NCBI RefSeq assembly: GCF_038397715.1
Contig: NZ_CP151633.1
Span: 2,418,001 to 2,482,000 of the forward strand
From: Microbacterium sp. LWO14-1.2
GTDB lineage: Bacteria; Actinomycetota; Actinomycetes; Actinomycetales; Microbacteriaceae
DNA: 64,000 nt
Reading direction: 5' to 3'
Shown: positions 1-64,000 of the stretch, piece after piece
How positions within the stretch are numbered: position 1 is the stretch's first letter
Layout: each line of letters opens with the position of its first letter
Program-made: the position numbers and the translations under genes
The notes under the pieces: model-generated
Told to the model about the DNA's origin: nothing
The model's database searches: none
What the model saw: the letters and a program-made list of their open reading frames with translations, nothing else

Positions 1-585
1 GCCGGTGCGGAGCAGGAGCAGGGCGACGAGCATCGCGAGGAACGTCGCGGCGTTCGCGATGAACACCCAGCCCGACCCGATCGCGACGATCAGCAGGCCG
101 CCGACGGCCGGCCCGATCATACGGGCGAGGTTGAAGGATGCCGAGTTCAGGGCGACCGCGTTCGAGGTGTCGCCGACCGACACCATGTCGGAGACGAACG
201 CCTGACGCGCGGGGGCGTCGAACGCGTTCACGACGCCGAAGGCCGCCGCGAAGCCGAACATCATCGGCAGCGTCATGAGCCCGTTCAGCAGCAGGACGCC
301 GACGGCGATCGCGAGCAGCAGCAGCGAGGTCTGCGTCGCGAGGAGGATGCGGCGCCGCTCGAAGCGGTCGGCCACCCATCCGGTGAGGCTCACGAGCACG
401 AGCGGCGGGCCGAACTGCAGGGCCATCGTGACGCCCATGGCCGCGGCGTCGTTGTCGGTGAGCTCGGTGAGCACGACCCAGTCCTGGGCGGTCGCCTGCA
501 TCCATCCGCCGACGTTCGAGACGAGGGCGCCCGCGAACCAGATGCGGTAGTTGACGTTCGCGAACGAGCGGAACATGGCGCTCAT
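1..585 (-). CDS. MFS exporter, N-terminal part (cut by window edge)
   Basis: The first 195 residues of a major facilitator superfamily permease; the gene runs leftward out of the window. The protein opens MSAMFRSFANVNYRIWFAG, followed by hydrophobic segments and the cytoplasmic loop motif WVADRFERRR, which fits the MFS loop 2-3 signature (G-x-x-x-D-R-x-G-R-R type). Resemblance is to the EntS/MFS_3 exporters. Its ATG overlaps the stop of the upstream marR gene in an ATGA, so the two are co-translated and the MarR protein probably controls this exporter. The substrate cannot be told; drugs or siderophores are typical for the family. Confidence 0.85.
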   Translation of the reverse strand, partial: MSAMFRSFANVNYRIWFAGALVSNVGGWMQATAQDWVVLTELTDNDAAAMGVTMALQFGPPLVLVSLTGWVADRFERRRILLATQTSLLLLAIAVGVLLLNGLMTLPMMFGFAAAFGVVNAFDAPARQAFVSDMVSVGDTSNAVALNSASFNLARMIGPAVGGLLIVAIGSGWVFIANAATFLAMLVALLLLRTG

Positions 586-1022
586 CGGTCGACCACCCGC
601 CGCATCAGGGCGCTGGCCTCGCGCAGCGTCGAGAGCTCGTCCTCGGTGAAGTCGAGCTCGGCGAGCATGCCGGCGAGTAGCTGGTCGCGCCGGTGGATGG
701 TCTCGGCGACGATCGCCGACCCGGTCTCGGTGATGTCGACCTGCACGCGTCGGCGGTCCTCCTCGTCGGGGATGCGCACGACGTAGCCCTGCTCGGCGAG
801 GCCGTTGATCATGCTCGTCATCGACGGGGCGGTGACGCGCTCGGCATCCGCGAGGGCGGTGATGGTGCGTCGTCCGTGCAGGCGCAGGGTCGCGAGCACG
901 GCGAGCTGCGCGTCGCTCATCGCGTCGACGGCTCGGGCGCACCGAAGGCGGCGGGCGAGCCGGAAGGTGGCGAGGCGCAGGTCTGTCGCGGTGAGGTGGA
1001 GGGAGTCATCGGACGCAGACAT
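582..1022 (-). CDS. MarR family transcriptional regulator
   Basis: A 146-residue winged-helix regulator. The recognition region reads TITALADAERVTAPSMTSMI, followed by the wing residues PDEEDRRRVQVDITETG, where D-x-R-D/R-R is the MarR hallmark. The C-terminal helix is the dimerisation arm. It overlaps the downstream MFS exporter gene by four bases (ATGA), the usual layout of a ligand-responsive repressor with its efflux target. A perfect 8-1-8 dyad lies three bases upstream of its start codon and is very probably its own operator, implying autoregulation. The inducer is unknown. Confidence 0.9.
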   Translation of the reverse strand: MSASDDSLHLTATDLRLATFRLARRLRCARAVDAMSDAQLAVLATLRLHGRRTITALADAERVTAPSMTSMINGLAEQGYVVRIPDEEDRRRVQVDITETGSAIVAETIHRRDQLLAGMLAELDFTEDELSTLREASALMRRVVDR

Positions 1023-1025
1023 TAC

Positions 1026-1042
1026 TTAGATAGTCTATCTAA
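1026..1042. promoter_or_regulatory. MarR operator overlapping the marR promoter
   Basis: TTAGATAGTCTATCTAA is a perfect inverted repeat (two 8-bp arms around one base), an AT-rich island in very GC-rich DNA. On the minus strand it contains TAGACT (1037-1032), a good -10 box 9 bases before the ATG at 1022. Transcription would therefore start within a few bases of the start codon, and a bound MarR dimer would cover the -10 box. Confidence 0.75.
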
Positions 1043-1151
1043 TCTCCGCGCCCGGACAAGGGCTTGCTCCGCCCACCGGTTCGTCGGATCAGACGAAGCG
1101 CCGCATTCTGTTCCGTCGGAGCGGACCAACGTCGATCGGCGACGCGGTGCC

Positions 1152-1157
1152 TAGAGT
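1152..1157 (+). promoter_or_regulatory. -10 box TAGAGT, leaderless-type promoter
   Basis: TAGAGT, six bases (gaggcc), then ATG at 1164. No ribosome-binding site is needed if transcription starts at or next to the A of ATG. This spacing recurs at many genes in the window. Confidence 0.6.
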
Positions 1158-1163
1158 GAGGCC

Positions 1164-2585
1164 ATGCAGAGCCCCCACGCGGTCGGTGAACACCTGCGGT
1201 CCACTCTCGGATCCCTGGTCGAGGCGCGCGGAGTGCCCGCGGCATCCGTAGCGGTCCTCGTCGACGGCGAGATCGTCACCCACGCCGCCGGACTCCTCAG
1301 CACGGCGACGCGGATCGAGGCGACGACGGACGCCGTGTTCCAGATCGGATCGATCACGAAGGTCTGGACCGCGACGCTCGTGATGCAGCTGGTGGACGAA
1401 GGGCTCGTCGACCTCGACGCACCCGTCCGGACGTACCTGCCGGAGTTCGCGCTCGCCGACGAGGCCGCCGCCGCGGCGATCACCGTGCGGCACCTGCTCA
1501 GCCACCGCTCGGGCATCGAGGGCGACATCTTCACCGACACCGGTCGCGGCGACGACGCCGTCGAGAAGTACGTCGAGCTGCTCGCCGAGGCGGCGCAGAT
1601 CTTCGAACCGGGCGCGCTGTTCTCGTACAGCAACGCGGGCTACGTGGTGCTGGGCCGGCTCATCGAGCGGCTGCGCGACACGAGCTGGGAGCAGGCGCTG
1701 CTCACGCACCTCGCGACACCGCTCGGCCTGCGCAGCGTCTCGCCCAGCCCGTACGAGGCGATCCTGCACCGCGTCGCAGTCGGACACGTGGATGCCGGAG
1801 ACGGCGGCGAACCGCAGCCCGCACCGTTCTGGGCGATGGCGCGCTCGAACGAGCCGGCGGGGTCGATGCTCGCGATGACCGCCGAGGACCTGGCCGTGTT
1901 CGCCCGTGCGCACCTCCGTGCCGCGGCTGGTTCGCCTGCGTCGGATGAGGAGCAGGCGGTCGTCTCGCAGGCCGCCGCGAACGCGATGCGCACGACGGAG
2001 GTGCGCCTGCCGCGCGTCGCCGGCATGGGAGCGGCCTGGGGCCTCGGGTGGGAGATCGATCGCGACGAGGACTCCGTGCTGTTCGGACACGACGGCAACA
2101 CGGTGGGCCAGTCGTCGTTCCTGCGGATCGCGCCGGCGGCGGGTGTCGCCGTCGTGCTGCTCACGAACGGCGGCGACGGTGCCGGCCTCTTCCACGACCT
2201 CGTGGATCCGCTGCTGCGCGAGCTCACCGGAGCGGGTCTTCCCGAGGCGCCCGTGCCGTCTGCAGACGCGGCGCCCGCCGCGGCATCCGAGTCGTCCGCC
2301 CCGGACGTGAGCGGCTACCTCGGCGTGTACGCGAACTCCACCGTCGAGATGGAGGTCTCGCAGGACGCGGAGGGCCGACTCTGGCTCGAACAGCGCCCCA
2401 CGCCCGAGCTGCGCGCACTCGGCGCCGAGCCCTCGACCGACGAGTTCGTGCCCTACGGCGATGCCTCGCTGATCGCCCGCGAACGCAAGGACGGCCTGCA
2501 CCTCGTGCTCGCGTTCCTCGAACCGGCCGACGACGGCCGCGCCTCGTACATCCACTTCGGCCGCGCCGTGCCGCGGTCGCGCTGA
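1164..2585 (+). CDS. Beta-lactamase-fold serine hydrolase (class C / D-aminopeptidase-like)
   Basis: A 473-residue penicillin-recognising enzyme of the AmpC/D-aminopeptidase/esterase superfamily. The catalytic SxxK is S63-I-T-K66 in FQIGSITKVWTAT, the second motif is Y155-S-N157, and the third (KTG position) is H309-D-G311. The segment after about residue 370 looks like the small beta-barrel domain often appended to these hydrolases. There is no signal peptide, so it probably acts in the cytoplasm. It stands just upstream of a peptide ABC transporter and is clearly paralogous to the C-terminal domain of the S9 fusion at 7924: both share FQIGSI-S/T-KVWTAT and FTDTGRGDD. Likely substrates are peptides or amides with D-residues; esters cannot be excluded. 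The start at 1164 is set by the -10 box at 1152. Confidence 0.85.
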   Translation: MQSPHAVGEHLRSTLGSLVEARGVPAASVAVLVDGEIVTHAAGLLSTATRIEATTDAVFQIGSITKVWTATLVMQLVDEGLVDLDAPVRTYLPEFALADEAAAAAITVRHLLSHRSGIEGDIFTDTGRGDDAVEKYVELLAEAAQIFEPGALFSYSNAGYVVLGRLIERLRDTSWEQALLTHLATPLGLRSVSPSPYEAILHRVAVGHVDAGDGGEPQPAPFWAMARSNEPAGSMLAMTAEDLAVFARAHLRAAAGSPASDEEQAVVSQAAANAMRTTEVRLPRVAGMGAAWGLGWEIDRDEDSVLFGHDGNTVGQSSFLRIAPAAGVAVVLLTNGGDGAGLFHDLVDPLLRELTGAGLPEAPVPSADAAPAAASESSAPDVSGYLGVYANSTVEMEVSQDAEGRLWLEQRPTPELRALGAEPSTDEFVPYGDASLIARERKDGLHLVLAFLEPADDGRASYIHFGRAVPRSR

Positions 2586-2654
2586 CCATCCGAACCCTCG
2601 TCGCCACGCGGCGTGCACCCCGATAAGCACGAACCCACTGCCTGGAGGAACGTC

Positions 2655-4232
2655 ATGACACCGAATCGCACCGCCGTCACCGCCGTCGTCGCCGTGACCG
2701 CTCTCGCCACCGTGCTCACCGGATGCGGCTCGGACGGAGGAGGGGGTGAGCCGGTGAAGGGAGGCACCTTCACCGAGATCCTCGGCTCCGATCCGGGCAG
2801 CCTCGACCCCCAGCTCTCCGCGGGAAGCGCGCTGTTCGACATCAGCAAGCTCGCCTACGACACGCTCGTGAGCGTCGACGCCGACGGCGAGGTGCGCAGC
2901 CAGCTCGCCACCGAGTGGGAGGTCGACGGCCTCACCGCGACCCTGAAGATCCAGGACGGCATCACCTGCGGCGACGGCACGCCGTTCACCGCCCAGAGCG
3001 CGGCCGACAACCTGAACTGGATCTCCGACCCCGCGAACCAGAGCGGCTTCCTCGGGGCCTTCCTGCCCGTCGGGGTGACCAGCACCGCCGAGGGCGACAC
3101 GGTCACGATGACCCTGTCGAGCCCGTCGCCGTTCCTGCTGCTCGGACTCTCCGGCCTGCCCATGGTGTGCGACACCTCGCTGAACGACCGCGACGGGCTC
3201 GCGGCCGGCACCGACGGCACCGGCCCGTACGTGCTCACCGAGGCCGTGCCGAACGACCACTACACGTACGAGCTGCGCGAGGACTACGCGTGGGGTCCCG
3301 GCGGTGCCACGGTCGACGAGGAGGGCATCCCGGCGAAGGTGAACGTGCGGGTCGTCTCCGACGGCACCACCGCGGCGAACCTGCTGCTCTCGGGCGAGGC
3401 GAACGCGGCCCAGCTCACCGGCCCCGACGCCGACCGCGCGATCAGCGCGAACCTCTTCCAGCGCGAGGGCACCGCGATCGCCGGCGAGCAGTGGTACAAC
3501 CACGCCGAGGGGCACCCGACGAGCGACCCGGCCGTGCGACTGGCGCTCACCCAGGCGGTCGACTTCGACGAGCTCGCGAACGTCATGACCGCGGGCAAGG
3601 GCGGACCGGCCACGGCCCTCGCCGTCGTCGAGCCGACCGTCTGCACGTACGACGCGATCTCCGAGTCGCGCCCGGAGTTCGACGTCGACGCCGCGAACGC
3701 GACTCTCGACGAGGCAGGATGGGTGCGTGGATCGGACGGCGTGCGCGCCAAGGACGGGCAGCGCCTGAGCCTGACGTTCCTCTACGAGAACAGCCTGGGT
3801 GCCGCCGCCGCGGCGGCCGCCGAGCTCGCGCTCTCGGCATGGGAGGAGATCGGCGCCGAGGTCGACGGCAAGCAGCAGGACGAGACCGCGCTGCTGGAGG
3901 CGACGTTCAGCACCGGAGCCTGGGACATCGGCTGGCTCACGCTCAGCGTCAACAGCCCCGACCAGGCCATCGGCTTCGTGAGCGGCACCGTGCCGCCGGA
4001 GGGCTCGAACTTCTCGGCGATCGAGAACGCCGAGTACACGGATGCCGTGACGCGCGCGTCCGAGCTGAACGGCAGCGAGGGCTGCGACGTCTGGCAGGAG
4101 GCCGAGAGCGCGCTGTTCGCCGCAGCGGACCTCGTGCCGTTCGCCAACGCCACCGTGTACATGTTCGGCAACGGCGCCGAGTTCGACTGGACGGGCGTGA
4201 TCGAGCCGACCAGCATCCGCCTGGTCGGCTGA
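2655..4232 (+). CDS. Peptide ABC transporter substrate-binding lipoprotein
   Basis: A 525-residue family 5 solute-binding protein (DppA/OppA type). The start at 2655 is preceded by GGAGG at 2644-2648. A lipoprotein signal ends in the lipobox LTGC with the lipidated Cys at residue 24, followed by a Gly/Ser-rich linker. The mature part begins GGTFTEILGSDPGSLDPQL, the usual opening of SBP_bac_5 proteins. It would capture oligopeptides outside the membrane for the permeases at 4274 and 5266, 41 bases downstream. Longer readings into upstream DNA lack a ribosome site and would bury the signal peptide. Confidence 0.92.
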   Translation: MTPNRTAVTAVVAVTALATVLTGCGSDGGGGEPVKGGTFTEILGSDPGSLDPQLSAGSALFDISKLAYDTLVSVDADGEVRSQLATEWEVDGLTATLKIQDGITCGDGTPFTAQSAADNLNWISDPANQSGFLGAFLPVGVTSTAEGDTVTMTLSSPSPFLLLGLSGLPMVCDTSLNDRDGLAAGTDGTGPYVLTEAVPNDHYTYELREDYAWGPGGATVDEEGIPAKVNVRVVSDGTTAANLLLSGEANAAQLTGPDADRAISANLFQREGTAIAGEQWYNHAEGHPTSDPAVRLALTQAVDFDELANVMTAGKGGPATALAVVEPTVCTYDAISESRPEFDVDAANATLDEAGWVRGSDGVRAKDGQRLSLTFLYENSLGAAAAAAAELALSAWEEIGAEVDGKQQDETALLEATFSTGAWDIGWLTLSVNSPDQAIGFVSGTVPPEGSNFSAIENAEYTDAVTRASELNGSEGCDVWQEAESALFAAADLVPFANATVYMFGNGAEFDWTGVIEPTSIRLVG

Positions 4233-4273
4233 GAGCCCCGCGCCGCCCTCGACCCTCGGATCGAATCGACGAC

Positions 4274-5269
4274 ATGACGACACTGACCACCCGCATCGCC
4301 GAAGACGACAAGCGCGTCGGCGACCACCGCTGGCTGAGGTTCGCACTCCGCCGCACCGGTCGGCTGCTCGTCTCGCTGTGGATCCTGATCACGGCATCCT
4401 TCCTCATGATCCACCTGGTGCCCGGGGATCCGATCCGCGCGGCGCTGGGGCCGACGGCCCCGGCCGCGGTCGTCGAGGCGCGGCGCGAATCGCTGGGGCT
4501 CAACGACCCGATCTGGCAGCAGTACCTCGACTACATCCGCGGGGTGTTCACGGGGGACCTCGGGGTGTCGATCGGGTCGCAGCTGCCCGTCGCCGACACG
4601 ATCGCGCAGCGGCTGCCCGCCACGCTCACCCTCGCCCTGCTGGCCTTCGTGCTCGCCGTGCTCATCGCCATCCCGCTGGGCATGGCTGTCGCCGTGGCGA
4701 CGCAGCGGGGCAGGGCCCGGGGCCTCGAGGTGGGCTTCAGCTCGACGAGCGTCGTGATCGGATCGATCCCGGACTTCCTCCTGGCGGTGGCCCTCGTTGC
4801 GGTGTTCGGCGTCCAGCTCGGATGGCTGCCGGTCGCCGGGCGCGAGGGACCGCTGTCGTACATCCTCCCCGTGCTCGCGCTCGCGCTGGGGCCGGCGGCG
4901 ATCCTCGCCCGCATCCTCCGCATCGAGGCGCTCTCCGTGCTCGATGCCGACTTCGTGCGCACCGCGCACGCCAAGCGGCTGCGGGCGCCGCGCATCACCC
5001 TGCGACACGTGCTGCCGAACGCCGTGACCGCGACGCTCACGCTCGGCGGGCTGCTGCTGAGCGGCCTCGTCGCCGGCACCGTGCTCGTCGAGACGGTGTT
5101 CGCGTGGCCGGGGCTCGGCAGCACGATCGTCAGCTCGATCCAGACCAAGGACTACCCGCTCGTGCAGGGCACCGTGCTCGTCTACGGCGTGGGCGTGCTG
5201 CTCGTGAACACCCTCGTCGACGCCGCGCTCGCGGTGCTCGACCCCCAGTCGACGGCGGCCGAGGCATGA
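4274..5269 (+). CDS. Peptide ABC transporter permease (DppB-like)
   Basis: A 331-residue inner-membrane permease. It has the long N-terminal helix ending HLVPGDPIRAALG, typical of DppB/OppB, then five further hydrophobic segments. The EAA-type loop includes FVRTAHAKRLRAPRITLRHV, which docks on the ATPase. The frame stays open far upstream, but codons before 4274 belong to the shadow of the binding-protein gene, and MTTLTTRIAEDD is the sensible start. Its stop overlaps the next gene's ATG (ATGA), indicating tight co-translation with the fused permease-ATPase. Confidence 0.9.
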   Translation: MTTLTTRIAEDDKRVGDHRWLRFALRRTGRLLVSLWILITASFLMIHLVPGDPIRAALGPTAPAAVVEARRESLGLNDPIWQQYLDYIRGVFTGDLGVSIGSQLPVADTIAQRLPATLTLALLAFVLAVLIAIPLGMAVAVATQRGRARGLEVGFSSTSVVIGSIPDFLLAVALVAVFGVQLGWLPVAGREGPLSYILPVLALALGPAAILARILRIEALSVLDADFVRTAHAKRLRAPRITLRHVLPNAVTATLTLGGLLLSGLVAGTVLVETVFAWPGLGSTIVSSIQTKDYPLVQGTVLVYGVGVLLVNTLVDAALAVLDPQSTAAEA

Positions 5270-7122
5270 GGCGCACACTCGCGAACATGATGCGCACCCC
5301 GCTCGGGGCGCTGGCGCTGGCGCTGCTCGCGATCGTCGTGCTCACCGCCATCGTCGCCCCGCTCATCTGGGGCGAGCAGGCCGATGTCACCGACACCGGC
5401 GACCTGCTGGCCGGCCCCTCGGCCGAGCACCTCATCGGCACCGACAACCTGGGCAGGGACCTGCTGCTCCGCACGATCGTGGCGACGCGTCTGTCGATCG
5501 TGCTCGCGCTGCTCGCGACGCTCGTCGCCGTCGTCGCCGGCCTCATCCTCGGGGTGGCCCCGCTGCTGCTCGGGCCGGTGCTCGGCCGCGCGATGACCTG
5601 GTTCACGGGAATCGCGGTCGCGTTCCCCGGACTGCTGCTCGCCCTCTTCTTCGCGGCGATCTTCGGCAGCACGGCCACGGCCGCGGTCTTCGCGCTCGGC
5701 CTCGCCGGCGCCCCGTCGTTCGCCCGCCTCTGCCAGAACCTCATCGCCGGCATCGAGGCGCGCGACTTCGTGGCGGCCGCCCGCGTCGGCGGAATCGGCC
5801 GCGTACGCGTGCTGTTCCGGCACATCCTCCCGAACATCGGCGAGCCGCTCATCGTCAACTCGACCATCGGCGCCGGCGGCACCCTGCTCGCGTTCGCCGG
5901 ACTGTCGTTCCTCGGTCTCGGCGTGCAGCCCCCGGAGTACGACTGGGGACGCCTGATGATGGACGGCCTGCGCGGCATCTACGCGAACCCGCTCGCCGCG
6001 CTCGCCCCCGGTCTGGCGGTCGTGATCGCCGGACTCGCCTTCAACCTCACCGGCGAATCGGCCGCCCGCAGCCTTGGTCTCGCCGACGACGCGCTGCTGC
6101 GCACCGCGACTCGCATCCGCCGCCGCACGCCCTTCGGCCGCACCGCCGCGCAGGCCGTGGCGCCCGCGGCGGAGGACGGGGCGGTGCTGGAGGTCGAGGA
6201 CCTGCGCGTCGACTTCGAGGCCGCCGACGGCACCGTGGTGCACGCCGTGCGGGGGATCGACTTCCGGGTCGGCGCCGGGGAGATCGTCGGGATCGTCGGC
6301 GAGTCAGGGTCTGGCAAGTCGATGACCGCGCTCGCCGTCGCGCGGCTCGTGAACCCGCCGGGGCGGGTCACGGCATCCGCTCTGCGCTTCCTCGGTGTCG
6401 ATCTGCAGGCGGCCGAGGGTCCGGCTCTGCGCCGACTGCTCGGCACCTCGATGGCGATGGTGTTCCAGGACCCCATGTCGTCGTTCAACCCGACCATGCG
6501 GATGGGCGCCCAGCTCGCCGAGGTCGCCACCGAGCACGCCGGCCTGAGCCGACGGGAGGCGCTCGACCGGGCGGCCGACCGGCTCGCCGCCGTGCGCATC
6601 ACCGCGCCGAAGCGCCGCGTGCGGCAGTACCCGTACGAGTTCTCCGGCGGCATGCGCCAGCGCGCGATGATCGGCATGGGCCTCATGGTGTCGCCGCGCC
6701 TCATCATCGCGGACGAGCCGACGACGGCCCTCGACGTGACGGTGCAGAGCCAGGTGCTCGATCTGCTGCGCGCGATCCGCGACGAGGACGGCGCGTCGAT
6801 CCTCTTCATCAGCCACGACATCTCCGTGGTGGCCGAGCTGTGCGACCGCGTGCTCGTGATGCGCTCCGGGGAGATCGTCGAGTCGCTGCCCGCGACCGAC
6901 CTGTCGTCGGCGCGGCATCCCTACACGCGGGCGCTGCTCGCCGCTGTGCCGCACATGGCGACCGACCTCGACCGCCCCCTCGCGACCCTCGCGACGCTCG
7001 CGGCGGAGGAGGGGCGGGCAGCGGACGCCGGCAGCACGGCGGACGCCGAGGCGGATGCCGCGGGCGGGCCGGAGCCGGTGGATGCCGCCGGCGGCGATCA
7101 CGAGGAGGTGGGCACCCGATGA
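5266..7122 (+). CDS. Peptide ABC transporter permease-ATPase fusion (DppC-DppD)
   Basis: One 618-residue polypeptide carries a DppC-type permease (about 1-285) and a DppD-type ATPase (about 305-580). The permease part shows LIGTDNLGRDLLLR and the loop FVAAARVGGIGRVRVLFRHI. The ATPase has Walker A GESGSGKS at 345-352, signature FSGGMRQR from 459 and Walker B ending D483-E484. Residues 580-618 are a low-complexity Ala/Asp/Gly tail. In most bacteria these are two proteins; the fusion fixes one membrane half to one nucleotide-binding half. It overlaps its neighbours on both sides by ATGA, so the transporter is a single translational unit. Most likely imports oligopeptides. Confidence 0.9.
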   Translation: MRRTLANMMRTPLGALALALLAIVVLTAIVAPLIWGEQADVTDTGDLLAGPSAEHLIGTDNLGRDLLLRTIVATRLSIVLALLATLVAVVAGLILGVAPLLLGPVLGRAMTWFTGIAVAFPGLLLALFFAAIFGSTATAAVFALGLAGAPSFARLCQNLIAGIEARDFVAAARVGGIGRVRVLFRHILPNIGEPLIVNSTIGAGGTLLAFAGLSFLGLGVQPPEYDWGRLMMDGLRGIYANPLAALAPGLAVVIAGLAFNLTGESAARSLGLADDALLRTATRIRRRTPFGRTAAQAVAPAAEDGAVLEVEDLRVDFEAADGTVVHAVRGIDFRVGAGEIVGIVGESGSGKSMTALAVARLVNPPGRVTASALRFLGVDLQAAEGPALRRLLGTSMAMVFQDPMSSFNPTMRMGAQLAEVATEHAGLSRREALDRAADRLAAVRITAPKRRVRQYPYEFSGGMRQRAMIGMGLMVSPRLIIADEPTTALDVTVQSQVLDLLRAIRDEDGASILFISHDISVVAELCDRVLVMRSGEIVESLPATDLSSARHPYTRALLAAVPHMATDLDRPLATLATLAAEEGRAADAGSTADAEADAAGGPEPVDAAGGDHEEVGTR

Positions 7123-7868
7123 GCGAGCTCGTGTTCGATCAGGTCTCGGTGCGCTACGGCGTCGGCCGCGGAGCCATGACCGCGGTGGACCGCGTCTCGC
7201 TCACGGTGCCCGAGGGCGGCGTGACCGGCGTCGTCGGCGAGTCGGGGTCGGGCAAGTCGACCCTGGCCAGGGCGGCCGTCGGGCTCGTGCCCCTGCACTC
7301 GGGGCACATCCTGCTCGACGGCGCACCGATCCCGAGGCGGGGGCCTCGCCCTCTGCAGATGGTCTTCCAGGACCCGTACTCCTCGCTCGACCCGCGGATG
7401 CCGGTCGGGGCGAGCATCGCCGAGATGATGCCGTCCGGCATGACCAGACGGGAGCGGGCCGCCGAGGCCGCGCGACTGCTCGAGCTCGTGCAGCTCGACC
7501 CCGACAAGGCCGATGCGCGTCCCTCGCGGTTCTCGGGCGGTCAGCGGCAGCGCATCGCGATCGCCCGCGCGCTGGCCGGCAGGCCGCGCGTGCTCATCGC
7601 CGACGAGATCACGTCCGCGCTCGACGTGCTCATCCAGGGCGCGATCCTCAACCTGCTCCGGGAGCTGCAGGACGAGCTCGGGTTCTCGATGCTCTTCATC
7701 TCGCACAACCTCGCGGTCGTGCGGTACGTCGCCTCGCACATGGCCGTCATGCGTGACGGCCGCGTGGTGGAGCAGGGGCCGACGGACGCCGTGCTCGACG
7801 ATCCGCACGACGCGTACACGCGGCAGCTGCTCGCCGCGATCCCCCGACCGATCCAGTACACCCCCTGA
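7119..7868 (+). CDS. Peptide ABC transporter ATPase (DppF-like)
   Basis: A 249-residue nucleotide-binding subunit. Walker A GESGSGKS is at 40-47, the Q-loop sits in MVFQDPYSSLDPRMPVG, the signature is FSGGQRQRI and Walker B is VLIADEITSALD. At this position DEI replaces the commoner DEP; the catalytic Glu is kept. It is shorter than typical DppF (about 320) because it lacks the C-terminal oligopeptide-transporter extension. The ATG overlaps the stop of the permease-ATPase fusion. With the fused ATPase it would form the heterodimeric motor of the importer. Confidence 0.9.
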   Translation: MSELVFDQVSVRYGVGRGAMTAVDRVSLTVPEGGVTGVVGESGSGKSTLARAAVGLVPLHSGHILLDGAPIPRRGPRPLQMVFQDPYSSLDPRMPVGASIAEMMPSGMTRRERAAEAARLLELVQLDPDKADARPSRFSGGQRQRIAIARALAGRPRVLIADEITSALDVLIQGAILNLLRELQDELGFSMLFISHNLAVVRYVASHMAVMRDGRVVEQGPTDAVLDDPHDAYTRQLLAAIPRPIQYTP

Positions 7869-7923
7869 CCGCCAGACCCACACGCCAGCCGGTGCCACGA
7901 GCGCCGCAACCGAAGGAGTCCCC

Positions 7924-10900
7924 GTGACCCGCAGAATGAGTATCGACGACGCTCTCGCTCTGACCGTGCCGAGTCAGCCGACGCTGTCGCCCGCCGGAGA
8001 CCGCGTCGTGTACGTGCTCGGCGCGACAGACGTCGACGAGGACCGCAGCACGAGTTCGCTGTGGATCGCCGACGAGAGCGGCACCAGGGCGCTCACGCGC
8101 GGTCCCTCCGACTCGAGCCCGGTCTTCTCGCCCGACGGCGCCCACGTCGCCTTCCTCCGTGACGGCCAGCTGTGGACGCTGCCGCTCGGCGGCGGCGAGC
8201 CCCAGCAGCGCACGACCCTCCCGCTCGGCGCCGGTGTGCCCGTGTGGAGCCCCGACAGCACGCGCATCGCCTTCACGGCGGCGGTCGTGCCGCGCTCCGC
8301 GCCCGATGCCGGGGAGAGCGACGAGCAGCGCGCGGAGCGCGAGAAGGCCCCGATCGTCACGAGCGGGATCGACTACCTCGTCGACGGCGCGTGGTTCACC
8401 CGCGGCGTGACCGACCAGCTGCACGTGCTCGACCTGGCCAAGGGCCGCGTGCGACGCCTCACCGACGGCGTCTCCGGCGTCGGGAGCCCCGCATGGTCGC
8501 CCGACGGCAGCGTCCTCGCCTACGTCGCGCGTCCCGACGGCGCCGACGACCTCGCCTTCCGCTCGTCCGTGCAGGCGCTCGACCCCGCGGACCCCGCAGC
8601 CCGCCCCCGCACCCTCGCGTTCGCCGACGGCTACGCGGGCACGGTCTCGTTCACGCCCGACGGCAGCCGCCTCGTCGTCATCGGCTGGAACGGCGAGCCG
8701 GAGGGGCACGCCGGGCTCTTCGTCGTCGACCTCGACTCCGGCGACGTCGTCGACGCGGCGGGCGATCTCGACCGCAACGTCATGCCCGGCGCCCCCGCCT
8801 ACCCCGGCGCGCTGCCGCAGGTCACGGCCTCCGGCGACATCCTCTTCGCGATCCGCGACCGCGGCGCGACGCACCTCTACGCCGTGCCCGTCACGGGCGG
8901 TGCGCCCCGACTCGTGCACGGCGGCACCGATGAGGTCGTGAGCGGCCTGTCGGTCGCGGGCGACACCGCGGCGATCGCGCTCACGACGCCGACGTCGTTC
9001 GGCGAGATCCTGCGCCTCGACCTCGCGGCGGGCACGAGCGCCGTGCTCACCGCGCACGGCGACGCGCCGGATGGCGCCGAGCTGTTCGTGCGCGAGAGCC
9101 GTGAGTTCACGATCAGCGACGGCACCGTCGTGCAGGGCTGGATCGTGCGCGATCCCGCCGTCACGGGCGCGACCCCGCTGCTCGTCGACATCCACGGCGG
9201 GCCGCACAACGCATGGAACGGCGCCGTCGACGAGATGCACCTCTACCACCAGCAGCTCGCGGCCGATGGATGGACGATCCTCATGATCAACCCGCGCGGC
9301 AGCGACGGGTACGGCGAGGACTTCTGGCGCGGGGTGAACGCCGCCTGGGGCGTCTCCGACGCCAAGGACTTCCTCGAGCCGGTCGACGAGCTCGTCGCGG
9401 AGGGGACGGCGGATGCCGCTCGCCTCGCGGTCGCCGGCTACAGCTACGGCGGTTACATGACGGCCTACCTCACGGGTCACGACGACCGGTTCGCCGCCGC
9501 GGTCGCCGGAGGCATCGTCGCCGACCTGTTCAGCATGGGCGGCACGAGCGACGACGCCCACATGCTCAGCGTGCTCGAGCTGGGCGTCATGCCGTGGGCC
9601 TCGGCCGACCGCGACACGCTCACCGCGATGTCGCCGTACTCGGCCGTCGAGAACGTGACGACGCCGACGCTCGTCCTGCACGGAGAGAAGGACCTGCGAT
9701 GCCCCGTGCACCAGGCGCAGCAGTGGCACTACGCGCTGCGCGAGCGCGGGGTCCCCACCGAGCTCGTCATCTACCCGGGCGGCAGTCACGTCTTCCCGCT
9801 GCTCGGCGCACCGAGCCACCGCGTCGACTACGCGCGCCGCATCGTCGACTGGGTCGAGCGCTTCGCCGGGAGCACCCGCGGTGCGCGCCCGGCGGCGATC
9901 GACGCCGCGCACTGGCAGCACCGGCTCGACGAGCTCGCGCGGCTGCACGACGTGCCGGGTGCGCAGCTCGGCATCCTGCGCTACGACCCCGAGGGGCGTG
10001 ACGAGGTCGTGACGGCCGCCACCGGCACGCTCAACGCCGACCTGCCAGCGGCGTCGGCGACCGTGCTGCCCGACTCGGTCTTCCAGATCGGCTCGATCTC
10101 GAAGGTGTGGACGGCGACGGCCGTCATGCGGCTGATCGAGCAGGGGGCCTTCACGCTCGATACCCCGGTGGTCGAGATCGTGCCCGACCTGCAGCTCGCG
10201 ACCGAGGAGTTCACCAGGGGGGTCACGGTGCGCCATCTGCTCACCCACACGAGCGGCATCGACGGCGACGTGTTCACCGACACCGGCCGCGGCGACGACT
10301 GCCTGGAGAAGTACACGGAGCTGTTCCCCGAGATCGGCGTGAACCACCCGCTCGGCGCGACCTGGTCGTACTGCAACTCGGGCTTCTCGTTGCTGGGGCG
10401 CGTGATCGAGAGCGCCACGGGCAGCGTGTGGGATGCCGCGATGCGCGACCTGCTCTTCACGCCGCTCGGACTCACGCACACCGTGACTCTGCCCGAGGAG
10501 GCGATCCTGCACTCCGCCGCCGTCGGACACGTCGAGAGCGGGGAGAACCCCGTCATCGCACCGGTGTGGGCGCTGCCGCGCTCGCTCGGCCCGGCCGGAC
10601 TCATCACCGCGCGGGCGGCCGACGTGCTCGCGTTCGCGCGGCTGCACCTGGCCGGCGGCGTCGCGGCGGACGGCACCCGTCTGCTCGAGGAGTCCACGGT
10701 CGCCGAGATGCAGGCGTTCCAGGCCGAGGTGCCGGACAAGCACATCCTCGGCGACTCGTGGGGCCTCGGCTGGATCCGCTTCGACTGGAACGGCGAGCGC
10801 CTGTACGGGCACGACGGCAACACGATCGGCCAGGCCGCGTTCCTGCGCGTGCACGCCGAGTCGGGTGTCGCCGTGACGCTGCTGACGAACGGCGGCCACA

Positions 10901-11289
10901 CGCGGGATCTCTACGAGGACCTCTACCGCGAGATCTTCGCCGAGCTCTCCGGCGTGACCATGCAGGCCACCGTCCAACCGCCCGCTGAGCCGGTCGAGGT
11001 CGACATCGCGCCGTTCGTCGGCACGTACGAGCGCGCCTCGGTGCGGGCGGAGGTGTTCGTCGGCGACGACGGCCCGATGCTCCGCACCACCGTGCTCGGA
11101 CCTCTCGCCGAGCTCGAGCCCGACCCGGTCGACGAGTACGCGCTCACGCCGTACAGCGACGGCGTCTTCGCGCTCCGCGCCCCCGGGACGCAGACGTGGA
11201 TGACGGCGACGTTCTACACGCTGCCGACGGGCGAGGAGTACCTGCACTTCGGCGCACGGGCGACCCCGAAGGTGTCGAGCGGCGCATGA
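7924..11289 (+). CDS. S9 prolyl-oligopeptidase fused to a beta-lactamase-fold hydrolase
   Basis: A 1121-residue two-enzyme fusion. Residues 1-about 400 form a beta-propeller with repeated W/F-SPDG-type strands (FSPDGAHVAF, WSPDGSVLAY). Residues about 400-655 are the S9 alpha/beta-hydrolase, with nucleophile S507 in GYSYGGYMT, D590 in GEKDLRCP and H622 in GGSHVF. From about 660 a complete penicillin-recognising domain follows: S724-I-S-K727, Y816-C-N818 and H963-D-G965, with a C-terminal barrel. GTG 7924 is preceded by GAAGGAG at 7912. No signal peptide is seen, so imported peptides are the likely substrates. It lies 55 bases after the transporter and overlaps the M20 gene by ATGA. Both active sites look intact. 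Inference: one half cleaves L-peptide bonds and the other D-containing ends. Confidence 0.85.
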   Translation: MTRRMSIDDALALTVPSQPTLSPAGDRVVYVLGATDVDEDRSTSSLWIADESGTRALTRGPSDSSPVFSPDGAHVAFLRDGQLWTLPLGGGEPQQRTTLPLGAGVPVWSPDSTRIAFTAAVVPRSAPDAGESDEQRAEREKAPIVTSGIDYLVDGAWFTRGVTDQLHVLDLAKGRVRRLTDGVSGVGSPAWSPDGSVLAYVARPDGADDLAFRSSVQALDPADPAARPRTLAFADGYAGTVSFTPDGSRLVVIGWNGEPEGHAGLFVVDLDSGDVVDAAGDLDRNVMPGAPAYPGALPQVTASGDILFAIRDRGATHLYAVPVTGGAPRLVHGGTDEVVSGLSVAGDTAAIALTTPTSFGEILRLDLAAGTSAVLTAHGDAPDGAELFVRESREFTISDGTVVQGWIVRDPAVTGATPLLVDIHGGPHNAWNGAVDEMHLYHQQLAADGWTILMINPRGSDGYGEDFWRGVNAAWGVSDAKDFLEPVDELVAEGTADAARLAVAGYSYGGYMTAYLTGHDDRFAAAVAGGIVADLFSMGGTSDDAHMLSVLELGVMPWASADRDTLTAMSPYSAVENVTTPTLVLHGEKDLRCPVHQAQQWHYALRERGVPTELVIYPGGSHVFPLLGAPSHRVDYARRIVDWVERFAGSTRGARPAAIDAAHWQHRLDELARLHDVPGAQLGILRYDPEGRDEVVTAATGTLNADLPAASATVLPDSVFQIGSISKVWTATAVMRLIEQGAFTLDTPVVEIVPDLQLATEEFTRGVTVRHLLTHTSGIDGDVFTDTGRGDDCLEKYTELFPEIGVNHPLGATWSYCNSGFSLLGRVIESATGSVWDAAMRDLLFTPLGLTHTVTLPEEAILHSAAVGHVESGENPVIAPVWALPRSLGPAGLITARAADVLAFARLHLAGGVAADGTRLLEESTVAEMQAFQAEVPDKHILGDSWGLGWIRFDWNGERLYGHDGNTIGQAAFLRVHAESGVAVTLLTNGGHTRDLYEDLYREIFAELSGVTMQATVQPPAEPVEVDIAPFVGTYERASVRAEVFVGDDGPMLRTTVLGPLAELEPDPVDEYALTPYSDGVFALRAPGTQTWMTATFYTLPTGEEYLHFGARATPKVSSGA

Positions 11290-12425
11290 GCATCCCGTCC
11301 CCGCTCGTCGTCGACGCGCTCACGGAGGCAGCCCTCGTCTCCACGATCCGCCGGCTGATCGAGTGCGAGTCGCCCTCCGGCGACGACGCGGCCGTCGCTC
11401 GGTCGGCCGACGTCGTCGCCCAGGTCGGCACCGAGCTGCTGGGTGTCGAGCCAGAGCGTCTCGTGATCGACGGCTGCACGCATCTGCGGTGGCGCTTCGG
11501 CGCCGCGACGCGGGTGCTGCTGCTGACCCACCACGACACCGTGTGGCCGCACGGCACCCTCGACCGGCTGCCGTTCGGCATCGTCGACGGAGTGCTGCGA
11601 GGGCCGGGGTCCTTCGACATGAAGACGGGGCTCGCCATGGTGCTGCACGCGGTCGCCGCGCTCGACGACCGCGACGGCGTGACCGTGCTCGTCACGGGCG
11701 ACGAGGAGACGGGGTCGGAGAGGTCCCGCGCGCTCATCGAGGAGACGGCGCGCGGCGCCGCAGCGGTGCTCGTCACCGAGGCCTCGGAGAACGGGGCCTG
11801 GAAGGGCGCGCGCAAGGGCGTCGGCATGTACGAGATCGCGGTGCGGGGCAGGGCGGCGCACGCGGGTCTCGAACCGGAGAAGGGCGTCAACGCGACGGTC
11901 GCGCTCGCGCACCTGGTGCTCGCGATCGGTGCTCTCGCCGATGCGGATGCCGGCACGACCGTCACCCCGACGCGCGCCGACTCCGGCACCACGGGCAACA
12001 CCGTGCCCGCCGAGGCGACGCTGCGCATCGACGTGCGGGCGTGGTCGGCGGCCGAGCTCGACCGGGTGGATGCGGCGCTCCGCGCCTACGCCTCGCCCGT
12101 GCCCGGCGCGGCGATCACCGTGCACGGCGGCATCAACCGCCCGCCGCTCGCGCGGGAGATGTCGCAGGCGCTCGCCGACCTCGCGGCGAGGCTCGGTGCG
12201 GCGTACGGACTGGGTGACGTGCGGGCGGTCGCCGTCGGCGGGGGCAGCGACGGCAACTTCACCGCGGGTGCGGGGGTGCCGACCCTCGACGGCATGGGGG
12301 CCGTCGGGGGCGGTGCGCACGCCGACGACGAACACGCGATCGTGGCGGAGATCCTGCCCCGAACGCGACTGCTGGCCGACATGGTCGCAGAGATCTCGAG
12401 AACGGACGGACCATGGCAGAACTGA
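11286..12425 (+). CDS. M20 family metallohydrolase (candidate N-succinyl-L-amino acid desuccinylase)
   Basis: A 379-residue M20/ArgE-DapE-type amidohydrolase. Metal and catalytic residues are visible: H82-x-D84-T-V, bridging D111 in GSFDMKTG, and the E140-E141 pair in GDEETGS; the lid domain follows (GRAAHAGLEPEKG). Family reactions are hydrolysis of N-acyl amino acids or dipeptides. The position matters: immediately downstream, overlapping, lie a GNAT acyltransferase and an N-succinylamino acid racemase-like enzyme. This M20-GNAT-racemase trio is the known gene set for irreversible D-to-L amino acid conversion via N-succinyl intermediates, in which the M20 enzyme removes succinate from the L-form. 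A general peptidase such as CPDG2 is the alternative. Confidence 0.85.
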   Translation: MSIPSPLVVDALTEAALVSTIRRLIECESPSGDDAAVARSADVVAQVGTELLGVEPERLVIDGCTHLRWRFGAATRVLLLTHHDTVWPHGTLDRLPFGIVDGVLRGPGSFDMKTGLAMVLHAVAALDDRDGVTVLVTGDEETGSERSRALIEETARGAAAVLVTEASENGAWKGARKGVGMYEIAVRGRAAHAGLEPEKGVNATVALAHLVLAIGALADADAGTTVTPTRADSGTTGNTVPAEATLRIDVRAWSAAELDRVDAALRAYASPVPGAAITVHGGINRPPLAREMSQALADLAARLGAAYGLGDVRAVAVGGGSDGNFTAGAGVPTLDGMGAVGGGAHADDEHAIVAEILPRTRLLADMVAEISRTDGPWQN

Positions 12426-13222
12426 TGCACGACGACGCGGTCGTGTCGTCCGCGCAGCGCGATGCGGATTGCGCCGCCGCGGCATCCGGCGTCTCGATCA
12501 GAGAGCTCGGGGCGGTCGGCGAGCATGCCGAGGCCATCGCCCTGCTGTCACGCATCTGGCGGCGCTCGCCCGAGAACCCCGTCGTGCCGCCCGAGCTCAT
12601 GCGGGCGCTGAGCAAGGCGGGCAACTACATCGGCGGCGCGTTCGCCGACGACCGCCTCGTCGGGGTCGCGATCGCCTTCCATGCCGATCCGGAGCGCCAC
12701 GCGCTGTACAGCCACATCGCCGGGATCTCCGCGGAGAGCGCCGGGCGCTCGATCGGATTCGCGCTCAAGCAGCACCAGCGGGCCTGGGCCCTCGGCCGCG
12801 GCATCGATGCGATCGAGTGGACGTTCGACCCGCTCGTCGCCCGCAACGCCCACTTCAACATCACCAAGCTCGGCGCGCGGCCGCAGGAGTACCTCTCGGA
12901 CTTCTACGGCGCGATGACCGACGGAGTCAACAGCGACGACGAGACCGACCGGCTGCTCATGCGGTGGGAGCTCCGCGACGCGGGCGTCGCCCTGCGCGCG
13001 CACGGCAGCTCCCCGCAGCCGGAGACGCGGATGCCTGGTGACCGCACCGTCGCGGTGCCGCCCGACATCGAGCGCACACGGCGGGAGGACAGGGCGGAGG
13101 CGCAGGTCTGGCGTCTGCGCGTGCGCGAGCAGCTCACCCGCGCGCTGGACGCCGGCGGACGGATCGTCGGATTCGACCGCACCGAGGGGTACATCATCCG
13201 ACCGGAGAGGACCACGGCATGA
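12413..13222 (+). CDS. GNAT acyltransferase (candidate D-amino acid N-succinyltransferase)
   Basis: A 269-residue GNAT-superfamily protein of the COG3375-like group. Supporting segments include GGAFADDRLVGVAIAFH (central strands) and SHIAGISAESAGRSIGFALK, which occupies the acyl-CoA pyrophosphate loop, then WTFDPLVARNAHFNITKLG, a conserved stretch of this group. In Geobacillus-type operons such proteins succinylate D-amino acids from succinyl-CoA, feeding N-succinylamino acid racemase. Here it is sandwiched between the M20 gene (13-base overlap) and the racemase gene (ATGA overlap). ATG 12425, overlapping the M20 stop as TGATG, is an equally good start and would shorten the protein by four residues. 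Confidence 0.75.
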   Translation: MAELMHDDAVVSSAQRDADCAAAASGVSIRELGAVGEHAEAIALLSRIWRRSPENPVVPPELMRALSKAGNYIGGAFADDRLVGVAIAFHADPERHALYSHIAGISAESAGRSIGFALKQHQRAWALGRGIDAIEWTFDPLVARNAHFNITKLGARPQEYLSDFYGAMTDGVNSDDETDRLLMRWELRDAGVALRAHGSSPQPETRMPGDRTVAVPPDIERTRREDRAEAQVWRLRVREQLTRALDAGGRIVGFDRTEGYIIRPERTTA

Positions 13223-14325
13223 AGATCGACGGGATCGAGCTGCGACGGGTGGCGATGCCGCTCGTCTCCCCGTTCCGCACATCGTTCGGCACGCAGACGG
13301 CGAAGGACATCCTGCTCGTGCGGGCCGTCGTGGACGGCGTCGACGGGTGGGGCGAGTGCGTGACCCTGCCCGACCCCGTGTACTCGCCCGAGTACACCGA
13401 GGGCGCGGTCGACATGATCCGCCGCTACATCGTGCCCGCGCTGACCGGAGCCGAGATCTCGGGCGCGCACATGATCGGCGAGCGGCTCGCTCCCTTCAAG
13501 GGACACCGGATGGCGAAGGCCGCCGTCGAGACGGCCGTGCTCGACGCCGAGCTGCGCTCCGAGGGGCGGTCGTTCGCCCGCGAGCTGGGCGCTGTGCATG
13601 ACACCGTGCCGTGTGGCGTGTCGGTGGGCATCATGGACGAGATCCCGCGGCTGCTCGACGCGGTCGACGGGTATCTCGCCGAGGGGTACGTGCGCATCAA
13701 GCTCAAGATCGAGCCGGGGTGGGACGTCGACGTCGTCCGCGCGGTGCGAGAGCGCTTCGGCGACGAGGTGCTGCTGCAGGTCGACGCGAACACCGCCTAC
13801 ACCCTGCGGGACGCGCAGCACCTCGCCCGCCTCGACGACTTCGGCCTCCTCCTGATCGAGCAGCCGCTCGAGGAGGAGGACATTGTGGGGCACGCCGATC
13901 TCGCGCGGATGCTGAAGACGCCGATCTGCCTGGACGAGTCGATCACCTCGGCGCAGACCGCTGCCGCCGCGATCCGCCTCGGCGCCACGAGTGTCATCAA
14001 CATCAAGCCGGGCCGTGTCGGCGGATACCTCGAAGCGCGCCGCATCCACGACCTCGCGGTCGCCCAGGGTGTGCCGGTCTGGTGCGGCGGCATGGTCGAG
14101 AGCGGCATCGGCAGGGCGGCGAACGTCGCACTCGCCGCCCTGCCCGGATTCGTGCTGCCCGGCGACGTCTCCGCGAGCGACCGCTTCTACCGCGTCGACC
14201 TCACCGAACCGTTCGTGATGCGCGACGGGAGCCTCTCGGTGCCGCAGGGTCCGGGGCTCGGAGTGACCCCGATCCCGGAGATCCTCGACGAGCTCACGAC
14301 CTGGACCGAGTGGCTTCCGATGTGA
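13219..14325 (+). CDS. N-succinylamino acid racemase / o-succinylbenzoate synthase family enzyme
   Basis: A 368-residue enolase-superfamily enzyme of the MenC/NSAR branch. The acid-base pair is K161-L-K163 and K263; metal ligands are D189 (VDANTAYT), E214 (IEQPLEEED) and D239 (LDES). KPGR places Arg at 266, a residue I recall as characteristic of promiscuous NSAR/OSBS enzymes and linked to racemase activity. The numbering coincides with the Amycolatopsis enzyme as I remember it. No menaquinone genes are near; an M20 hydrolase and a GNAT acyltransferase are, so racemisation of N-succinyl-D-amino acids is favoured over the OSBS reaction. Last gene of the operon. Confidence 0.85.
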   Translation: MKIDGIELRRVAMPLVSPFRTSFGTQTAKDILLVRAVVDGVDGWGECVTLPDPVYSPEYTEGAVDMIRRYIVPALTGAEISGAHMIGERLAPFKGHRMAKAAVETAVLDAELRSEGRSFARELGAVHDTVPCGVSVGIMDEIPRLLDAVDGYLAEGYVRIKLKIEPGWDVDVVRAVRERFGDEVLLQVDANTAYTLRDAQHLARLDDFGLLLIEQPLEEEDIVGHADLARMLKTPICLDESITSAQTAAAAIRLGATSVINIKPGRVGGYLEARRIHDLAVAQGVPVWCGGMVESGIGRAANVALAALPGFVLPGDVSASDRFYRVDLTEPFVMRDGSLSVPQGPGLGVTPIPEILDELTTWTEWLPM

Positions 14326-14328
14326 GGT

Positions 14329-14334
14329 TATGCT
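14329..14334 (+). promoter_or_regulatory. -10 box TATGCT, leaderless-type promoter of the PucR gene
   Basis: TATGCT, seven bases (cgccgat), then ATG at 14342. It begins only four bases after the racemase stop codon, so the regulator has its own promoter inside the 3' end of the operon. It also argues against the in-frame ATG at 14330, which falls within the -10 box. Confidence 0.65.
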
Positions 14335-14341
14335 CGCCGAT

Positions 14342-15964
14342 ATGAGCGCGCTGTCACGGTCGAGCTGGGGTCGCGTGATCGACGATCTCGGTGTGACGCT
14401 GCTCGACGTGGAGTACGGCCGCATCGACGTCGACCGGCAGATCGGCGGCATCGTCATCCATGATCCGCTCGACGAGCCGGTCTATCCGCAGGGCGCCGTC
14501 GTGCTCGCGGTCGCGCTGCGCGACGCCGACGAGCTCGCGGCGCTCGTGCGCGAGGCGGGGGAGCGGGGAGCGGTGGCCGTGGTCGTCCGCGCCTCGACCG
14601 AGCTGCCGCAGGTCGTGCGGGATGCCGCCGACGACGCAGGCATCGCGATCCTCGGCCTCGCCCGCGGCGCGACGTGGACGCAGCTGGCCGCCCTCCTGCG
14701 CTCGCTGCTCGCGGAGGACGACGTGGGGCAGACGCCCGCGGAATCGCTGGGCGGGGTGTCGTCGGGAGACCTCTTCGCCGTGGCGAACGCGATCGCCGCG
14801 CTGCTCGACGCGCCCGTGACGATCGAGGACCGGTCGTCGCGGGTGCTCGCGTTCTCCGGCGGGCAGGAGGCGGCCGACCCCTCGCGCGTCGAGACCATCA
14901 TCGGCCGGCAGGTGCCCGACCGCTATGCCCGCGTGCTCACCGAGATGGGCGTCTTCCGCGACCTGTACCGCGGCGACGCCCCGGTGGTCGTCGACCCCGT
15001 CCACCTCGGCGAGGGCGTCTCGACGCAGCGCATCGCGATCGCCGTGCGCGCGGGCGACGAGGTGCTCGGCTCGATCTGGGCCGCCATGGACGGGCCGCTC
15101 ACCGAGGAGCGCTCAGCGACCCTGCGCGACGCGACCAAGCTCGTGGCCCTGCACCTGCTGCGGATCCGCGCGGGAGCCGACGCGCAGCGCAGCCTGCGCG
15201 CCGAGCTCGTCAGCCGCGCACTCGACGGCGGGCCCGATGCGCAGGACGCGCTCGGACGCCTCGGCCTCGCCGGCCGCCGCGTCTGGGTGATGGCGACGGC
15301 GCTCGCGCCGCGCGGCGAGGACGGCACCGAGCACGACTCCATCGCCGAGCGCGAACGCCTCACCGACGCCCTCGCGCTGCACCTCTCCGCCGTGCAGCAG
15401 GGCGCCGCCGTCGCCCTGGTCGGCGACACCGTCTACGGCATCCTGCCCGTCGCGGACGCCGCGGCCGAGGATCGCTCCGTCCGCCTCGCCGAGGACTTCC
15501 TGCAGCGGGTCGGCGACCGCATCCCCGCCGTGATCGGCATCGGCCGCCCCGCGGCGACCGTCGCCGAGATCGCGCGCTCGCGCGCCGAGGCCCACCGTGC
15601 GCTGCGCGTGGTGGTCGAACGCGCCCCTCGGCAGCGCAGCCTGGCCCGCATCGCCGACGTCGAGACCGACTCCCTGCTGCTCGACCTCCGCGACCTGCGC
15701 AGCGCACGCGGCGACCTCGCCTCGGGTCCGCTCGCCCGGCTGATCGACTACGACACGCGCCACGACGCGCACCTCGTCGACACCCTGACGGCCTGGCTCG
15801 ACCACTTCGGCGACGTCACCGCGGCCGCCGCCGCATGCTTCGTGCACGCCAACACCTTCCGCTACCGGCTCCGGCGGGTCGCCGAGGTCGGACGCCTCGA
15901 CCTCGACGACGCCGACGCCCGGTTCGCCGCGATGCTCGAGATCCGCACACTGCCCGTGCGCTGA
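14342..15964 (+). CDS. PucR family transcriptional regulator
   Basis: A 540-residue regulator of the PucR/CdaR type. The N-terminal region (about 1-130) resembles the PucR sensor domain, with VLAVALRDADELAALVREAG. A middle GGDEF-like region follows. The C-terminus carries the HTH_30 domain: LVDTLTAWLDHFGDVTAAAA, then FVHANTFRYRLRRVAEVGRL. Family members control purine, amino acid or peptide catabolism from nearby promoters. Sitting directly after the racemase, it is the natural regulator of the peptide/D-amino acid operon; the effector is unknown. The start at 14342 follows the -10 box at 14329. Confidence 0.85.
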   Translation: MSALSRSSWGRVIDDLGVTLLDVEYGRIDVDRQIGGIVIHDPLDEPVYPQGAVVLAVALRDADELAALVREAGERGAVAVVVRASTELPQVVRDAADDAGIAILGLARGATWTQLAALLRSLLAEDDVGQTPAESLGGVSSGDLFAVANAIAALLDAPVTIEDRSSRVLAFSGGQEAADPSRVETIIGRQVPDRYARVLTEMGVFRDLYRGDAPVVVDPVHLGEGVSTQRIAIAVRAGDEVLGSIWAAMDGPLTEERSATLRDATKLVALHLLRIRAGADAQRSLRAELVSRALDGGPDAQDALGRLGLAGRRVWVMATALAPRGEDGTEHDSIAERERLTDALALHLSAVQQGAAVALVGDTVYGILPVADAAAEDRSVRLAEDFLQRVGDRIPAVIGIGRPAATVAEIARSRAEAHRALRVVVERAPRQRSLARIADVETDSLLLDLRDLRSARGDLASGPLARLIDYDTRHDAHLVDTLTAWLDHFGDVTAAAAACFVHANTFRYRLRRVAEVGRLDLDDADARFAAMLEIRTLPVR

Positions 15965-15975
15965 CGGCGCTCGGG

Positions 15976-15981
15976 CAGAAT
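15976..15981 (+). promoter_or_regulatory. -10 box CAGAAT, leaderless-type promoter of cutC
   Basis: CAGAAT, six bases (ggacgg), then ATG at 15988. No Shine-Dalgarno sequence is recognisable. Confidence 0.5.
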
Positions 15982-15987
15982 GGACGG

Positions 15988-16764
15988 ATGACCTCAGCCC
16001 CCTCCGCCGGCACGATCGATCCGGCTGCCGGCATCGCCGTCGAGATCGCCGTCCAGGACACCGCGGGAGTGCGGGTCGCTGGCGCCGTCGGGGCGACGCG
16101 GATCGAGCTCGCCCAGGCCCTCCCGCTCGGCGGACTCACGCCGTCGCCCGCGACGCTGGAGCTCGCGATCGAGACCGCTCGCGACCTCGGCGTCGAGGTG
16201 CACGTGCTCGTGCGTCCGCGTCCCGGCGGGTTCCACTACGACGCCGACGAGATCGCGGTCACCGAGCGCGACGTGCGCCGAGCTGTCGACGCGGGCGCCG
16301 ACGGCGTCGTCGTCGGGGCGCTGGATGCCGCGGGCGCCCTCGACCTCGTCGCGATGGCCAGCCTGCGCGACGCCGCAGGCGCGGCATCCGTCACCCTCCA
16401 CCGTGCGATCGACGTGACGGCCGACCCCGTCGCGACCCTCGCCGCGGCGCGCGCGCTCGGACTCCGTCGCGTGCTCACCTCGGGCGGCGCGTCGGCGGCG
16501 ATCGACGGGATCGAGACGCTCCGCGCGATGGTCGCGGAAGCAGCAGGCGGCATCGAGGTCATGGCCGGGAGCGGAGTGGATGCCGCGAGCGCGGCCGCCC
16601 TCGCCGGAGCCGGCGTCGACGCCCTGCACTTCTCCGCCAAGCGCACCGTGCGCGAGGAGGGCGGCGTGCGCATGGGCTCGGCGGCGGACGGCGTCGGCGG
16701 CTACGAGGTCACCGACCTGGACACGGCCCGCGCGGTCGTCGCCGCGCTCGCCTCGTCACGCTGA
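15988..16764 (+). CDS. cutC: CutC family protein
   Basis: A 258-residue TIM-barrel protein of the CutC family. Diagnostic stretches are RIELAQALPLGGLTPS near the N-terminus, HVLVRPRPGGFHYD, VTLHRAIDVT, RVLTSGGASAAIDG, VMAGSGVDA and LHFSAK. CutC was first described in copper homeostasis, but its biochemical role remains disputed. The motif TLHRAID and barrel-mouth residues are intact. It is a single gene with its own leaderless-type promoter, 23 bases after the pucR stop, and 23 bases before the next gene. Nothing nearby suggests copper handling, so a metabolic barrel role is equally possible. Confidence 0.9.
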   Translation: MTSAPSAGTIDPAAGIAVEIAVQDTAGVRVAGAVGATRIELAQALPLGGLTPSPATLELAIETARDLGVEVHVLVRPRPGGFHYDADEIAVTERDVRRAVDAGADGVVVGALDAAGALDLVAMASLRDAAGAASVTLHRAIDVTADPVATLAAARALGLRRVLTSGGASAAIDGIETLRAMVAEAAGGIEVMAGSGVDAASAAALAGAGVDALHFSAKRTVREEGGVRMGSAADGVGGYEVTDLDTARAVVAALASSR

Positions 16765-16775
16765 GCAGCGGTCAG

Positions 16776-16781
16776 TAGGGT
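16776..16781 (+). promoter_or_regulatory. -10 box TAGGGT, leaderless-type promoter
   Basis: TAGGGT, six bases (gggggc), then GTG at 16788. Confidence 0.6.
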
Positions 16782-16787
16782 GGGGGC

Positions 16788-17642
16788 GTGACGGATACAC
16801 GCGAGTTCACCGACGCCCACGGCATCGCCATCGTCTACGACGTGCACGAGGCTGTCGGCGAGGCGCGGGGCGTCGTGCAGCTGCTGCACGGCGTCGGCGA
16901 GCACGCCGGGCGATACGGGGCGCTGATCACCGCGCTCACCGAGGCCGGCTTCCACGTGTACGCCGACGACCATCGCGGACACGGTCGCACCGGCATCCGT
17001 CAGCACGAGGGGCCGGCGAAGCTCGGCCGTCTCGGCAAGGGCGGTCTGCGGGCCGCGGTCGCCGCGGTCTGGCAGCTCACCGGCATCATCGCCGACGAGC
17101 ATCCCGACCTGCCGCTGGTGCTGCTGGGGCACTCGTGGGGATCGTTCCTCGCCCAGATGCTCGTGAACGACCACCCCGAGGCCTGGAACGCCGTGATCCT
17201 GTCGGGGTCGGCGCTGCGCATGCCCGGCTCGCTCAACGCGGCGCCGCTGAACGCGCGCTGGGCCGGACCGGAGGCGACGGGGCTCGAGTGGCTGAGCCGC
17301 GACCCCGAGGTATGGGCGGCGTTCCACGACGACCCGCTCACGACGGACGTGCCGCTGCTGAAACTGTTCGGCCCGATCGAGGCCGCGCGGCTCTACGGCC
17401 GACCGCGGAAGGACCTCGGCCACGACATCCCGCTGCTGCTGCTCGTCGGCCGCGACGACCCGGTCGGCGGACCCCGCAGCGTGCACCGGCTCGCCGAGGA
17501 GTACCGCACCCGGTCCGGCCTCACCGACGTCACGACCCTCGTCTACCCGGATGCACGGCACGAGATCTTCGCCGAGCTGAACCAGGCCGAGGTCCGCGCC
17601 GACGTGCTGGCCTGGCTCGACGCCCGCATCCCCGCGCGCTGA
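16788..17642 (+). CDS. Alpha/beta hydrolase, monoacylglycerol lipase-like
   Basis: A 284-residue serine hydrolase of the monoglyceride lipase/lysophospholipase group (Hydrolase_4). It shows the oxyanion segment LLHGVGEHAGRYG (HGxGEHxxRY is the hallmark), the loop DHRGHGRTG, the nucleophile elbow GHSWGS with S116, the acid region LLLVGRDDPVGG and the His near YPDARHEIF. No signal peptide, so cytoplasmic. The GTG start is fixed by the -10 box at 16776. Isolated from obvious lipid genes; acylglycerol or other short esters are likely substrates. Confidence 0.88.
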   Translation: MTDTREFTDAHGIAIVYDVHEAVGEARGVVQLLHGVGEHAGRYGALITALTEAGFHVYADDHRGHGRTGIRQHEGPAKLGRLGKGGLRAAVAAVWQLTGIIADEHPDLPLVLLGHSWGSFLAQMLVNDHPEAWNAVILSGSALRMPGSLNAAPLNARWAGPEATGLEWLSRDPEVWAAFHDDPLTTDVPLLKLFGPIEAARLYGRPRKDLGHDIPLLLLVGRDDPVGGPRSVHRLAEEYRTRSGLTDVTTLVYPDARHEIFAELNQAEVRADVLAWLDARIPAR

Positions 17643-17965
17643 GCCCGCATCCCCGCGCGCGCCCTGCCCGCGCCGTCCCGCGCGTTCTGCGGGAGACCGC
17701 GCGTTCCGCAGGAGATCGCGCGTTCCGCAGGAGATCCCGCGCGATAGGGTCCTTCGCTGGCGGTGATCTCCTGCACAGCGTGTGCGCCGGCCCCGCGCCC
17801 TCCCCGTCGATGACCTCGCGGGATGCCGTGGGAGATGTCTCCGCGTGACCCCGCGTGACCCCGTGTGACAGCGGGTGAATCCGCGTGACGCCTCACGCGC
17901 CCGGCATCCGTTCCTCCGCATAGATTCGCGACGAGAGGGGCGTCGATCGGCGAGGAGGGAGCGCG
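17643..17965. other. Repeat-rich intergenic region without a gene
   Basis: About 320 bases with no credible ORF. It holds a duplicated GC-rich word around the preceding stop (CCCGCATCCCCGCGCGC twice at 17625-17661), the 19-bp triple repeat at 17682, and, after it, GATCTCCTGC (17765-17774), the reverse complement of GCAGGAGATC in the last repeat copies. Three GTGACCCC-like words follow at about 17845-17870. TAGATT near 17919 may be a -10 box for the DUF1684 gene. Confidence 0.5.
17682..17738. repeat. 19-bp tandem repeat, three copies
   Basis: Copies begin at 17682, 17701 and 17720, consensus GCGTTCCGCAGGAGATCGC. Copies 2 and 3 are almost identical; copy 1 differs at a few positions. The period of 19 has no spacer of unique sequence, so this is not CRISPR-like. 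The last copies can pair with GATCTCCTGC at 17765-17774. Confidence 0.7.
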
Positions 17966-18703
17966 GTGGGCTTCGAGGAGGAGTGGCGCAGCTGGCATGA
18001 GTCGCGAGAGCGGTATGCCGGTGCTGAGTACGGTCCTGCCGCGCTGGAGTCGACGAACTGGCTCATCACCGAGCCGGCTGCCGTGGAGGGGGTCCCCGGG
18101 CTGTGGGCGCTCACGGGAGACGGAGGGATCCGCGGCAGCGACCTCGGCACGGCCGGGTCGACCGTGACCCTGCACGGCCCGCAGACGCTGCGCATCGGAC
18201 GCCGCGAGCTGCGCGTGTTCGACCGTCGCGGAAGCCTCGCTCTGCGGGTGTTCAACCCCCGGCGCCCCGAGCGCGAGCGCTTCAGCGGCATCGACGCGTA
18301 CCCGCCACGGGAGGGCTGGCGGGTCGCGGCGCGGTTCGAGGAGACGCCGGGCGAGACCGTCGCGATCACGGCGATCGACGGTGCCACGCACGAGCAGGAG
18401 CTCGCCGGCCGGCTGCACTTCGAGCTCGACGGCATCCCGCTCACCCTGTCGGCCACACGAGCGCCGCAGGGCGGTCTCACCGCCGTCTTCGCCGACGGGA
18501 CGAACGGCACCGAGACGTACCGGTTCCGGTTCCTGCCGATCGACGAGCCGGATGCCGACGGCGCGGCCCTGATCGACTTCAACCGCGCCTACCTCCCGCC
18601 GTGCGCGTTCTCCGACCAGTACGTGTGCCCGCAGCCGCCCGCCGCCAACCGCTGGTCGCTGCCGATCCGCGCGGGCGAGCGCGCCGTCGTCCTCGGGCGC
18701 TGA
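17966..18703 (+). CDS. DUF1684 domain protein
   Basis: A 245-residue protein of the DUF1684 family, recognised by the C-terminal signature DFNRAYLPPCAFSDQYVCP and the central GIDAYPPREGWRV. The family is widespread in actinobacteria and of unknown biochemical role; it is built mainly of beta strands. There is no signal peptide or membrane segment. GTG 17966 has a purine-rich GAGGAGGGAG about 9 bases upstream, so unlike most neighbours this gene has a leader and a ribosome-binding site. Not in an obvious operon; the next gene has its own promoter. Confidence 0.85.
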   Translation: MGFEEEWRSWHESRERYAGAEYGPAALESTNWLITEPAAVEGVPGLWALTGDGGIRGSDLGTAGSTVTLHGPQTLRIGRRELRVFDRRGSLALRVFNPRRPERERFSGIDAYPPREGWRVAARFEETPGETVAITAIDGATHEQELAGRLHFELDGIPLTLSATRAPQGGLTAVFADGTNGTETYRFRFLPIDEPDADGAALIDFNRAYLPPCAFSDQYVCPQPPAANRWSLPIRAGERAVVLGR

Positions 18704-18737
18704 ACCCCTGAACCGGGACAGCGGCCGACCAGCGCCT

Positions 18738-18743
18738 TAAGCT
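18738..18743 (+). promoter_or_regulatory. -10 box TAAGCT, leaderless-type promoter of lplA
   Basis: TAAGCT, six bases (ggaacc), then GTG at 18750. Confidence 0.6.
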
Positions 18744-18749
18744 GGAACC

Positions 18750-19799
18750 GTGCACGGTGAATACAAGGTCCCAGGGGGAAAGCTCGTCGTCGTCGACCTC
18801 GAGGTGGAGGACGGCCGGATCGCCCGGTTCCGCCTCGCCGGGGACTTCTTCCTCGAGCCGGACACCGCTCTCGCCGACATCGACGCCGCCGTCACCGGAC
18901 TGCCGATCGAGTCCGACGCCACGGCCATCGCCGCCGCCGTGCGCGCCGCGCTCCCGGAAGGAGCCCAACTGCTCGGCTTCACCCCCGAGGCCGTCGGCAC
19001 GGCCGTGCGCCGCGCCCTCGTCACCGCCCCCGGCTGGCGCGACTTCGACTGGGAGATCGTGCACGAGAAGGCCGTGTCGCCCCGCATGAACCTGGCGCTC
19101 GACGAGGTGCTCACCTCGCGCGTCGGAGAAGGACGACGCCGCCCGACCCTGCGCATCTGGGAGTGGGACCAGTCGGCCGTCGTGATCGGCTCCTTCCAGT
19201 CGTACCGCAACGAGGTCGACCCGGAGGGCGCGGAGCGCCACGGCTTCGACGTCGTGCGCCGCATCTCCGGCGGCGGTGCCATGCTCATGGCCGCAGGGCA
19301 GATCATCACGTACTCGCTGTACGTGCCGGCATCCCTCGTGCAGGGCATGACGTTCGCCGACTCCTACGCCTTCCTCGACGACTGGGTGCTGCAGGCGCTG
19401 CGCTCGCTCGGGATCGACGCCGTCTACCAGCCGCTCAACGATATCGCCAGCTCCTCGGGCAAGATCGGCGGCGCCGCGCAGAAGCGCCTGGCCAACGGCG
19501 GGGTGCTGCACCACGCCACGCTGTCGTACGACATCGACGGACAGACCATGACCGAGGTGCTGCGCATCGGTCGCGAGAAGCTCAGCGACAAGGGCACCAC
19601 CTCGGCCGCGAAGCGCGTCGACCCGCTGCGCAGCCAGACCGGACTCTCGCGGGCCGAGATCATCGAGCGCTTCACCGACACGTTCCGTACCGTGACGGGT
19701 GCGGAGGACGGCGGGATCACCGCCGACGAGTACGCCGACGCCGAGGCGCTGGTCGAGTCGAAGTTCGCGACCGACGCGTGGCTGCACCGGGTCCCGTGA
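18750..19799 (+). CDS. lplA: Lipoate-protein ligase A family protein
   Basis: A 349-residue protein in the biotin/lipoate protein ligase fold. The first 90 or so residues resemble the LplA accessory domain (GEYKVPGGKLVVVDLEVEDG), here placed N-terminally. The catalytic domain shows RRISGGGAMLM, equivalent to the RRxSGGGxV lipoyl-AMP loop, and SSSGKIGGAAQKR with the conserved lysine. It would attach salvaged lipoate to E2 subunits or GcvH. An octanoyl transferase of the LipM type is possible. GTG 18750 is set by the promoter box at 18738. Its stop overlaps the start of a DNA methyltransferase gene (GTGA). Confidence 0.85.
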   Translation: MHGEYKVPGGKLVVVDLEVEDGRIARFRLAGDFFLEPDTALADIDAAVTGLPIESDATAIAAAVRAALPEGAQLLGFTPEAVGTAVRRALVTAPGWRDFDWEIVHEKAVSPRMNLALDEVLTSRVGEGRRRPTLRIWEWDQSAVVIGSFQSYRNEVDPEGAERHGFDVVRRISGGGAMLMAAGQIITYSLYVPASLVQGMTFADSYAFLDDWVLQALRSLGIDAVYQPLNDIASSSGKIGGAAQKRLANGGVLHHATLSYDIDGQTMTEVLRIGREKLSDKGTTSAAKRVDPLRSQTGLSRAEIIERFTDTFRTVTGAEDGGITADEYADAEALVESKFATDAWLHRVP

Positions 19800-20710
19800 C
19801 CGACGGGCAGCCGCCCGCGCTCGGCGCCGTCACCGTCATCCAGGGCGACAACCTCGCCGTCGCCGCGACGCTGCCCTCGGCATCCTTCACTCTCGTCTAC
19901 CTCGACCCGCCCTTCAACACGGGCCGGGCGCAGGAGCGGCAGATCGTCACCGCGCGCCGCACGGCGTCGGATGCGGAGCAGGAAGCGGATGCCGGAGATC
20001 CCGGGGATGCCGAGCCGGCGCCGCCGACCGAGGTGCGGCACGGATTCCACGGCCACCGCTACGAGCGCGTGCGCGGGATGCTGCGCACGTACGACGACCG
20101 TTTCGACGATTACGGCGCCTTCCTCATGCCGCGCCTCGAAGAGGCGTGGCGGCTGCTCGCCGACGACGGCACGCTGTACCTGCACCTCGACTACCGCGAG
20201 GCGCACTACGCCAAGGTGATGCTGGATGCCGTGTTCGGCCGCGACTGCTTCCTGAACGAGCTCATCTGGGCGTACGACTACGGCGCCAAGTCGCGGCGGC
20301 GCTGGCCGACCAAGCACGACACGATCCTCGTGTACGTGAAGAACCCGCGCGAGTACGTGTTCAACTCCGACGACGTCGACCGCGAGCCGTACATGGCCCC
20401 CGGACTCGTCACGGCCGAGAAGGCCGCCAGGGGCAAGCTGCCCACCGACGTGTGGTGGCACACGATCGTGCCGACGACCGGACGGGAGAAGACGGGGTAC
20501 CCGACGCAGAAGCCCGAGGGCATCCTGCGGCGCATCGTGCGGGCGTCGAGTCGGCCGGGCGATCGGGTGCTCGACCTCTTCGCCGGAAGCGGCACGACCG
20601 GCGCCGTCGCGTCGGCCCTCGGGCGCGACGCCGTGCTCGTCGACGACAACCCCGAGGCCGTGCGCGTCATGACCGAGCGGATGCCGCACGCCGACGTCGT
20701 TCACGGCTGA
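19796..20710 (+). CDS. Solitary DNA methyltransferase, beta-class amino-methylase
   Basis: A 304-residue site-specific DNA methyltransferase. The catalytic motif IV is D37-P-P-F40 (YLDPPFNTG) and the AdoMet-binding motif I is FAGSGTTG at 262-269; the order IV before I marks the beta class (N6-adenine or N4-cytosine). Between them, residues about 48-75 form an acidic Ala/Glu/Asp/Pro insert, and TGYPTQKPEGILRRIV is the conserved segment before motif I. No restriction endonuclease is nearby, so it is an orphan, perhaps with a regulatory role. GTG 19796 overlaps the lplA stop by four bases. The long open frame upstream is an lplA shadow. Confidence 0.9.
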   Translation: MTDGQPPALGAVTVIQGDNLAVAATLPSASFTLVYLDPPFNTGRAQERQIVTARRTASDAEQEADAGDPGDAEPAPPTEVRHGFHGHRYERVRGMLRTYDDRFDDYGAFLMPRLEEAWRLLADDGTLYLHLDYREAHYAKVMLDAVFGRDCFLNELIWAYDYGAKSRRRWPTKHDTILVYVKNPREYVFNSDDVDREPYMAPGLVTAEKAARGKLPTDVWWHTIVPTTGREKTGYPTQKPEGILRRIVRASSRPGDRVLDLFAGSGTTGAVASALGRDAVLVDDNPEAVRVMTERMPHADVVHG

Positions 20711-20725
20711 CGCGACCGCATCCGG

Positions 20726-20731
20726 CAGACT
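20726..20731 (+). promoter_or_regulatory. -10 box CAGACT, leaderless-type promoter
   Basis: CAGACT, six bases (gctggc), then ATG at 20738. Confidence 0.5.
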
Positions 20732-20737
20732 GCTGGC

Positions 20738-22309
20738 ATGAGCGAATTCGTCGAGGTCGACACCGCTGCCGGTCGTGTGCGCGGGCGCTGGCGCCCCACC
20801 ACGGGAGGGCGAGGGGCGCCGCGGTCGGCCGCGTTCCTCGGCATCCCGTTCGCCGAGCCGCCCATCGGGCCGTTGCGCTTCGCCGCCCCCGTGCCGCACG
20901 CGTCCTGGGAGGGCGTGCGCGACGCGCTGGAGTTCGGGGCCACCGCGCAGCGCGGCGACCAGGGCGACACGCTCATCCCGGAGCCCAGCGTCGAGGGCGA
21001 CTCCACTCTCAACGTGAACGTCTTCACTCCCGACCCGGATGCCGCGGGGCTCCCGGTGCTCGTGTGGATCCACGGCGGCGGCTTCACCACAGGTTCCCCC
21101 GCGAGCCCCTGGTACGACGGACGCAACTTCAACCGCGACGGCGTCGTCACGGTCACGATCTCGTACCGCCTCGGCTTCGAAGGGTTCGGCTGGATCGAGG
21201 ACGCCCCCTCGAACCGCGGGGTGCGCGACTGGCTGCTCGCGCTCGAGTGGGTGCAGCAGAACATCGCCGCGTTCGGCGGAGACCCCGCGCGCGTCACGAT
21301 CGCCGGGCAGTCGGCGGGCGGCGGGGCCGTGCTCACCCTGCTCGGCATGGAGAGCGCGCAGCACCTGTTCCAGCGCGTGTACGCGGTGTCGGCCGCGCTG
21401 ACGGATGTCGCGGCATCCCGCTCCGAGACGTTCGGCCGGGCGCTCGCCGCCTCGGCCGGCGTCGATCCCACGGTCGCGGGGCTGTCGGGTGTCGACGAGC
21501 TGCGCCTGCTGACGCTGCAGAAGCGGGCCACGCACCTGAACCCCCGCGAGATCGCGAGCCTCGTCGATCAGGGGCTGCCGCTCGGACCCGCCGTCGACGG
21601 CGACCTCATCACGCGGCCGACGCGCGAATCGCTGCGCGCCGGTGTCGGGGCCGACAAGCCGCTCGTGCTCGGCGCGACCGACGACGAGTTCACGATGGTG
21701 TTCGGCGGAGCGGTGGCGAAGGCTCTGCGCTGGGTGCCCCGGAACGTCGTGCTCGATCGGCTCGGTCTGCCGCGCGCGGTGCGGGCCGAGTACCTGGCGG
21801 CGAACGACGACATCGTGCGGCTCGGCAAGCCGCGGCTCGCCGGTCGAGTGCTCACGGACCGGATGTTCCGGGTCGGCGTGCTGCGCGTCTCGTCCGACCG
21901 CGGCGACGCTCCGACCTGGGTGTACCGGTTCTCGTGGCCGTCCGGACGCTTCGGCTTCGCGGAGCACTGCCTCGACGTGCCGTTCTTCTTCGACTGCCTC
22001 GACGGCCCGCGCATCGACAATCTCGCCGGGCCGAACCCGCCGCAGCGGCTGGCCGACGAGGTGCACGCGGCGGCCGTCTCGTTCATCGCCGGCGGCGATC
22101 CCGGCTGGCCGCGACACGAGGGGGATGCCGGGATCGTGCGCGTCTACGACAGCGAGGCCCGCGACGTCGCCGACGCCTACGCGACCGTCCGGCCGCTGCG
22201 GGCGGCTGATCCGGTCGGTCGACCCCGAGACGACCTGTTCGTTCGCGCGAACGAAGATCGACGTCGTTCCGACGAAGGGTGGTCGGCGGAGCGAACCCCG
22301 GGACAGTGA
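20738..22309 (+). CDS. Type-B carboxylesterase
   Basis: A 523-residue carboxylesterase/lipase of the type-B (COesterase) family. It shows the N-terminal FLGIPFAEPPIGPLRF, the oxyanion-hole motif WIHGGGF, and the nucleophile elbow GQSAGG with S192; Gln replaces the usual Glu of GESAGG. The later part carries DDEFTMVFGGAV (acid region) and FGFAEHCLDVPFFF, which supplies the His. No signal peptide, so intracellular. Single gene with its own leaderless-type promoter, convergent with the cupin gene, whose stop lies ten bases away. Substrate unknown; aryl or alkyl esters are typical. Confidence 0.9.
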   Translation: MSEFVEVDTAAGRVRGRWRPTTGGRGAPRSAAFLGIPFAEPPIGPLRFAAPVPHASWEGVRDALEFGATAQRGDQGDTLIPEPSVEGDSTLNVNVFTPDPDAAGLPVLVWIHGGGFTTGSPASPWYDGRNFNRDGVVTVTISYRLGFEGFGWIEDAPSNRGVRDWLLALEWVQQNIAAFGGDPARVTIAGQSAGGGAVLTLLGMESAQHLFQRVYAVSAALTDVAASRSETFGRALAASAGVDPTVAGLSGVDELRLLTLQKRATHLNPREIASLVDQGLPLGPAVDGDLITRPTRESLRAGVGADKPLVLGATDDEFTMVFGGAVAKALRWVPRNVVLDRLGLPRAVRAEYLAANDDIVRLGKPRLAGRVLTDRMFRVGVLRVSSDRGDAPTWVYRFSWPSGRFGFAEHCLDVPFFFDCLDGPRIDNLAGPNPPQRLADEVHAAAVSFIAGGDPGWPRHEGDAGIVRVYDSEARDVADAYATVRPLRAADPVGRPRDDLFVRANEDRRRSDEGWSAERTPGQ

Positions 22310-22318
22310 ATTCGCGGG

Positions 22319-22666
22319 TCAGGCGACGTAGATCTTGCGCAGGGTCTCGGTGACCGTCCACTCCGTGCGCATGCCCTCGGCGAGACGCACGACCGACCCC
22401 GGTCCGACCTCGATCGCCGGCAGGGCCGGGTCGAGGAACGCGATGCGGGCGTGGCCCGACAGAACGACGAAGACCTCGTCGGCCTCGGTGTCGGATGCCG
22501 TGCCCGGCGTCATCTCCCAGACGCCGATCTCCACTCCGCGGATCTCCCCGAGGGCGACGGTCGCGGTCGTCGGAGACCCCGACGCGACATCGGATGCCGG
22601 AAGCGGCGCGTGCGCGAGCGGCAGCGCCGGGGCATCCACTCCCGTTCCCGCCGAAAGCGCGGTCAC
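22319..22666 (-). CDS. Small cupin-domain protein
   Basis: A 115-residue single cupin of the EutQ/DUF861 type. The barrel region reads GVWEMTPGTASDTEADEVFVVLSGHARIAFLD, with the conserved E-x-F-V-V-L-x-G-x-A turn, then the second motif GPGSVVRLAEGMRTEWTV. The family member is close to the cupins usually found next to gamma-glutamylputrescine oxidoreductases. Its GTG overlaps the stop of the FAD oxidoreductase gene (GTGA), so the two are co-translated. Catalysis is not assured; a sensor or small-molecule isomerase role is possible. Confidence 0.82.
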   Translation of the reverse strand: MTALSAGTGVDAPALPLAHAPLPASDVASGSPTTATVALGEIRGVEIGVWEMTPGTASDTEADEVFVVLSGHARIAFLDPALPAIEVGPGSVVRLAEGMRTEWTVTETLRKIYVA

Positions 22667-24069
22667 GAGTCGAATCCCATGCCGACGGCGTCCAGGGTCT
22701 TGAGGAACAGGTTGCGCTTCCCCTCGTTGTGATCGGCGCGGTCCATCGCGGCGCGTACGAGGTTGATGCCGATCGCGGCGGCGGGCTCCGGCGGGAACGG
22801 GATGGGCTTCTCGCGCACCATCGCCAGCTCCGTGCGTTCGGTCTGCTCTCCCGAGAGTTCGTCGAGCATGACGTCGGCGGCGAACCGGGCGGCGCCGACG
22901 CCGAGCCCCGTGAAGCCGGTCGCGTAGGCGACCCGGCCCCGGCGGGCGGTGCCGAAGAAGGCGCAGAACCGGCTCGACGAGTCGATGGCGCCCGCCCAGC
23001 GGTGCGTGAAGCGCAGCCCTTCGAGCTGCGGGAACGTCGTGAAGAAATGGGAGGCGAGTCTGCGGTGGCTCTCCATCCGGTCCTCGTACTCGGGGCGCAC
23101 CTTGCCGCCGAAGTGGTACACGGCGTCGTAGCCGCCGAAGAGGATCCGGTTGTCGGCGGTGAGGCGGTAGTAGTGGAACTGGTTGGCGCTGTCGGCGAGG
23201 CCCTGGCGGTTCGACCAGCCGATCGACGTGAGCTGTTCGTCGCTCAGCGGTTCGGTCATCAGCACGTAGTCGTACACGGGGACGGTCATGAGCCGGTTGC
23301 GCCTGAGGAGCGACGGGAAGACGTTCGTGGCGAGCGCGACGTCGTCGGCGATGACGCGTCCGCCGTCGCGGGTGACGACGGTCATCGGTCCGGTGCCATC
23401 GCCCTCGATGCCTCGCACGAGCGAGTGCTCGAAGATCTCGACGCCGAGGTCGGCGGCGACGCGCGCGAGCTCGAGGCCGAGCTTCGCGGGATGCACGAGC
23501 GCCGTGGCATCGCGGTCCCACGCGCCCGCGAGGAAGGTCGGCGAATGCACTTCGGCCTGCACGGCCTCGCGGTCGAGGAAGCCGTCCTCCTCGCGGAGCC
23601 AGTCGACCTGGTGCGGTTCGACGGCGAGCGTGATCGCGCCGGTGCGCTCGAAGTCGGCATCCATCCCGTACCGCTCCACGGTCCGGGCGATCCCGTCGAG
23701 GTTCTCGAGGCCGAGCTCTTCGAGCCGGTCGATCTCGTGCGGCCACCGGGTCGCCCCGTTCTCGTGGCCGTGCGTGAGGCTGGCCTCGCAGAAGCCGCCG
23801 TTGCGTCCGGAGGCCGCCCACGCGATGCGCGACGCCTCGAGAAGCACGACCCGACGCTGCGGGTCGCGCTCCTTGGCGCGCACCGCGGTCCACAGTCCGG
23901 CGTACCCGCCGCCGACGATCACGAGGTCGGCGGCGATGGTCCCGGTGAGGCGCGGGTGCGCGGGGCGCTCGACGTCGTCGAGCCAGAACACGCTCAGCGC
24001 GGTGCCCTGCAGGGACGCGTCGATGACGGCATCCGAGGGGCGCTGGCGTTCGAAGACGGTGGTTCCCAT
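22663..24069 (-). CDS. FAD-dependent amine oxidoreductase (PuuB/DadA-like)
   Basis: A 468-residue flavoprotein of the DAO family. The Rossmann motif GGGYAG is at 53-58 in DLVIVGGGYAGLW, followed by LLEASRIAWAASGRNGGFCE, the S-G-R-N-G-G segment typical of gamma-glutamylputrescine oxidoreductase (PuuB/OrdL). The C-terminus contains RVAYATGFTGLGVG, the second FAD-contact region. It probably oxidises an amine to an aminoaldehyde, which the divergent aldehyde dehydrogenase at 24699 would then oxidise. Partner cupin and Lrp genes are co-oriented. ATG 24069 is chosen because more upstream codons run into the Lrp gene's 3' end. Confidence 0.87.
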   Translation of the reverse strand: MGTTVFERQRPSDAVIDASLQGTALSVFWLDDVERPAHPRLTGTIAADLVIVGGGYAGLWTAVRAKERDPQRRVVLLEASRIAWAASGRNGGFCEASLTHGHENGATRWPHEIDRLEELGLENLDGIARTVERYGMDADFERTGAITLAVEPHQVDWLREEDGFLDREAVQAEVHSPTFLAGAWDRDATALVHPAKLGLELARVAADLGVEIFEHSLVRGIEGDGTGPMTVVTRDGGRVIADDVALATNVFPSLLRRNRLMTVPVYDYVLMTEPLSDEQLTSIGWSNRQGLADSANQFHYYRLTADNRILFGGYDAVYHFGGKVRPEYEDRMESHRRLASHFFTTFPQLEGLRFTHRWAGAIDSSSRFCAFFGTARRGRVAYATGFTGLGVGAARFAADVMLDELSGEQTERTELAMVREKPIPFPPEPAAAIGINLVRAAMDRADHNEGKRNLFLKTLDAVGMGFDS

Positions 24070-24130
24070 GATCACTCCGGTGCGGATCGGCTGACGGACG
24101 GACGGGCGGACGGCGGGGAGGGACGCGCGG

Positions 24131-24598
24131 TCAGCGCGTGCCCCAGTTGTAGAGGTCTTTGTAAAGCCCGGCGTAGAGCAGGCTCTCGGTGTGGATGACG
24201 CCGGGGATGGTGCGGATGCGCGTGGCGATGAGGTCGAGCAGATCGGCATCGCTCTCGCACACGGCCTCGACGAGGATGTCGAAGGTGCCGAGGGTCACGA
24301 CGACGTACGCGAGCTCGGTGATCTCGGTCAGCTGCTCCGCGACCGCGCGCGGGTCGCCGGTGACGCGGATGCCGATCATCGACATCCGGTGGAATCCGAG
24401 CTGCATCGGGTCGGTGACCGCGACGATCTGGATGATGCCGGCCTCGGTCATCCGCTGCACGCGCTGGCGGGCGGCGGCCTCGCTGAGACCGACCTCGCGG
24501 CCGATCTCGGCGTAGGGCCGGCGTCCGTCCTCCTGCAGGAGTTCGACGATGCGCTTCGAGATGTCATCGAGCATCGGTTGCTTAGAAGGGCCGCTCAT
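24131..24598 (-). CDS. Lrp/AsnC family transcriptional regulator
   Basis: A 155-residue feast/famine regulator. The N-terminal HTH is LDDISKRIVELLQEDGRRPYAEIGREVGLSEAAARQRV and the C-terminal RAM/AsnC ligand domain includes VVVTLGTFDILVEAVCESD. Such proteins sense amino acids or amines as oligomers. It is divergent from the aldehyde dehydrogenase and upstream of the amine oxidase, so it probably controls both directions from the 100-base gap. ATG 24598 is supported by a full promoter (TTGCCA, 17 bases, CAATAT) six bases before it, giving a leaderless mRNA; earlier in-frame starts would precede the promoter. Confidence 0.9.
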   Translation of the reverse strand: MSGPSKQPMLDDISKRIVELLQEDGRRPYAEIGREVGLSEAAARQRVQRMTEAGIIQIVAVTDPMQLGFHRMSMIGIRVTGDPRAVAEQLTEITELAYVVVTLGTFDILVEAVCESDADLLDLIATRIRTIPGVIHTESLLYAGLYKDLYNWGTR

Positions 24599-24604
24599 GT
24601 GTCG

Positions 24605-24633
24605 ATATTGACAGGAGGCTCGGCGATTGGCAA
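24605..24633 (-). promoter_or_regulatory. Promoter of the Lrp gene, TTGCCA-N17-CAATAT
   Basis: On the minus strand: -35 TTGCCA (24633-24628), 17-base spacer, -10 CAATAT (24610-24605), six bases, then ATG 24598. It is one of the most complete promoters in the window and predicts a leaderless transcript. Confidence 0.7.
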
Positions 24634-24685
24634 CTGATTCCATCGTCATTCTCAGGTTGCTCTTCTGTATTCGTGACGCTCTCGC

Positions 24686-24691
24686 TAGCAT
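24686..24691 (+). promoter_or_regulatory. -10 box TAGCAT, leaderless-type promoter
   Basis: TAGCAT, seven bases (ggcgggc), then ATG 24699. The earlier ATG at 24690 overlaps this box, so 24699 is preferred as the start. Confidence 0.55.
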
Positions 24692-24698
24692 GGCGGGC

Positions 24699-26132
24699 AT
24701 GGCCACAGAACCCCTGCAGAACTTCATCGGCGGTCGACGCGTTCCCGTGAACGGCGCAGGGCGGATGCCGCTGATCGACCCGGCGACGGAGGAGACCTAC
24801 GGCGAGCTGCCCGTATCCGACGCGACCGACGTCGACGCCGCGTACGCGGCGGCCGCCGCCGCGCTCCCGATCTGGCGCGACACGACACCGGCCGACCGGC
24901 AGCTCGCGCTGTTCCGCATCGCCGACGAGATGCAGGCCCGCGCCGAGGAGTTCGCCGACCTGGAGTCCAAGGACACCGGCAAGCCGCGGGCCAGCCTCGT
25001 CGCCGACGAGATCCTGCAGTCCATCGACCAGCTGCGGTTCTTCGCCGGCGCCGCCCGCAGCCTCGAGGGTCGCGCCGCCGCCGAGTACCTCGCCGGCCAC
25101 ACCTCGTTCGTGCGCCGCGAGCCCATCGGCGTGATCGGCCAGGTCACGCCGTGGAACTACCCGCTCAACATGGCGGTGTGGAAGATCGCGCCAGCGCTCG
25201 CCGCCGGCAACACCGTGGTGCTGAAGCCCGCCGAATCGACCCCGCTGACCACGCTGCTGCTCGCCGAGATCGTGGCCGTGCACACGCCCGCCGGCACTCT
25301 GAACGTCGTGCTCGGCGACCGCGACACCGGGGTGGCGCTCGTCGAGCATCCGACGCCGCAGATGGTCGCGATCACCGGGTCGGTGCGGGCGGGCATTGCA
25401 GTGGCACGCTCGGCTGCCGCCGACGTGAAGCGCGTGCACCTCGAACTCGGCGGCAAAGCGCCGGCGATCGTCTTCCCCGACGCCGACCTCGACAGGGCGG
25501 CCTCGGGCATCGTCACCGGCGCGTTCTTCAACGCCGGGCAGGACTGCACGGCCGCCACCCGCGTGCTCGTGCACTCCTCTGTGCACGACGATTTCGTCGC
25601 ATCATTGGTGGAGAAGGCGAGGACGGACGCCCGCACGGGCGGTCCGCACGAGGAGGGCGTGCTCTACGGGCCGCTCAGCAGCGCCGCGCAGCTCGCGCAG
25701 GTGTCCGGCGTCGTCGACCGCCTTCCCGCGCACGCGACGATCGCCACGGGCGGACGCCGCCAGGGCGACCGCGGCTACTTCTACGAGGCGACGATCGTGA
25801 CGGGTCTGCACCAGGACGACGAGGCCGTGCAGAGCGAGATCTTCGGCCCGGTGCTCACCGTGCAGGCCTTCGACACAGAGGAGGAGGCGCTCGCGATGGC
25901 CAACGACGTGCCGTACGCGCTGGCCTCCTCGGTGTGGACGAGCGACCACACGCGGGCGATGCGGTTCTCGCGCGACCTCGACTTCGGGTGCGTGTGGATC
26001 AACACCCACATCCCGTTCGTGTCGGACATGCCGCACGGCGGCTTCAAGCACTCGGGCTACGGCAAGGATCTCTCGCAGTACGGCTTCGACGACTACACCC
26101 GCCTGAAGCATGTGATGACAGCACTGGAATGA
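24699..26132 (+). CDS. Aminoaldehyde dehydrogenase (gamma-aminobutyraldehyde type)
   Basis: A 477-residue NAD(P)-dependent aldehyde dehydrogenase. Catalytic residues are N153 in TPWNYPLN, E249 in LELGGKAP and C283 in NAGQDCTA; the aspartate in QDCTA is the variant seen in gamma-aminobutyraldehyde and betaine aldehyde dehydrogenases. The C-terminus MPHGGFKHSGYGKDLSQYG is typical of aminobutyraldehyde dehydrogenases. With the amine oxidoreductase across the divergent Lrp gene it makes a two-step route from amine to amino acid, for example putrescine to 4-aminobutyrate. Exact substrate unproven. Confidence 0.9.
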   Translation: MATEPLQNFIGGRRVPVNGAGRMPLIDPATEETYGELPVSDATDVDAAYAAAAAALPIWRDTTPADRQLALFRIADEMQARAEEFADLESKDTGKPRASLVADEILQSIDQLRFFAGAARSLEGRAAAEYLAGHTSFVRREPIGVIGQVTPWNYPLNMAVWKIAPALAAGNTVVLKPAESTPLTTLLLAEIVAVHTPAGTLNVVLGDRDTGVALVEHPTPQMVAITGSVRAGIAVARSAAADVKRVHLELGGKAPAIVFPDADLDRAASGIVTGAFFNAGQDCTAATRVLVHSSVHDDFVASLVEKARTDARTGGPHEEGVLYGPLSSAAQLAQVSGVVDRLPAHATIATGGRRQGDRGYFYEATIVTGLHQDDEAVQSEIFGPVLTVQAFDTEEEALAMANDVPYALASSVWTSDHTRAMRFSRDLDFGCVWINTHIPFVSDMPHGGFKHSGYGKDLSQYGFDDYTRLKHVMTALE

Positions 26133-26160
26133 CCGCTCGACCAGTGGGACGCGATGTGTC

Positions 26161-26166
26161 TATGCT
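26161..26166 (+). promoter_or_regulatory. Possible -10 box TATGCT upstream of the ROK gene
   Basis: TATGCT lies 30 bases before ATG 26197, leaving a short leader with the purine run CCGGGGGGATCC as ribosome site. The -35 is unclear. Confidence 0.4.
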
Positions 26167-26196
26167 GGGTCGCACGTCGACTCCGGGGGGATCCTC

Positions 26197-27336
26197 ATGG
26201 CACGACCGCTCGCCGGTCCGCAGACCCTGCTGCGCACCCTCAACGGGCGCGCCATCCTCGAATCGCTCGCCCGCCGCGGACCCCTCACCCGGGCGGAGCT
26301 CATGACCGAGACGGGACTCTCGCGCACCGCGGTGACCCAGGTGCTCCGGATGCTGGAGGGCACGGATGCCGTCGCCCCGGCCGGCGTCGACCGAGAGACG
26401 CGGGGACCGGCGGCGGGCCGCGTCGCACTGCATCCGGCCCTCGGCTTCGCCGCCGCCGTGCACGTCGACACGGTCGCCGCACACATCGCGCTCGTCGATG
26501 CGACGGGCGCGGTGCGCGTCGAGAACCACGCCCCCTTCCCGCTCAAGGGCGACCGCGTCGAGCACATCGCCGAGCTGATCGACGCCTGCCTCGCGTCGGT
26601 CAACGGTCCGCTGCACGTGGCGGTCGTCGGGGTGCCGGGGATCGTGACGGCCGACGGCGGGATCCGCGACGACCAGGGGCCGGACGGCGGGGCGTTCCGC
26701 GCGGCGCTCTCGACGAGACTCGGCTGCCCCGTGCGGGTGGAGAACGACGTGAACCTCGCCGCGCTCGCCGAGCTCAGCGACGGCCGCGGCGCCGAGCTCG
26801 CGAGCTTCGCCCTGCTCCTGCTCGACGGCGGTCTCGGCGGCGGCATCGTCATCGACGGGCGGCTGCATCGGGGCTTCTCAGGCGTCGCAGGTGAGGTGAT
26901 GTACCTGCCGCAGACGCCGCTGCCGATCGGCGCTCCCGTGCTCGGCGATGCCGTGGTGCGCGATCTCGCACTGACGCACAGCCGCGACCCGGACGAGACG
27001 ATCGATCAGCACCTCGAGGCCGCAGCCGCGGGTGACGAGGCCGCGATCGCCATGGCCGCCGAGATGGGTCGCCGCCTCACGATCGCCGCGGGCAGCGTCG
27101 CGCTGATCCTCGACCCCGAGGCGTTCATCCTCGGCGGCACCGCAGCGCACCCCGTGCTCGTCGACGCGGTCGCCCGGGTCGCCGACGAGTTCGCCGCCCA
27201 GCTGCCGATGCGCTTCATCGTCTCGTCGTTCGGCCCCGAGGCGCCCCTCGTGGGTGCCGTGCAGGAGTCGGCCGCCGCGCTGCGCGCCACGGTCTTCTCG
27301 CGTCTCGTGCCCGCGGCCGAGAAGGCCGGGAGATGA
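26197..27336 (+). CDS. ROK family transcriptional regulator
   Basis: A 379-residue ROK repressor. Residues 1-75 are a winged HTH (RGPLTRAELMTETGLSRTAVTQVLRMLEG); the rest is a ROK sugar-binding/kinase-like domain with GVPGIVTADGGI, VENDVNLAALAEL and a GLGGGIVIDGRL phosphate loop. The zinc-binding G-H-x-G-C-x-C cluster of NagC/Mlc is not apparent; FSGVAGEVMYLP occupies the ExGH region, and the catalytic His is missing, which favours a regulator over a kinase. It overlaps the YdjC gene by ATGA and so probably controls the deacetylase and transporter downstream. Confidence 0.88.
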   Translation: MARPLAGPQTLLRTLNGRAILESLARRGPLTRAELMTETGLSRTAVTQVLRMLEGTDAVAPAGVDRETRGPAAGRVALHPALGFAAAVHVDTVAAHIALVDATGAVRVENHAPFPLKGDRVEHIAELIDACLASVNGPLHVAVVGVPGIVTADGGIRDDQGPDGGAFRAALSTRLGCPVRVENDVNLAALAELSDGRGAELASFALLLLDGGLGGGIVIDGRLHRGFSGVAGEVMYLPQTPLPIGAPVLGDAVVRDLALTHSRDPDETIDQHLEAAAAGDEAAIAMAAEMGRRLTIAAGSVALILDPEAFILGGTAAHPVLVDAVARVADEFAAQLPMRFIVSSFGPEAPLVGAVQESAAALRATVFSRLVPAAEKAGR

Positions 27337-28241
27337 GCTCCGACCTCGCCGACCGCCTGGGCCTCGCGCCGGGGGCGAGAGCCGTCATCCTCAACGCCGA
27401 CGACTTCGGCATGTGCCATGCCGCGAACACCGCGATCATGCGGCTGCTCGGCGACGGCGCGATCGACTCGGCGACCGTGATGGTGCCGTGCGCGTGGTCG
27501 CCGGAGGCGCTGGCGTTCGCGGCATCCCGTCGTGACCTCGACGTGGGCGTGCACCTCGTGCTCACGAGCGAGTGGACGCGGTACCGCTGGCGCCCGCTCA
27601 CGGGCACCGGCACGACGCTGGTCGACGCGGCGGGGTTCTTCCCGGCCGATGTGCTGGCTGTCGAGCAGCACGCCGCCGAGACCGATGTCGCCGCCGAGCT
27701 CGCGGCGCAGCTGCAGACCGCGCTGGATGCCGGGGTCGACGTCACGCATCTCGACAACCACATGGGATCGGTCTACGGACTGCTCACGGGGCGCGACTTC
27801 CTCGGTCCGGTCTTCGACCTCGCCGCGCGGCACGGGCTGCCGTTCCGGCTGCCGCGGGAGATGGCCGGGGCCGACGACGACGCGACGATGCAGGCGAAGC
27901 TCGCCGAGACGGCCGCGGCCGCCGATGCGCGGGGCGTCGAGATCGTCGACCGGCTGTGGACGCATCCGTTCGAACAGGCCCCTGGCGAGACGTACGAGCA
28001 GGTGCGCGACGGATTCATCGCCCTGCTGCGCGCCATCCCCGCGGGTGTGACGGAGATCTACCTGCATCCGATGGTCGACGACGTCGAGCTGCGATCCGCC
28101 GTCGACTTCGCGGCCGAGAAGCGCGGACACGAGCTGCGGCTGCTGTCGGACCCCGCGGTGCATCAGGCGATCGCCGAGGAGGGGCTCGTGCGGATCGGCT
28201 GGCGCGCCCTGCGCGATCTGCAGCGGAAGGGACGGGCATGA
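27333..28241 (+). CDS. YdjC/ChbG-like carbohydrate deacetylase
   Basis: A 302-residue YdjC-family protein. The metal-site motif NADDFGMCHAANTAI is near the N-terminus (residues about 23-37), followed by DVGVHLVLTSEWTRYRW (GxH motif), THLDNHMGSVYG with the HxxxH-type ligands, and TEIYLHPMVDD. ChbG removes an acetyl group from chitobiose or chitotriose before uptake regulation and hydrolysis. No glycosidase lies in the operon, so the substrate may be another N-acetylated sugar. It overlaps the ROK gene upstream and the GPH transporter downstream, both by ATGA. Confidence 0.87.
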   Translation: MSSDLADRLGLAPGARAVILNADDFGMCHAANTAIMRLLGDGAIDSATVMVPCAWSPEALAFAASRRDLDVGVHLVLTSEWTRYRWRPLTGTGTTLVDAAGFFPADVLAVEQHAAETDVAAELAAQLQTALDAGVDVTHLDNHMGSVYGLLTGRDFLGPVFDLAARHGLPFRLPREMAGADDDATMQAKLAETAAAADARGVEIVDRLWTHPFEQAPGETYEQVRDGFIALLRAIPAGVTEIYLHPMVDDVELRSAVDFAAEKRGHELRLLSDPAVHQAIAEEGLVRIGWRALRDLQRKGRA

Positions 28242-29563
28242 CCTCACTGACGACCCGGCTGCGCGACCGGAGGCTCGACGCCGCCCCGACGAGGGCGCAG
28301 ACCGTCGCGTTCGGGGCGTCGGGTTTCCCGACCCAGTTGATGACGCAGACGTTCTCGGCGTTCGTCGTCTACTTCTACGTCACGCATCTCGGCGTCCCGC
28401 CGGAGTGGGTGGCCGCCGCGATGATCGCGCACGGGGTGCTCAACGCCGTGCTGAACCCGGTGGTGGGGGCGCTCTCCGATCGCATCCGCACCCCGTGGGG
28501 GAGGCGCATCCCGTGGATCGGGCTCGGGATCGTGCCGCTCGTGGTCGCGTTCGCCCTCGTGTGGATGCCGCCGGAGCTGCCCGTTCCGGGGCTCATCGTC
28601 TGGTTCCTCGTCGTCGTCGCCGTCTACGACATCGCGTTCGTGGTCGTCGTGCTGAACATCTCGGCGCTGTTCCCCGAGATCTTCCGCACGACCGAGGAGC
28701 GCGCGCGGGGGAACGTGCCCCGGCAGATCTTCGCGATCCTGGGCATGGTGCTGGGCACGGCGGGCGCGCCCGTGCTCTACGACCGCATCGGATGGCCGGG
28801 TATGGCCGTCGTGCTGTCGACCGTGTGTCTGGCGCTGTTCGTCTGGTCGTTCGCGGGCGGCATGATCGAGCGCCGCGTTCCCGAGGCGGCCTCCGAGGCC
28901 ATGCGGTGGGGCGACCAGCTGCGTTACACGTTCGCGAACCGCGCCTTCGTGCCCTACGTGCTCGGCTCGCTGTTCGTGCAGACGTCGATCGCCGTCATCC
29001 TCGCCGCGATCCCCTTCTACGTGCGGTACTCGCTGGGCGCCGCCGAGGGCGACGGGAGCCTGCTGCTCGGCGCGATCTTCGTCACGGCCATCCCGTCGAT
29101 CGTGCTGTGGAGCGCTGTCGTGCGCCGCACCTCGCCGCGCACGGCCCTGCTGTGGAGCGTCGCGGTGTTCGGCGTCGCCGTGCTCGGCTACCTGCTGCCG
29201 ACGAGCGTTCTCGCCGCCGCGCTGATCGGCGTCGCCGTGGGCGTCGGCGTGGGCGGCCTGCTGCAGCTGCTCGAGGTCGTGCTGTCGCAGATCATCGACG
29301 AGGATGCCGTGCGCACCGGCCACCGCCGCGAGGGGGCATACTTCGGGGTGAACGGCTTCGTCGTGCGCGGCTCGGTCGTGCTGCAGGCGGTCGTCGCGGC
29401 GGTCGTGCTCACGTCGTCGGGCTTCGACGCCTCGCTCGGCGATGCGCAGCCCGAGACGGTGGACGGCGGCATCCGGCTCATGGTCGCCGTCGTGCCGCTC
29501 GTGTTCACGGCGCTTGCGTGGGTGTGCTTCTGGCTGTATCCGATCCGCGCGCGCGACGTCTGA
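28238..29563 (+). CDS. GPH family sugar transporter (MelB/XynT-like MFS)
   Basis: A 441-residue, 12-helix secondary transporter. It shows the GPH features: N-terminal FGASGFPTQLMTQTFSAFVVYFYV, the loop VVGALSDRIRTPWGRRIPWI (D-R-x-R-x-x-x-G-R-R-x-P-W is diagnostic) and EERARGNVPRQIF between helices 5 and 6. GPH proteins import glycosides or oligosaccharides with a cation. Co-translated with the deacetylase, it is likely to import the acetylated sugar that YdjC processes. The predicted end is followed by the hairpin repeat at 29595. Confidence 0.88.
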   Translation: MTSLTTRLRDRRLDAAPTRAQTVAFGASGFPTQLMTQTFSAFVVYFYVTHLGVPPEWVAAAMIAHGVLNAVLNPVVGALSDRIRTPWGRRIPWIGLGIVPLVVAFALVWMPPELPVPGLIVWFLVVVAVYDIAFVVVVLNISALFPEIFRTTEERARGNVPRQIFAILGMVLGTAGAPVLYDRIGWPGMAVVLSTVCLALFVWSFAGGMIERRVPEAASEAMRWGDQLRYTFANRAFVPYVLGSLFVQTSIAVILAAIPFYVRYSLGAAEGDGSLLLGAIFVTAIPSIVLWSAVVRRTSPRTALLWSVAVFGVAVLGYLLPTSVLAAALIGVAVGVGVGGLLQLLEVVLSQIIDEDAVRTGHRREGAYFGVNGFVVRGSVVLQAVVAAVVLTSSGFDASLGDAQPETVDGGIRLMVAVVPLVFTALAWVCFWLYPIRARDV

Positions 29564-29594
29564 CCCGAGCGGGTGGCACCGTCAGCTCGTGCCG

Positions 29595-29675
29595 CGACCC
29601 ACCCCTCTCTTACCGACCCACCCCTCTCTGCCACGTGTGCACCGGGGTGGCTCGGGCCCAGAGGGGTGGGTGGGT
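29595..29675. repeat. Nested double-hairpin repeat, copy A
   Basis: Two direct copies of CGACCCACCCCTCTCT (29595-29610 and 29614-29629) are followed by inverted copies CCGGGGTGGCTCGG (29642-29655) and AGAGGGGTGGGT (29660-29671). The DNA or RNA can fold as one hairpin inside another. It lies between convergent genes (GPH transporter and galE) and may terminate both. Same layout as copies at 44389 and 47299. Confidence 0.65.
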
Positions 29676-29684
29676 GCGGGGCGG

Positions 29685-30662
29685 TCAGCTCGCCCGGCGC
29701 CGCGCCTCCCAGCCCGTGCGCACCATATCGTCGACCGAGTAGCGCATCTTCCAGTCGAGGTCGCGCGCGGCGAGCTCTCCGGTGGCGACGATGCGGTCGG
29801 GGTCGCCGGGGCGGCGGGGGCCGATCTCCGGCGTGAAGTCGATGCCGGTGACGCGGGCGACGGCATCCATGATCTGCTTCACGCTGAGGCCGTCACCGGA
29901 TCCGAGGTTGTACGCCGGTTCGATCGGCTCTCCCGCGGCGAGCCGCTGGGCGGCGGCGACGTGCGCGGCGGCGATGTCTCCGACGTGCACGTAGTCGCGC
30001 ACGTTCGTGCCGTCCTCCGTGTCGTAGTCGTCGCCGAAGATCTTCGGGGTGCGCCCCTCGATGAGCGCCTCGAACACGATCGGGAAGAGGTTGTGCGGGC
30101 TGACGTCGTACACCGTCGGGTCGGCCGAGCCGACGACGTTGAAGTAGCGCAGCGAGGTATGCCGCAGGGGCGCGTCCGAGTCGGCGGTCGCGATGGCCTG
30201 GTCGCGCAGCAGCCATTCGCCGATGAGCTTGGACTCGCCGTAGGGGCTCGCGGGGCGCTTCGCGGTGTCTTCGACGACGAGTGCGACGTCGGGGGTGCCG
30301 AACACGGCGGCCGATGACGAGAACACGATGTTCTGCACGCCGGTCGCCTGCATGGCCTCGAGGATCACCCGCGTGCCCTCGACGTTCTGCGCGTAGGTGT
30401 GCAGCGGGCGCTGCACCGAGACACCGGCGTACTTGTACCCGGCCACGTGGATGACGCCCTCGGCGTGGTGCTCGCGCAGCGTCTGCTCCACGAGCTCCCG
30501 GTCGAGGATCGTGCCCCGCACGAACGGGACGCCCTCCGGTGCGAACGATGCGACGCCGCTCGAGAGGTCGTCGATGATCACGGGGGAGAGCCCCGCCTCG
30601 GCGAGTGCTCGGACGACGTGGGCGCCGATGTAGCCGGCTCCGCCGGTGACGATCCAGGACAT
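29685..30662 (-). CDS. galE: UDP-glucose 4-epimerase
   Basis: A 325-residue short-chain dehydrogenase-type epimerase. The NAD motif GGAGYIG is at residues 7-13, the catalytic Tyr-Lys pair is in YGESK and the Ser in FSSSAAVFG; RYFNVVGS and the C-terminal GPRRPGDPDRIVA are typical GalE segments. It interconverts UDP-galactose and UDP-glucose in the Leloir pathway. ATG 30662 has a strong AGGAGGAGG ribosome site. It follows galK in the same direction after a 114-base gap that holds the 62-bp palindromic element, so it may be expressed separately from galTK. Confidence 0.93.
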   Translation of the reverse strand: MSWIVTGGAGYIGAHVVRALAEAGLSPVIIDDLSSGVASFAPEGVPFVRGTILDRELVEQTLREHHAEGVIHVAGYKYAGVSVQRPLHTYAQNVEGTRVILEAMQATGVQNIVFSSSAAVFGTPDVALVVEDTAKRPASPYGESKLIGEWLLRDQAIATADSDAPLRHTSLRYFNVVGSADPTVYDVSPHNLFPIVFEALIEGRTPKIFGDDYDTEDGTNVRDYVHVGDIAAAHVAAAQRLAAGEPIEPAYNLGSGDGLSVKQIMDAVARVTGIDFTPEIGPRRPGDPDRIVATGELAARDLDWKMRYSVDDMVRTGWEARRRAS

Positions 30663-30712
30663 GATCCTCCTCCTGCCGCGTCGTCCGCGGCTCGACCCAT
30701 CTTCTCAGGCGC

Positions 30713-30774
30713 TTTCGAATCGCGTGAATTGCAGTTCTCAGGGGCTGCGGACTGCCATTCGCGCTACTCGAAAG
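30713..30774. repeat. 62-bp palindromic element, copy upstream of galE
   Basis: TTTCGAATCGCG (30713-30724), 29 bases, GCCATTCGCGC (30754-30764), three bases, TCGAAAG (30768-30774). The ends form an imperfect inverted repeat extending about 23 bases into each arm. A second copy with exactly the same length and spacing is at 41870, between pgm and pheA. Candidates: operator, dispersed repeat or attenuator hairpin. Confidence 0.7.
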
Positions 30775-30776
30775 GG

Positions 30777-31951
<1,175 letters not shown>

Positions 31952-31955
<4 letters not shown>

Positions 31956-33136
31956 GCGGTGACCTCGCCGACGCTCTCGACCGCGTCGCGCAGTCGGGCG
32001 GCGCCCTGCTCCGGCGTGATCTCGGCGGCCCAGGCCCACATCGCCGCCTCGGAGCCCGCGAGGAACTTCAGCTTGTCGGCCGCGCGCCGCGGGCTCGTGA
32101 GCTGCAGGTGCAGCCGCACGCTGTCGCGGCCGACGTGCACGGGGGCCTGGTGCCACGCGGCGATGTACGGAGTCGGGGTGTCGTACAGTGCGTCGACGCC
32201 GCGCAGCAGCCGCAGGTACAGCGGCGCCAGCTCGTCGCGCTGCGCGGCGGTCGTGGCGGCGAAGTCGGCGACGTGCTCGTGCGGCACGAGGTGCACCTCG
32301 AGCGGCCACCGTGCGGCGAACGGCACGAACGCGGTCCAGTGCTCGCCCTGCAGCACGACGCGGTCGGACCCGCGCTCCGAATCGAGGATCCGCTGGAAGA
32401 GGTCGGGCGCGGTGCGGTCGATGGAGTCGAGCAGACGCGTGGTGCGCGGCGTCACGTAGGGGTAGGCGTAGATCTGTCCGTGCGGATGCGGCAGGGTGAC
32501 GCCGATCGCCTCGCCGCGGTTCTCGAACGGGAACACCTGCTCGACTCCCGGCAGCTGCGACAGCGCCGCGGTGCGGTCGGCCCACGCCTCGATCACGGTC
32601 CGTGCACGGGTGACGGTCTGCGTGCCGAACGATCCGGTGTGCTCGGGGCTGAAGCACACGACCTCGCAGCGTCCCACCGAGGTGCGGGTGCGGCCGAGAC
32701 CGAGGGCGGCCAGGTCGTCGAGGCCGCGCGGTGCGTTGTTCGCGCCGGGGGCCGTGCCGGTCGCTTCGGCGAGGGCGGGGCCGAAGGCGGGGGAGCGGTT
32801 CTCGAACACCGCGACGTCGTAGCGCGACGGGACCTCGGACGGGTTGGTCGGCGACTGCGGGGCGAGGGGGTCGGCGTCGGCGCTCGGCATCATGACGCGG
32901 TTCTGCCGGTTCGCCGCGACGGTGATCCAGTCGCCGGTGAGCACGTCGAGGCGCATGGTGGCGGTCTCGCCGCGGGGGTCGAGGGCCCTCGCATCGACCG
33001 CGCGCTCGGGTCCGAGGGTCGTGCCCGGATCGTCGAAGTAGAGCAGCTCGCGGCCGTCGGCCAGACTGGTCGTGCGCTTCACAACGCCGGCGGTCAGGGT
33101 CTCGGCAGGCAGCGCGGAGGCATCGTGCGTGTTCAC
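31952..33136 (-). CDS. galT: Galactose-1-phosphate uridylyltransferase
   Basis: A 394-residue type I uridylyltransferase of the HIT superfamily. The catalytic H-P-H motif is LPHPHGQIYAYP, the nucleotide-contact segment is VVCFSPEHTGSF, and VHLVPHEHVADF is the second conserved His cluster. It moves UMP from UDP-glucose to galactose-1-phosphate. The GTG at 33136 is preferred over the ATG at 33175: a good promoter (TTGACG, 18 bases, TACCAT) ends six bases before it, giving a leaderless mRNA, while the ATG would precede the promoter. Confidence 0.9.
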
Positions 33137-33177
33137 GTCAACATGGTAGGTCGCGCCGCGTGATAACGTCAACATGG
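33135..33177. promoter_or_regulatory. Paired operator, two direct copies of ACGTCAACATGG
   Basis: Identical 12-bp copies at 33135-33146 and 33166-33177, 31 bp apart (about three helical turns). Each sits in a pseudo-palindrome of the GTT-S-ACGT-S-AAC form; the first covers the galT start site and the second its -35 box. The divergent LacI-family gene at 33208 is the obvious binder. Confidence 0.6.
33143..33172 (-). promoter_or_regulatory. galTKE promoter, TTGACG-N18-TACCAT
   Basis: Minus strand: -35 TTGACG (33172-33167), 18 bases, -10 TACCAT (33148-33143), six bases, then GTG 33136. Both promoter ends lie inside the operator repeats, so repressor binding would shut it off. Confidence 0.7.
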
Positions 33178-33207
33178 ATCAACCGGGATGAGCACGGAGG
33201 GCGGACG

Positions 33208-34215
33208 ATGAGCGAGCAGACCCATCCCGCCCGCCCGCATCGCGGGACATCGGGCGACCGTGTGTCGATGGCCGCCGTCGCCGCCCGCGCCGGCGTCTCC
33301 GGCCAGACGGTGTCGCGGGTCGTGAACGGCAGTCCGCGCGTCGACCCGGCGACGCGGGAGCGCGTCGAGCGGGCGATGGCCGAGCTCGGCTACCGCCCGC
33401 ACCGCGCCGCCCGCGCGCTGCGAACCGGGCGCTCGCAGACCATCGGCCTCGTCGTGACCACGCTCGCGACGGTCGGCAACTCCCGCATGCTGCAGGCCAC
33501 GGCCGAAGCGGCAGCCGAGCGCGGCTACGCCCTCACCCTCGTGACCGCCGCCGCGGGTGTGGCCGATGCCTTCGAGCGCCTCGCCGAGCAGGGCGTCGAC
33601 GGCGCCATCGTGCTCAACGAGGCCTCGGCGCTCGTGCCCGCGGCGCAGCGCCCCCTCGGGCTGCGACTGGTCGTGGTCGACGCTCCGGCGGAATCCGGCC
33701 TCGTCGTCGTGCACAGCGACCACGCCGGGGGAGCGGCTGCCGCCACGCAGCGCCTGCTCGACCTCGGTCACCGCACGGTGCATCACCTCGCCGGCCCCGC
33801 CGAGTCGTTCGCCGCCGCCGAGCGCGAGCGCGGCTGGCGCGAGACGCTGAGCGCGGCGGATGCCGAGCAGCCCGACGTCGTGCGAGGGGACTGGTCGTCC
33901 GAGGCGGGGTATGCGGCGGGTGCGGCGCTGGCCGGGGCATCCGCCGTCTTCTGCGCCAACGACCAGATGGCGCTGGGGTTGCTGCGGGCACTCGCCGATG
34001 CGGGCCGCCGCGTGCCGGACGACGTTGCGGTGATCGGCTTCGACGACGTGCCGGATGCCGCGAACTACCGTCCTCCGCTCACGACGATCCGGCAGGACTT
34101 CGAGGCTCTCGCGCAGCGCGCGGTCGAGCTGCTCGTCGGCGAGATCGAGGGATCGCCCGTGGCTGCGGCATCCGTGGTCCCCGCCTCCCTCGTCGAACGG
34201 GCCAGCGAGCGCTGA
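33208..34215 (+). CDS. LacI family regulator, probably of the gal operon
   Basis: A 335-residue LacI/GalR protein. The N-terminal HTH reads VSMAAVAARAGVSGQTVSRVVNGSPRVDPATRERV and the hinge helix follows at HRAARALRTGRS. The periplasmic-binding-like effector domain ends with AVFCANDQMALGLLRAL and VIGFDDVPDAANYRPPLTTI. ATG 33208 has GGAGG at 33196-33200. Divergent from galT, with repeated operators in the gap, so it is likely the galactose repressor; the effector could be galactose or a galactoside. The earlier in-frame ATG at 33160 lies among the operators and lacks a ribosome site. Confidence 0.9.
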   Translation: MSEQTHPARPHRGTSGDRVSMAAVAARAGVSGQTVSRVVNGSPRVDPATRERVERAMAELGYRPHRAARALRTGRSQTIGLVVTTLATVGNSRMLQATAEAAAERGYALTLVTAAAGVADAFERLAEQGVDGAIVLNEASALVPAAQRPLGLRLVVVDAPAESGLVVVHSDHAGGAAAATQRLLDLGHRTVHHLAGPAESFAAAERERGWRETLSAADAEQPDVVRGDWSSEAGYAAGAALAGASAVFCANDQMALGLLRALADAGRRVPDDVAVIGFDDVPDAANYRPPLTTIRQDFEALAQRAVELLVGEIEGSPVAAASVVPASLVERASER

Positions 34216-34260
34216 CGCGCGGGCCCTCGACCGTGCGCTGACGCGAGCGCCGCCGGATCG

Positions 34261-34332
34261 GCGGAGAGCGTTTTCCGCGATCTCTTGCCCCCAGCCTCGA
34301 TCACATGCCATGCTGTCGGAAAGCGTTTACCC
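34261..34332. promoter_or_regulatory. Two LacI-type operators upstream of the Gfo/Idh operon
   Basis: GCGGAGAGCGTTTTCCGC (34261-34278) and CGGAAAGCGTTTACCC (34317-34332) are both pseudo-palindromes of the GGNAANCGNTTNCC form bound by LacI-family repressors. Their centres are 55 bp apart, suiting looping or cooperative binding. The LacI gene at 37722 is the best candidate; the LacI at 33208 is the alternative. Confidence 0.65.
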
Positions 34333-34374
34333 ACAGCGACCGCGGTCGCGACGGCATCGACAGGACGGACCAGC

Positions 34375-35538
34375 ATGGCACAGGCCACGACCCGCGAGAT
34401 CGGGATCATCATGAACGGCGTCTCGGGGCGCATGGGCTATCGGCAGCACCTCGTGCGGTCGATCCTCGCGATCCGCGAGGAGGGCGGCATCGAGCTGCCC
34501 GACGGCTCCCGCGTCACGGTCAAGCCGCTCCTCGTCGGTCGCAGCGAGGCGAAGCTCGCCGAGCTCGCCGCGAAGCACGGCATCGACGACTACACGACCG
34601 ATCTGGACGCAGTGCTGGCCGACCCGCAGTGGGAGATCTACGCCGACTTCCTCGTGACCAAGGCCCGGGCGTCGGCGCTCCGCAAGGCGATCGCCGCCGG
34701 CAAGGCGATCTACACCGAGAAGCCCACGGCCGAATCGCTCGACGAGGCCATCGAGCTCGCTCGTCTCGCCGACGAGGCCGGGGTGAAGACCGGCGTCGTG
34801 CACGACAAGCTGTACCTGCCCGGTCTGCAGAAGCTCAAGCGCCTCATCGACTCGGGGTTCTTCGGCCGCATCCTCTCGGTGCGCGGCGAGTTCGGGTACT
34901 GGGTGTTCGAGGGCGACTGGCAGCCCGCCCAGCGTCCGAGCTGGAACTACCGCACGGAAGACGGCGGCGGCATCATCGTCGACATGTTCCCGCACTGGAA
35001 CTACGTGCTGGAGAACCTGTTCGGAGAGGTCACGAGCGTGTACGCGCAGGCCGCCGTGCACATCGCCGACCGCTGGGACGAGAAGGGTGAGCACTACACC
35101 GCGACCGCCGAGGACGCGGCGTACGGCATCTTCGAGATCGAGGGCGGCATCATCGCCGAGATCAACTCCAGCTGGACCGTGCGGGTGAACCGCGACGAAC
35201 TCGTCGAGTTCCAGGTCGACGGCACGCACGGATCCGCCGTCGTCGGACTGTTCGGCGCGAAGATCCAGCCCCGCAACGCCACGCCCAAGCCGGTGTGGAA
35301 CCCCGACCTCGAAGACGGCCACGACTACGACGCCGACTGGCAGCAGGTGCCCACCAACGACGTGTTCCTCAACGGATTCCGTCAGCAGTGGCAGGAGTAC
35401 CTCGTCTCGTACGTCGAGGGCACGGCGTACCCGTTCGACCTGCTCTCCGGCGCACGCGGCGTGCAGTTCGCCGAGGCCGGCCTCACGTCCTCCGCCGAGG
35501 GGCGCAAGGTGCCGCTCGAGCCGCTGACGCTGCGATGA
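34375..35538 (+). CDS. Gfo/Idh/MocA family oxidoreductase
   Basis: A 387-residue NAD(P)-dependent sugar or polyol dehydrogenase-like protein. The N-terminal Rossmann region is EIGIIMNGVSGRMGYRQHLV, followed by the conserved EKP (IYTEKPTAESLDEA) and a C-terminal domain with GGIIVDMFPHWNYVLENLFG, where D and H take the D-x-x-x-H catalytic positions. The sequence IIMNGVSGRMGY is unusual for the family, which more often has G-x-G-x-x-G. First gene of a three-gene overlapping operon with DUF993 and TIM-barrel proteins; probably acts on a cyclic polyol or rare sugar. Confidence 0.88.
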   Translation: MAQATTREIGIIMNGVSGRMGYRQHLVRSILAIREEGGIELPDGSRVTVKPLLVGRSEAKLAELAAKHGIDDYTTDLDAVLADPQWEIYADFLVTKARASALRKAIAAGKAIYTEKPTAESLDEAIELARLADEAGVKTGVVHDKLYLPGLQKLKRLIDSGFFGRILSVRGEFGYWVFEGDWQPAQRPSWNYRTEDGGGIIVDMFPHWNYVLENLFGEVTSVYAQAAVHIADRWDEKGEHYTATAEDAAYGIFEIEGGIIAEINSSWTVRVNRDELVEFQVDGTHGSAVVGLFGAKIQPRNATPKPVWNPDLEDGHDYDADWQQVPTNDVFLNGFRQQWQEYLVSYVEGTAYPFDLLSGARGVQFAEAGLTSSAEGRKVPLEPLTLR

Positions 35539-36737
35539 GCGCGCTCCGACTGCTCGCGCCGGACGGGTCGCTGTCCGACACCCCGCTGCAGGACGGCGCC
35601 GGCTACGCACGACCCACCGCTCCGCTGCGGAGCCGCGTCGCCTACGCCGCGGCCCACGTCGTGCCGAAGGTGCACGCCGACAACACGCCGGGCCGCCCGG
35701 CCGACATCGACTGGGACGCCACGCTCGCGTTCCGCCGCAACGTGTACTCGTGGGGACTCGGCGTCGCCGACGCCATGGACACCGCGCAGCGCAACATGGG
35801 TCTCGACCCCGCCGCCGTGCGCGAGCTCATCGCCCGCAGCGCCGAGGTCGCCCGCGAGGAGGGGGCGTCGGTCGTCGTCGGGGTCAACACCGACCACGTC
35901 GACGAGCAGCGCATCCCCCTCGACCGGGTGATCGACGCGTACAAGGAGCAGCTGCACTTCACCGAGGAGCAGGGGGCGGGTCCGGTGCTCATGGCGTCCC
36001 GTCATGTCGCACGCGCGGCAACGGATGCCGACGACTACCGCCGCGTGTACCGCGAGGTGCTGGCGAGCGCGACCGTTCCGGTCGTGCTGCACTGGCTCGG
36101 TCCGGCCTTCGACCCGGAGCTCGACGGCTACTTCGGTGCGAGCGACTGGCAGACGGCATCCTCCGTGCTGCTCGACATCATCGGCGAGCACCCCGACAAG
36201 GTCGCGGGGGTGAAGATGAGCCTGCTGAACGCCGAATCCGAGATCTCGGTGCGCGAGCGCCTGCCGGAGGGCGTGCGCATGTTCACGGGCGACGACTTCA
36301 ACTACGTCGGCCTCATCGGCGGCCACTCGCCGTCGAGCGAGCCGCGCGAGAGGAAACGCACGCACTCCGACGCCCTGCTCGGCGCGTTCGCCGCGATCAC
36401 CCCGGTCGCGTCGGCCGCGATCCAGGCGCTCGATGCCGGAGACCCGCAGCGCTACCTCGACATCCTCGGCCCGACCGAGGAGCTCAGCCGTCAGGTGTTC
36501 GCCGCTCCGACGTTCTACTACAAGACCGGCGTCGCGTTCCTCGCCTGGCTGAACGGACACCAGCCGGCGTTCCAGATGGTCGGCGGCCTGCACTCCGCGC
36601 GCAGCCTCCCGCACCTCAGCCGCATCGTCGAGCTCGCCAACGCCTCGCTCGCCCTGGAGGACCCGGAGCTCGCGCGGGAGCGCTGGCACGGGATGCTGCG
36701 CCTGAACGGCGTCGACCTCGGGAAGGCGCACGCATGA
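35535..36737 (+). CDS. DUF993 protein (dihydrodipicolinate synthase-like)
   Basis: A 400-residue protein of the DUF993 family, distantly related to class I aldolases. Recognisable parts are RVAYAAAHVVPKVHADN, DWDATLAFRRNVYSWGLGVADAMDTAQRNMGLD, VVVGVNTDHVD, VPVVLHWLGPAFDPEL, VAGVKMSLLNAESE (candidate Schiff-base Lys) and MFTGDDFNYVGLI. An aldolase-type cleavage or dehydration in sugar breakdown is plausible but unproven. It overlaps the dehydrogenase upstream and the isomerase downstream by ATGA. Confidence 0.85.
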   Translation: MSALRLLAPDGSLSDTPLQDGAGYARPTAPLRSRVAYAAAHVVPKVHADNTPGRPADIDWDATLAFRRNVYSWGLGVADAMDTAQRNMGLDPAAVRELIARSAEVAREEGASVVVGVNTDHVDEQRIPLDRVIDAYKEQLHFTEEQGAGPVLMASRHVARAATDADDYRRVYREVLASATVPVVLHWLGPAFDPELDGYFGASDWQTASSVLLDIIGEHPDKVAGVKMSLLNAESEISVRERLPEGVRMFTGDDFNYVGLIGGHSPSSEPRERKRTHSDALLGAFAAITPVASAAIQALDAGDPQRYLDILGPTEELSRQVFAAPTFYYKTGVAFLAWLNGHQPAFQMVGGLHSARSLPHLSRIVELANASLALEDPELARERWHGMLRLNGVDLGKAHA

Positions 36738-37597
36738 CCGTCGACCCGCGCCTCAGCATCAACCAGGCGACCATCAAGCACGCCGACCTCGCGACGGCCC
36801 TGCGCGTGACGGCGGATGCCGGCATCCAGGCCATCGGCCTCTGGCGCGAGCCCGTGAACGACGTCGGCCTCGACGTCGCCGCGCGCATGCTCGCCGACTC
36901 CGGGCTGCGGTTCACGACGCACTGCCGCGGCGGGTTCTTCACGCTCCCCGATGGGCCGGAGCGGGTCGCGGCCCTCGACGACAACCGGCGCGCGATCGAG
37001 GAGACCGCGACGCTCGCGGCGGCGGGCGCCGACGGGTCGACGGCCGTGCTCGTGCTCGTCGCGGGAGGCCTGCCGGCCGATTCCCGGGACCTCCTCGGGG
37101 CCCGCGAGCGGGTGCGCGACGCCCTGGGCGCGCTGGCGCCGGATGCCGAGGCGGCCGGTGTCACGCTGGCGATCGAGCCGCTGCATCCGATGTACGCGTC
37201 CGACCGCGCGGTCGTCTCGACCCTCGGCCAGGCGCTCGACCTCGCCGCCGACTTCGCGCCGCACGTCGTCGGAGCTGCGGTCGACACGTTCCACATCTGG
37301 TGGGACCCGCAGGTGCTCGATCAGATCGCTCGCGCCGGACGCGAGGGTCGCATCGCGACGTACCAGGTGTGCGACTGGAAGACGCCGCTGCCGGCCGACG
37401 TGCTGCTGTCGCGGCACTACCCCGGTGACGGGATCATCGACTTCGGGTCGCTCACGCGCGCGGTCGTCGAGACCGGGTACGACCGCGATATCGAGGTCGA
37501 GATCTTCCACGCCGACGTGTGGGCCGACGACCCCGCGCGAGTCGTGCGGCGCACGGCGGAGGCATTCGGGTCCGCGGTGTCGCCGCACCTGCCGTGA
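36734..37597 (+). CDS. TIM-barrel sugar isomerase/epimerase (AP endonuclease 2-like)
   Basis: A 287-residue xylose-isomerase-like TIM barrel. Metal-ligand regions are LAIEPLHPMY (Glu), VGAAVDTFHIWWDP (Asp and His) and IEVEIFHADVW (Glu). The start LSINQATIKHADLATALRVT is typical of the IolE/IolI-like group. It would isomerise or dehydrate a keto-sugar or inosose. It is the last gene of the overlapping trio, which as a set resembles inositol- or rare-sugar-type catabolic operons but has no named pathway that I recognise. Confidence 0.87.
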   Translation: MTVDPRLSINQATIKHADLATALRVTADAGIQAIGLWREPVNDVGLDVAARMLADSGLRFTTHCRGGFFTLPDGPERVAALDDNRRAIEETATLAAAGADGSTAVLVLVAGGLPADSRDLLGARERVRDALGALAPDAEAAGVTLAIEPLHPMYASDRAVVSTLGQALDLAADFAPHVVGAAVDTFHIWWDPQVLDQIARAGREGRIATYQVCDWKTPLPADVLLSRHYPGDGIIDFGSLTRAVVETGYDRDIEVEIFHADVWADDPARVVRRTAEAFGSAVSPHLP

Positions 37598-37709
37598 CCG
37601 GGCGGCGGAGGGGCGGGCCGGGGACTGGCATGCCGCAGGTGGGCGGTCCCGCCCGTCATCCGGGGACACGTCCGTCGAACGGGCCGGACGCCGCCGCCGC
37701 ACCGACCAC

Positions 37710-37715
37710 TAGGCT
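37710..37715 (+). promoter_or_regulatory. -10 box TAGGCT, leaderless-type promoter
   Basis: TAGGCT, six bases (cggggc), then ATG 37722. The same hexamer and spacing serve argA at 55126. Confidence 0.65.
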
Positions 37716-37721
37716 CGGGGC

Positions 37722-38780
37722 ATGACCCTGCCGGAAAGCCCTTCCCGCGTGCGCCAGCCGCGCACACCGCGAGGCGCGGCCCCGACGCTGCACGACGTGG
37801 CGCGGGAGGCCGGGGTGTCGTTGGCCACGGCATCCCGTGTGCTGAACGGCTCGGAGCGCAAGGTCGCCGAGTCGTTCCGCGAGCGCGTCGAACAGGCGGC
37901 CGCAGCCCTCGGCTACACGGCCAACGTCTCGGCGCAGGCCACCGCGCGAGGCACGTCGCCCGTGATCGCGCTGCTCGTCGCCGACATCGCCGACCCCTAC
38001 TTCGGACTCATCGCCGCCGGCGTCGCGAAGGGCGCGGACGAGCACGGCCTCGTCGTCACGATCTCGATCACCGAGCGCGACCCGGCCCGCGAGGCCCGCA
38101 TCGTGCGAGCGCTGCGCGGACAGCGCCCGCAGGGGCTCATCATCGCGGCCTCGCGCACGAGCGGCGAGGACTACTCCGCGACCGAGGCCGAGCTCGACGG
38201 GTTCGGACGCTTCGGCAGCAGGGTCGTCACGTTCGGCGCCCGTGTCGGCGACAACCGCCACGTCGAGATCGACAACCGTGCGGGCGCCGAAGAGCTGGGC
38301 CTGCAGATGGGCGCCCTCGGGTACCGGTCGGCGATCGTCGTCGGCGCGGCACCGGGCGTGCTCACCTCCGACGAACGCGTCGCCGGCTTCATGAGCGGGT
38401 TCGAGCGGGCAGGCGGACGCGTCGATCGCGTGCTCCGCGGAGACTTCCGGCGCGAGTCCGGTGCCGAGGCGATGGCGGCGGCGCTGTCCGACGGCGTCGA
38501 ACCGGGAACCCTGGTGTTCGGCATGAGCGACGTGATCGCGATCGGGGCCATGTCGGCGATCCGCGCCGCCGGGCGCGAGGTCGGGGCCGACATCGCGGTC
38601 TGCGGCTTCGACGACGTGCCGTCGAGCAACGACGTCACCCCCGCGCTCACGACCGTGCGCATGCCGCTCAGCGATATCGGATATCAGGCCTTCCGCGCGA
38701 CGGTCGACGCCGACTGGCAGCAGACGCCGCTGCCGCTCGAGGTCATCGTGCGGGCGAGCACCCCGGGGGTGGGCGCATGA
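37722..38780 (+). CDS. LacI family transcriptional regulator
   Basis: A 352-residue LacI-type regulator. HTH: PTLHDVAREAGVSLATASRVLNGSERKVAESFRERV; effector domain begins VIALLVADIADPYFGLIAAGV and ends ICGFDD-like (VCGFDDVPSSNDVTPALTTV). About 20 residues precede the HTH. It follows the Gfo/Idh-DUF993-isomerase operon in the same direction but has its own promoter, and overlaps a glycerate kinase gene by ATGA. It likely binds the paired operators at 34261-34332; effector unknown. Confidence 0.9.
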   Translation: MTLPESPSRVRQPRTPRGAAPTLHDVAREAGVSLATASRVLNGSERKVAESFRERVEQAAAALGYTANVSAQATARGTSPVIALLVADIADPYFGLIAAGVAKGADEHGLVVTISITERDPAREARIVRALRGQRPQGLIIAASRTSGEDYSATEAELDGFGRFGSRVVTFGARVGDNRHVEIDNRAGAEELGLQMGALGYRSAIVVGAAPGVLTSDERVAGFMSGFERAGGRVDRVLRGDFRRESGAEAMAAALSDGVEPGTLVFGMSDVIAIGAMSAIRAAGREVGADIAVCGFDDVPSSNDVTPALTTVRMPLSDIGYQAFRATVDADWQQTPLPLEVIVRASTPGVGA

Positions 38781-39877
38781 CCAGGGTGGTGCTGGCTCCC
38801 GACAGTTTCAAGGGCACGATCACGGCGGCGGATGCGGCGGCGGCGCTCGCCGACGGGTGGGCGACCGTCGAACCGGATGCCGAGTTCGTGCACCGGCCCA
38901 TGGCCGACGGCGGCGAGGGCACGGTGGCGGCGTTCGCGGCGGCGGTGCCCGGCGCGCAGCGCATGCCCGTCACGGTCGACGGCCCCGCGGGAGCAGCGAT
39001 CGACACCGCGTGGCTGCTGCTCCCGGCCGACGCGGAGACACCCGGCGGCACCGCCGTCGTCGACCTCGCCTCGACCTCGGGGATCGAACTGCTCGACGAG
39101 CTGCGCCCCGCAGACGCCGACACGACCGGATTCGGTCAGGCGATCGCCGCGGCCCTCGACCACGGAGTCTCGCGCGTCATCGTCGGCATCGGATCGAGCG
39201 CGTCGACGGACGGGGGAACGGGGATGCTGACCGCCCTCGGGGCGCGGTTTCTCGATGCCACCGGAGCACCCGTCGCCCGGGGAGCCCGCGGACTGCTCGA
39301 CCTCGCGTCCGTCGACCTCGACGGGCTGCGGACGGCACCCGAGGTGCGCGTGCTCACCGACGTGACCAATCCGCTCGTCGGCCCGCGGGGCGCGGCGGCG
39401 GTCTTCGGTCCGCAGAAGGGGCTGCTGCCTGACGACATCGAGCGGGTGGATGCCGCGCTCGCGCGCCTCGCGGACCTCCTCGGCCTCGACTCCTCGCTGC
39501 CGGGCAGTGGCGCAGCCGGCGGGACCGGTGCGGCGCTCGTCGCCTGGGGCGCCGTCCTCGCGCCCGGGGCGGCCGAGGTCGCGGACCTGGTCGGGCTCGA
39601 GTCGGCGATCCGCGGTGCCGACGCCGTCGTCACCGGGGAGGGCTCCTACGACGGGCAGTCGGGCGACGGCAAGGTCCCGTCGTTCATCGCCGGACTCGCA
39701 GCATCCGCCGGAGCGACCGCACTGCTCGCCGCCGGTCGCATCACCGACGACTCCGACACGACGCTGTTCGCGGCATCCGCCTCGCTCACCGCACTCGCCG
39801 GATCGTCGGCTGCCGCGCTCGCCGAGCCCGCGCGCTGGCTGCGCGAGGCCGGCGCACTCCTCGCCCGTTCGCGCTGA
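38777..39877 (+). CDS. Glycerate kinase
   Basis: A 366-residue glycerate 2-kinase of the GarK/GlxK family. Landmarks: VVLAPDSFKGTITAADAA at the N-terminus, RPMADGGEGTVAAF, VIVGIGSSASTDGGTGML, VLTDVTNPLVGPRGAAAVFGPQKG and VTGEGSYDGQSGDGKVP. It phosphorylates glycerate to 2-phosphoglycerate (or 3-phosphoglycerate), the usual last step of glyoxylate, glucarate or tartronate breakdown. Co-translated with the LacI gene, it may finish the pathway begun by the 34375-37597 operon, if that yields tartronate semialdehyde or glycerate. Confidence 0.9.
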   Translation: MTRVVLAPDSFKGTITAADAAAALADGWATVEPDAEFVHRPMADGGEGTVAAFAAAVPGAQRMPVTVDGPAGAAIDTAWLLLPADAETPGGTAVVDLASTSGIELLDELRPADADTTGFGQAIAAALDHGVSRVIVGIGSSASTDGGTGMLTALGARFLDATGAPVARGARGLLDLASVDLDGLRTAPEVRVLTDVTNPLVGPRGAAAVFGPQKGLLPDDIERVDAALARLADLLGLDSSLPGSGAAGGTGAALVAWGAVLAPGAAEVADLVGLESAIRGADAVVTGEGSYDGQSGDGKVPSFIAGLAASAGATALLAAGRITDDSDTTLFAASASLTALAGSSAAALAEPARWLREAGALLARSR

Positions 39878-40142
39878 GCGGGCGGACCCTCTCCGGTCGT
39901 TCGCCGCCTTTCGTCTCGTCGCTGCGCTCCTCGCTCAACGGCCCGCGGGGGATGCCCCGGGAAGGTCGTTGAGCGAGCGGAGCCTCTCGGGTCGTTGAGC
40001 GGGCGGACCCTCTCCGGTCGTTCGCCGCCTTTCGTCTCGTCGCTGCGCTCCTCGCTCAACGGCCCGCGGGGGATGCCCCGGGAAGGTCGTTGAGCGAGCG
40101 GAGCCTCTGGGTCGTTGAGCGAGCGGAGCGAGACGAAACGCG
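39875..40142. repeat. 121-bp tandem repeat with inverted 'GTTGAGCGAGCGGAGC' words
   Basis: Two near-identical 121-bp units start at 39875 and 39996 (each TGAGCGGGCGGACCCTCTCC); the first begins exactly at the glycerate kinase stop codon. A partial third unit ends with TTGAGCGAGCGGAGCGAGAC near 40115, the inverse of the CGTCTCGTCGCTGCGCTCC word inside each unit, so long hairpins are possible. From memory, such words are common between genes in Microbacteriaceae. It separates convergent genes. No ORF. Confidence 0.75.
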
Positions 40143-40147
40143 CCGAC

Positions 40148-41791
40148 TCAGCCTCCGAGCGCGGCGGAGACGACGGCTCGCGCCTCCTCCTGCACCTCGG
40201 CGAGGTGCTCGGGGCCGCGCAGGCTCTCCGCGTACAGCTTGTAGACGTCCTCGGTGCCCGACGGGCGGGCCGCGAACCACGCGTGCTCGGTCTGCACCTT
40301 GAGCCCGCCGATGGCGGCGCCGTTGCCTGGCGCGTGCGACAGCTTGGCCGTGATCTCCTCGCCCGCGAGGGTCGTGGCGGCGACGGCATCCGGTGCGAGC
40401 CTGCCGAGCGTCGCCTTCTGCTCCGGGGTGGCCGGGGCGTCGACCCGCTGGTACGCCGACGAGCCGAAGGCCTCTTCGAGCTCGCGGTAGCGCTCCGAGG
40501 GCGTCTTGCCCGTGACGGCGATGATCTCGGCGGCGAGCAGGCAGAGCAGGATGCCGTCCTTGTCGGTCGACCAGACGCTGCCGTCCTTGCGGAGGAACGA
40601 CGCGCCGGCGGACTCCTCACCGCCGAACGCGACGGTGCCGTCGAGCAGGCCAGGGACGAACCACTTGAAGCCCACCGGCACCTCGAGCAGGCGGCGGCCG
40701 AGCGACTCAGCGACGCGGTCGATGATCATCGACGACACGAGCGTCTTGCCGACCGCGGCGTCGCGGGGCCACTCGGCGCGGTGCGAGAACAGGTAATCGA
40801 TCGCGACCGCGAGGTAGTGGTTGGGGTTCATGAGCCCGGCGTCGGGGGTCACGATGCCGTGGCGATCGGCATCCGCGTCGTTGCCGGTGAGCACGTCGAA
40901 GTCGCCCTTCTTGGCGACGAGCGAGGCCATGGCCGAGGGAGACGACGGATCCATGCGGATCTTCTCGTCCCAGTCGAGCGTCATGAAGCGCCACGTCGGG
41001 TCGACCTCGGGGTTCACGACGGTGAGGTCGAGGTCGTGGACCTCCTTGATGTGCGCCCAGTAGTCGACCGACGCGCCGCCGAGGGGGTCGGCGCCGATCC
41101 GCACACCCGCGCGGCGGATCGCGTCGACGTCGATGATCGACGCGAGATCGCGCACGTACACGTCGCGGAAGTCGTAGCTCGGCAGGGCATCCCAGTCGAT
41201 GTCGGCGAAGCTCTCGCGCTTCACTCCGTCGAGGCCGTTCGCGATGAGCTCGTTCGCTCGATCGGCGATCCACCCGGTCGCGTCGGTGTCTGCGGGTCCG
41301 CCGTGCGGCGGGTTGTACTTGAAGCCGCCGTCGCGCGGAGGGTTGTGCGAGGGGGTCACGACGATGCCGTCGGCGCGACCCGCGGCATCCGATGCCAGGT
41401 CGCGGTTGTAGGTGAGGATGGCGTGGCTGAGCGCGGGCGTCGGAACCCACGAGTCGCGGGCGTCGACCCGCACGTCGACGCCGTTCGCGACGAGCACCTC
41501 GATGGCGCTGCGCTCGGCCGGCAGCGACAGGGCGTGCGTGTCGCGGCCGAGGAACAGGGGGCCGGTGATGCCCTGCGCGGCCCGGTAGTCGACGATCGCC
41601 TGTGTGGTCGCGAGGATGTGGTTCTCGTTGAAGCTGTTCGACAGGGAGGAGCCGCGGTGACCGCTCGTGCCGAAGACCACCCGCTCGGCGGCGACATCGG
41701 GATTCGGCGTCCGATCGTAGTAAGCGGCGATCAGCTCGTCGACGTCGATCAGGTCAGTGTCCTCCGCGGGGAGGCCGGCACGGCTCGTCAT
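40148..41791 (-). CDS. pgm: Phosphoglucomutase (alpha-D-glucose phosphate-specific)
   Basis: A 547-residue phosphohexomutase. It shows FGTSGHRG near residue 40, the phosphoserine loop TPSHNPP, the metal loop DADADRHG, the sugar-specificity loop GGEESAG and the phosphate-binding [10 protein letters not shown]. It interconverts glucose-1- and glucose-6-phosphate, linking the Leloir pathway (galTKE in this window) and glycogen with glycolysis. ATG 41791 is six bases after a CAGACT -10 box on the minus strand. The promoter gap shared with pheA holds the 62-bp element that also precedes galE. Confidence 0.93.
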
Positions 41792-41797
41792 GCAGAC

Positions 41798-41803
41798 AGT
41801 CTG
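41798..41803 (-). promoter_or_regulatory. -10 box CAGACT, leaderless-type promoter of pgm
   Basis: Minus strand CAGACT (41803-41798), six bases (GTCTGC), then ATG 41791. No clear -35. Confidence 0.5.
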
Positions 41804-41869
41804 CCCTCAACTCGGCCGGAGTGCATCCCCGTTGACACGCCCGTCGACCCGGTGCGACCACGTCTCGAT

Positions 41870-41931
41870 TTTCGAATCGCGCACCTGGTGGATTTTCCGC
41901 TTCGGAAGCAGCCATTCGCGCGATTCGAAAG
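41870..41931. repeat. 62-bp palindromic element, copy between pgm and pheA
   Basis: TTTCGAATCGCG (41870-41881), 29 bases, GCCATTCGCGC (41911-41921), three bases, TCGAAAG (41925-41931): same arms and same spacing as at 30713. The outer arms here are perfectly complementary over 12 bases. It lies in the divergent control region, about 70 bases upstream of pgm and 40 upstream of pheA. Confidence 0.7.
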
Positions 41932-41958
41932 CGATTCTCGACCCGGTCTGCCGCGGGC

Positions 41959-41964
41959 TAAGGT
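41959..41964 (+). promoter_or_regulatory. -10 box TAAGGT, leaderless-type promoter of pheA
   Basis: TAAGGT, seven bases (gaaacgc), then GTG 41972. This fixes the start; the open frame runs far upstream through a pgm shadow. Confidence 0.6.
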
Positions 41965-41971
41965 GAAACGC

Positions 41972-42913
41972 GTGACTGAACGCCGCACCTACAGCTATCT
42001 GGGCCCTGCCGGAACGTTCACGGAGGCGGCGCTCGACCAGGTCGCCGAGGCGCGGGGTCAGGACTGGCGTGCCGTGCACAACGTCGGCGAGGCGCTCGCC
42101 GACGTGCTCGAGGGTCGCAGCTACGCGGCGATGATCGCGATCGAGAACTCGATCGAGGGCGGTGTCTCCACGACGCAGGATGCCCTTGCGACGCTCCCCG
42201 GGCTCCGCATCATCGGCGAGTACCTCGTGCCGGTGAACTTCGTGCTCGTCGCGCCGCGAGGCACGACGCTGGCGGACGTGCAGGTGATCGCCGCGCATCC
42301 CGTCGCCTACGCGCAGTGCCACGGCTGGCTCGGCGCGAACGTGCCGTCGCACTCGCACGTGCCGGCGGCGAGCAACGTCGCGTCGGCCATCGGCGTGCTC
42401 GACGGATCGCTGCCCGCGCAGGCGGCGATCGCCGCGCCCGGCATCGTGAAGCACCTCGACGTCGACGTGCTCGCGGAGGGCATCGGCGACAACGCGCAGG
42501 CCGTCACCCGGTTCGTGCTCGTCACGCGGACGACCACCGCTCCCGCGCCCACCGGCGCCGACAAGACCTCGCTCATCGTCGAGCTGCCGCACGACCACCC
42601 CGGTTCGCTGCTCGAGATGCTGGAGCAGTTCTCGACCCGCGGCATCAACCTGTCGCTCATCGAGTCGCGGCCGATCGGCGACGAACTGGGACGCTACCGA
42701 TTCGTCATCGACGCCGACGGGCACATCTCGCACGAGCGCATGGCCGACGCGCTGCTCGGCATCCGCCGGTTCAGTCCCCGCGTCGTGTTCCTCGGGTCGT
42801 ACCCGCGCGCCGACCGCCAGATCGTGCAGTACCCCGACCGCTACGCCGACGACGTGTTCGTCGAGGCGCGGGACTGGCTGCGCGGCATCCTCTCCGGCGA
42901 GCCGGAGGCGTAG
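41972..42913 (+). CDS. pheA: Prephenate dehydratase
   Basis: A 313-residue monofunctional prephenate dehydratase with a C-terminal ACT domain. The catalytic lobe has YSYLGPAGTFTEAAL at the start, IAIENSIEGGVSTT, and the NAQAVTRFVLVTR segment containing the catalytic T-R-F. The ACT domain (about 200-280) holds LIVELPHDHPGSLLEMLEQF and the phenylalanine-binding ESRP (LIESRPIGDELGRY). It makes phenylpyruvate for phenylalanine synthesis and is probably feedback-inhibited. No chorismate mutase domain is present. The start is decided by the promoter box at 41959. Confidence 0.93.
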   Translation: MTERRTYSYLGPAGTFTEAALDQVAEARGQDWRAVHNVGEALADVLEGRSYAAMIAIENSIEGGVSTTQDALATLPGLRIIGEYLVPVNFVLVAPRGTTLADVQVIAAHPVAYAQCHGWLGANVPSHSHVPAASNVASAIGVLDGSLPAQAAIAAPGIVKHLDVDVLAEGIGDNAQAVTRFVLVTRTTTAPAPTGADKTSLIVELPHDHPGSLLEMLEQFSTRGINLSLIESRPIGDELGRYRFVIDADGHISHERMADALLGIRRFSPRVVFLGSYPRADRQIVQYPDRYADDVFVEARDWLRGILSGEPEA

Positions 42914-42952
42914 CGAGCGCTGCGGCCGTCCGTTCCCGCGTCTCGCCGCGGC

Positions 42953-43159
42953 TCAGTGCTCGACGAACATCGGCCAGGCGCTGCCCGGCCGCATCTTCGA
43001 GTGCAGAGCCCCCTTCGCGGAGGCGAGGCTCGGGAAGGTGCCGGCCGCGGCATCCGAACCCGCCATCACGACCGTGTATCCCTCGTCGTCGTGGCGGATG
43101 CTGCCGACCACGCCGTTCGTCCCGTAGGCCACCCAGAGTGCCAGAGTCTTGGTGCTCAT
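42953..43159 (-). CDS. Small conserved-looking protein of unknown function
   Basis: A 68-residue ORF starting MSTKTLALWVAYGTNGVVGS and ending GSAWPMFVEH, with GGAAGGGG ribosome site about 8 bases upstream of ATG 43159. The composition is that of a real protein: a hydrophobic core, the segment HDDEGYTVVMAGSDAAAGTFPSLASAKGALH, few Arg runs, and no signal peptide. The pattern suggests a small alpha/beta fold of the kind sometimes annotated as a methyltransferase-associated protein; no function can be assigned. Convergent with pheA, 39 bases away. Confidence 0.65.
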   Translation of the reverse strand: MSTKTLALWVAYGTNGVVGSIRHDDEGYTVVMAGSDAAAGTFPSLASAKGALHSKMRPGSAWPMFVEH

Positions 43160-43244
43160 CGTCGAACCCCTTCCGTTGCGGCCGACGCTACGCCCCGCAG
43201 CGGGCGAAAACCAGCCCTTGCCGGGAGTGGCAGGATGCCGTGCG

Positions 43245-44282
43245 CTAGCGCATCGCCGCGGCGACGAGCTCGAGCGTCTGCGCGCGACCGGCTGCGCTGT
43301 CGCGCGGCTCGGCCTCGTACGCGCCGGCGACGGGCGACAGCATGACCTCGTCGACGCCGTACGTCGACGCGAACGAGCGCACCTCGGCGGCCACCGACTC
43401 ACCGGTACCGACGAACCACCGGGAACGCGCGGCCTCGACGACCTGGTCGGTCGCGGCGTCCGTCTCGGCGGCCAGCGCCTCCTCCACTGTTTCGAGGGCG
43501 ACGAGCGGCTTGTTCAACCGCAGCCGCGCCATCATGCGCAGCTGCGGCAGGGCGCGAGCCTCCGCTTCTTCCTGCGTGGGCGACGCGACCGCGTTCACGG
43601 TGAGGAACGTGCGCGGTTCGGGGTGCTCCTCGCTGGGCTGGTAGCCGCTGCGGTAGAGGTCGAGCGCCCGTTCGAGGCCCTGCCCGGAGAAGTGGTTCGC
43701 GAACACGTAGGGCAGGCCCTGCGCGGCGGCGAGCTGCGCGGAGTAGTCGCTCGACCCGAGCAGCCACACCTCGGGGGCGCCGGTCGCAGCAGGAGTCGCT
43801 CGCACGGTGTACTCGCCACCCGACGTGAATCGCACGGTCGCGCCGTCGCCCGAGACGAGCGCGCCGATGTCCTGCACGTGGCGGGGGAACTGCTCGACGT
43901 CGCTGGTCGTGCCCGATCCACGGAGCAGCTGCGTGATCACGGGGTCGCTGCCCGGTGCGCGGCCGAGACCCAGATCGATACGGCCGGGGGCGATGGCCTC
44001 GAGCGCGGCGAACTGCTCCGCCACGATGAGCGGCGCGTGGTTCGGCAGCATGACTCCGCCCGATCCGAGGCGGATGGTCGAGGTGCGCGTCGCGGCGGCG
44101 GCGATCAGCACCGGGGGAGTCGTCGACGCCACGGCGGGCATGTTGTGGTGCTCGGCGAACCAGAACCGGCGGTAACCCAGCCGGTCGGCCGTCTCGGCGA
44201 GGGACAGGGAGGCCGCGATGGCCTCGGCGCTGGTCTGCCCGGTGCGCACCGGGACGAGGTCGAGAACGGAGAGAGCAGTCAC
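43245..44282 (-). CDS. Luciferase-like (LLM) flavin-dependent monooxygenase
   Basis: A 345-residue F420/FMN-dependent oxidoreductase of the bacterial luciferase-like family. It opens with LSVLDLVPVRTGQT, then RFWFAEHHNMPAVASTTP, where the H-H-N is characteristic, followed by IRLGSGGVMLPNHAPL and DLGLGRAPGSDP. The end carries VFANHFSG and MLSPVAGAYE. Similar proteins are annotated as alkanal monooxygenase-like. GTG 44282 is chosen because VTALSVLD aligns with the family start; ATG 44339 would add a Gly-rich leader translated from GT-repeat DNA. Single gene; substrate unknown. Confidence 0.87.
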   Translation of the reverse strand: MTALSVLDLVPVRTGQTSAEAIAASLSLAETADRLGYRRFWFAEHHNMPAVASTTPPVLIAAAATRTSTIRLGSGGVMLPNHAPLIVAEQFAALEAIAPGRIDLGLGRAPGSDPVITQLLRGSGTTSDVEQFPRHVQDIGALVSGDGATVRFTSGGEYTVRATPAATGAPEVWLLGSSDYSAQLAAAQGLPYVFANHFSGQGLERALDLYRSGYQPSEEHPEPRTFLTVNAVASPTQEEAEARALPQLRMMARLRLNKPLVALETVEEALAAETDAATDQVVEAARSRWFVGTGESVAAEVRSFASTYGVDEVMLSPVAGAYEAEPRDSAAGRAQTLELVAAAMR

Positions 44283-44330
44283 CCCGACCCCAACGCCGAG
44301 CCGGGCGCGGGCATTCCCGAGCGGCAGCAT

Positions 44331-44350
44331 GTGTGTGTGTATGTGTGTGG
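44331..44350. repeat. GT dinucleotide run
   Basis: GTGTGTGTGT followed by ATGTGTGTGG: about nine GT steps with one interruption, some 50 bases upstream of the luciferase-like gene. Slippage here could alter spacing of its promoter. Confidence 0.7.
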
Positions 44351-44388
44351 CAGGGACACCGCCGCCTGACACGTCGCCGCCCCTTCGC

Positions 44389-44468
44389 CGAACCACCCCC
44401 TCTCGCCCGAGCCACCCCCGTGCGCGCGGCACACGCGGGGGTGGCTCGGCGCATGAGGGGTGGCTCGG
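44389..44468. repeat. Nested double-hairpin repeat, copy B
   Basis: CGAACCACCCCCTCTCG (44389-44405) and CGAGCCACCCCCG (44408-44420), then CGGGGGTGGCTCG (44436-44448) and GAGGGGTGGCTCGG (44455-44468). The inner stem is a perfect 13 bp; the outer is slightly imperfect. Same two-direct, two-inverted architecture as at 29595 and 47299. It lies in a roughly 300-base gap without a gene. Confidence 0.7.
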
Positions 44469-44543
44469 CGATCGTGACGGGGGATCGCGGGGCGTGACGG
44501 GGCGGCGCGGGGCGGCGCGGCGCGGCGGGGCGAGAGACGCGGC

Positions 44544-44573
44544 GCGGGGCGGGACGCCGCCGTCCCGCCCCGC
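44544..44573 (-). terminator. Hairpin downstream of hsp20
   Basis: GCGGGGCGGGACG (44544-44556), loop CCGC, CGTCCCGCCCCGC (44561-44573): a perfect 13-bp GC stem ten bases after the hsp20 stop, without a U tract. Such stems commonly end transcripts in high-GC actinobacteria. Confidence 0.6.
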
Positions 44574-44582
44574 CCCGGTCGA

Positions 44583-45005
44583 TCAGGCGTCGATCGCCTG
44601 ACGCTGCTCCGTCGACTCGACCGTGATCTTGCGCGGCTTGGCGCGCTCGCTCACCGGGATGATGACCGACAGCACGCCGCTCTCGTACGAGGCACTGATG
44701 CCGTCGAGGTCGACACCGTCGCCGAGCGTGAACTGGCGCAGGAACGATCCGGCGCCGCGCTCACGGGCCAGCCAGCGCACACCCTCGCGGGTGTCTGCGG
44801 TGCGCTGGGCGCGGATCGTGAGCTGTCCGCCGTCGAGATCGACGTCGATCGAGCCGGGATCGGCCCCCGGCAGGTCGGCGTGCAAGATGTAGCGGTCGCC
44901 GTCGCGATAGAGGTCCACCGGCATCAGCCGGGGTGCGCGAACGGAGTCCAGCACGCTCGCGGCGAAGCGATCGAGCTGGCTGAAGGGGTCGAAGGTCAGT
45001 GCCAT
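44583..45005 (-). CDS. Hsp20 family small heat-shock protein
   Basis: A 140-residue alpha-crystallin-type chaperone. The start region MALTFDPFSQLDRFAASVLD precedes an alpha-crystallin domain with MPVDLYRDGDRYILHADLPGADPGSIDVDLDGGQLTI and the later G-V-L (SYESGVLSVIIPVSE), a conserved A-x-x-x-G-V-L equivalent. It holds unfolding proteins in the cytoplasm. ATG 45005 has an AGGAGA ribosome site. Divergent from a MerR/HspR-like regulator at 45131; a 19-bp dyad lies in its leader, so repression relieved by heat or unfolded protein is likely. Confidence 0.9.
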   Translation of the reverse strand: MALTFDPFSQLDRFAASVLDSVRAPRLMPVDLYRDGDRYILHADLPGADPGSIDVDLDGGQLTIRAQRTADTREGVRWLARERGAGSFLRQFTLGDGVDLDGISASYESGVLSVIIPVSERAKPRKITVESTEQRQAIDA

Positions 45006-45043
45006 GAGGTTCTCCTTTCGTGCGGCCCAGAGGGCGATGAGTC

Positions 45044-45062
45044 GATGCAGGTAATCTGCATC
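45044..45062. promoter_or_regulatory. 19-bp dyad, candidate MerR-family operator
   Basis: GATGCAG-GTAAT-CTGCATC: perfect 7-bp arms with a 5-bp spacer, 19 bp in all, the usual size of a MerR-family site. It sits in the hsp20 leader, 20 bases downstream of TATAAC (minus strand, about 45083-45078), a likely -10 box. No HspR HAIR consensus (CTTGAGT-N7-ACTCAAG) is seen. Confidence 0.55.
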
Positions 45063-45130
45063 TTTTGCTGTAGATTTGTTATAGAACACCTGCAGCCCAG
45101 TTCGCAAGTCGATCCGAGGGAACTCTCAGA

Positions 45131-45421
45131 ATGGCCCAGCGCGACCCCCGCACACCCCTGTACGGCATCGCCGTCGCCGCGCAGCTCGTCGATCTTCCCG
45201 AGGCCACGCTCCGGCTCTTCGAGAGCAAGGGTCTGCTGACTCCCGCCCGCAGCGACGGCGGGACCCGCCGCTACAGCGACGACGACATCGACCGCCTGCG
45301 TCGGGCGGCGGAACTGCGCGAGGACGGCCTCAACATCGTCGGCATCGCGCGCGTGCTCGCCCTGCAGGACGAGAACGTCGGATTCCGCGCCGCCCTGCGC
45401 GAGGCCGAGACCTCCGACTGA
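45131..45421 (+). CDS. HspR-like MerR family regulator
   Basis: A 96-residue MerR-type regulator. The wHTH reads YGIAVAAQLVDLPEATLRLFESKGLLTPARSDGGTRRYSDDDIDRLRRA and resembles HspR, which has the same Y-x-I-x-V-A-A-Q-L opening and R-x-x-G-G-x-R-R-Y-S. The C-terminus is a short helix without a ligand-binding domain, and no metal-binding cysteines are present. In actinobacteria such proteins repress chaperone genes, often with DnaK as co-repressor. Here it faces hsp20 divergently rather than following dnaK, so it is probably a dedicated Hsp20 regulator. Confidence 0.85.
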   Translation: MAQRDPRTPLYGIAVAAQLVDLPEATLRLFESKGLLTPARSDGGTRRYSDDDIDRLRRAAELREDGLNIVGIARVLALQDENVGFRAALREAETSD

Positions 45422-45450
45422 GGAGCGCACGGCCCGCCGAGTCGGCGCAG

Positions 45451-45456
45451 TACCTT
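45451..45456 (+). promoter_or_regulatory. -10 box TACCTT, leaderless-type promoter
   Basis: TACCTT, six bases (aagggc), then ATG 45463. Confidence 0.5.
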
Positions 45457-45462
45457 AAGGGC

Positions 45463-47196
45463 ATGGATGCCGAGATCTTCTACGTGCTCGTCGGTGCGGT
45501 CGTGGTGGCGGCGATCGCTCGATGGCGGGGGTGGCCTGCGCCGTTGCTGGTGACGGTCGTCGCGCTCGCGGCATCCTTCCTCCCGTTCGTGCCCGACGTC
45601 GAGATCGACGGGCACCTGCTGCTGAATCTCGTGCTGCCGCCGCTGCTGTACTCGGCTGCTCTCGACGTGTCGTTCGTGGGGTTCAAGCGCAGCCTCCCGC
45701 AGATCCGGCGTCTGGGCGTGAGCCTCGTGCTGCTGACGGCGCTCGCGGTGGGTTTCGTGGCGTGGTGGATCCTTCCGTCGCTCACCCTCCCCGGCGCGCT
45801 GCTGCTCGGTGCGATCGTCGCCCCGCCCGATGCCGTGTCCGCCGCGGCGATCGGCCGCAAGCTCGGTCTGCCTCGCCGCATCATGACGGTGCTGTCAGGT
45901 GAGAGCCTCATCAACGACGCGACCTCGCTGACGCTGTACCGGGTGTTCGCGGCGATCCTCGCTGGCGCGACACTCACGGTGTGGGACGGCATCTGGCAGT
46001 TCCTTCTCGCGGTCGGGGTCGGCGTCGCGGTGGGACTCATGTTCGGCGCGGTGCTGCACCAGCTGCGCATGCGCATCAACGATGCCGTGGTGATCGGCAC
46101 GTTCGGGCTGCTCGCCCCATTCGGTGCCTACGCGATCGCCGAGCACCTGCTCGGCTCCGGCGTGCTGGCGGTCGTCGCGATGGGACTCTTCGTCGGCTAC
46201 AACTCGCCGCGCACCGACTACACGACCCGGCAGCAGGAGAAGCCGCTGTGGCTGTCGGCCGACCTGCTGCTCGAGAGCTTCGTGTTCGCGTACATCGGAC
46301 TGCAGTTCCCGCGGGTGCTGCGCGACCTGGGCGGCGAGGAGGTCGGCCGCATCCTGCTGCTCTCCGGAGCCGTACTGCTCGTGGTGCTCGTCGTGCGCCC
46401 GCTGTACGTGTACCCGACGAATGCGTGGGCGAACTTCCAGGACCGCCGACGGCTCGCCCGGTGGGATCGCGCGGTCGAATCGGGGGCGTTCGACGACAGG
46501 CGCCGGGAGTCGAAGCGCTGGCGCGAGTACGACCCCGAGGAGATGCGGTCGAAGATCGTGCGCGACCGCATGGCCGGGCTGCAGCTCACCTGGAAGGACA
46601 ACGCCATCATCTCGTGGGCCGGCATGCGCGGCGTCGTCACCCTGGCGACCGCGCTCGCCGCGGCCGACCTCGCGACGCTCGGCACCGAGCCCTCGCACGC
46701 GATCGTCGTCGTGGCGTTCATCGTGACGGTCGGCACGCTGCTGCTGCAGGGGCTGACGCTGCCGGTGCTGATCCGCGGACTCGGCATCGCGAGCGACGTC
46801 GACGAGCAGGACGATGAGAGGGCGCTCGAGGCCGTCAAGGCGAAGAGCCGCGAGGCGGGCAAGAAGTACCTCGCCGAGAAGCGCGCCGAATGGGAGGCCA
46901 CGCACGGCCACGTCGATCTGGAGATGTTCGACGCCTTCACACGCCGCATGACGCGGGTCGAGCGCGACACCGACGAGGCGCAGGAGGTGGAGGATGCCGT
47001 GCAGCGCCGCCCCTCGTTCGACGACCTCGCCGCGCTCTCGCGGGGGTGGCTGCAGGTGCGGCGGGAGATCCTGCTGGAGGAGCGCGACGCCGGCAACCTC
47101 GACGAGGAGGTCATGCGCGAGCTGCTCGCCGCGATGGATGCCGAGGAGCTGGCCCTCGACACCCGCGGCGCCACACGGCAGCAGGGTCGCGCCTGA
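45463..47196 (+). CDS. CPA1 family Na+/H+ antiporter
   Basis: A 577-residue cation:proton antiporter. About 12 hydrophobic segments span residues 1-440. The ion-binding motif is GESLINDATSLTLYRV with N-D in helix 5; LGAIVAPPDAVSAAAIGRKLGLPRR is the preceding conserved stretch, and ISWAGMRGVVTLATALA resembles the helix 10-11 region (G-x-R-G). A hydrophilic C-terminal tail of about 130 residues, rich in Glu and Arg, is cytoplasmic and probably regulatory. It exports Na+ in exchange for protons. Single gene with its own promoter. Confidence 0.9.
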   Translation: MDAEIFYVLVGAVVVAAIARWRGWPAPLLVTVVALAASFLPFVPDVEIDGHLLLNLVLPPLLYSAALDVSFVGFKRSLPQIRRLGVSLVLLTALAVGFVAWWILPSLTLPGALLLGAIVAPPDAVSAAAIGRKLGLPRRIMTVLSGESLINDATSLTLYRVFAAILAGATLTVWDGIWQFLLAVGVGVAVGLMFGAVLHQLRMRINDAVVIGTFGLLAPFGAYAIAEHLLGSGVLAVVAMGLFVGYNSPRTDYTTRQQEKPLWLSADLLLESFVFAYIGLQFPRVLRDLGGEEVGRILLLSGAVLLVVLVVRPLYVYPTNAWANFQDRRRLARWDRAVESGAFDDRRRESKRWREYDPEEMRSKIVRDRMAGLQLTWKDNAIISWAGMRGVVTLATALAAADLATLGTEPSHAIVVVAFIVTVGTLLLQGLTLPVLIRGLGIASDVDEQDDERALEAVKAKSREAGKKYLAEKRAEWEATHGHVDLEMFDAFTRRMTRVERDTDEAQEVEDAVQRRPSFDDLAALSRGWLQVRREILLEERDAGNLDEEVMRELLAAMDAEELALDTRGATRQQGRA

Positions 47197-47227
47197 CTCA
47201 GCCCCGCCGCAGCAGGGTCGCGCCTGA
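47178..47227. repeat. Duplicated 3' end of the antiporter gene
   Basis: GCAGCAGGGTCGCGCCTGA occurs at 47178-47196 (last codons plus stop) and again at 47209-47227, 31 bases later. It looks like a small local duplication past the stop. Confidence 0.7.
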
Positions 47228-47298
47228 CCCCGCCCCGCGGCATCCTCCCCGCCCCGCGTCCCTCCCGCCCGGCCGTCCCGTCCCGCGGCATCCTCCCC

Positions 47299-47380
47299 GC
47301 CGAGACCCACCACGAGCGTCGAAACCCACCACGCGAGACGTCGCCCGGGGTGGGTTTCGACGCGGGTGATGGGTTTCGGC
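47299..47380. repeat. Nested double-hairpin repeat, copy C
   Basis: GCCGAGACCCACCACG (47299-47314) and GTCGAAACCCACCACG (47318-47333), then GGTGGGTTTCGAC (47349-47361) and GATGGGTTTCGGC (47368-47380). The inner 13-bp stem is perfect; the outer has two mismatches. It lies between the convergent antiporter and symporter genes. Confidence 0.7.
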
Positions 47381-47384
47381 GCCA

Positions 47385-47423
47385 GGGACGGGGAGGGACG
47401 GGGAGGGACGGGGAGGGACCGGG
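47385..47423. repeat. 10-bp tandem repeat GGGACGGGGA
   Basis: Three exact copies of GGGACGGGGA from 47385 and a degenerate fourth (GGGACCGGG). The G-rich strand has regularly spaced runs of 3-4 G and could form a quadruplex. Confidence 0.7.
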
Positions 47424-47457
47424 CACCAGGGCGGGCGCGAGACAAGGGGCGCACGCA

Positions 47458-47490
47458 GAAGCGCCCCGCCCGGGAGGGGCGAGGCGCTTC
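47458..47490 (-). terminator. Hairpin downstream of the symporter gene
   Basis: GAAGCGCC (47458-47465) pairs with GGCGCTTC (47483-47490), with further CCGCCC/GGGGCG pairing inside. It lies 18 bases after the stop of the minus-strand symporter. Confidence 0.6.
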
Positions 47491-47507
47491 GAGCAGCGGA
47501 CCGCGGG

Positions 47508-48929
47508 TCAGCGGGCTCCGGCGGGCGCGGTGGTGGATGCCGCGGCATCCGCCTCGTCCGCGTCGTCGTCGCTGTCGTCGGCGAAGGGAAGGCCCTCGCG
47601 CGGCGCGTTGTAGAGCTCCTCGTTCAGGATGCCCTCGCGCTTGGCGACGATCGCCGGGACGAGCGCCTGCCCGGCGACGTTCACCGCGGTGCGGCCCATG
47701 TCGAGGATCGGGTCGATCGCGAGCAGCAGGCCGACGCCCTCGAGCGGCAGCCCCAGGGTCGACAGCGTGAGCGTGAGCATGACGGTCGCCCCGGTGGTGC
47801 CGGCCGTGGCGGCGGATCCGACGACCGAGACGAGCACGATCAGCAGGTACTGCACGAAGTTCAGCTCGATGCCGAAGAACTGGGCGACGAAGATCGCGGC
47901 GATGGCGGGGTAGATCGCGGCGCAGCCGTCCATCTTCGTGGTCGCGCCGAACGGCACGGCGAACGACGCGTACGAGCGGGGCACGCCGAGGTTGCGCTCG
48001 GTCACGCGCTCGGTGAGGGGCAGCGTGCCGATCGACGAGCGGCTGACGAAGCCGAGCTGCACGGCGGGCCACACGCCCGAGAAGTACTGCTTGATCGACA
48101 GGCCGTGCGTCTTCACGAGCACGGGGTAGACGACGAACAGCACGATCGCGAGGCCGATGTACACGGCGATCGCGAACCAGCCGAGTGCGGCGAGCTTCTC
48201 CCAGCCGTACTTGACGACGGCAGCGCCGATGAGGCCGAACGTGCCGATCGGGGCGATGCGGATGATCCACCACAGCACGCGCTGGATGACCTTGAGCAGC
48301 GACTCGGTGAACGCGAGGAACGGCTCGGCCTTCTTACCGGCCTTCAGCGCGGCGATGCCCACGGCGACGGCGACGACGATGACCTGCAGGATGTTGAAGT
48401 TCACGCTCGAGGTGAAGGTGCCGTCGGTGGCGCCCGGGTTCGTGCTCACGCCGATCCCGAGGAAGTTCTGCGGGATCAGACCGAGCAGGAAGTTCCACCA
48501 GGTGCCGACCGTGTACGGGTCGCTGGGCTCGAGTCCGTCGCCGGCGCGCGAGCCGGGCTGGATGACGAGGCCGAGGACGATGCCGATGGTCACCGCGATG
48601 AAGGCGGTGATCGCGAACCAGAGCAGGGTCTGTCCGGCGAGGCGGGCGGCGTTCTGCACGCGACGCAGGTTCGAGATGCTGGCGACGATCGCGGTGAAGA
48701 TGAGCGGCACGACGGCGGCGCGCAGCAGCGTCACGTACGAGCTGCCGATCGTGTCGAGCGTGGCGGAGAGGCCGTTCGGCTCGGTGGCGGTCGCGCCGAG
48801 CTGGCGGGCGATGAGGCCCGCGGCGATGCCGAGGACGAGGGCGGCGAGGATCTGGAAGCCGAACGAGGTCAGCAGCTTCCGGACCGGCCCGCGAGTGTCG
48901 GGCGCTTTGGTGCGCGCAGTGGTGCTCAT
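47508..48929 (-). CDS. Dicarboxylate/amino acid:cation symporter (DAACS/GltP-like)
   Basis: A 473-residue secondary transporter of the DctA/GltP/GltT fold. Conserved parts are LRAAVVPLIFTAIVASISNL (helix 3), the hairpin-1 motif VSRSSIGTLPLTERV, TTKMDGCAAIYPAIAAIFVAQ (the NMDGT-like unwound helix 7) and hairpin 2 with DPILDMGRTAVNVAGQALV, in which D-x-x-R-T-x-x-N-V binds substrate. Na+-coupled uptake of C4-dicarboxylates or acidic amino acids is likely. The C-terminal 30 residues are acidic and low-complexity. ATG 48929 (MSTTART) is preferred; the open frame upstream is Arg-rich and lacks family similarity. Confidence 0.9.
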   Translation of the reverse strand: MSTTARTKAPDTRGPVRKLLTSFGFQILAALVLGIAAGLIARQLGATATEPNGLSATLDTIGSSYVTLLRAAVVPLIFTAIVASISNLRRVQNAARLAGQTLLWFAITAFIAVTIGIVLGLVIQPGSRAGDGLEPSDPYTVGTWWNFLLGLIPQNFLGIGVSTNPGATDGTFTSSVNFNILQVIVVAVAVGIAALKAGKKAEPFLAFTESLLKVIQRVLWWIIRIAPIGTFGLIGAAVVKYGWEKLAALGWFAIAVYIGLAIVLFVVYPVLVKTHGLSIKQYFSGVWPAVQLGFVSRSSIGTLPLTERVTERNLGVPRSYASFAVPFGATTKMDGCAAIYPAIAAIFVAQFFGIELNFVQYLLIVLVSVVGSAATAGTTGATVMLTLTLSTLGLPLEGVGLLLAIDPILDMGRTAVNVAGQALVPAIVAKREGILNEELYNAPREGLPFADDSDDDADEADAAASTTAPAGAR

Positions 48930-49052
48930 GGGGTGGGGAACTCCAGGATCGATGCGCGCCTGGGGTGCGCGCGAGAAACAGAACGATGCGCGCGAATGCA
49001 CGCCATATCGCTCAACGCTAGGAGTGCGCTGACATTCCCCGGGCCGATATGA

Positions 49053-49089
49053 CGAAGGATGACGGATGCCGAGCATCCGTCATCCTTCG
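49053..49089 (-). terminator. Hairpin downstream of the small lipoprotein gene
   Basis: CGAAGGATGACGGATGC (49053-49069), loop cga, GCATCCGTCATCCTTCG (49073-49089): a perfect 17-bp stem with a three-base loop, 17 bases after the lipoprotein stop. It contains the GGATGC word common in this genome. Confidence 0.7.
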
Positions 49090-49105
49090 AGGAGAACTCG
49101 CGGGG

Positions 49106-49450
49106 TCAGGCCGCGCACTCCTGGATGTTGTCGGTGAGGATCTTCGTGGTCAGATCCTTGTCCTCCTCGCTGGACTGCTTGTCCTCGCCGTTGGCGATGT
49201 AGTTCAGGGTCTCGTTGCTCAGGTCGGAGTCGACGAGCTTCTCGGCGAAGCACTGCGCGACGTCATCCGTCATCGCGTCGCCCATGCCCATGTCGGTGTA
49301 GACCTTCTGGATGCCGTCGGCGACGTCGTCAGCGGACGGGCGGGAGGGGCCGCCGCAGGCGGCGAGCGAGAAGGCGAGTGCCGCGACGGGCAGGGCCATG
49401 AGGAGGCGGGTGGCGGGGCGCAGGTTCCGGTCGTTGAGCTTCATGCTCAT
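49106..49450 (-). CDS. Small secreted lipoprotein, unknown function
   Basis: A 114-residue protein with a lipoprotein signal: basic start MSMKLNDRNLRPATR, hydrophobic LLMALPVAALAFSLAA and lipobox LAAC followed by GGPSRPSADD. The mature domain (about 80 residues) is acidic and helical, with two more cysteines (AQCFAEKL and IQECAA) that could form a disulfide. It matches the general pattern of small actinobacterial lipoproteins with D-x-A-x-C-x-x-x-x-L in the middle. ATG 49444 is an alternative start two codons in. Followed by a strong terminator hairpin, so monocistronic. Confidence 0.75.
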   Translation of the reverse strand: MSMKLNDRNLRPATRLLMALPVAALAFSLAACGGPSRPSADDVADGIQKVYTDMGMGDAMTDDVAQCFAEKLVDSDLSNETLNYIANGEDKQSSEEDKDLTTKILTDNIQECAA

Positions 49451-49551
49451 CAGAATATTGGCGCACAGCGAATTCATAGAGGGGGTTGCATGGGGAGAAA
49501 TCACCACGCCATGATCTGTTCCCGCACTTCGCGCTCTGTCACCATGGCGTC

Positions 49552-49908
49552 ATGTTCATGGTGACGACGAACGACATCCCCGGCTACCGCATCACCCAGG
49601 TGCTCGGCGAGGTCATGGGCCTCACGGTGCGCTCGACCGACTTCGGGCAGGGGTTCGCCGCGGGGTTCCGCTCCCTCGGCGGCGGCGAGATCCCCGAGTA
49701 CACACAGGTCATGTACGAGGCCCGCCAGGTGGTGATGGGGCGCATGTGGACCGAGGCGCAGCAGCGCGGCGGCAACGCGATCGTCGCCATGCGGTTCGAC
49801 GCGGGATCGATCGCGAACTTCACCGAGATCTGCGCCTACGGCACCGCCGTCGTCGTCGAACCCCTCACGCCGCCCGCGCCCCAGCCTCCGCAGCCGCCCG
49901 TCGCCTGA
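49552..49908 (+). CDS. YbjQ family protein (UPF0145)
   Basis: A 118-residue YbjQ/heavy-metal-binding-domain protein. It shows VTTNDIPGYRITQVLGEVMGLTVRS, RSLGGGEIPEYTQVMYEARQVVMGRM and the core GGNAIVAMRFDAGSI, all family hallmarks, ending in a Pro-rich tail (TPPAPQPPQPPVA). Homologues form beta-barrel pentamers; the role is unknown. ATG 49552 is six bases after CACCAT (49540-49545), a weak leaderless-type -10 box; ATG 49558 is also possible. An upstream in-frame start at 49486 lacks family similarity. Confidence 0.85.
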   Translation: MFMVTTNDIPGYRITQVLGEVMGLTVRSTDFGQGFAAGFRSLGGGEIPEYTQVMYEARQVVMGRMWTEAQQRGGNAIVAMRFDAGSIANFTEICAYGTAVVVEPLTPPAPQPPQPPVA

Positions 49909-49911
49909 ACC

Positions 49912-50346
49912 TCAGGCGACGGTCGCCGGATCGAACCACTTCAGCTGCGGGAAGCGCCCGAAACCGCGATCCCGGGTCGCGAGGCGGGCGCCGTTCGCGA
50001 GACAAAGCGCGGCGATGTACGCATCGGGGACGAGGTTGCCGCGGATGCCGGCATCCGTCGAAGTCAACGCATCGAGCCGCTCCCACGCCGGCGCTCCGGC
50101 AGTGAGCCACTGCGTGCGGGGACCTGCGATCAGGCTGCGGGTGAATGCCATCGCCGCCGCGATGGGCGCGGGTGACGTGGTGATGCGCGGATGGGTCACG
50201 ATCCGGAAGAATCCGCTGAGGATCGTGTCGGAGACGCCGAGAGGCTCCCGCGCCAGTGTCTCGTTGAGCCATGGCGCGTAGATGTGATGCTCGTCCGCAT
50301 CCGCGCGGAACGCGTAGACGAGGATGTTCACGTCGGGAACGATCAC
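49912..50346 (-). CDS. vapC: VapC-type PIN-domain toxin
   Basis: A 144-residue PIN-domain ribonuclease. The acidic active site is visible: first Asp in VIVPDVNILVYAFR, Glu in the helix near WLNETLAREP, the later acidic pair DAYIAALCLANGARLATRDRGFGRF. The sequence ends FPQLKWFDP. PIN toxins of this subgroup cleave tRNA or rRNA when unopposed. GTG 50346 overlaps the stop of the antitoxin gene (GTGA), the normal antitoxin-first order. The wider open frame upstream is an antitoxin shadow. Confidence 0.88.
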   Translation of the reverse strand: MIVPDVNILVYAFRADADEHHIYAPWLNETLAREPLGVSDTILSGFFRIVTHPRITTSPAPIAAAMAFTRSLIAGPRTQWLTAGAPAWERLDALTSTDAGIRGNLVPDAYIAALCLANGARLATRDRGFGRFPQLKWFDPATVA

Positions 50347-50588
50347 CGGCCCTGACCCTCGTCGAGCGCCTCCCACAGGGCATCGCGGTCATCGATGTCG
50401 ACGAGGAAACGCGAGGTGCTCGGGTCGCCGAAGGTCGGAAGCGGCTGAGCTGCTGCGGGCGTCTCACTTCGCGCGAGACGATCTCGCAGCGCCTCCTCGA
50501 TCAAGCTGGTGAGGGTTCGTCCCTCGCTCGCCGCGCGACGTTTCGCCTCCGCCGCGAGGGCCTCAGACAGGTTCAACGTGGTCCGCAT
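50343..50588 (-). CDS. vapB: VapB-type antitoxin (ribbon-helix-helix)
   Basis: An 81-residue antitoxin. Residues 1-40 form an RHH DNA-binding domain: MRTTLNLSEALAAEAKRRA, then SEGRTLTSLIEEALRDRLAR. The C-terminal half, with FLVDIDDRDALWEALDE, is the acidic toxin-binding tail. It neutralises the PIN toxin encoded immediately downstream and should repress its own promoter. ATG 50588 fits the family start; an ATG four codons upstream (50600) is possible. Confidence 0.85.
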   Translation of the reverse strand: MRTTLNLSEALAAEAKRRAASEGRTLTSLIEEALRDRLARSETPAAAQPLPTFGDPSTSRFLVDIDDRDALWEALDEGQGR

Positions 50589-50665
50589 GCAGACCAGCAT
50601 ACGCCCTACCGCAGACATCTGCCTGGACCGACTTCTCGGATCGACATTCGCACAGCACTCGAGTC

Positions 50666-50896
50666 TCAGGCCAGCACGAGCAGGTCTCCGACCTCGCACT
50701 GCAGCGCGTCGCAGATCGCCCGCAGCGTCGAGTAGCGGATCGCCCTGGCCCTGTCGTTCTTCAGCACCGACAGGTTCACGATGCTCACGCCCACGCGTGT
50801 GCTCAGTTCGGTCAGTGTCATGCCGCGCTCGGCCAGCAGCTCGTCGAGACGGCAGTGGATGCCGGTGAGCTCGTCGTCGTTCTCGGCCGGGCTCAT
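50666..50896 (-). CDS. Small Xre-type HTH regulator (YozG-like)
   Basis: A 76-residue Cro/CI-type DNA-binding protein: LDELLAERGMTLTELSTRVGVSIVNLSVLKNDRARAIRYSTLRAICDALQCEVGDLL. It resembles the small regulators that accompany DUF2975 membrane proteins (YozG with YoaS in Bacillus). Last gene of a three-gene operon: its ATG overlaps the stop of the membrane-protein gene upstream by ATGA. Probably regulates the operon through the repeats at 52298-52345. Confidence 0.85.
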   Translation of the reverse strand: MSPAENDDELTGIHCRLDELLAERGMTLTELSTRVGVSIVNLSVLKNDRARAIRYSTLRAICDALQCEVGDLLVLA

Positions 50897-51666
50897 ACGA
50901 GGCCCCGGGTGTCGTCGGCGAGCGTCTCGTTCTCGCGCCGCAGCGCATCGCGTTCCTGCTGCACCTTCATCCCCTGCCGGAAGACGCCGGCGAGAGCGGC
51001 GAGGAGGAGCGCTCCGTAGAACGGCAGGGGCGTCACGGTGACCTGATATCCCCACGGGTACCACTCGCTGTCGGTGGGGAGCGCCTCGCGCAATCCCGCC
51101 GTGGCGGCGATGCCGCTGAGCAGGTCGGATGCGATGCCGAAGACGAGCATCGCGATGGCTCCGCCGACGAGGGCACGTGTGAGGGTCCGAGTGAATGCAC
51201 GTCCGCGCAGTGTGTTGAAGCAGATGACGGCCAGCACGACGACCGGCGTCGTCTCGAAGACGAGGCCCGTGACGTGCGAGGTGGCGGCGAGCAGGCGCAG
51301 TCCGAGCGAGGCGTGGCCCACGACGAACGAGGTCAGCGACTCCGAACCGCACGTGAGCATGGTCGTCGCGGCATCGCCGTACACCGAGCAGGGGATGCCG
51401 TCGGGCCAGTCCAGGTACACGGTGGTCGCGCCGTCGAGTTCGGCCCAGTCGACGGTGAAGGCCTTCACGACGTACACGACCGCCCCCACGACGGATCCGA
51501 GCGCCCACACGCTGGTCAGGACGAGCGTGGCGTCGAGTGCGATGGTCGTGCTGCCCCGGCGGCGCCCGATCCACACCACGAGCAGGATCACGACGGCGAA
51601 GACCGCGAGAGCGATCGCGATGTTGGCGAGCGCCGGCCAGACGGTCTCCGAAGTGAAGGTGAACAT
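50893..51666 (-). CDS. Polytopic membrane protein, DUF2975-like
   Basis: A 257-residue integral membrane protein with four to five hydrophobic segments (ALANIAIALAVFAVVILLVVWI; VLTSVWALGSVVGAVVYVVKAF; TTPVVVLAVICF; LVGGAIAMLVFGIASDLL; LPFYGALLLAALAGVF). Between helices 2 and 3 an extracytoplasmic loop holds two cysteines (GIPCSVYGDAATTMLTCGSE), possibly a disulfide. The C-terminus is a charged helix, QQERDALRRENETLADDTRG. Related in layout to the neighbour at 51666. Its gene overlaps both neighbours. A sensing or regulatory partner of the HTH protein is the likeliest role. Confidence 0.7.
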   Translation of the reverse strand: MFTFTSETVWPALANIAIALAVFAVVILLVVWIGRRRGSTTIALDATLVLTSVWALGSVVGAVVYVVKAFTVDWAELDGATTVYLDWPDGIPCSVYGDAATTMLTCGSESLTSFVVGHASLGLRLLAATSHVTGLVFETTPVVVLAVICFNTLRGRAFTRTLTRALVGGAIAMLVFGIASDLLSGIAATAGLREALPTDSEWYPWGYQVTVTPLPFYGALLLAALAGVFRQGMKVQQERDALRRENETLADDTRGLV

Positions 51667-52283
51667 CAGACGAGTCCCTCCGTGTCCTTCTGCAGGCGGT
51701 CGCCGATGGAGAAGACCGTGGTGATGAGTGCCACGACGAACGCGGCGAGGATGAACGTGAACGGCTCGACCGTGAGGACGGCGTTGTCGATGCCGTTGTC
51801 GGTGAGGCGCGCCACGGTGGCGTTCGCGAGCATGTTGTCGAAGAAGCGCACCCCCGAGAAGCCGAGGAGCCCGGTGATGCCGGCGGTCGCGACGAGCGCC
51901 GTGCGCCCCCGGCCGAAGATCCTCCCGCCGATGGTGCTGCGGGCGAGCAGGATCAGGCATGCGATCACGACGACCACGGCGATGATCTGCACGACCTGCG
52001 CGATGATGCCTGGCACGACGGCGACGAGGGGGAGCTGCGGTGCGATGATCGTGCCGCTGTCGAGGCCGACCGCGATGGTTCCGCCGGTCGACAGGGGGAG
52101 GTCGACGCTGTCGCCGCGGAATTCGACCGGCACCGGGACGTCCGTCCCGCGGGCCAGCTCGACGATCCGGATGATCGAGAACACGGTGAAGTAGATCGCG
52201 ATGACGGCGCCGGCGACGCAGAATCCGACGAGGGATGCGACGTCGCCGCGACTCAGCGCGCGGTCGTTCTTCGTGGAGGACAT
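51666..52283 (-). CDS. Polytopic membrane protein, DUF2975-like
   Basis: A 205-residue membrane protein with about four transmembrane helices (SLVGFCVAGAVIAIYFTVFSII; VVPGIIAQVVQIIAVVVVIACLILL; TALVATAGITGLLGFSG; FTFILAAFVVALITTVFSIG). The end, IGDRLQKDTEGLV, mirrors that of its neighbour (LADDTRGLV), suggesting the two arose by duplication or share a partner-binding tail. DUF2975 proteins have this size and helix count. ATG 52283 has AAGGAG upstream. First gene of the operon; the stop shares one base with the next start (TGATG). Confidence 0.72.
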   Translation of the reverse strand: MSSTKNDRALSRGDVASLVGFCVAGAVIAIYFTVFSIIRIVELARGTDVPVPVEFRGDSVDLPLSTGGTIAVGLDSGTIIAPQLPLVAVVPGIIAQVVQIIAVVVVIACLILLARSTIGGRIFGRGRTALVATAGITGLLGFSGVRFFDNMLANATVARLTDNGIDNAVLTVEPFTFILAAFVVALITTVFSIGDRLQKDTEGLV

Positions 52284-52297
52284 GGTCCGCTCCTTAT

Positions 52298-52345
52298 CGA
52301 CTATCGTTGTTACCGACAATCGTTAACATATCGACTTTCGATATG
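52298..52345. promoter_or_regulatory. Operator cluster upstream of the membrane/HTH operon
   Basis: CATATCGA-CTT-TCGATATG (52327-52345) is a perfect 8-3-8 dyad. Next to it are direct copies CGACTATCGTT (52298-52308) and CGACAATCGTT (52314-52324), 16 bp apart. The region is AT-rich against its surroundings. The Xre-type protein of the same operon is the obvious candidate to bind. Confidence 0.6.
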
Positions 52346-52510
52346 CGCGTCAACAGTGGCTCCGGCATCCGCTCGTCATCCGGCGACCCGGCGATATGCC
52401 GACGGCGAACACGGGCATACTGCCTGCGCGCGGTGGTTACTCTCGATGTACAGGCGCGGAGACCGTCGAGGGATCCTCGCTTCGCCCCAGTGCGAATAAG
52501 GAGTCACAGC

Positions 52511-55039
<2,529 letters not shown>

Positions 55040-55049
55040 TCACCCACAC

Positions 55050-55083
55050 ACGAGGGGCGGATGCTGCGGCATCCGCCCCTCGT
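55050..55083 (+). terminator. clpC terminator hairpin
   Basis: ACGAGGGGCGGATGC (55050-55064), loop tgcg, GCATCCGCCCCTCGT (55069-55083): perfect 15-bp stem, ten bases after the clpC stop. Confidence 0.8.
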
Positions 55084-55125
55084 GCGTACCCGGGGTTTTC
55101 CCGGCGGGCGGCGGACCTTCGGTTC

Positions 55126-55131
55126 TAGGCT
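55126..55131 (+). promoter_or_regulatory. -10 box TAGGCT, leaderless-type promoter of argA
   Basis: TAGGCT, six bases (ggacgg), then GTG 55138. Confidence 0.65.
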
Positions 55132-55137
55132 GGACGG

Positions 55138-55638
55138 GTGAGTGAGTACATCGTCCGGCCGGCGCGCAGCGCCGACATCCTCGGCATCCGCGACCTCCTG
55201 CAGCCGATGGTCGAGCAGCGGATCCTGCTCGGCAAGGACCTCGCGGTGCTCTACGGCGCCGTGCAGGAGTTCGTCGTCGCCGAGGCCGACGGCGAGCTCA
55301 TCGCCTGCGGCGCGCTGCACGTGTTCTGGGAGGACCTGGGCGAGGTGCGCACCCTCATGGTGCGCGCCGACTGGCTGCACCACGGAGTCGGTCGCGCGAT
55401 CGTCGACCGTCTCGAAGAGCAGGCTCGGGAGCTCGGACTCAGTCGCCTGTTCTGCCTCACGTTCGAGGTGGACTTCTTCGGGCGCCGTGGCTACACCCCG
55501 ATCGGAGAGCAGGTCGTCGACTCCGACGTCTACTCCCAGCTGCTGCGGAGCGGTGACGCGGGTGTCGAGGAGTTCCTCGATCTCGCGCACGTGAAGCCGA
55601 ACACGCTCGGCAACACGCGGATGCTCAAGCGGCTCTAG
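55138..55638 (+). CDS. argA: Amino-acid N-acetyltransferase (single-domain ArgA)
   Basis: A 166-residue GNAT protein. It opens YIVRPARSADILGIRDLLQPMVEQRILLGKD, has the acetyl-CoA loop VRADWLHHGVGRAIVDRLEEQA, and then LFCLTFEVDFFGRRGYTPIGE, the characteristic F-F-x-R-x-G-Y strand of N-acetylglutamate synthases. Actinobacteria such as Mycobacterium use this short ArgA, without the kinase-like domain, for the first step of arginine synthesis. The start is fixed by the -10 box at 55126. It stands alone after clpC. Confidence 0.82.
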   Translation: MSEYIVRPARSADILGIRDLLQPMVEQRILLGKDLAVLYGAVQEFVVAEADGELIACGALHVFWEDLGEVRTLMVRADWLHHGVGRAIVDRLEEQARELGLSRLFCLTFEVDFFGRRGYTPIGEQVVDSDVYSQLLRSGDAGVEEFLDLAHVKPNTLGNTRMLKRL

Positions 55639-55640
55639 CC

Positions 55641-55672
55641 TCACCTCTGAGGCGGGGCGATCCATCGGATCG
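55641..55672. repeat. 32-bp direct repeat, left copy
   Basis: Identical to 56990-57021; begins TCACCTCTGAGGCGGGG and ends GATCCATCGGATCG. It contains GGCGATCC-ATC-GGATCG dyad symmetry. The first copy starts two bases after the argA stop. The pair brackets a 1.3-kb segment of lower GC. Confidence 0.8.
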
Positions 55673-55983
55673 CGCAGGGCGATTGCCGCCTCCGAGGATC
55701 GCCATGCGACTTGATCCAAGGCGCAAGCCAGTGCCGCCGCCGATCTTTACGGGAATCGCAGTGAGATCAAAATTCCCATATTCCGGAACCCGATTTGCAA
55801 TCCGCACGGTCGGGGCTATTCGACCTCGCTCCTGACGCGTACCTTGACTTCATCCCTCGGTACCGAGGGCCGGCGTCATCTCTTGCGTCGCACTGCAAGA
55901 GAAATAACGCCGAAGCTGGCGAGAATGATGAGGGTCATCCACATTATCTCCACGGCATCATCGTACGCAATCGAGGAGAAAAG
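55673..55983. other. Lower-GC non-coding stretch inside the island
   Basis: About 310 bases with a clearly lower GC content than its surroundings (for example GAGATCAAAATTCCCATATT near 55762). No plus-strand gene is credible before 55984; a very short minus-strand ORF is noted at 55876. It probably contains the promoter of the island gene, but I cannot place it with confidence. Confidence 0.5.
55876..55944 (-). CDS. Possible 22-residue membrane peptide
   Basis: ATG 55944 opens MWMTLIILASFGVISLAVRRKR and then a stop: a single hydrophobic helix followed by a basic tail, the pattern of small inner-membrane peptides. A GGAG precedes the ATG, but only three bases away, which is too close; GTG 55953 would add three residues. 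It could also be the tail of a decayed gene, because the frame stays open upstream. Low confidence. Confidence 0.25.
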   Translation of the reverse strand: MWMTLIILASFGVISLAVRRKR

Positions 55984-56946
55984 ATGGCCCCCAAACTCCG
56001 CGCAGCCATTTCCATCGCTGCGGTAGTCACCTTGTCGTTGACTGGTTCGCTCACGGCCGTCGTGGATGAGAGCACCGCTGAGCCGAGTATCGAGCAATTG
56101 CTCGCGGGAGCACCCGGTGCGGACCGCGTGCTCGAGAGTCACGCGCTGGTTCCCGACCTCAGCGTGTCGGTATCGCGAGACGCGAATGCTGAGAGCATCG
56201 AATTCGAGGATGCTGATGGAAACGCCATGTCGATAGGTATGCCCAGTAACGCAGAATTCACGGATGATACCTCGCAGACGCTGGGAGATGAACCCTTGGT
56301 GACGACGCAATATACCCAGCCCCGCGCAGAGTCCGATAGCGGCGGCGCGATCTCTGCGCGGGCAGTCGTCGTAATTCCAGATGAGGAGGCGCCGTCGTCC
56401 TACGACTTTGCGATCGAGGTCCCTCCCGGCGTAGCCGCGGAGCCTCGGGCGGACGGAGGTATCAATCTCGTTGCGCCCGGGCCGGAAGAGGCTCAGACGG
56501 ACGATGTAGAAGTCGAGATGGTCATTGCCCAGATCGAGCCAGCCTGGGCAGTGGATGCGAACGGCGTGTCGATTCCGACCTCATACCATCTGAATGGCTC
56601 AACCCTGACGCAGTCGATCGACTTCGACGCGGTGACGGCATTTCCGGTGGTGGCGGATCCCGAAGTGAAGTGGATGGGTTATTTCATTCGCCTGACGTAT
56701 TCAAAGGCTGAGACCCGGGGGATGCGCGATCAGGGAGTGATCATTGCGGGCGTTGTCGGCTTGGGGGCGGCCATCGCCGCGGCGGCCGGTCCTGCGGCTC
56801 CGGCCATCGTGGCCGCGGTGTACGCCGCCTCTGCGGCGGCGGTCGGCATCATCGCCACGACCGCATCGAACGCCGTCGGCGACGGAAGGTGCCTACAGCT
56901 CGACATTCCGTCGATGATCCCCTCGATCGTGAAGTGCAGGAAGTGA
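55984..56946 (+). CDS. Secreted protein with FPVVADP junction and hydrophobic C-terminal domain
   Basis: A 320-residue protein of unknown function. A signal peptide (MAPKLRAAISIAAVVTLSL, then TGSLTAVVDES) leads to an acidic domain (about 35-245) with YDFAIEVPPGVAAEPRADGG and ending in FPVVADPEVKW. I have seen the phrase F/Y-P-V/I-V-A-D-P before variable C-terminal domains in actinobacterial secreted proteins. The last 75 residues start YFIRLTYSKAETRGMRDQG, continue with a long Gly/Ala hydrophobic stretch (VIIAGVVGLGAAIAAAAGPA) and close with GRCLQLDIPSMIPSIVKCRK, holding two cysteines. GAGGAGAAAAG precedes ATG 55984. Lower GC and flanking repeats suggest acquisition. A toxin-like or envelope-active C-terminus is only a guess. 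Confidence 0.75.
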   Translation: MAPKLRAAISIAAVVTLSLTGSLTAVVDESTAEPSIEQLLAGAPGADRVLESHALVPDLSVSVSRDANAESIEFEDADGNAMSIGMPSNAEFTDDTSQTLGDEPLVTTQYTQPRAESDSGGAISARAVVVIPDEEAPSSYDFAIEVPPGVAAEPRADGGINLVAPGPEEAQTDDVEVEMVIAQIEPAWAVDANGVSIPTSYHLNGSTLTQSIDFDAVTAFPVVADPEVKWMGYFIRLTYSKAETRGMRDQGVIIAGVVGLGAAIAAAAGPAAPAIVAAVYAASAAAVGIIATTASNAVGDGRCLQLDIPSMIPSIVKCRK

Positions 56947-56989
56947 TCTTCTGACGTTGGTCCCCTGAGGGGCGGCGAGACGGAACGCG

Positions 56990-57021
56990 TCACCTCTGAG
57001 GCGGGGCGATCCATCGGATCG
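56990..57021. repeat. 32-bp direct repeat, right copy
   Basis: Exact copy of 55641-55672. A related shorter word, CCCCTGAGGGGCGGCGAGA, lies just before it (56962-56980). Confidence 0.8.
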
Positions 57022-57147
57022 TCCATGTTCTTCCCCGTTCGCACCATGGGGACGCGCTCGCGGCGCGGCTAGCTTCGTGGCAGGACCATGCGTCCTGTCG
57101 TCGATGGAGCGATGTCGGCGGCACGCTGCTGCACGGAGGACCCTCAG

Positions 57148-60126
57148 ATGAACGACCGCCGCCCCGACGTCGGATCGACCATGGACCCGCCCACGACGGA
57201 GGCGCCGATCGATCACAGGATCGTCCTGCCCGAAGCGACGGGCACCGTGCGTCAGGCTCTCGATCGCGGCGCCGCGGTGGCGTGGAGCGAGCCGCTGCAG
57301 ATCCGCACCTACGAGGCGGGTGAGCCCAGCATCCATCCCCTCTACCTCGACCAGCGGGTGTACCAGGGGTCGAGCGGCAAGGTCTATCCGATCCCGTTCA
57401 CCGAGCACATCGCCGACGAGCCGGTCATGCGCGCGTGGCAGGCGATCCACCTCGAGAACGAGTACCTGCGCCTCGTCGTGCTGCCCGAGCTCGGCGGGCG
57501 CATCCACATCGGCGTCGACAAGACCACCGGCTACGACTTCTTCTACCGCAACAACGTCATCAAACCCGCGCTCGTCGGCCTCGCCGGCCCGTGGATCAGC
57601 GGCGGCGTGGAGTTCAACTGGCCCCAGCACCACAGGCCGGGCACCTACCTGCCCGTCGAGACGTCCATCGAGAGCGCCGACGACGGATCCGTCACCGTCT
57701 GGTGCCACGACCACGACCCCTTCACCCGCATGTCGGCGCAGCACGGCATCCGCCTGCGTCCGGGGAGCGCGGTGGTCGAGCTCGTCGTCCGCCTGCACAA
57801 CCGCACGAGCGAACGGCAGTCGTTCCTCTGGTGGGCGAACGTCGCGGCCCGCGTGCACGACGACTACCAGTCGTTCTTCCCGGAGGACGTGCGGTACGTC
57901 GCCGACCATGCGCGGCGTGCGCTCACCGCGTTCCCGCGCGCCGACCGCCCGTACTACGGCGTCGACTACCCGGCGCTCGCCGCCGAGCACGAGGGCGCCG
58001 ATCGCATCGACTTCTACCGGAACATCCCCGTGCCGACGTCGTACATGATCGTGGATTCGCAGCAGGACTTCTTCGGCGGCTACGACCACGTTGCGGGCGC
58101 CGGTTTCGTGCACTGGGCGGAACGCCGTCACGCCCCGGGCAAGAAGCAGTGGACGTGGGGCGATGCGCCGTTCGGCCACGCCTGGGACGCCCAGCTGACG
58201 GATGCCGACGGTCCGTACGTCGAGCTCATGGCCGGCGTCTACACCGACAACCAGCCGGACTTCGCCTGGCTGCTGCCCGGCGAGACGAAGGTGTTCTCGC
58301 AGTACTGGTATCCGATTCCCGCGATCGGCGCCGCGCACCAGGCGACTCCCGATGCCGCCGTGCACGTCGCGCGGGAGAGCACGGTGTCCGCGCGGTTCGC
58401 CGTGACGAGCCCGCGCGTCGGTGCAGTGCTCCGCATCCGAGACGGGGAGCGCGTCATCGCCGAGCGCACGGCCGATCTCGTGCCCGGCGAGCCGCAGACG
58501 CTGGACTCGGATGCCGCGCCCACGCCCGATCTGTCGGTCGAGCTCCTCGACGCCGACGGCCGGCTGCTCGTGCGCTGGGAGCCGTCGGACGCCCCGGACG
58601 AGGAACCGTGGGTGGCCGAGGAGCCGCCCGGCCCCGACGACATCGACAGTGTCGAGGAGCTGTACCTCACAGGGCTGCACCTCGCCCAGAACCGTCACCC
58701 CACCCGCTCGCCGCTGCCGTACTGGCGGGCCGCGCTGCGGATCGACCCCGGTGACGCCCGCACGCATCTCGCCCTCGCCGACCGCGCGTTCAGGGCAGGG
58801 CGGTTCGAGGGCGCGCTGGAGCACGCGCGTGCCGCGATCGCCCGGCTGACGCGTCGCAATGCGAACCCGACCGACACCGAGGCCTACTACCTCGCCGGGC
58901 TCGCCCTGGCCCGGCTCGGGCGCGAGGACGAGGCCCAGCGGATGTTCGGCAAGGCCGGCTGGGACGGATCCTGGGCAGCCGCCGCCGGCGTCGAGCTCGT
59001 GCGGTCGCTGCTGCGCACGGGGCGCGTGCGCGCCGCCCTGCGGGTGCTCGACCAGCTCGACGCCACGGTCGGTCACGACACCCGCCGCACCGCGCTCCGG
59101 GTGCTGGCCGTGCGCGCGCACGGCGATGCCGCCGAGGCAGGCGCGATCGCGCGGCGGGCGCTGGCCGTCGATCCGCTCGACGCGACTCTGCGCGTGCTCG
59201 CCGGGCGCGACCTCGACGACGACGCCGGACTGCTGCTCGACGTCGCCCTCGACCTGGCGCTCGCCGGTGCCGGCGATGATGCGCTGCGTTTGCTGGATGC
59301 GGCCGTCGCAGCTCCCGTGCGTCGGTCGGGCAACGTCCGCCCCGTGGCCGACTACGTCGCGGCGGCGATCCTCGACGACCGCGGCGACCGGGCCGGGGCC
59401 GCGCGTCACCGGGCCAGGGCCCGCGCGGCGGATCAGCGCTGGGCCTTCCCGTTCGGCCTCGACGCGCTGCAGGCCCTCGAGCGCGCGATCGCGGCCGACC
59501 CGTCCGACGGCGTCGCCCTCTCGCTCCTCGGCATGCTGCTTTATGCGCACGGCCGCCGACGCGACGCGGCCGCGGCGTGGAACAGGGCGATCGACAGCGG
59601 ACACCGGGATGCCGTGCTGCTGCGCAACGCGGGGCTCGCCGCCTACAACGTCGAGCACGACGCCGACCGGGCGTGGGCGCTGTACGCCGAGGCGGTCGAG
59701 CTCGCGCCGCACGACGCGCGGATCCGGTACGAGCAGGACCAGCTCGCGGCGCGCCTCGGTCACGACGCGTCGCGGCGCCTCGCCGCGCTGCGTCCGGTGG
59801 AGGAGCTCGTGCTCACGCGCGACGACTTCACGATCGAGTACGCGAGGCTGCTGGTGGCCGAAGGCGATGCAGCGCGCGCCCACCGCATCCTGCTCACCCG
59901 TCCTTTCCGACCGTGGGAGGGCGGGGAGGGACAGGCGATCGCGACCTGGGATCTCACGCTCGACGCGCTCGGGATGCCGCGCACCGACCCGCCGGCGTCG
60001 CTCGGCGAGGCTCGCGCGGCCTACGTGCCGCCGGTCGCGAAGCGCGACGACGGCGTGACCGACTACTTCGCCACGAGCCTGCCCGAACTGCTGCTGTTCA
60101 CGCAGGAGGGCGAGGACGAGTCGTGA
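57148..60126 (+). CDS. DUF5107 and TPR protein
   Basis: A 992-residue protein. Residues about 30-420 are a DUF5107 domain (galactose mutarotase-like beta-sandwich): YLDQRVYQGSSGKVYPIPF, LVVLPELGGRIHIGVDKTTGYDFFYRNN, GPWISGGVEFNWPQHHRPGTYLP and WWANVAARVHDDYQSFFPED. From about 500 onward it is alpha-helical with tetratricopeptide repeats (LYLTGLHLAQNRHPTRSPLPYWRAALRIDPGDARTHLALADRAF and several more). No signal peptide. ATG 57148 follows GGAGGA. It overlaps a mutarotase gene by GTGA. Family members accompany carbohydrate use; probably binds or modifies a sugar or glycoside, with TPRs for partners. Confidence 0.88.
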   Translation: MNDRRPDVGSTMDPPTTEAPIDHRIVLPEATGTVRQALDRGAAVAWSEPLQIRTYEAGEPSIHPLYLDQRVYQGSSGKVYPIPFTEHIADEPVMRAWQAIHLENEYLRLVVLPELGGRIHIGVDKTTGYDFFYRNNVIKPALVGLAGPWISGGVEFNWPQHHRPGTYLPVETSIESADDGSVTVWCHDHDPFTRMSAQHGIRLRPGSAVVELVVRLHNRTSERQSFLWWANVAARVHDDYQSFFPEDVRYVADHARRALTAFPRADRPYYGVDYPALAAEHEGADRIDFYRNIPVPTSYMIVDSQQDFFGGYDHVAGAGFVHWAERRHAPGKKQWTWGDAPFGHAWDAQLTDADGPYVELMAGVYTDNQPDFAWLLPGETKVFSQYWYPIPAIGAAHQATPDAAVHVARESTVSARFAVTSPRVGAVLRIRDGERVIAERTADLVPGEPQTLDSDAAPTPDLSVELLDADGRLLVRWEPSDAPDEEPWVAEEPPGPDDIDSVEELYLTGLHLAQNRHPTRSPLPYWRAALRIDPGDARTHLALADRAFRAGRFEGALEHARAAIARLTRRNANPTDTEAYYLAGLALARLGREDEAQRMFGKAGWDGSWAAAAGVELVRSLLRTGRVRAALRVLDQLDATVGHDTRRTALRVLAVRAHGDAAEAGAIARRALAVDPLDATLRVLAGRDLDDDAGLLLDVALDLALAGAGDDALRLLDAAVAAPVRRSGNVRPVADYVAAAILDDRGDRAGAARHRARARAADQRWAFPFGLDALQALERAIAADPSDGVALSLLGMLLYAHGRRRDAAAAWNRAIDSGHRDAVLLRNAGLAAYNVEHDADRAWALYAEAVELAPHDARIRYEQDQLAARLGHDASRRLAALRPVEELVLTRDDFTIEYARLLVAEGDAARAHRILLTRPFRPWEGGEGQAIATWDLTLDALGMPRTDPPASLGEARAAYVPPVAKRDDGVTDYFATSLPELLLFTQEGEDES

Positions 60127-61055
60127 GCACGCCGCTCTCGGGCGTCCAGGTCGAGCTGCGGTCGGGCCGCTACCGCGCCTCGATCGCCGGCGTCGGGGCG
60201 ACGGTGCGCGTGCTGCAGTACGACGGCGTCGACCTGATCGTGCCGTTCGCGGCGGGGGAGGTGCGCCCGGCGATGCGCGGTGCGCTGCTCGCGCCGTGGC
60301 CGAACCGGATCGCCGACGGCGAGTACGCGTTCGAGGGCGACGTGCACAGGCTCGTGCAGAACGAGCCGGAGACGCGAACCGCTGCGCACGGCCTCGTCGC
60401 GTGGACCGACTTCGCGGTGGTCGACTCGGCCGTCGACCGCGCTGTGCTCTCGGCGGTCGTCGCTCCGCAGCCCGGGTATCCGTGGCGAGTGCGGATCGAC
60501 GTGGAGTTCCGGCTCGGGCCGGACGGTCTCGCGCAGGAGGTCACGGCGACGAACGAGAGCGGCACCGCGGTGCCGGTCGGGCTCGGCGGGCATCCGTACC
60601 TCACCGCGGGGACTGCGGGGGCGCGCTCCATCGACGCGCTGACCTTCGAGCTGGATGCCGCGCGAGTGCTGCTCGTGACCGAGGACCGGATGCTGCCCGA
60701 CCGCCTCGTCGCGCTCGGGGACGACGCGGGAGACCGCGACTTCCGCCGTCCTCGTCGCATCGGCGACGCGGTCGTGAACAACGCGTTCACCGGTCTGGCC
60801 CTCCGCGACGGACGCGCTCGCGCGCGCCTCACCGACGACGACGGACGCGGCGCCGAGGTCGAGTGGGACGCGCGGTGCCCGTGGGTGCAGGTCTACACGG
60901 CCGACCACGGCGTCGGAGCCGACCACCGGGCCGGCCTCGCGGTCGAACCCACGACCTGCCCGCCCGACGCGTTCCGCTCCGGCCAGGACCTCCTCGTCGT
61001 GCCGCCCGGCGGATCGACGGGCGCGGGGTGGGTGATCCGCAGCGTCGGGCGGTGA
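60123..61055 (+). CDS. Aldose 1-epimerase (mutarotase) family protein
   Basis: A 310-residue galactose mutarotase-like protein. Landmarks: MRGALLAPWPNRIADGEYAFEG (N-R-I-x-x-G is the family motif), TAAHGLVAWTDF with the catalytic-type His, VGLGGHPYLTAG with the second His, and VQVYTADHG and AVEPTTCPPDAF with the Glu base. It interconverts alpha and beta forms of aldoses. GTG 60123 overlaps the DUF5107-TPR stop. It ends 27 bases before the convergent AraC gene, in the neighbourhood of an arabinose-type ABC importer. Confidence 0.9.
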   Translation: MSTPLSGVQVELRSGRYRASIAGVGATVRVLQYDGVDLIVPFAAGEVRPAMRGALLAPWPNRIADGEYAFEGDVHRLVQNEPETRTAAHGLVAWTDFAVVDSAVDRAVLSAVVAPQPGYPWRVRIDVEFRLGPDGLAQEVTATNESGTAVPVGLGGHPYLTAGTAGARSIDALTFELDAARVLLVTEDRMLPDRLVALGDDAGDRDFRRPRRIGDAVVNNAFTGLALRDGRARARLTDDDGRGAEVEWDARCPWVQVYTADHGVGADHRAGLAVEPTTCPPDAFRSGQDLLVVPPGGSTGAGWVIRSVGR

Positions 61056-61082
61056 CGCGGCATCCGCCTGCTGCCCTTGAGC

Positions 61083-61973
61083 TCAGCCCTTGTGCTGAGC
61101 GCGGTAGCTCGTCGGGTTCACTCCGTGCAGCCGACGGAAGTGGCGCGAGAAGTACAGCGGATCCGTGTAGCCGACCGCGGTCGCGATCTCGCGCACCGAC
61201 AGCGAGGTCGTGTCGAGCAGATTGCGCGCATGGGTCATGCGCAGCGACGTGTGGAACGCCGCCGGACCGCTCCCCGTGGCCTGACGGAACAGCGCGCTCA
61301 GATGCGACGGCGACATGCCGACGAGTGCCGCGAGCTCCGCGACCTGGATGTTGCCGTCGATGCGCGACTCGAGGTACCGCATCGCCCGCTCCAGCGCGGA
61401 CCCCTCGCCGGGCAGGATGCTGTCGGCCGCGATGCGGGTGAGCAGGCTCCAGGCGATGCCCGAGGCGACGAGCAGCTGCGGAGGGGACAGGCGCCTCTCG
61501 AGCACCGTGACGAGCTCGTCGAACAGGGCGACGACCCGGTCGATCGAGCGCAGCCGCGTGGTGGGGCTCTGTCGGCCGAGGGTCTGCGCGGCGAGCTCCG
61601 CGGCATCCGTCCCTCGCACGTGCAGCCACCAGATGCTCCACGGGTCGTCGTCCGACGCCTCGTACGAGTGCGGAGTGCCGGCCGAGATCGCGATCGACGT
61701 CGACGGGGTGAGCGCATGCGACTCGCCCGCGATGGTCACGGTGCCGCGCCCGGCCACGCACAGCAGCACGACGGTCTCGGCGGCACCCCGCGGCCGCACC
61801 CGTCGGTGACCGCGGGCGCGCGGGAAGTACCCGGCATCCGTGACGAGCAGGCGGCGCGTGCCCGCCGTGTTCAGCGCGCTGTCGACGAGGGGTCTCGGCA
61901 GCACGCACAGACGCTGATGCTCGAACCCCTCCATCCGGTAATGCGGGGGAGGGATGATAGGCGTCTCGTCCAT
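61083..61973 (-). CDS. AraC family transcriptional regulator
   Basis: A 296-residue AraC/XylS regulator. The N-terminal cupin-like ligand domain includes ALTPSTSIAISAGTPHSYEA, and the C-terminal double HTH has IQVAELAALVGMSPSHLSALFRQATGSGPAAFHTSLRMTHARNLL and REIATAVGYTDPLYFSRHFRRLHGVNPTSYRAQ. It is divergent from the sugar-binding protein at 62218, so it most likely activates the ABC operon in response to the imported sugar. An AGGA precedes ATG 61973. Confidence 0.92.
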   Translation of the reverse strand: MDETPIIPPPHYRMEGFEHQRLCVLPRPLVDSALNTAGTRRLLVTDAGYFPRARGHRRVRPRGAAETVVLLCVAGRGTVTIAGESHALTPSTSIAISAGTPHSYEASDDDPWSIWWLHVRGTDAAELAAQTLGRQSPTTRLRSIDRVVALFDELVTVLERRLSPPQLLVASGIAWSLLTRIAADSILPGEGSALERAMRYLESRIDGNIQVAELAALVGMSPSHLSALFRQATGSGPAAFHTSLRMTHARNLLDTTSLSVREIATAVGYTDPLYFSRHFRRLHGVNPTSYRAQHKG

Positions 61974-62217
61974 GAGCTGTCCTGAGGGTCGGCGGTGACA
62001 CGGGTCGCCGCAGCGACCGATACTGCCAGGCTAATGCCCCTGGACGATCACGGTACGAGAAGGTCAGTGTGAACGGCGGTGTGGTGGAGTCAGAGGAACG
62101 TCCATATGATCCGTTTGATCGTCCTCCACGCGCGCAGGTCGCGCGATGTACGTTCGATCTGTTCCGCACACCTGCCGGTCGTCCTGGCCGGTCACGCACG
62201 AAGACGAAGGAGTCTCA
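61974..62217. promoter_or_regulatory. Divergent control region, AraC regulator and sugar ABC operon
   Basis: 244 bases without a gene. It must hold both promoters and AraC sites. Lower-GC words such as GTCCATATGATCCGTTTGATC at 62100-62120 are candidates; I could not define paired half-sites by eye. The -10 boxes are uncertain. Confidence 0.4.
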
Positions 62218-63255
62218 ATGTTCGCCACCCGCAGCCGCCTCTGGGCGCGGACCGCCGCCGGCGGCGCCGCCGTCCTCGCGCTCGCAGCGCTCACCGCCTG
62301 TTCGTCCGGAATGGAGACCGCCGAGCCCGCCGCCGGCGGCGGAGGCACGTCGGACGGCCCGCTCACCATCGCCCTCATCCAGAAGCAGGGCGACCAGCAG
62401 TACTTCATCGACGAGGCGAACGGCGCGAAGGAGGCGGCCAAGGAGGACGGCGACGTCACCATCAACGTCGTCGACGTCAGCACCGACTCGAACAAGGCCA
62501 TCTCCGAGGTCGAGGCCGCGATCGCCCAGGGCGTCGACGGCATCATCATCGTCGTGCCGGACACGCAGATCGGCCCCCAGGTGATCCAGCTCGCCGCCGA
62601 CGCCGGCATCCCCCTCATGGCCGCCGACGACCCGATCGTCGACGCCAAGGGAGACGCCGCGCCGTTCACCGGCTTCGACGGCACCTCGATGGGCGAGAAG
62701 GTCGGCGCGGACGCCGCTCGCCTCTACCAGGAGGCCGGATGGACGGCCGCCGACACCCGCATCCTCTCCGCCTACAAGCAGGACCAGCCGAACTGCGTCG
62801 AGCGGGTCGACGGCGCTATCGACGCCTTCTCGAAGGCCGTCTCCGACGGACCGGAGGTCATCGAGGTGGGCACCGACAACTCCGCCACCGACGCGCAGGA
62901 CAAGGCGGGTGCCGTCATCACCGCCAACTCCGGCGTGAAGCACTGGGTGGTCTGGGGCTGCAACGACGAGAACGAGACCGGCGTCGTGACGGCCCTGCAG
63001 AACGCCGGCGTCGCCCCCGCCGACATCGTCGGGGTCGGACTCGGCGCATACCTGACCTGCAAGGACTGGAACGCCGGACAGGAGACGGGCAACAAGTCGG
63101 CGCTCTTCATCTCGGGCGTCGAGGTCGGCAAGGCCGCCGTCACCTCCATGGTCGACCTGCTGCGCAACGGCACCGAGCTGCCACCGAAGACCGTCGCGAA
63201 CACCGAGATCGTCGATGCCTCCAACTGGGAGGAGAAGGGCGTCGTCTGCACCTGA
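62218..63255 (+). CDS. Sugar ABC transporter substrate-binding lipoprotein (AraF-like)
   Basis: A 345-residue periplasmic-binding protein of the family 1 sugar group. Lipoprotein signal MFATRSRLWARTAAGG, hydrophobic stretch and lipobox LTAC with the Cys at about 28. The mature part reads LTIALIQKQGDQQYFIDEANGAKEAA, AIAQGVDGIIIVVPDTQIGPQVIQLAADAGIPLMAADDPIVDAKG, and VKHWVVWGCNDENETGVVTALQNAG, which closely follows L-arabinose-binding protein. The start has GAAGGAG. A strong hairpin separates it from the ATPase gene. L-arabinose is the best guess; galactose or fucose are alternatives. Confidence 0.9.
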   Translation: MFATRSRLWARTAAGGAAVLALAALTACSSGMETAEPAAGGGGTSDGPLTIALIQKQGDQQYFIDEANGAKEAAKEDGDVTINVVDVSTDSNKAISEVEAAIAQGVDGIIIVVPDTQIGPQVIQLAADAGIPLMAADDPIVDAKGDAAPFTGFDGTSMGEKVGADAARLYQEAGWTAADTRILSAYKQDQPNCVERVDGAIDAFSKAVSDGPEVIEVGTDNSATDAQDKAGAVITANSGVKHWVVWGCNDENETGVVTALQNAGVAPADIVGVGLGAYLTCKDWNAGQETGNKSALFISGVEVGKAAVTSMVDLLRNGTELPPKTVANTEIVDASNWEEKGVVCT

Positions 63256-63264
63256 CGCCCCACC

Positions 63265-63296
63265 CGCGGGGCGGCCGTGAGCACGGCCGCCCCGCG
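63265..63296 (+). terminator. Hairpin between binding-protein and ATPase genes
   Basis: CGCGGGGCGGCCGTG (63265-63279), two-base centre, CACGGCCGCCCCGCG (63282-63296): a perfect 15-bp stem. In sugar ABC operons such a hairpin commonly reduces downstream transcription or protects the upstream mRNA, giving an excess of binding protein. Confidence 0.7.
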
Positions 63297-63325
63297 TTCC
63301 CGGCATCCGATCACGAGAGGACACC

Positions 63326-64000
63326 ATGACCGATCAGGCCGTCGCGCTGCGCGCGCAGGCGATCACCAAGTCGTTCGGCCCCGTGCGCGCCCTGCGCGGC
63401 GTCGAGCTGGAGCTCCGGGCCGGCGAGGTCACGGCGCTCATGGGCGAGAACGGGGCGGGCAAGTCGACGCTCCTCAAGATCCTCGGCGGCGACTACCAGC
63501 CCGACGGCGGCGAGCTGTCGATCGGCGGAGAGGCCGTGACGTTCTCCGGCCCCGCCGACGCCCGGGACGCCGGGCTGCGCGTCATCGCCCAGGAGCCCGA
63601 GATCGTCCCCTGGGTCTCCGTCGCCGAGAACATCTACATCGGGGCGCTCGGCGCCGGCGGGTTCCGCCGCAGCCACCTCGAACGCACCGCCACCGAGGAA
63701 CTCCGCCGATGGGGGTTCGACCGCGTCATCGACGCCCGCACGCTCGGCGCCGACCTCTCTCCCGCACAGCGCCAGATCGTCGAGATCATGCGCGCCGTGA
63801 TCGCCCGACCGAAGGTCATCTGCTTCGACGAGCCGACCTCGTCGCTCGGCGATGAGGAGGTGACGCTGCTCTTCGCGCTCATCCGCCAACTGCAGGAGGA
63901 AGGCGTCGCGATCGGCTACGTCTCGCACCGCATGGGCGAGATCTTCCAGCTCGCCGACCGCATCACCGTGCTCCGCGACGGTGCGTACGTCGGCACGAAG
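63326..64000 (+). CDS. Sugar ABC transporter ATPase, N-terminal part (cut by window edge)
   Basis: The first 225 residues of an AraG/RbsA/MglA-type ATPase, which normally has two nucleotide-binding halves and about 500 residues. First half: Walker A GENGAGKSTLLKIL at about 40, Q-loop VIAQEPEIVPWVSVAENIYIG, signature LSPAQRQIVEI and Walker B VICFDEPTSSLG, then the switch His in GYVSHRMGEIF. The signature L-S-P-A-Q is a variant of LSxGQ that is common in this family. ATG 63326 follows GAGAGGA. It powers import through the permease presumably encoded beyond the window. Confidence 0.92.
   Translation, partial: MTDQAVALRAQAITKSFGPVRALRGVELELRAGEVTALMGENGAGKSTLLKILGGDYQPDGGELSIGGEAVTFSGPADARDAGLRVIAQEPEIVPWVSVAENIYIGALGAGGFRRSHLERTATEELRRWGFDRVIDARTLGADLSPAQRQIVEIMRAVIARPKVICFDEPTSSLGDEEVTLLFALIRQLQEEGVAIGYVSHRMGEIFQLADRITVLRDGAYVGTK

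Follow-up and report, generated by a model that had tools for sequence, protein, structure and literature searches.

Results

Gene content and organization of the operon

The window, by which we mean the whole 64,000-nucleotide stretch of Microbacterium sp. LWO14-1.2 DNA that was analyzed, carries ten intact genes, all placed on the plus strand between positions 1164 and 15964 by open reading frame and Pfam/NCBIfam scans (Table 1). Four of the nine junctions in the operon are ATGA overlaps (5266-5269, 7119-7122, 11286-11289, and 13219-13222), the M20 and GNAT genes overlap by 13 bp, and the NSAR and PucR genes are 4 bp apart. An earlier, sequence-only reading had described a gene set linked by such overlaps, and all of its parts were recovered; of the two beta-lactamase-fold domains that it had reported, one is a free-standing protein and the other makes up the C-terminal portion of the S9 gene product. 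When positions 900-16300 were scanned for promoters and terminators, no sites were returned, the numbers expected from shuffled sequence being 0.3 and 1.2. At 582-1022 lies a MarR gene that was weighed as a member of the system and dropped, as it is present in only four of 40 genus stretches, namely those holding the four closest NSARs, a count to be read with the proviso that some other genus stretches stop too near the upstream side of the operon to reveal it.

Table 1. Genes of the operon, with positions in the window and the main evidence for each assignment.
Product	Position	Strand	Evidence
S12 (AmpC-fold) hydrolase, 473 aa	1164..2585	+	PF00144, 228 bits
SBP family 5 lipoprotein of a peptide/nickel-type ABC importer	2655..4232	+	PF00496 (SBP_bac_5), 167 bits
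ABC permease, DppB/OppB type	4274..5269	+	PF00528 + PF19300
ABC permease-ATPase fusion, DppC-DppD type, 618 aa	5266..7122	+	PF00528 + PF00005, single ORF
ABC ATPase, DppF/OppF type	7119..7868	+	PF00005, 104 bits; oligo_HPY fragment below cut-off
S9 + S12 (AmpC-fold) fused peptidase, 1121 aa	7924..11289	+	PF00326 + PF00144, single ORF
M20 metallopeptidase, carboxypeptidase G2-like; presumed N-succinyl-L-amino acid desuccinylase	11286..12425	+	PF01546 + PF07687
GNAT-fold N-acyltransferase; presumed D-amino acid N-succinyltransferase	12413..13222	+	PF00583, 20.6 bits
N-succinylamino acid racemase (NSAR), enolase superfamily, NSAR/OSBS subfamily	13219..14325	+	1sja alignment, residues
PucR-family transcriptional regulator, presumed local	14330..15964	+	PF13556 and PF17853 above cut-off; PF07905 below

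The importer parts are complete according to Pfam, comprising an SBP5 binding protein, two permeases, and two ATPases, with one permease fused to one ATPase; this fusion is repeated in 16 of the 17 loci checked. The binding protein displays a lipobox (LTGC, identified by eye), and all nine of its NCBIfam matches, including NikA, OppA, DppA, and GsiB, fall below the cut-off. SBP5 importers carry nickel and other solutes as well as peptides. No Opp or Dpp equivalog matched above cut-off, and we left the importer without either name.

Two S12 domains with intact catalytic motifs, one fused to an S9 peptidase

Both S12 domains of the window carry the SxxK/YxN/HxG signature, which, according to two reports, characterizes S12 enzymes of the D-aminopeptidase type (PMC3347556, PMC2651629). 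In the first S12 protein, which has a beta-rich C-terminal domain and no signal peptide visible by eye, the motifs are formed by S63/K66, Y155/N157, and H309/G311, and none of these residues varies among the 50 aligned sequences. The motif residues of the S12 domain in the fusion are likewise identical in 49/49 sequences, and the S9 catalytic triad in 39/39. The two S12 alignment sets overlap each other because each locus contributed its best hit. Window sequences are included in these counts and in those for the M20 and NSAR proteins below, and hits were left out if they had less than 90% coverage, scored low, or contained a stop or an unread base; two records are doubled (L047 = L083 and L053 = L135), with one copy in the genus set and one in the named set. 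The alignment-based counts supersede early ones made with narrow regular expressions, which had detected SxxK in 30, YxN in 41, and HxG in 40 of 43 sequences for the second S12 domain, and Ser and Asp in 38/38 and His in 34/38 for S9.

A fold search with the AlphaFold model of the first S12 protein (pLDDT 93.1) returned IS11, described as a thermophilic esterase, as the top match, followed by SurE (solved with D-Leu), Pab87, R61, D-amino acid amidase, and others. Identity is only 23-32% among the ten best matches, and the TM-score to 2qmi is about 0.6. Both S12 domains of the window lack all three motifs (YAEAF/L, FFYLN, and ERY) that PMC2651629 lists for CubicO, the Pab87 family.

The fusion gene starts at a GTG codon, with an ATG present at 7936. 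In 15 of the 17 genus loci that were checked, S9 and S12 form a single fusion, and the remaining two show no S9. Where relatives of the fusion are named among the matches listed, they are called "serine hydrolase" or "CubicO group peptidase". S9 enzymes are as a rule L-specific. In the proposed reading, the S12 domains are likely D-specific and the S9 half is likely L-specific.

An NSAR-like enolase beside GNAT and M20 genes

The closest solved relative of the enolase is the N-acylamino acid racemase of Amycolatopsis (1sja), with which it aligns without gaps over residues 1-366 (585.9 bits). K161, K163, D189, E214, D239, K263, and R266 are identical in 117/117 aligned sequences. We take D189, E214, and D239 to be the metal ligands, and R266 is reported to favor racemase activity. 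The lysine pair, here K163 and K263, is described as the catalytic bases of NSAR/OSBS enzymes (PMC8142540).

The PF00583 score of the GNAT gene lies just below the Pfam cut-off of 20.7 bits. Its sequence has no match among solved structures (E up to 0.1), and the fold search with its AlphaFold model (pLDDT 94.7) retrieved GNAT structures; these are general acetyltransferases, which do not indicate the acyl donor or the acceptor. The best solved relative of the M20 protein is carboxypeptidase G2. Eight of its positions, which in M20 enzymes we take to serve metal coordination, catalysis, or binding, are identical in 67/67 aligned sequences. Priestia provides a Bacillota example with M20, GNAT, and NSAR, and because the M20 at that NSAR locus belongs to another subgroup (TIGR01891) while the one here is carboxypeptidase G2-like, the latter need not be a desuccinylase. 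For the PucR protein, AdeR is the best NCBIfam relative (136 bits, below cut-off). In the set of 80 named actinomycete NSAR loci, 72 have a GNAT gene no more than 400 bp upstream of NSAR, 50 have an M20 gene no more than 3.5 kb upstream, and 37 have a PucR gene within 3 kb.

Linkage of import, peptidases, and NSAR across genomes

The sequence-only reading had proposed comparing NSAR neighborhoods, and when this was done for genus and named actinomycete loci, import and peptidases proved to be linked to NSAR from either search start. Parts were called present at 100 bits (60 for GNAT), and an importer at three or more of four permease/ATPase hits. Importer, S9, S12, M20, and GNAT occur together at 15 of 40 genus NSAR loci and at 20 of 80 named loci; the latter 20 were scored by presence and not strand, with reversed or reordered parts at L088, L131, and L153, and 20 of the 80 named stretches are shorter than 19 kb. 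The full set was found at 0/20 menC loci, in 0/20 genus stretches, and in 0/20 stretches of other genera of the class. A similar ABC importer occurs in one of these 60 controls (in the other-genera set) and no other counted part in any, where the 40 non-menC controls lie at hand-picked places and the 20 menC controls are not independent because they all represent one syntenic place.

When we started from the S9 domain, 26 loci outside the genus contained NSAR in 22, GNAT in 23, M20 in 23, importer in 24, and S12 in 24 cases. Of the four loci lacking NSAR, three are on stretches that stop inside the GNAT gene, and on the fourth an incomplete NSAR hit in reverse orientation lies at the edge. Within the genus, NSAR is present in 142 of 198 genomes, and those 142 include all 31 genomes in which the second S12 domain has a relative. 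Gene-tree distances are correlated (r 0.67-0.94, n 34-105, above all 500 permutations), but these correlations mostly reflect common descent and carry little weight.

Families whose solved relatives act on D-residues were found at 52 of the 80 named loci (S12 at 42, M19 at 10, and the D-acylase family at 10), and S12, M19, and D-acylase families in 0/60 control stretches. The counts at 100 bits are used here; clustering gave 12 and 12 of 80 for M19 and D-acylase, respectively. The best solved relatives of the D-acylase-family genes are N-acyl-D-glutamate deacylase and D-aminoacylase, and that of the M19 genes is the dipeptidase 3id7. M19 enzymes are reported to cleave L-D dipeptides. At 15 of the 26 S9 loci there are hits to the D-acylase family at 27-34% identity, which we did not count as D-acylases: a single one attains 100 bits, and the two scanned are Amidohydro_3 proteins below the NF006560 cut-off.

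Neighbor clusters were sampled by scanning one representative each of six and then of ten more. The scan took in only a minority of the clusters present in three or fewer loci, and did not include one cluster (502 aa, on the strand opposite NSAR) present in seven. The peptidase-like genes among the scanned clusters are M19, D-acylase-family, and class A beta-lactamase-like genes, the last within or beside two related loci; no ordinary L-aminopeptidase was found among the scanned representatives. The ten further clusters comprise an FtsX permease, an aldo/keto reductase, a response regulator, a short-chain dehydrogenase, two MFS proteins, and four without matches, some of which are probably antisense frames.

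Discussion

A predicted salvage pathway for peptides with D-residues

As read from the gene content, the operon probably (roughly 70%) serves the salvage or catabolism of D-residue-containing peptides through import, cytosolic hydrolysis, N-succinylation, racemization, and desuccinylation. The SBP5-type importer would take up oligopeptides, and in the cytosol the S9 half and the two S12 domains, located on two proteins, would break these mixed-chirality peptides into free amino acids. The freed D-amino acids would probably be of the bulky or hydrophobic kinds that no PLP racemase of the cell handles. The GNAT protein would N-succinylate them using succinyl-CoA, NSAR would racemize the N-succinyl-amino acids, and the M20 enzyme would split the N-succinyl-L form into succinate and the L-amino acid, a hydrolysis that would render the change from D to L irreversible. 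Control of the operon probably lies with the PucR protein. The sequence-only reading had proposed D-peptide salvage of this kind and knew of no description of import, hydrolysis, and epimerization as one operon; the NSAR-like enolase, the GNAT adjacency, the linkage of import and peptidases to NSAR, and the S12 signature argue for the salvage role, whereas the idea itself is not unprecedented (see below).

Among the alternatives, it is conceivable but unlikely that the GNAT, NSAR, and M20 core treats free D-amino acids, while the importer and peptidases serve general peptide nutrition without preferring D-residues and are merely co-regulated with it. The core does occur away from peptidases: among the 80 named loci, eight have M20 and GNAT only and 12 have GNAT only; a further four show none of the counted parts. 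NSAR and GNAT are paired with an annotated amino acid ABC importer in Sulfitobacter and with ABC binding-protein genes in Deinococcus, pairings that fit the salvage reading as well, and the usual L-specificity of S9 enzymes would fit a nutrient role. However, the presence of NSAR at most S9-search loci argues against a nutrient peptidase that stands by itself as the role of the S9/S12 fusion, and the scanned clusters offer M19, D-acylase-family, and class A beta-lactamase-like genes instead of an ordinary L-aminopeptidase.

Somewhat less probable still is a cargo of N-acyl-D-amino acids, esters, or other amides instead of peptides, among them antibiotics with D-residues such as beta-lactam fragments, in which case the AmpC-fold enzymes would be esterases or amidases. 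The esterase at the top of the fold search, the D-acylase-family genes, and the two loci with class A beta-lactamase-like genes are consistent with such a cargo, but the peptidase domain of the S9 half is intact, the HxG motif is present, D-peptide enzymes make up most of the fold matches ranked next, and M19 dipeptidases recur among the named loci.

That the enolase might serve as o-succinylbenzoate synthase (OSBS) in menaquinone synthesis is highly improbable, and we rejected this role. NCBIfam does label it as such (TIGR01928, 304 bits, cut-off 200.65), and public records label NSAR-type genes menC. However, its own genome contains a separate actinobacterial menC (G000:C1:1055247, 472 bits against a cut-off of 288), as do 39/39 genus genomes examined (the match in G148 contains one stop), so NSAR is not required for menaquinone. 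Moreover, the ten-gene set includes no menaquinone gene, and the nearest solved relative is a known racemase. The menC-labeled genes of the NSAR type are probably not menaquinone genes. Least probable of all is biosynthesis of D-amino acids or D-peptides: NSAR is reversible, but breakdown is suggested by the importer and its binding protein, the three domains of peptidase type, and the M20 hydrolase, and the scanned cluster representatives include no peptide-synthesis gene.

Wider role and relation to known systems

NSAR enzymes have been studied extensively in vitro and for use in biocatalysis (PMC7431475, PMC8142540). The cellular source of their D-amino acids is less clear, and the conserved operon offers a specific answer for actinomycetes, namely imported peptides. 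It also predicts functions for a GNAT without a solved sequence match, for the S9-S12 fusion, and for menC-labeled genes, and it makes D-amino acid turnover testable through defined genes. Beyond salvage as such, one might tentatively picture a widespread actinomycete system that eats non-ribosomal mixed-chirality peptides, including competitors' antibiotics, with a dedicated importer supplying a chimeric peptidase whose S9 and S12 halves alternate L and D cuts and every freed D-residue N-succinylated and forced one way to L. If this doubtful picture were true, D-peptides would be ordinary food and NSAR would gain a defined physiological role in actinomycetes.

The D-to-L route itself is known; what is probably new is that it is joined with a peptide importer and a double peptidase in one fused protein, an arrangement kept in many actinomycetes. 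Sakai et al. reportedly described in 2006 (Biochemistry 45:4455) a Geobacillus pathway of NSAR, GNAT succinyltransferase, and M20 desuccinylase without a peptide importer or peptidases. It shares with the present operon the three chemical steps, the gene types, and the position of GNAT beside NSAR, and is not known to include the import and peptidase genes found here, where the M20 is moreover carboxypeptidase G2-like. The dppABCDE-ykfABCD genes of Bacillus subtilis are said to combine an importer, a D-aminopeptidase, and an enolase-superfamily dipeptide epimerase, as the present set probably does in outline, for murein-type peptides; unlike the present set, they reportedly epimerize the L-Ala-D-Glu dipeptide and not a succinylated free amino acid, include no GNAT or desuccinylase, and encode a DppA unrelated to S12.

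A further precedent is Pab87 of Pyrococcus abyssi, a CubicO S12 D-peptidase with SxxK/YxN/HxG motifs; its gene lies near those of a dipeptide ABC transporter and a D-aminoacylase, and its authors propose processing of D-peptides from the environment (PMC2651629). An S12 enzyme with the same motifs near a peptide-type ABC transporter is common to both loci; the Pab87 locus differs in having a PLP aminotransferase neighbor and no racemase named among its neighbors, and in the CubicO motifs that both S12 domains here lack. With Pab87 and dpp-ykf, the claim that import, hydrolysis, and epimerization had no precedent does not hold as an idea. No operon joining peptide import, S12/S9 peptidases, and NSAR appeared among the literature matches listed for NSAR, D-amino acid routes, and operons, which were open-access only and so are weak evidence of absence. 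Finally, S12 enzymes of the D-aminopeptidase, D-amino acid amidase, and SurE type share the fold and catalytic motif of the domains described here (PMC3347556), and differ in the low identity seen among the ten best fold matches and in the fusion of one copy here to S9.

Organization of the operon and proposed pathway

The window's genome is complete (3.78 Mb, single contig), and ten of its genes, all on the plus strand, form an operon that likely salvages peptides containing D-amino acids (see table). By Pfam family they encode an S12/AmpC-fold hydrolase, an SBP5 binding protein, a permease, a permease-ATPase fusion, an ATPase, an S9-S12 fusion, an M20 peptidase, an MR/MLE-type enolase (N-succinylamino acid racemase, NSAR) and a PucR-type regulator. 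The remaining gene scored 20.6 bits as a GNAT against the Pfam cut-off of 20.7, and its AlphaFold model (pLDDT 94.7) resembles GNAT structures. Four junctions are ATGA overlaps, one is a 13-bp overlap, and a 4-bp gap precedes the regulator. A gap of 141 bp separates the operon from a divergent MarR regulator, which was present in only 4 of 40 genus stretches, those of the four closest genus loci.

Coordinates of features in the window, its genome and related loci
Feature	Sequence	Position	Strand
MarR regulator	window	582-1022	-
Operon	window	1164-15964	+
First S12 protein	window	1164-2585	+
S9-S12 fusion	window	7924-11289	+
M20	window	11286-12425	+
GNAT	window	12413-13222	+
NSAR	window	13219-14325	+
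PucR regulator	window	14330-15964	+
menC	own genome	G000:C1:1055247	
Class A beta-lactamase-like gene	L094	13027-13914	
Class A beta-lactamase-like gene	L223	11084-11911	
Short binding-protein genes	L203	10480-11357	
GNAT relative near alanine racemase	L208	10405-13165	

In the proposed mechanism, peptides would be imported by the ABC importer and cleaved by the peptidases in the cytosol, a location chosen because no signal peptide was seen by eye in either peptidase protein. The D-amino acids would then be N-succinylated, racemised and desuccinylated with L specificity. These last three steps follow the pathway that Sakai et al. 2006 are said to have described (N-succinylation, racemisation, L-specific desuccinylation), and the three-step D-to-L conversion is already known. 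The window M20 protein is carboxypeptidase G2-like, with eight positions, presumably metal, catalytic or binding, invariant in 67/67 sequences; these features are consistent with an enzyme for N-acyl-L-amino acids but do not prove one.

Identity of the enolase

The N-acylamino acid racemase 1sja, which we take to be the Amycolatopsis enzyme, gave an ungapped alignment over enolase residues 1-366 (585.9 bits). K161, K163, D189, E214, D239, K263 and R266 were invariant in 117/117 aligned sequences, and according to a review, two lysines serve as the bases in NSAR catalysis (PMC8142540). The top NCBIfam model, by contrast, was o-succinylbenzoate synthase (TIGR01928; 304 bits, cut-off 200.65). That menaquinone role is not needed, because the genome carries a separate actinobacterial menC elsewhere (472 bits, cut-off 288), as do 39 of 39 further genus genomes examined, where menC exceeded the cut-off (the G148 match contains one stop). 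In public records, NSAR genes are labeled menC, o-succinylbenzoate synthase, despite the separate menC in the genomes checked, which is probably a systematic misnaming.

Conservation within and beyond the genus

The NSAR query matched 142 of 198 genus genomes at E 1e-60 or better. We compared the neighborhoods of 40 of the listed NSAR loci, which 39 genomes supplied and which comprise the majority of the closest ones and a hand-picked sample of the remainder; importer, S9, S12, M20 and GNAT co-occur in 15 of them. All parts stand in order in 12 (L043-L046, L048, L051-L053, L055-L058), the most distant of which shows 42-68% identity. The S9-S12 fusion was one ORF in 15 of 17 genus loci checked, with S9 not seen in the other two, and relatives of the second S12 domain occurred in 31 of 198 genomes, all among the 142 NSAR-positive ones. 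Partial loci had M20 and GNAT only (5), GNAT only (11), the importer only (1) or none (1). NSARs of the GNAT-only loci are 58-64% identical to the window's. Among four such loci read, a PF04199 cyclase-family-like gene lies near NSAR in three (L067, L072, L075) and a POT-family peptide transporter-like gene in two (L072, L074), assignments made by scanning the L072 genes and likening the others to them. In these four loci (L067, L072, L074, L075), whose NSARs are ~60% identical to the window's, GNAT lies at varying distance from NSAR, up to 12 kb; loci of this type may represent a second form of the pathway that is fed by peptides.

Beyond the genus, we examined, in one scan of genomes with named hosts, the best 80 of at least 592 NSAR relatives, all actinomycetes judging by titles. 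Among these 80, no more than 400 bp separated the end of GNAT from the start of NSAR in 72, M20 lay within 3.5 kb upstream in 50 and PucR within 3 kb in 37; anywhere in the stretch, the importer was found in 35, S9 in 25 and S12 in 42, and GNAT, M20, importer, S9 and S12 together in 20. These counts are lower bounds, since just 60 of the 80 stretches reach 19 kb. Complete loci include Nocardioides, Actinomadura, Lentzea, Kibdelosporangium, Arthrobacter, Streptomyces and Amycolatopsis, with parts reversed or reordered in three (L088, L131, L153). The order in Amycolatopsis kentuckyensis (L128) is M20-GNAT-NSAR-S12-SBP-permeases-ATPases-S9-S12; thus an operon of this kind, in this species, includes a relative of the well-studied Amycolatopsis enzyme. 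In four Nonomuraea loci (L095, L100, L126, L129), the peptide-type ABC importer upstream of NSAR is another, more distant one, with identities of 34-37% for the permeases and 44-50% for the ATPases.

So that loci were not selected by NSAR, we also used the S9 domain as a query against 296 genomes of the class (cut-off 1e-120), obtaining 28 matches in 26 genomes and 8 of 114 genera. Of these matches, 26, from 24 genomes, lay in other genera than the window's; all were retrieved, and they were accompanied by NSAR (at least 200 bits) in 22, GNAT in 23, M20 in 23, importer in 24, S12 in 24 and PucR in 21. Three of the four NSAR-less stretches end inside the GNAT gene (L215, L216, L225); the fourth, L228, has a partial reversed NSAR match at its edge, with neither GNAT nor M20 seen. 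Two loci with NSAR (L233, L234) had no GNAT or M20 match and fewer than three of four permease/ATPase hits; they hold second S9 paralogues of two genomes, near NSAR and PucR, with the usual S12 fusion not in view. No counted part occurred in 20 genus menC loci (not independent, because they represent one syntenic place), 20 hand-picked genus stretches or three other window stretches, and among 20 stretches chosen by hand in nine genomes from elsewhere in the class, outside the genus, the sole counted part was one ABC importer (L237).

Indications of D-residue chemistry

The S12 motifs SxxK, YxN and HxG were present in 50/50 and 49/49 aligned sequences of two overlapping sets; excerpts of published work place them also in a D-aminopeptidase (PMC3347556) and the D-peptidase Pab87 (PMC2651629). 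Judged by its predicted structure, the first S12 protein is nearest in fold to IS11, described as a thermophilic esterase, followed by SurE (for which a structure with D-Leu is also available), Pab87, a DL-peptidase, Ulm16 and the R61 DD-peptidase. Neighbor-gene clustering revealed two unforeseen recurrent families, M19 dipeptidases (PF01244; closest solved relative 3id7) and NF006560 amidohydrolases (closest solved relatives N-acyl-D-glutamate deacylase 3gip and D-aminoacylase 1m7j). Dipeptides of the L-D type are known substrates of M19 enzymes. With a threshold of 100 bits, each family occurred in 10 of the best 80 of at least 592 loci, and S12, M19 or D-acylase in 52; neither M19 nor D-acylase-family genes were found in any of three control sets of 20. 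Three unrelated families with D-linked relatives at one locus type provide the strongest argument for D residues, which at the level of sequence is still an association. Class A beta-lactamase-like genes (PF13354) lie within or beside two related operons, near class C-fold genes.

The sequence-only reading had not seen import, hydrolysis and epimerisation described as one operon; as an idea, their combination has precedents. The B. subtilis dpp-ykf system reportedly couples an importer to a D-aminopeptidase and a dipeptide epimerase. For Pab87, import with D-peptide hydrolysis was proposed earlier from gene context, according to part of that paper (PMC2651629). None of the open-access literature matches listed describes an importer and S9-S12 fusion coupled to the N-succinyl route, and as far as these matches show, this joining and its actinomycete spread are new.

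The NSAR-GNAT core in other hosts

Public plasmid records place NSAR and GNAT together with a pair of short binding-protein genes (Deinococcus radiodurans), next to an amino acid ABC importer (Sulfitobacter) or with a TIGR01891-subgroup M20 (Priestia). Larger versions, which include peptide-type importers and several serine hydrolases, occur on plasmids of Streptomyces sp. NBC_00257 and Arthrobacter sp. ERGS1:01. From this handful of loci, therefore, one NSAR-GNAT core seems to have been combined with varied front ends. On a Microbacterium plasmid (L208), a GNAT relative lies near an annotated alanine racemase; NSAR is absent from the record's incomplete gene table for that stretch. The two D. 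radiodurans MP1 binding-protein genes (L203) are adjacent, between GNAT and NSAR, and are perhaps a single gene in two pieces in that record.
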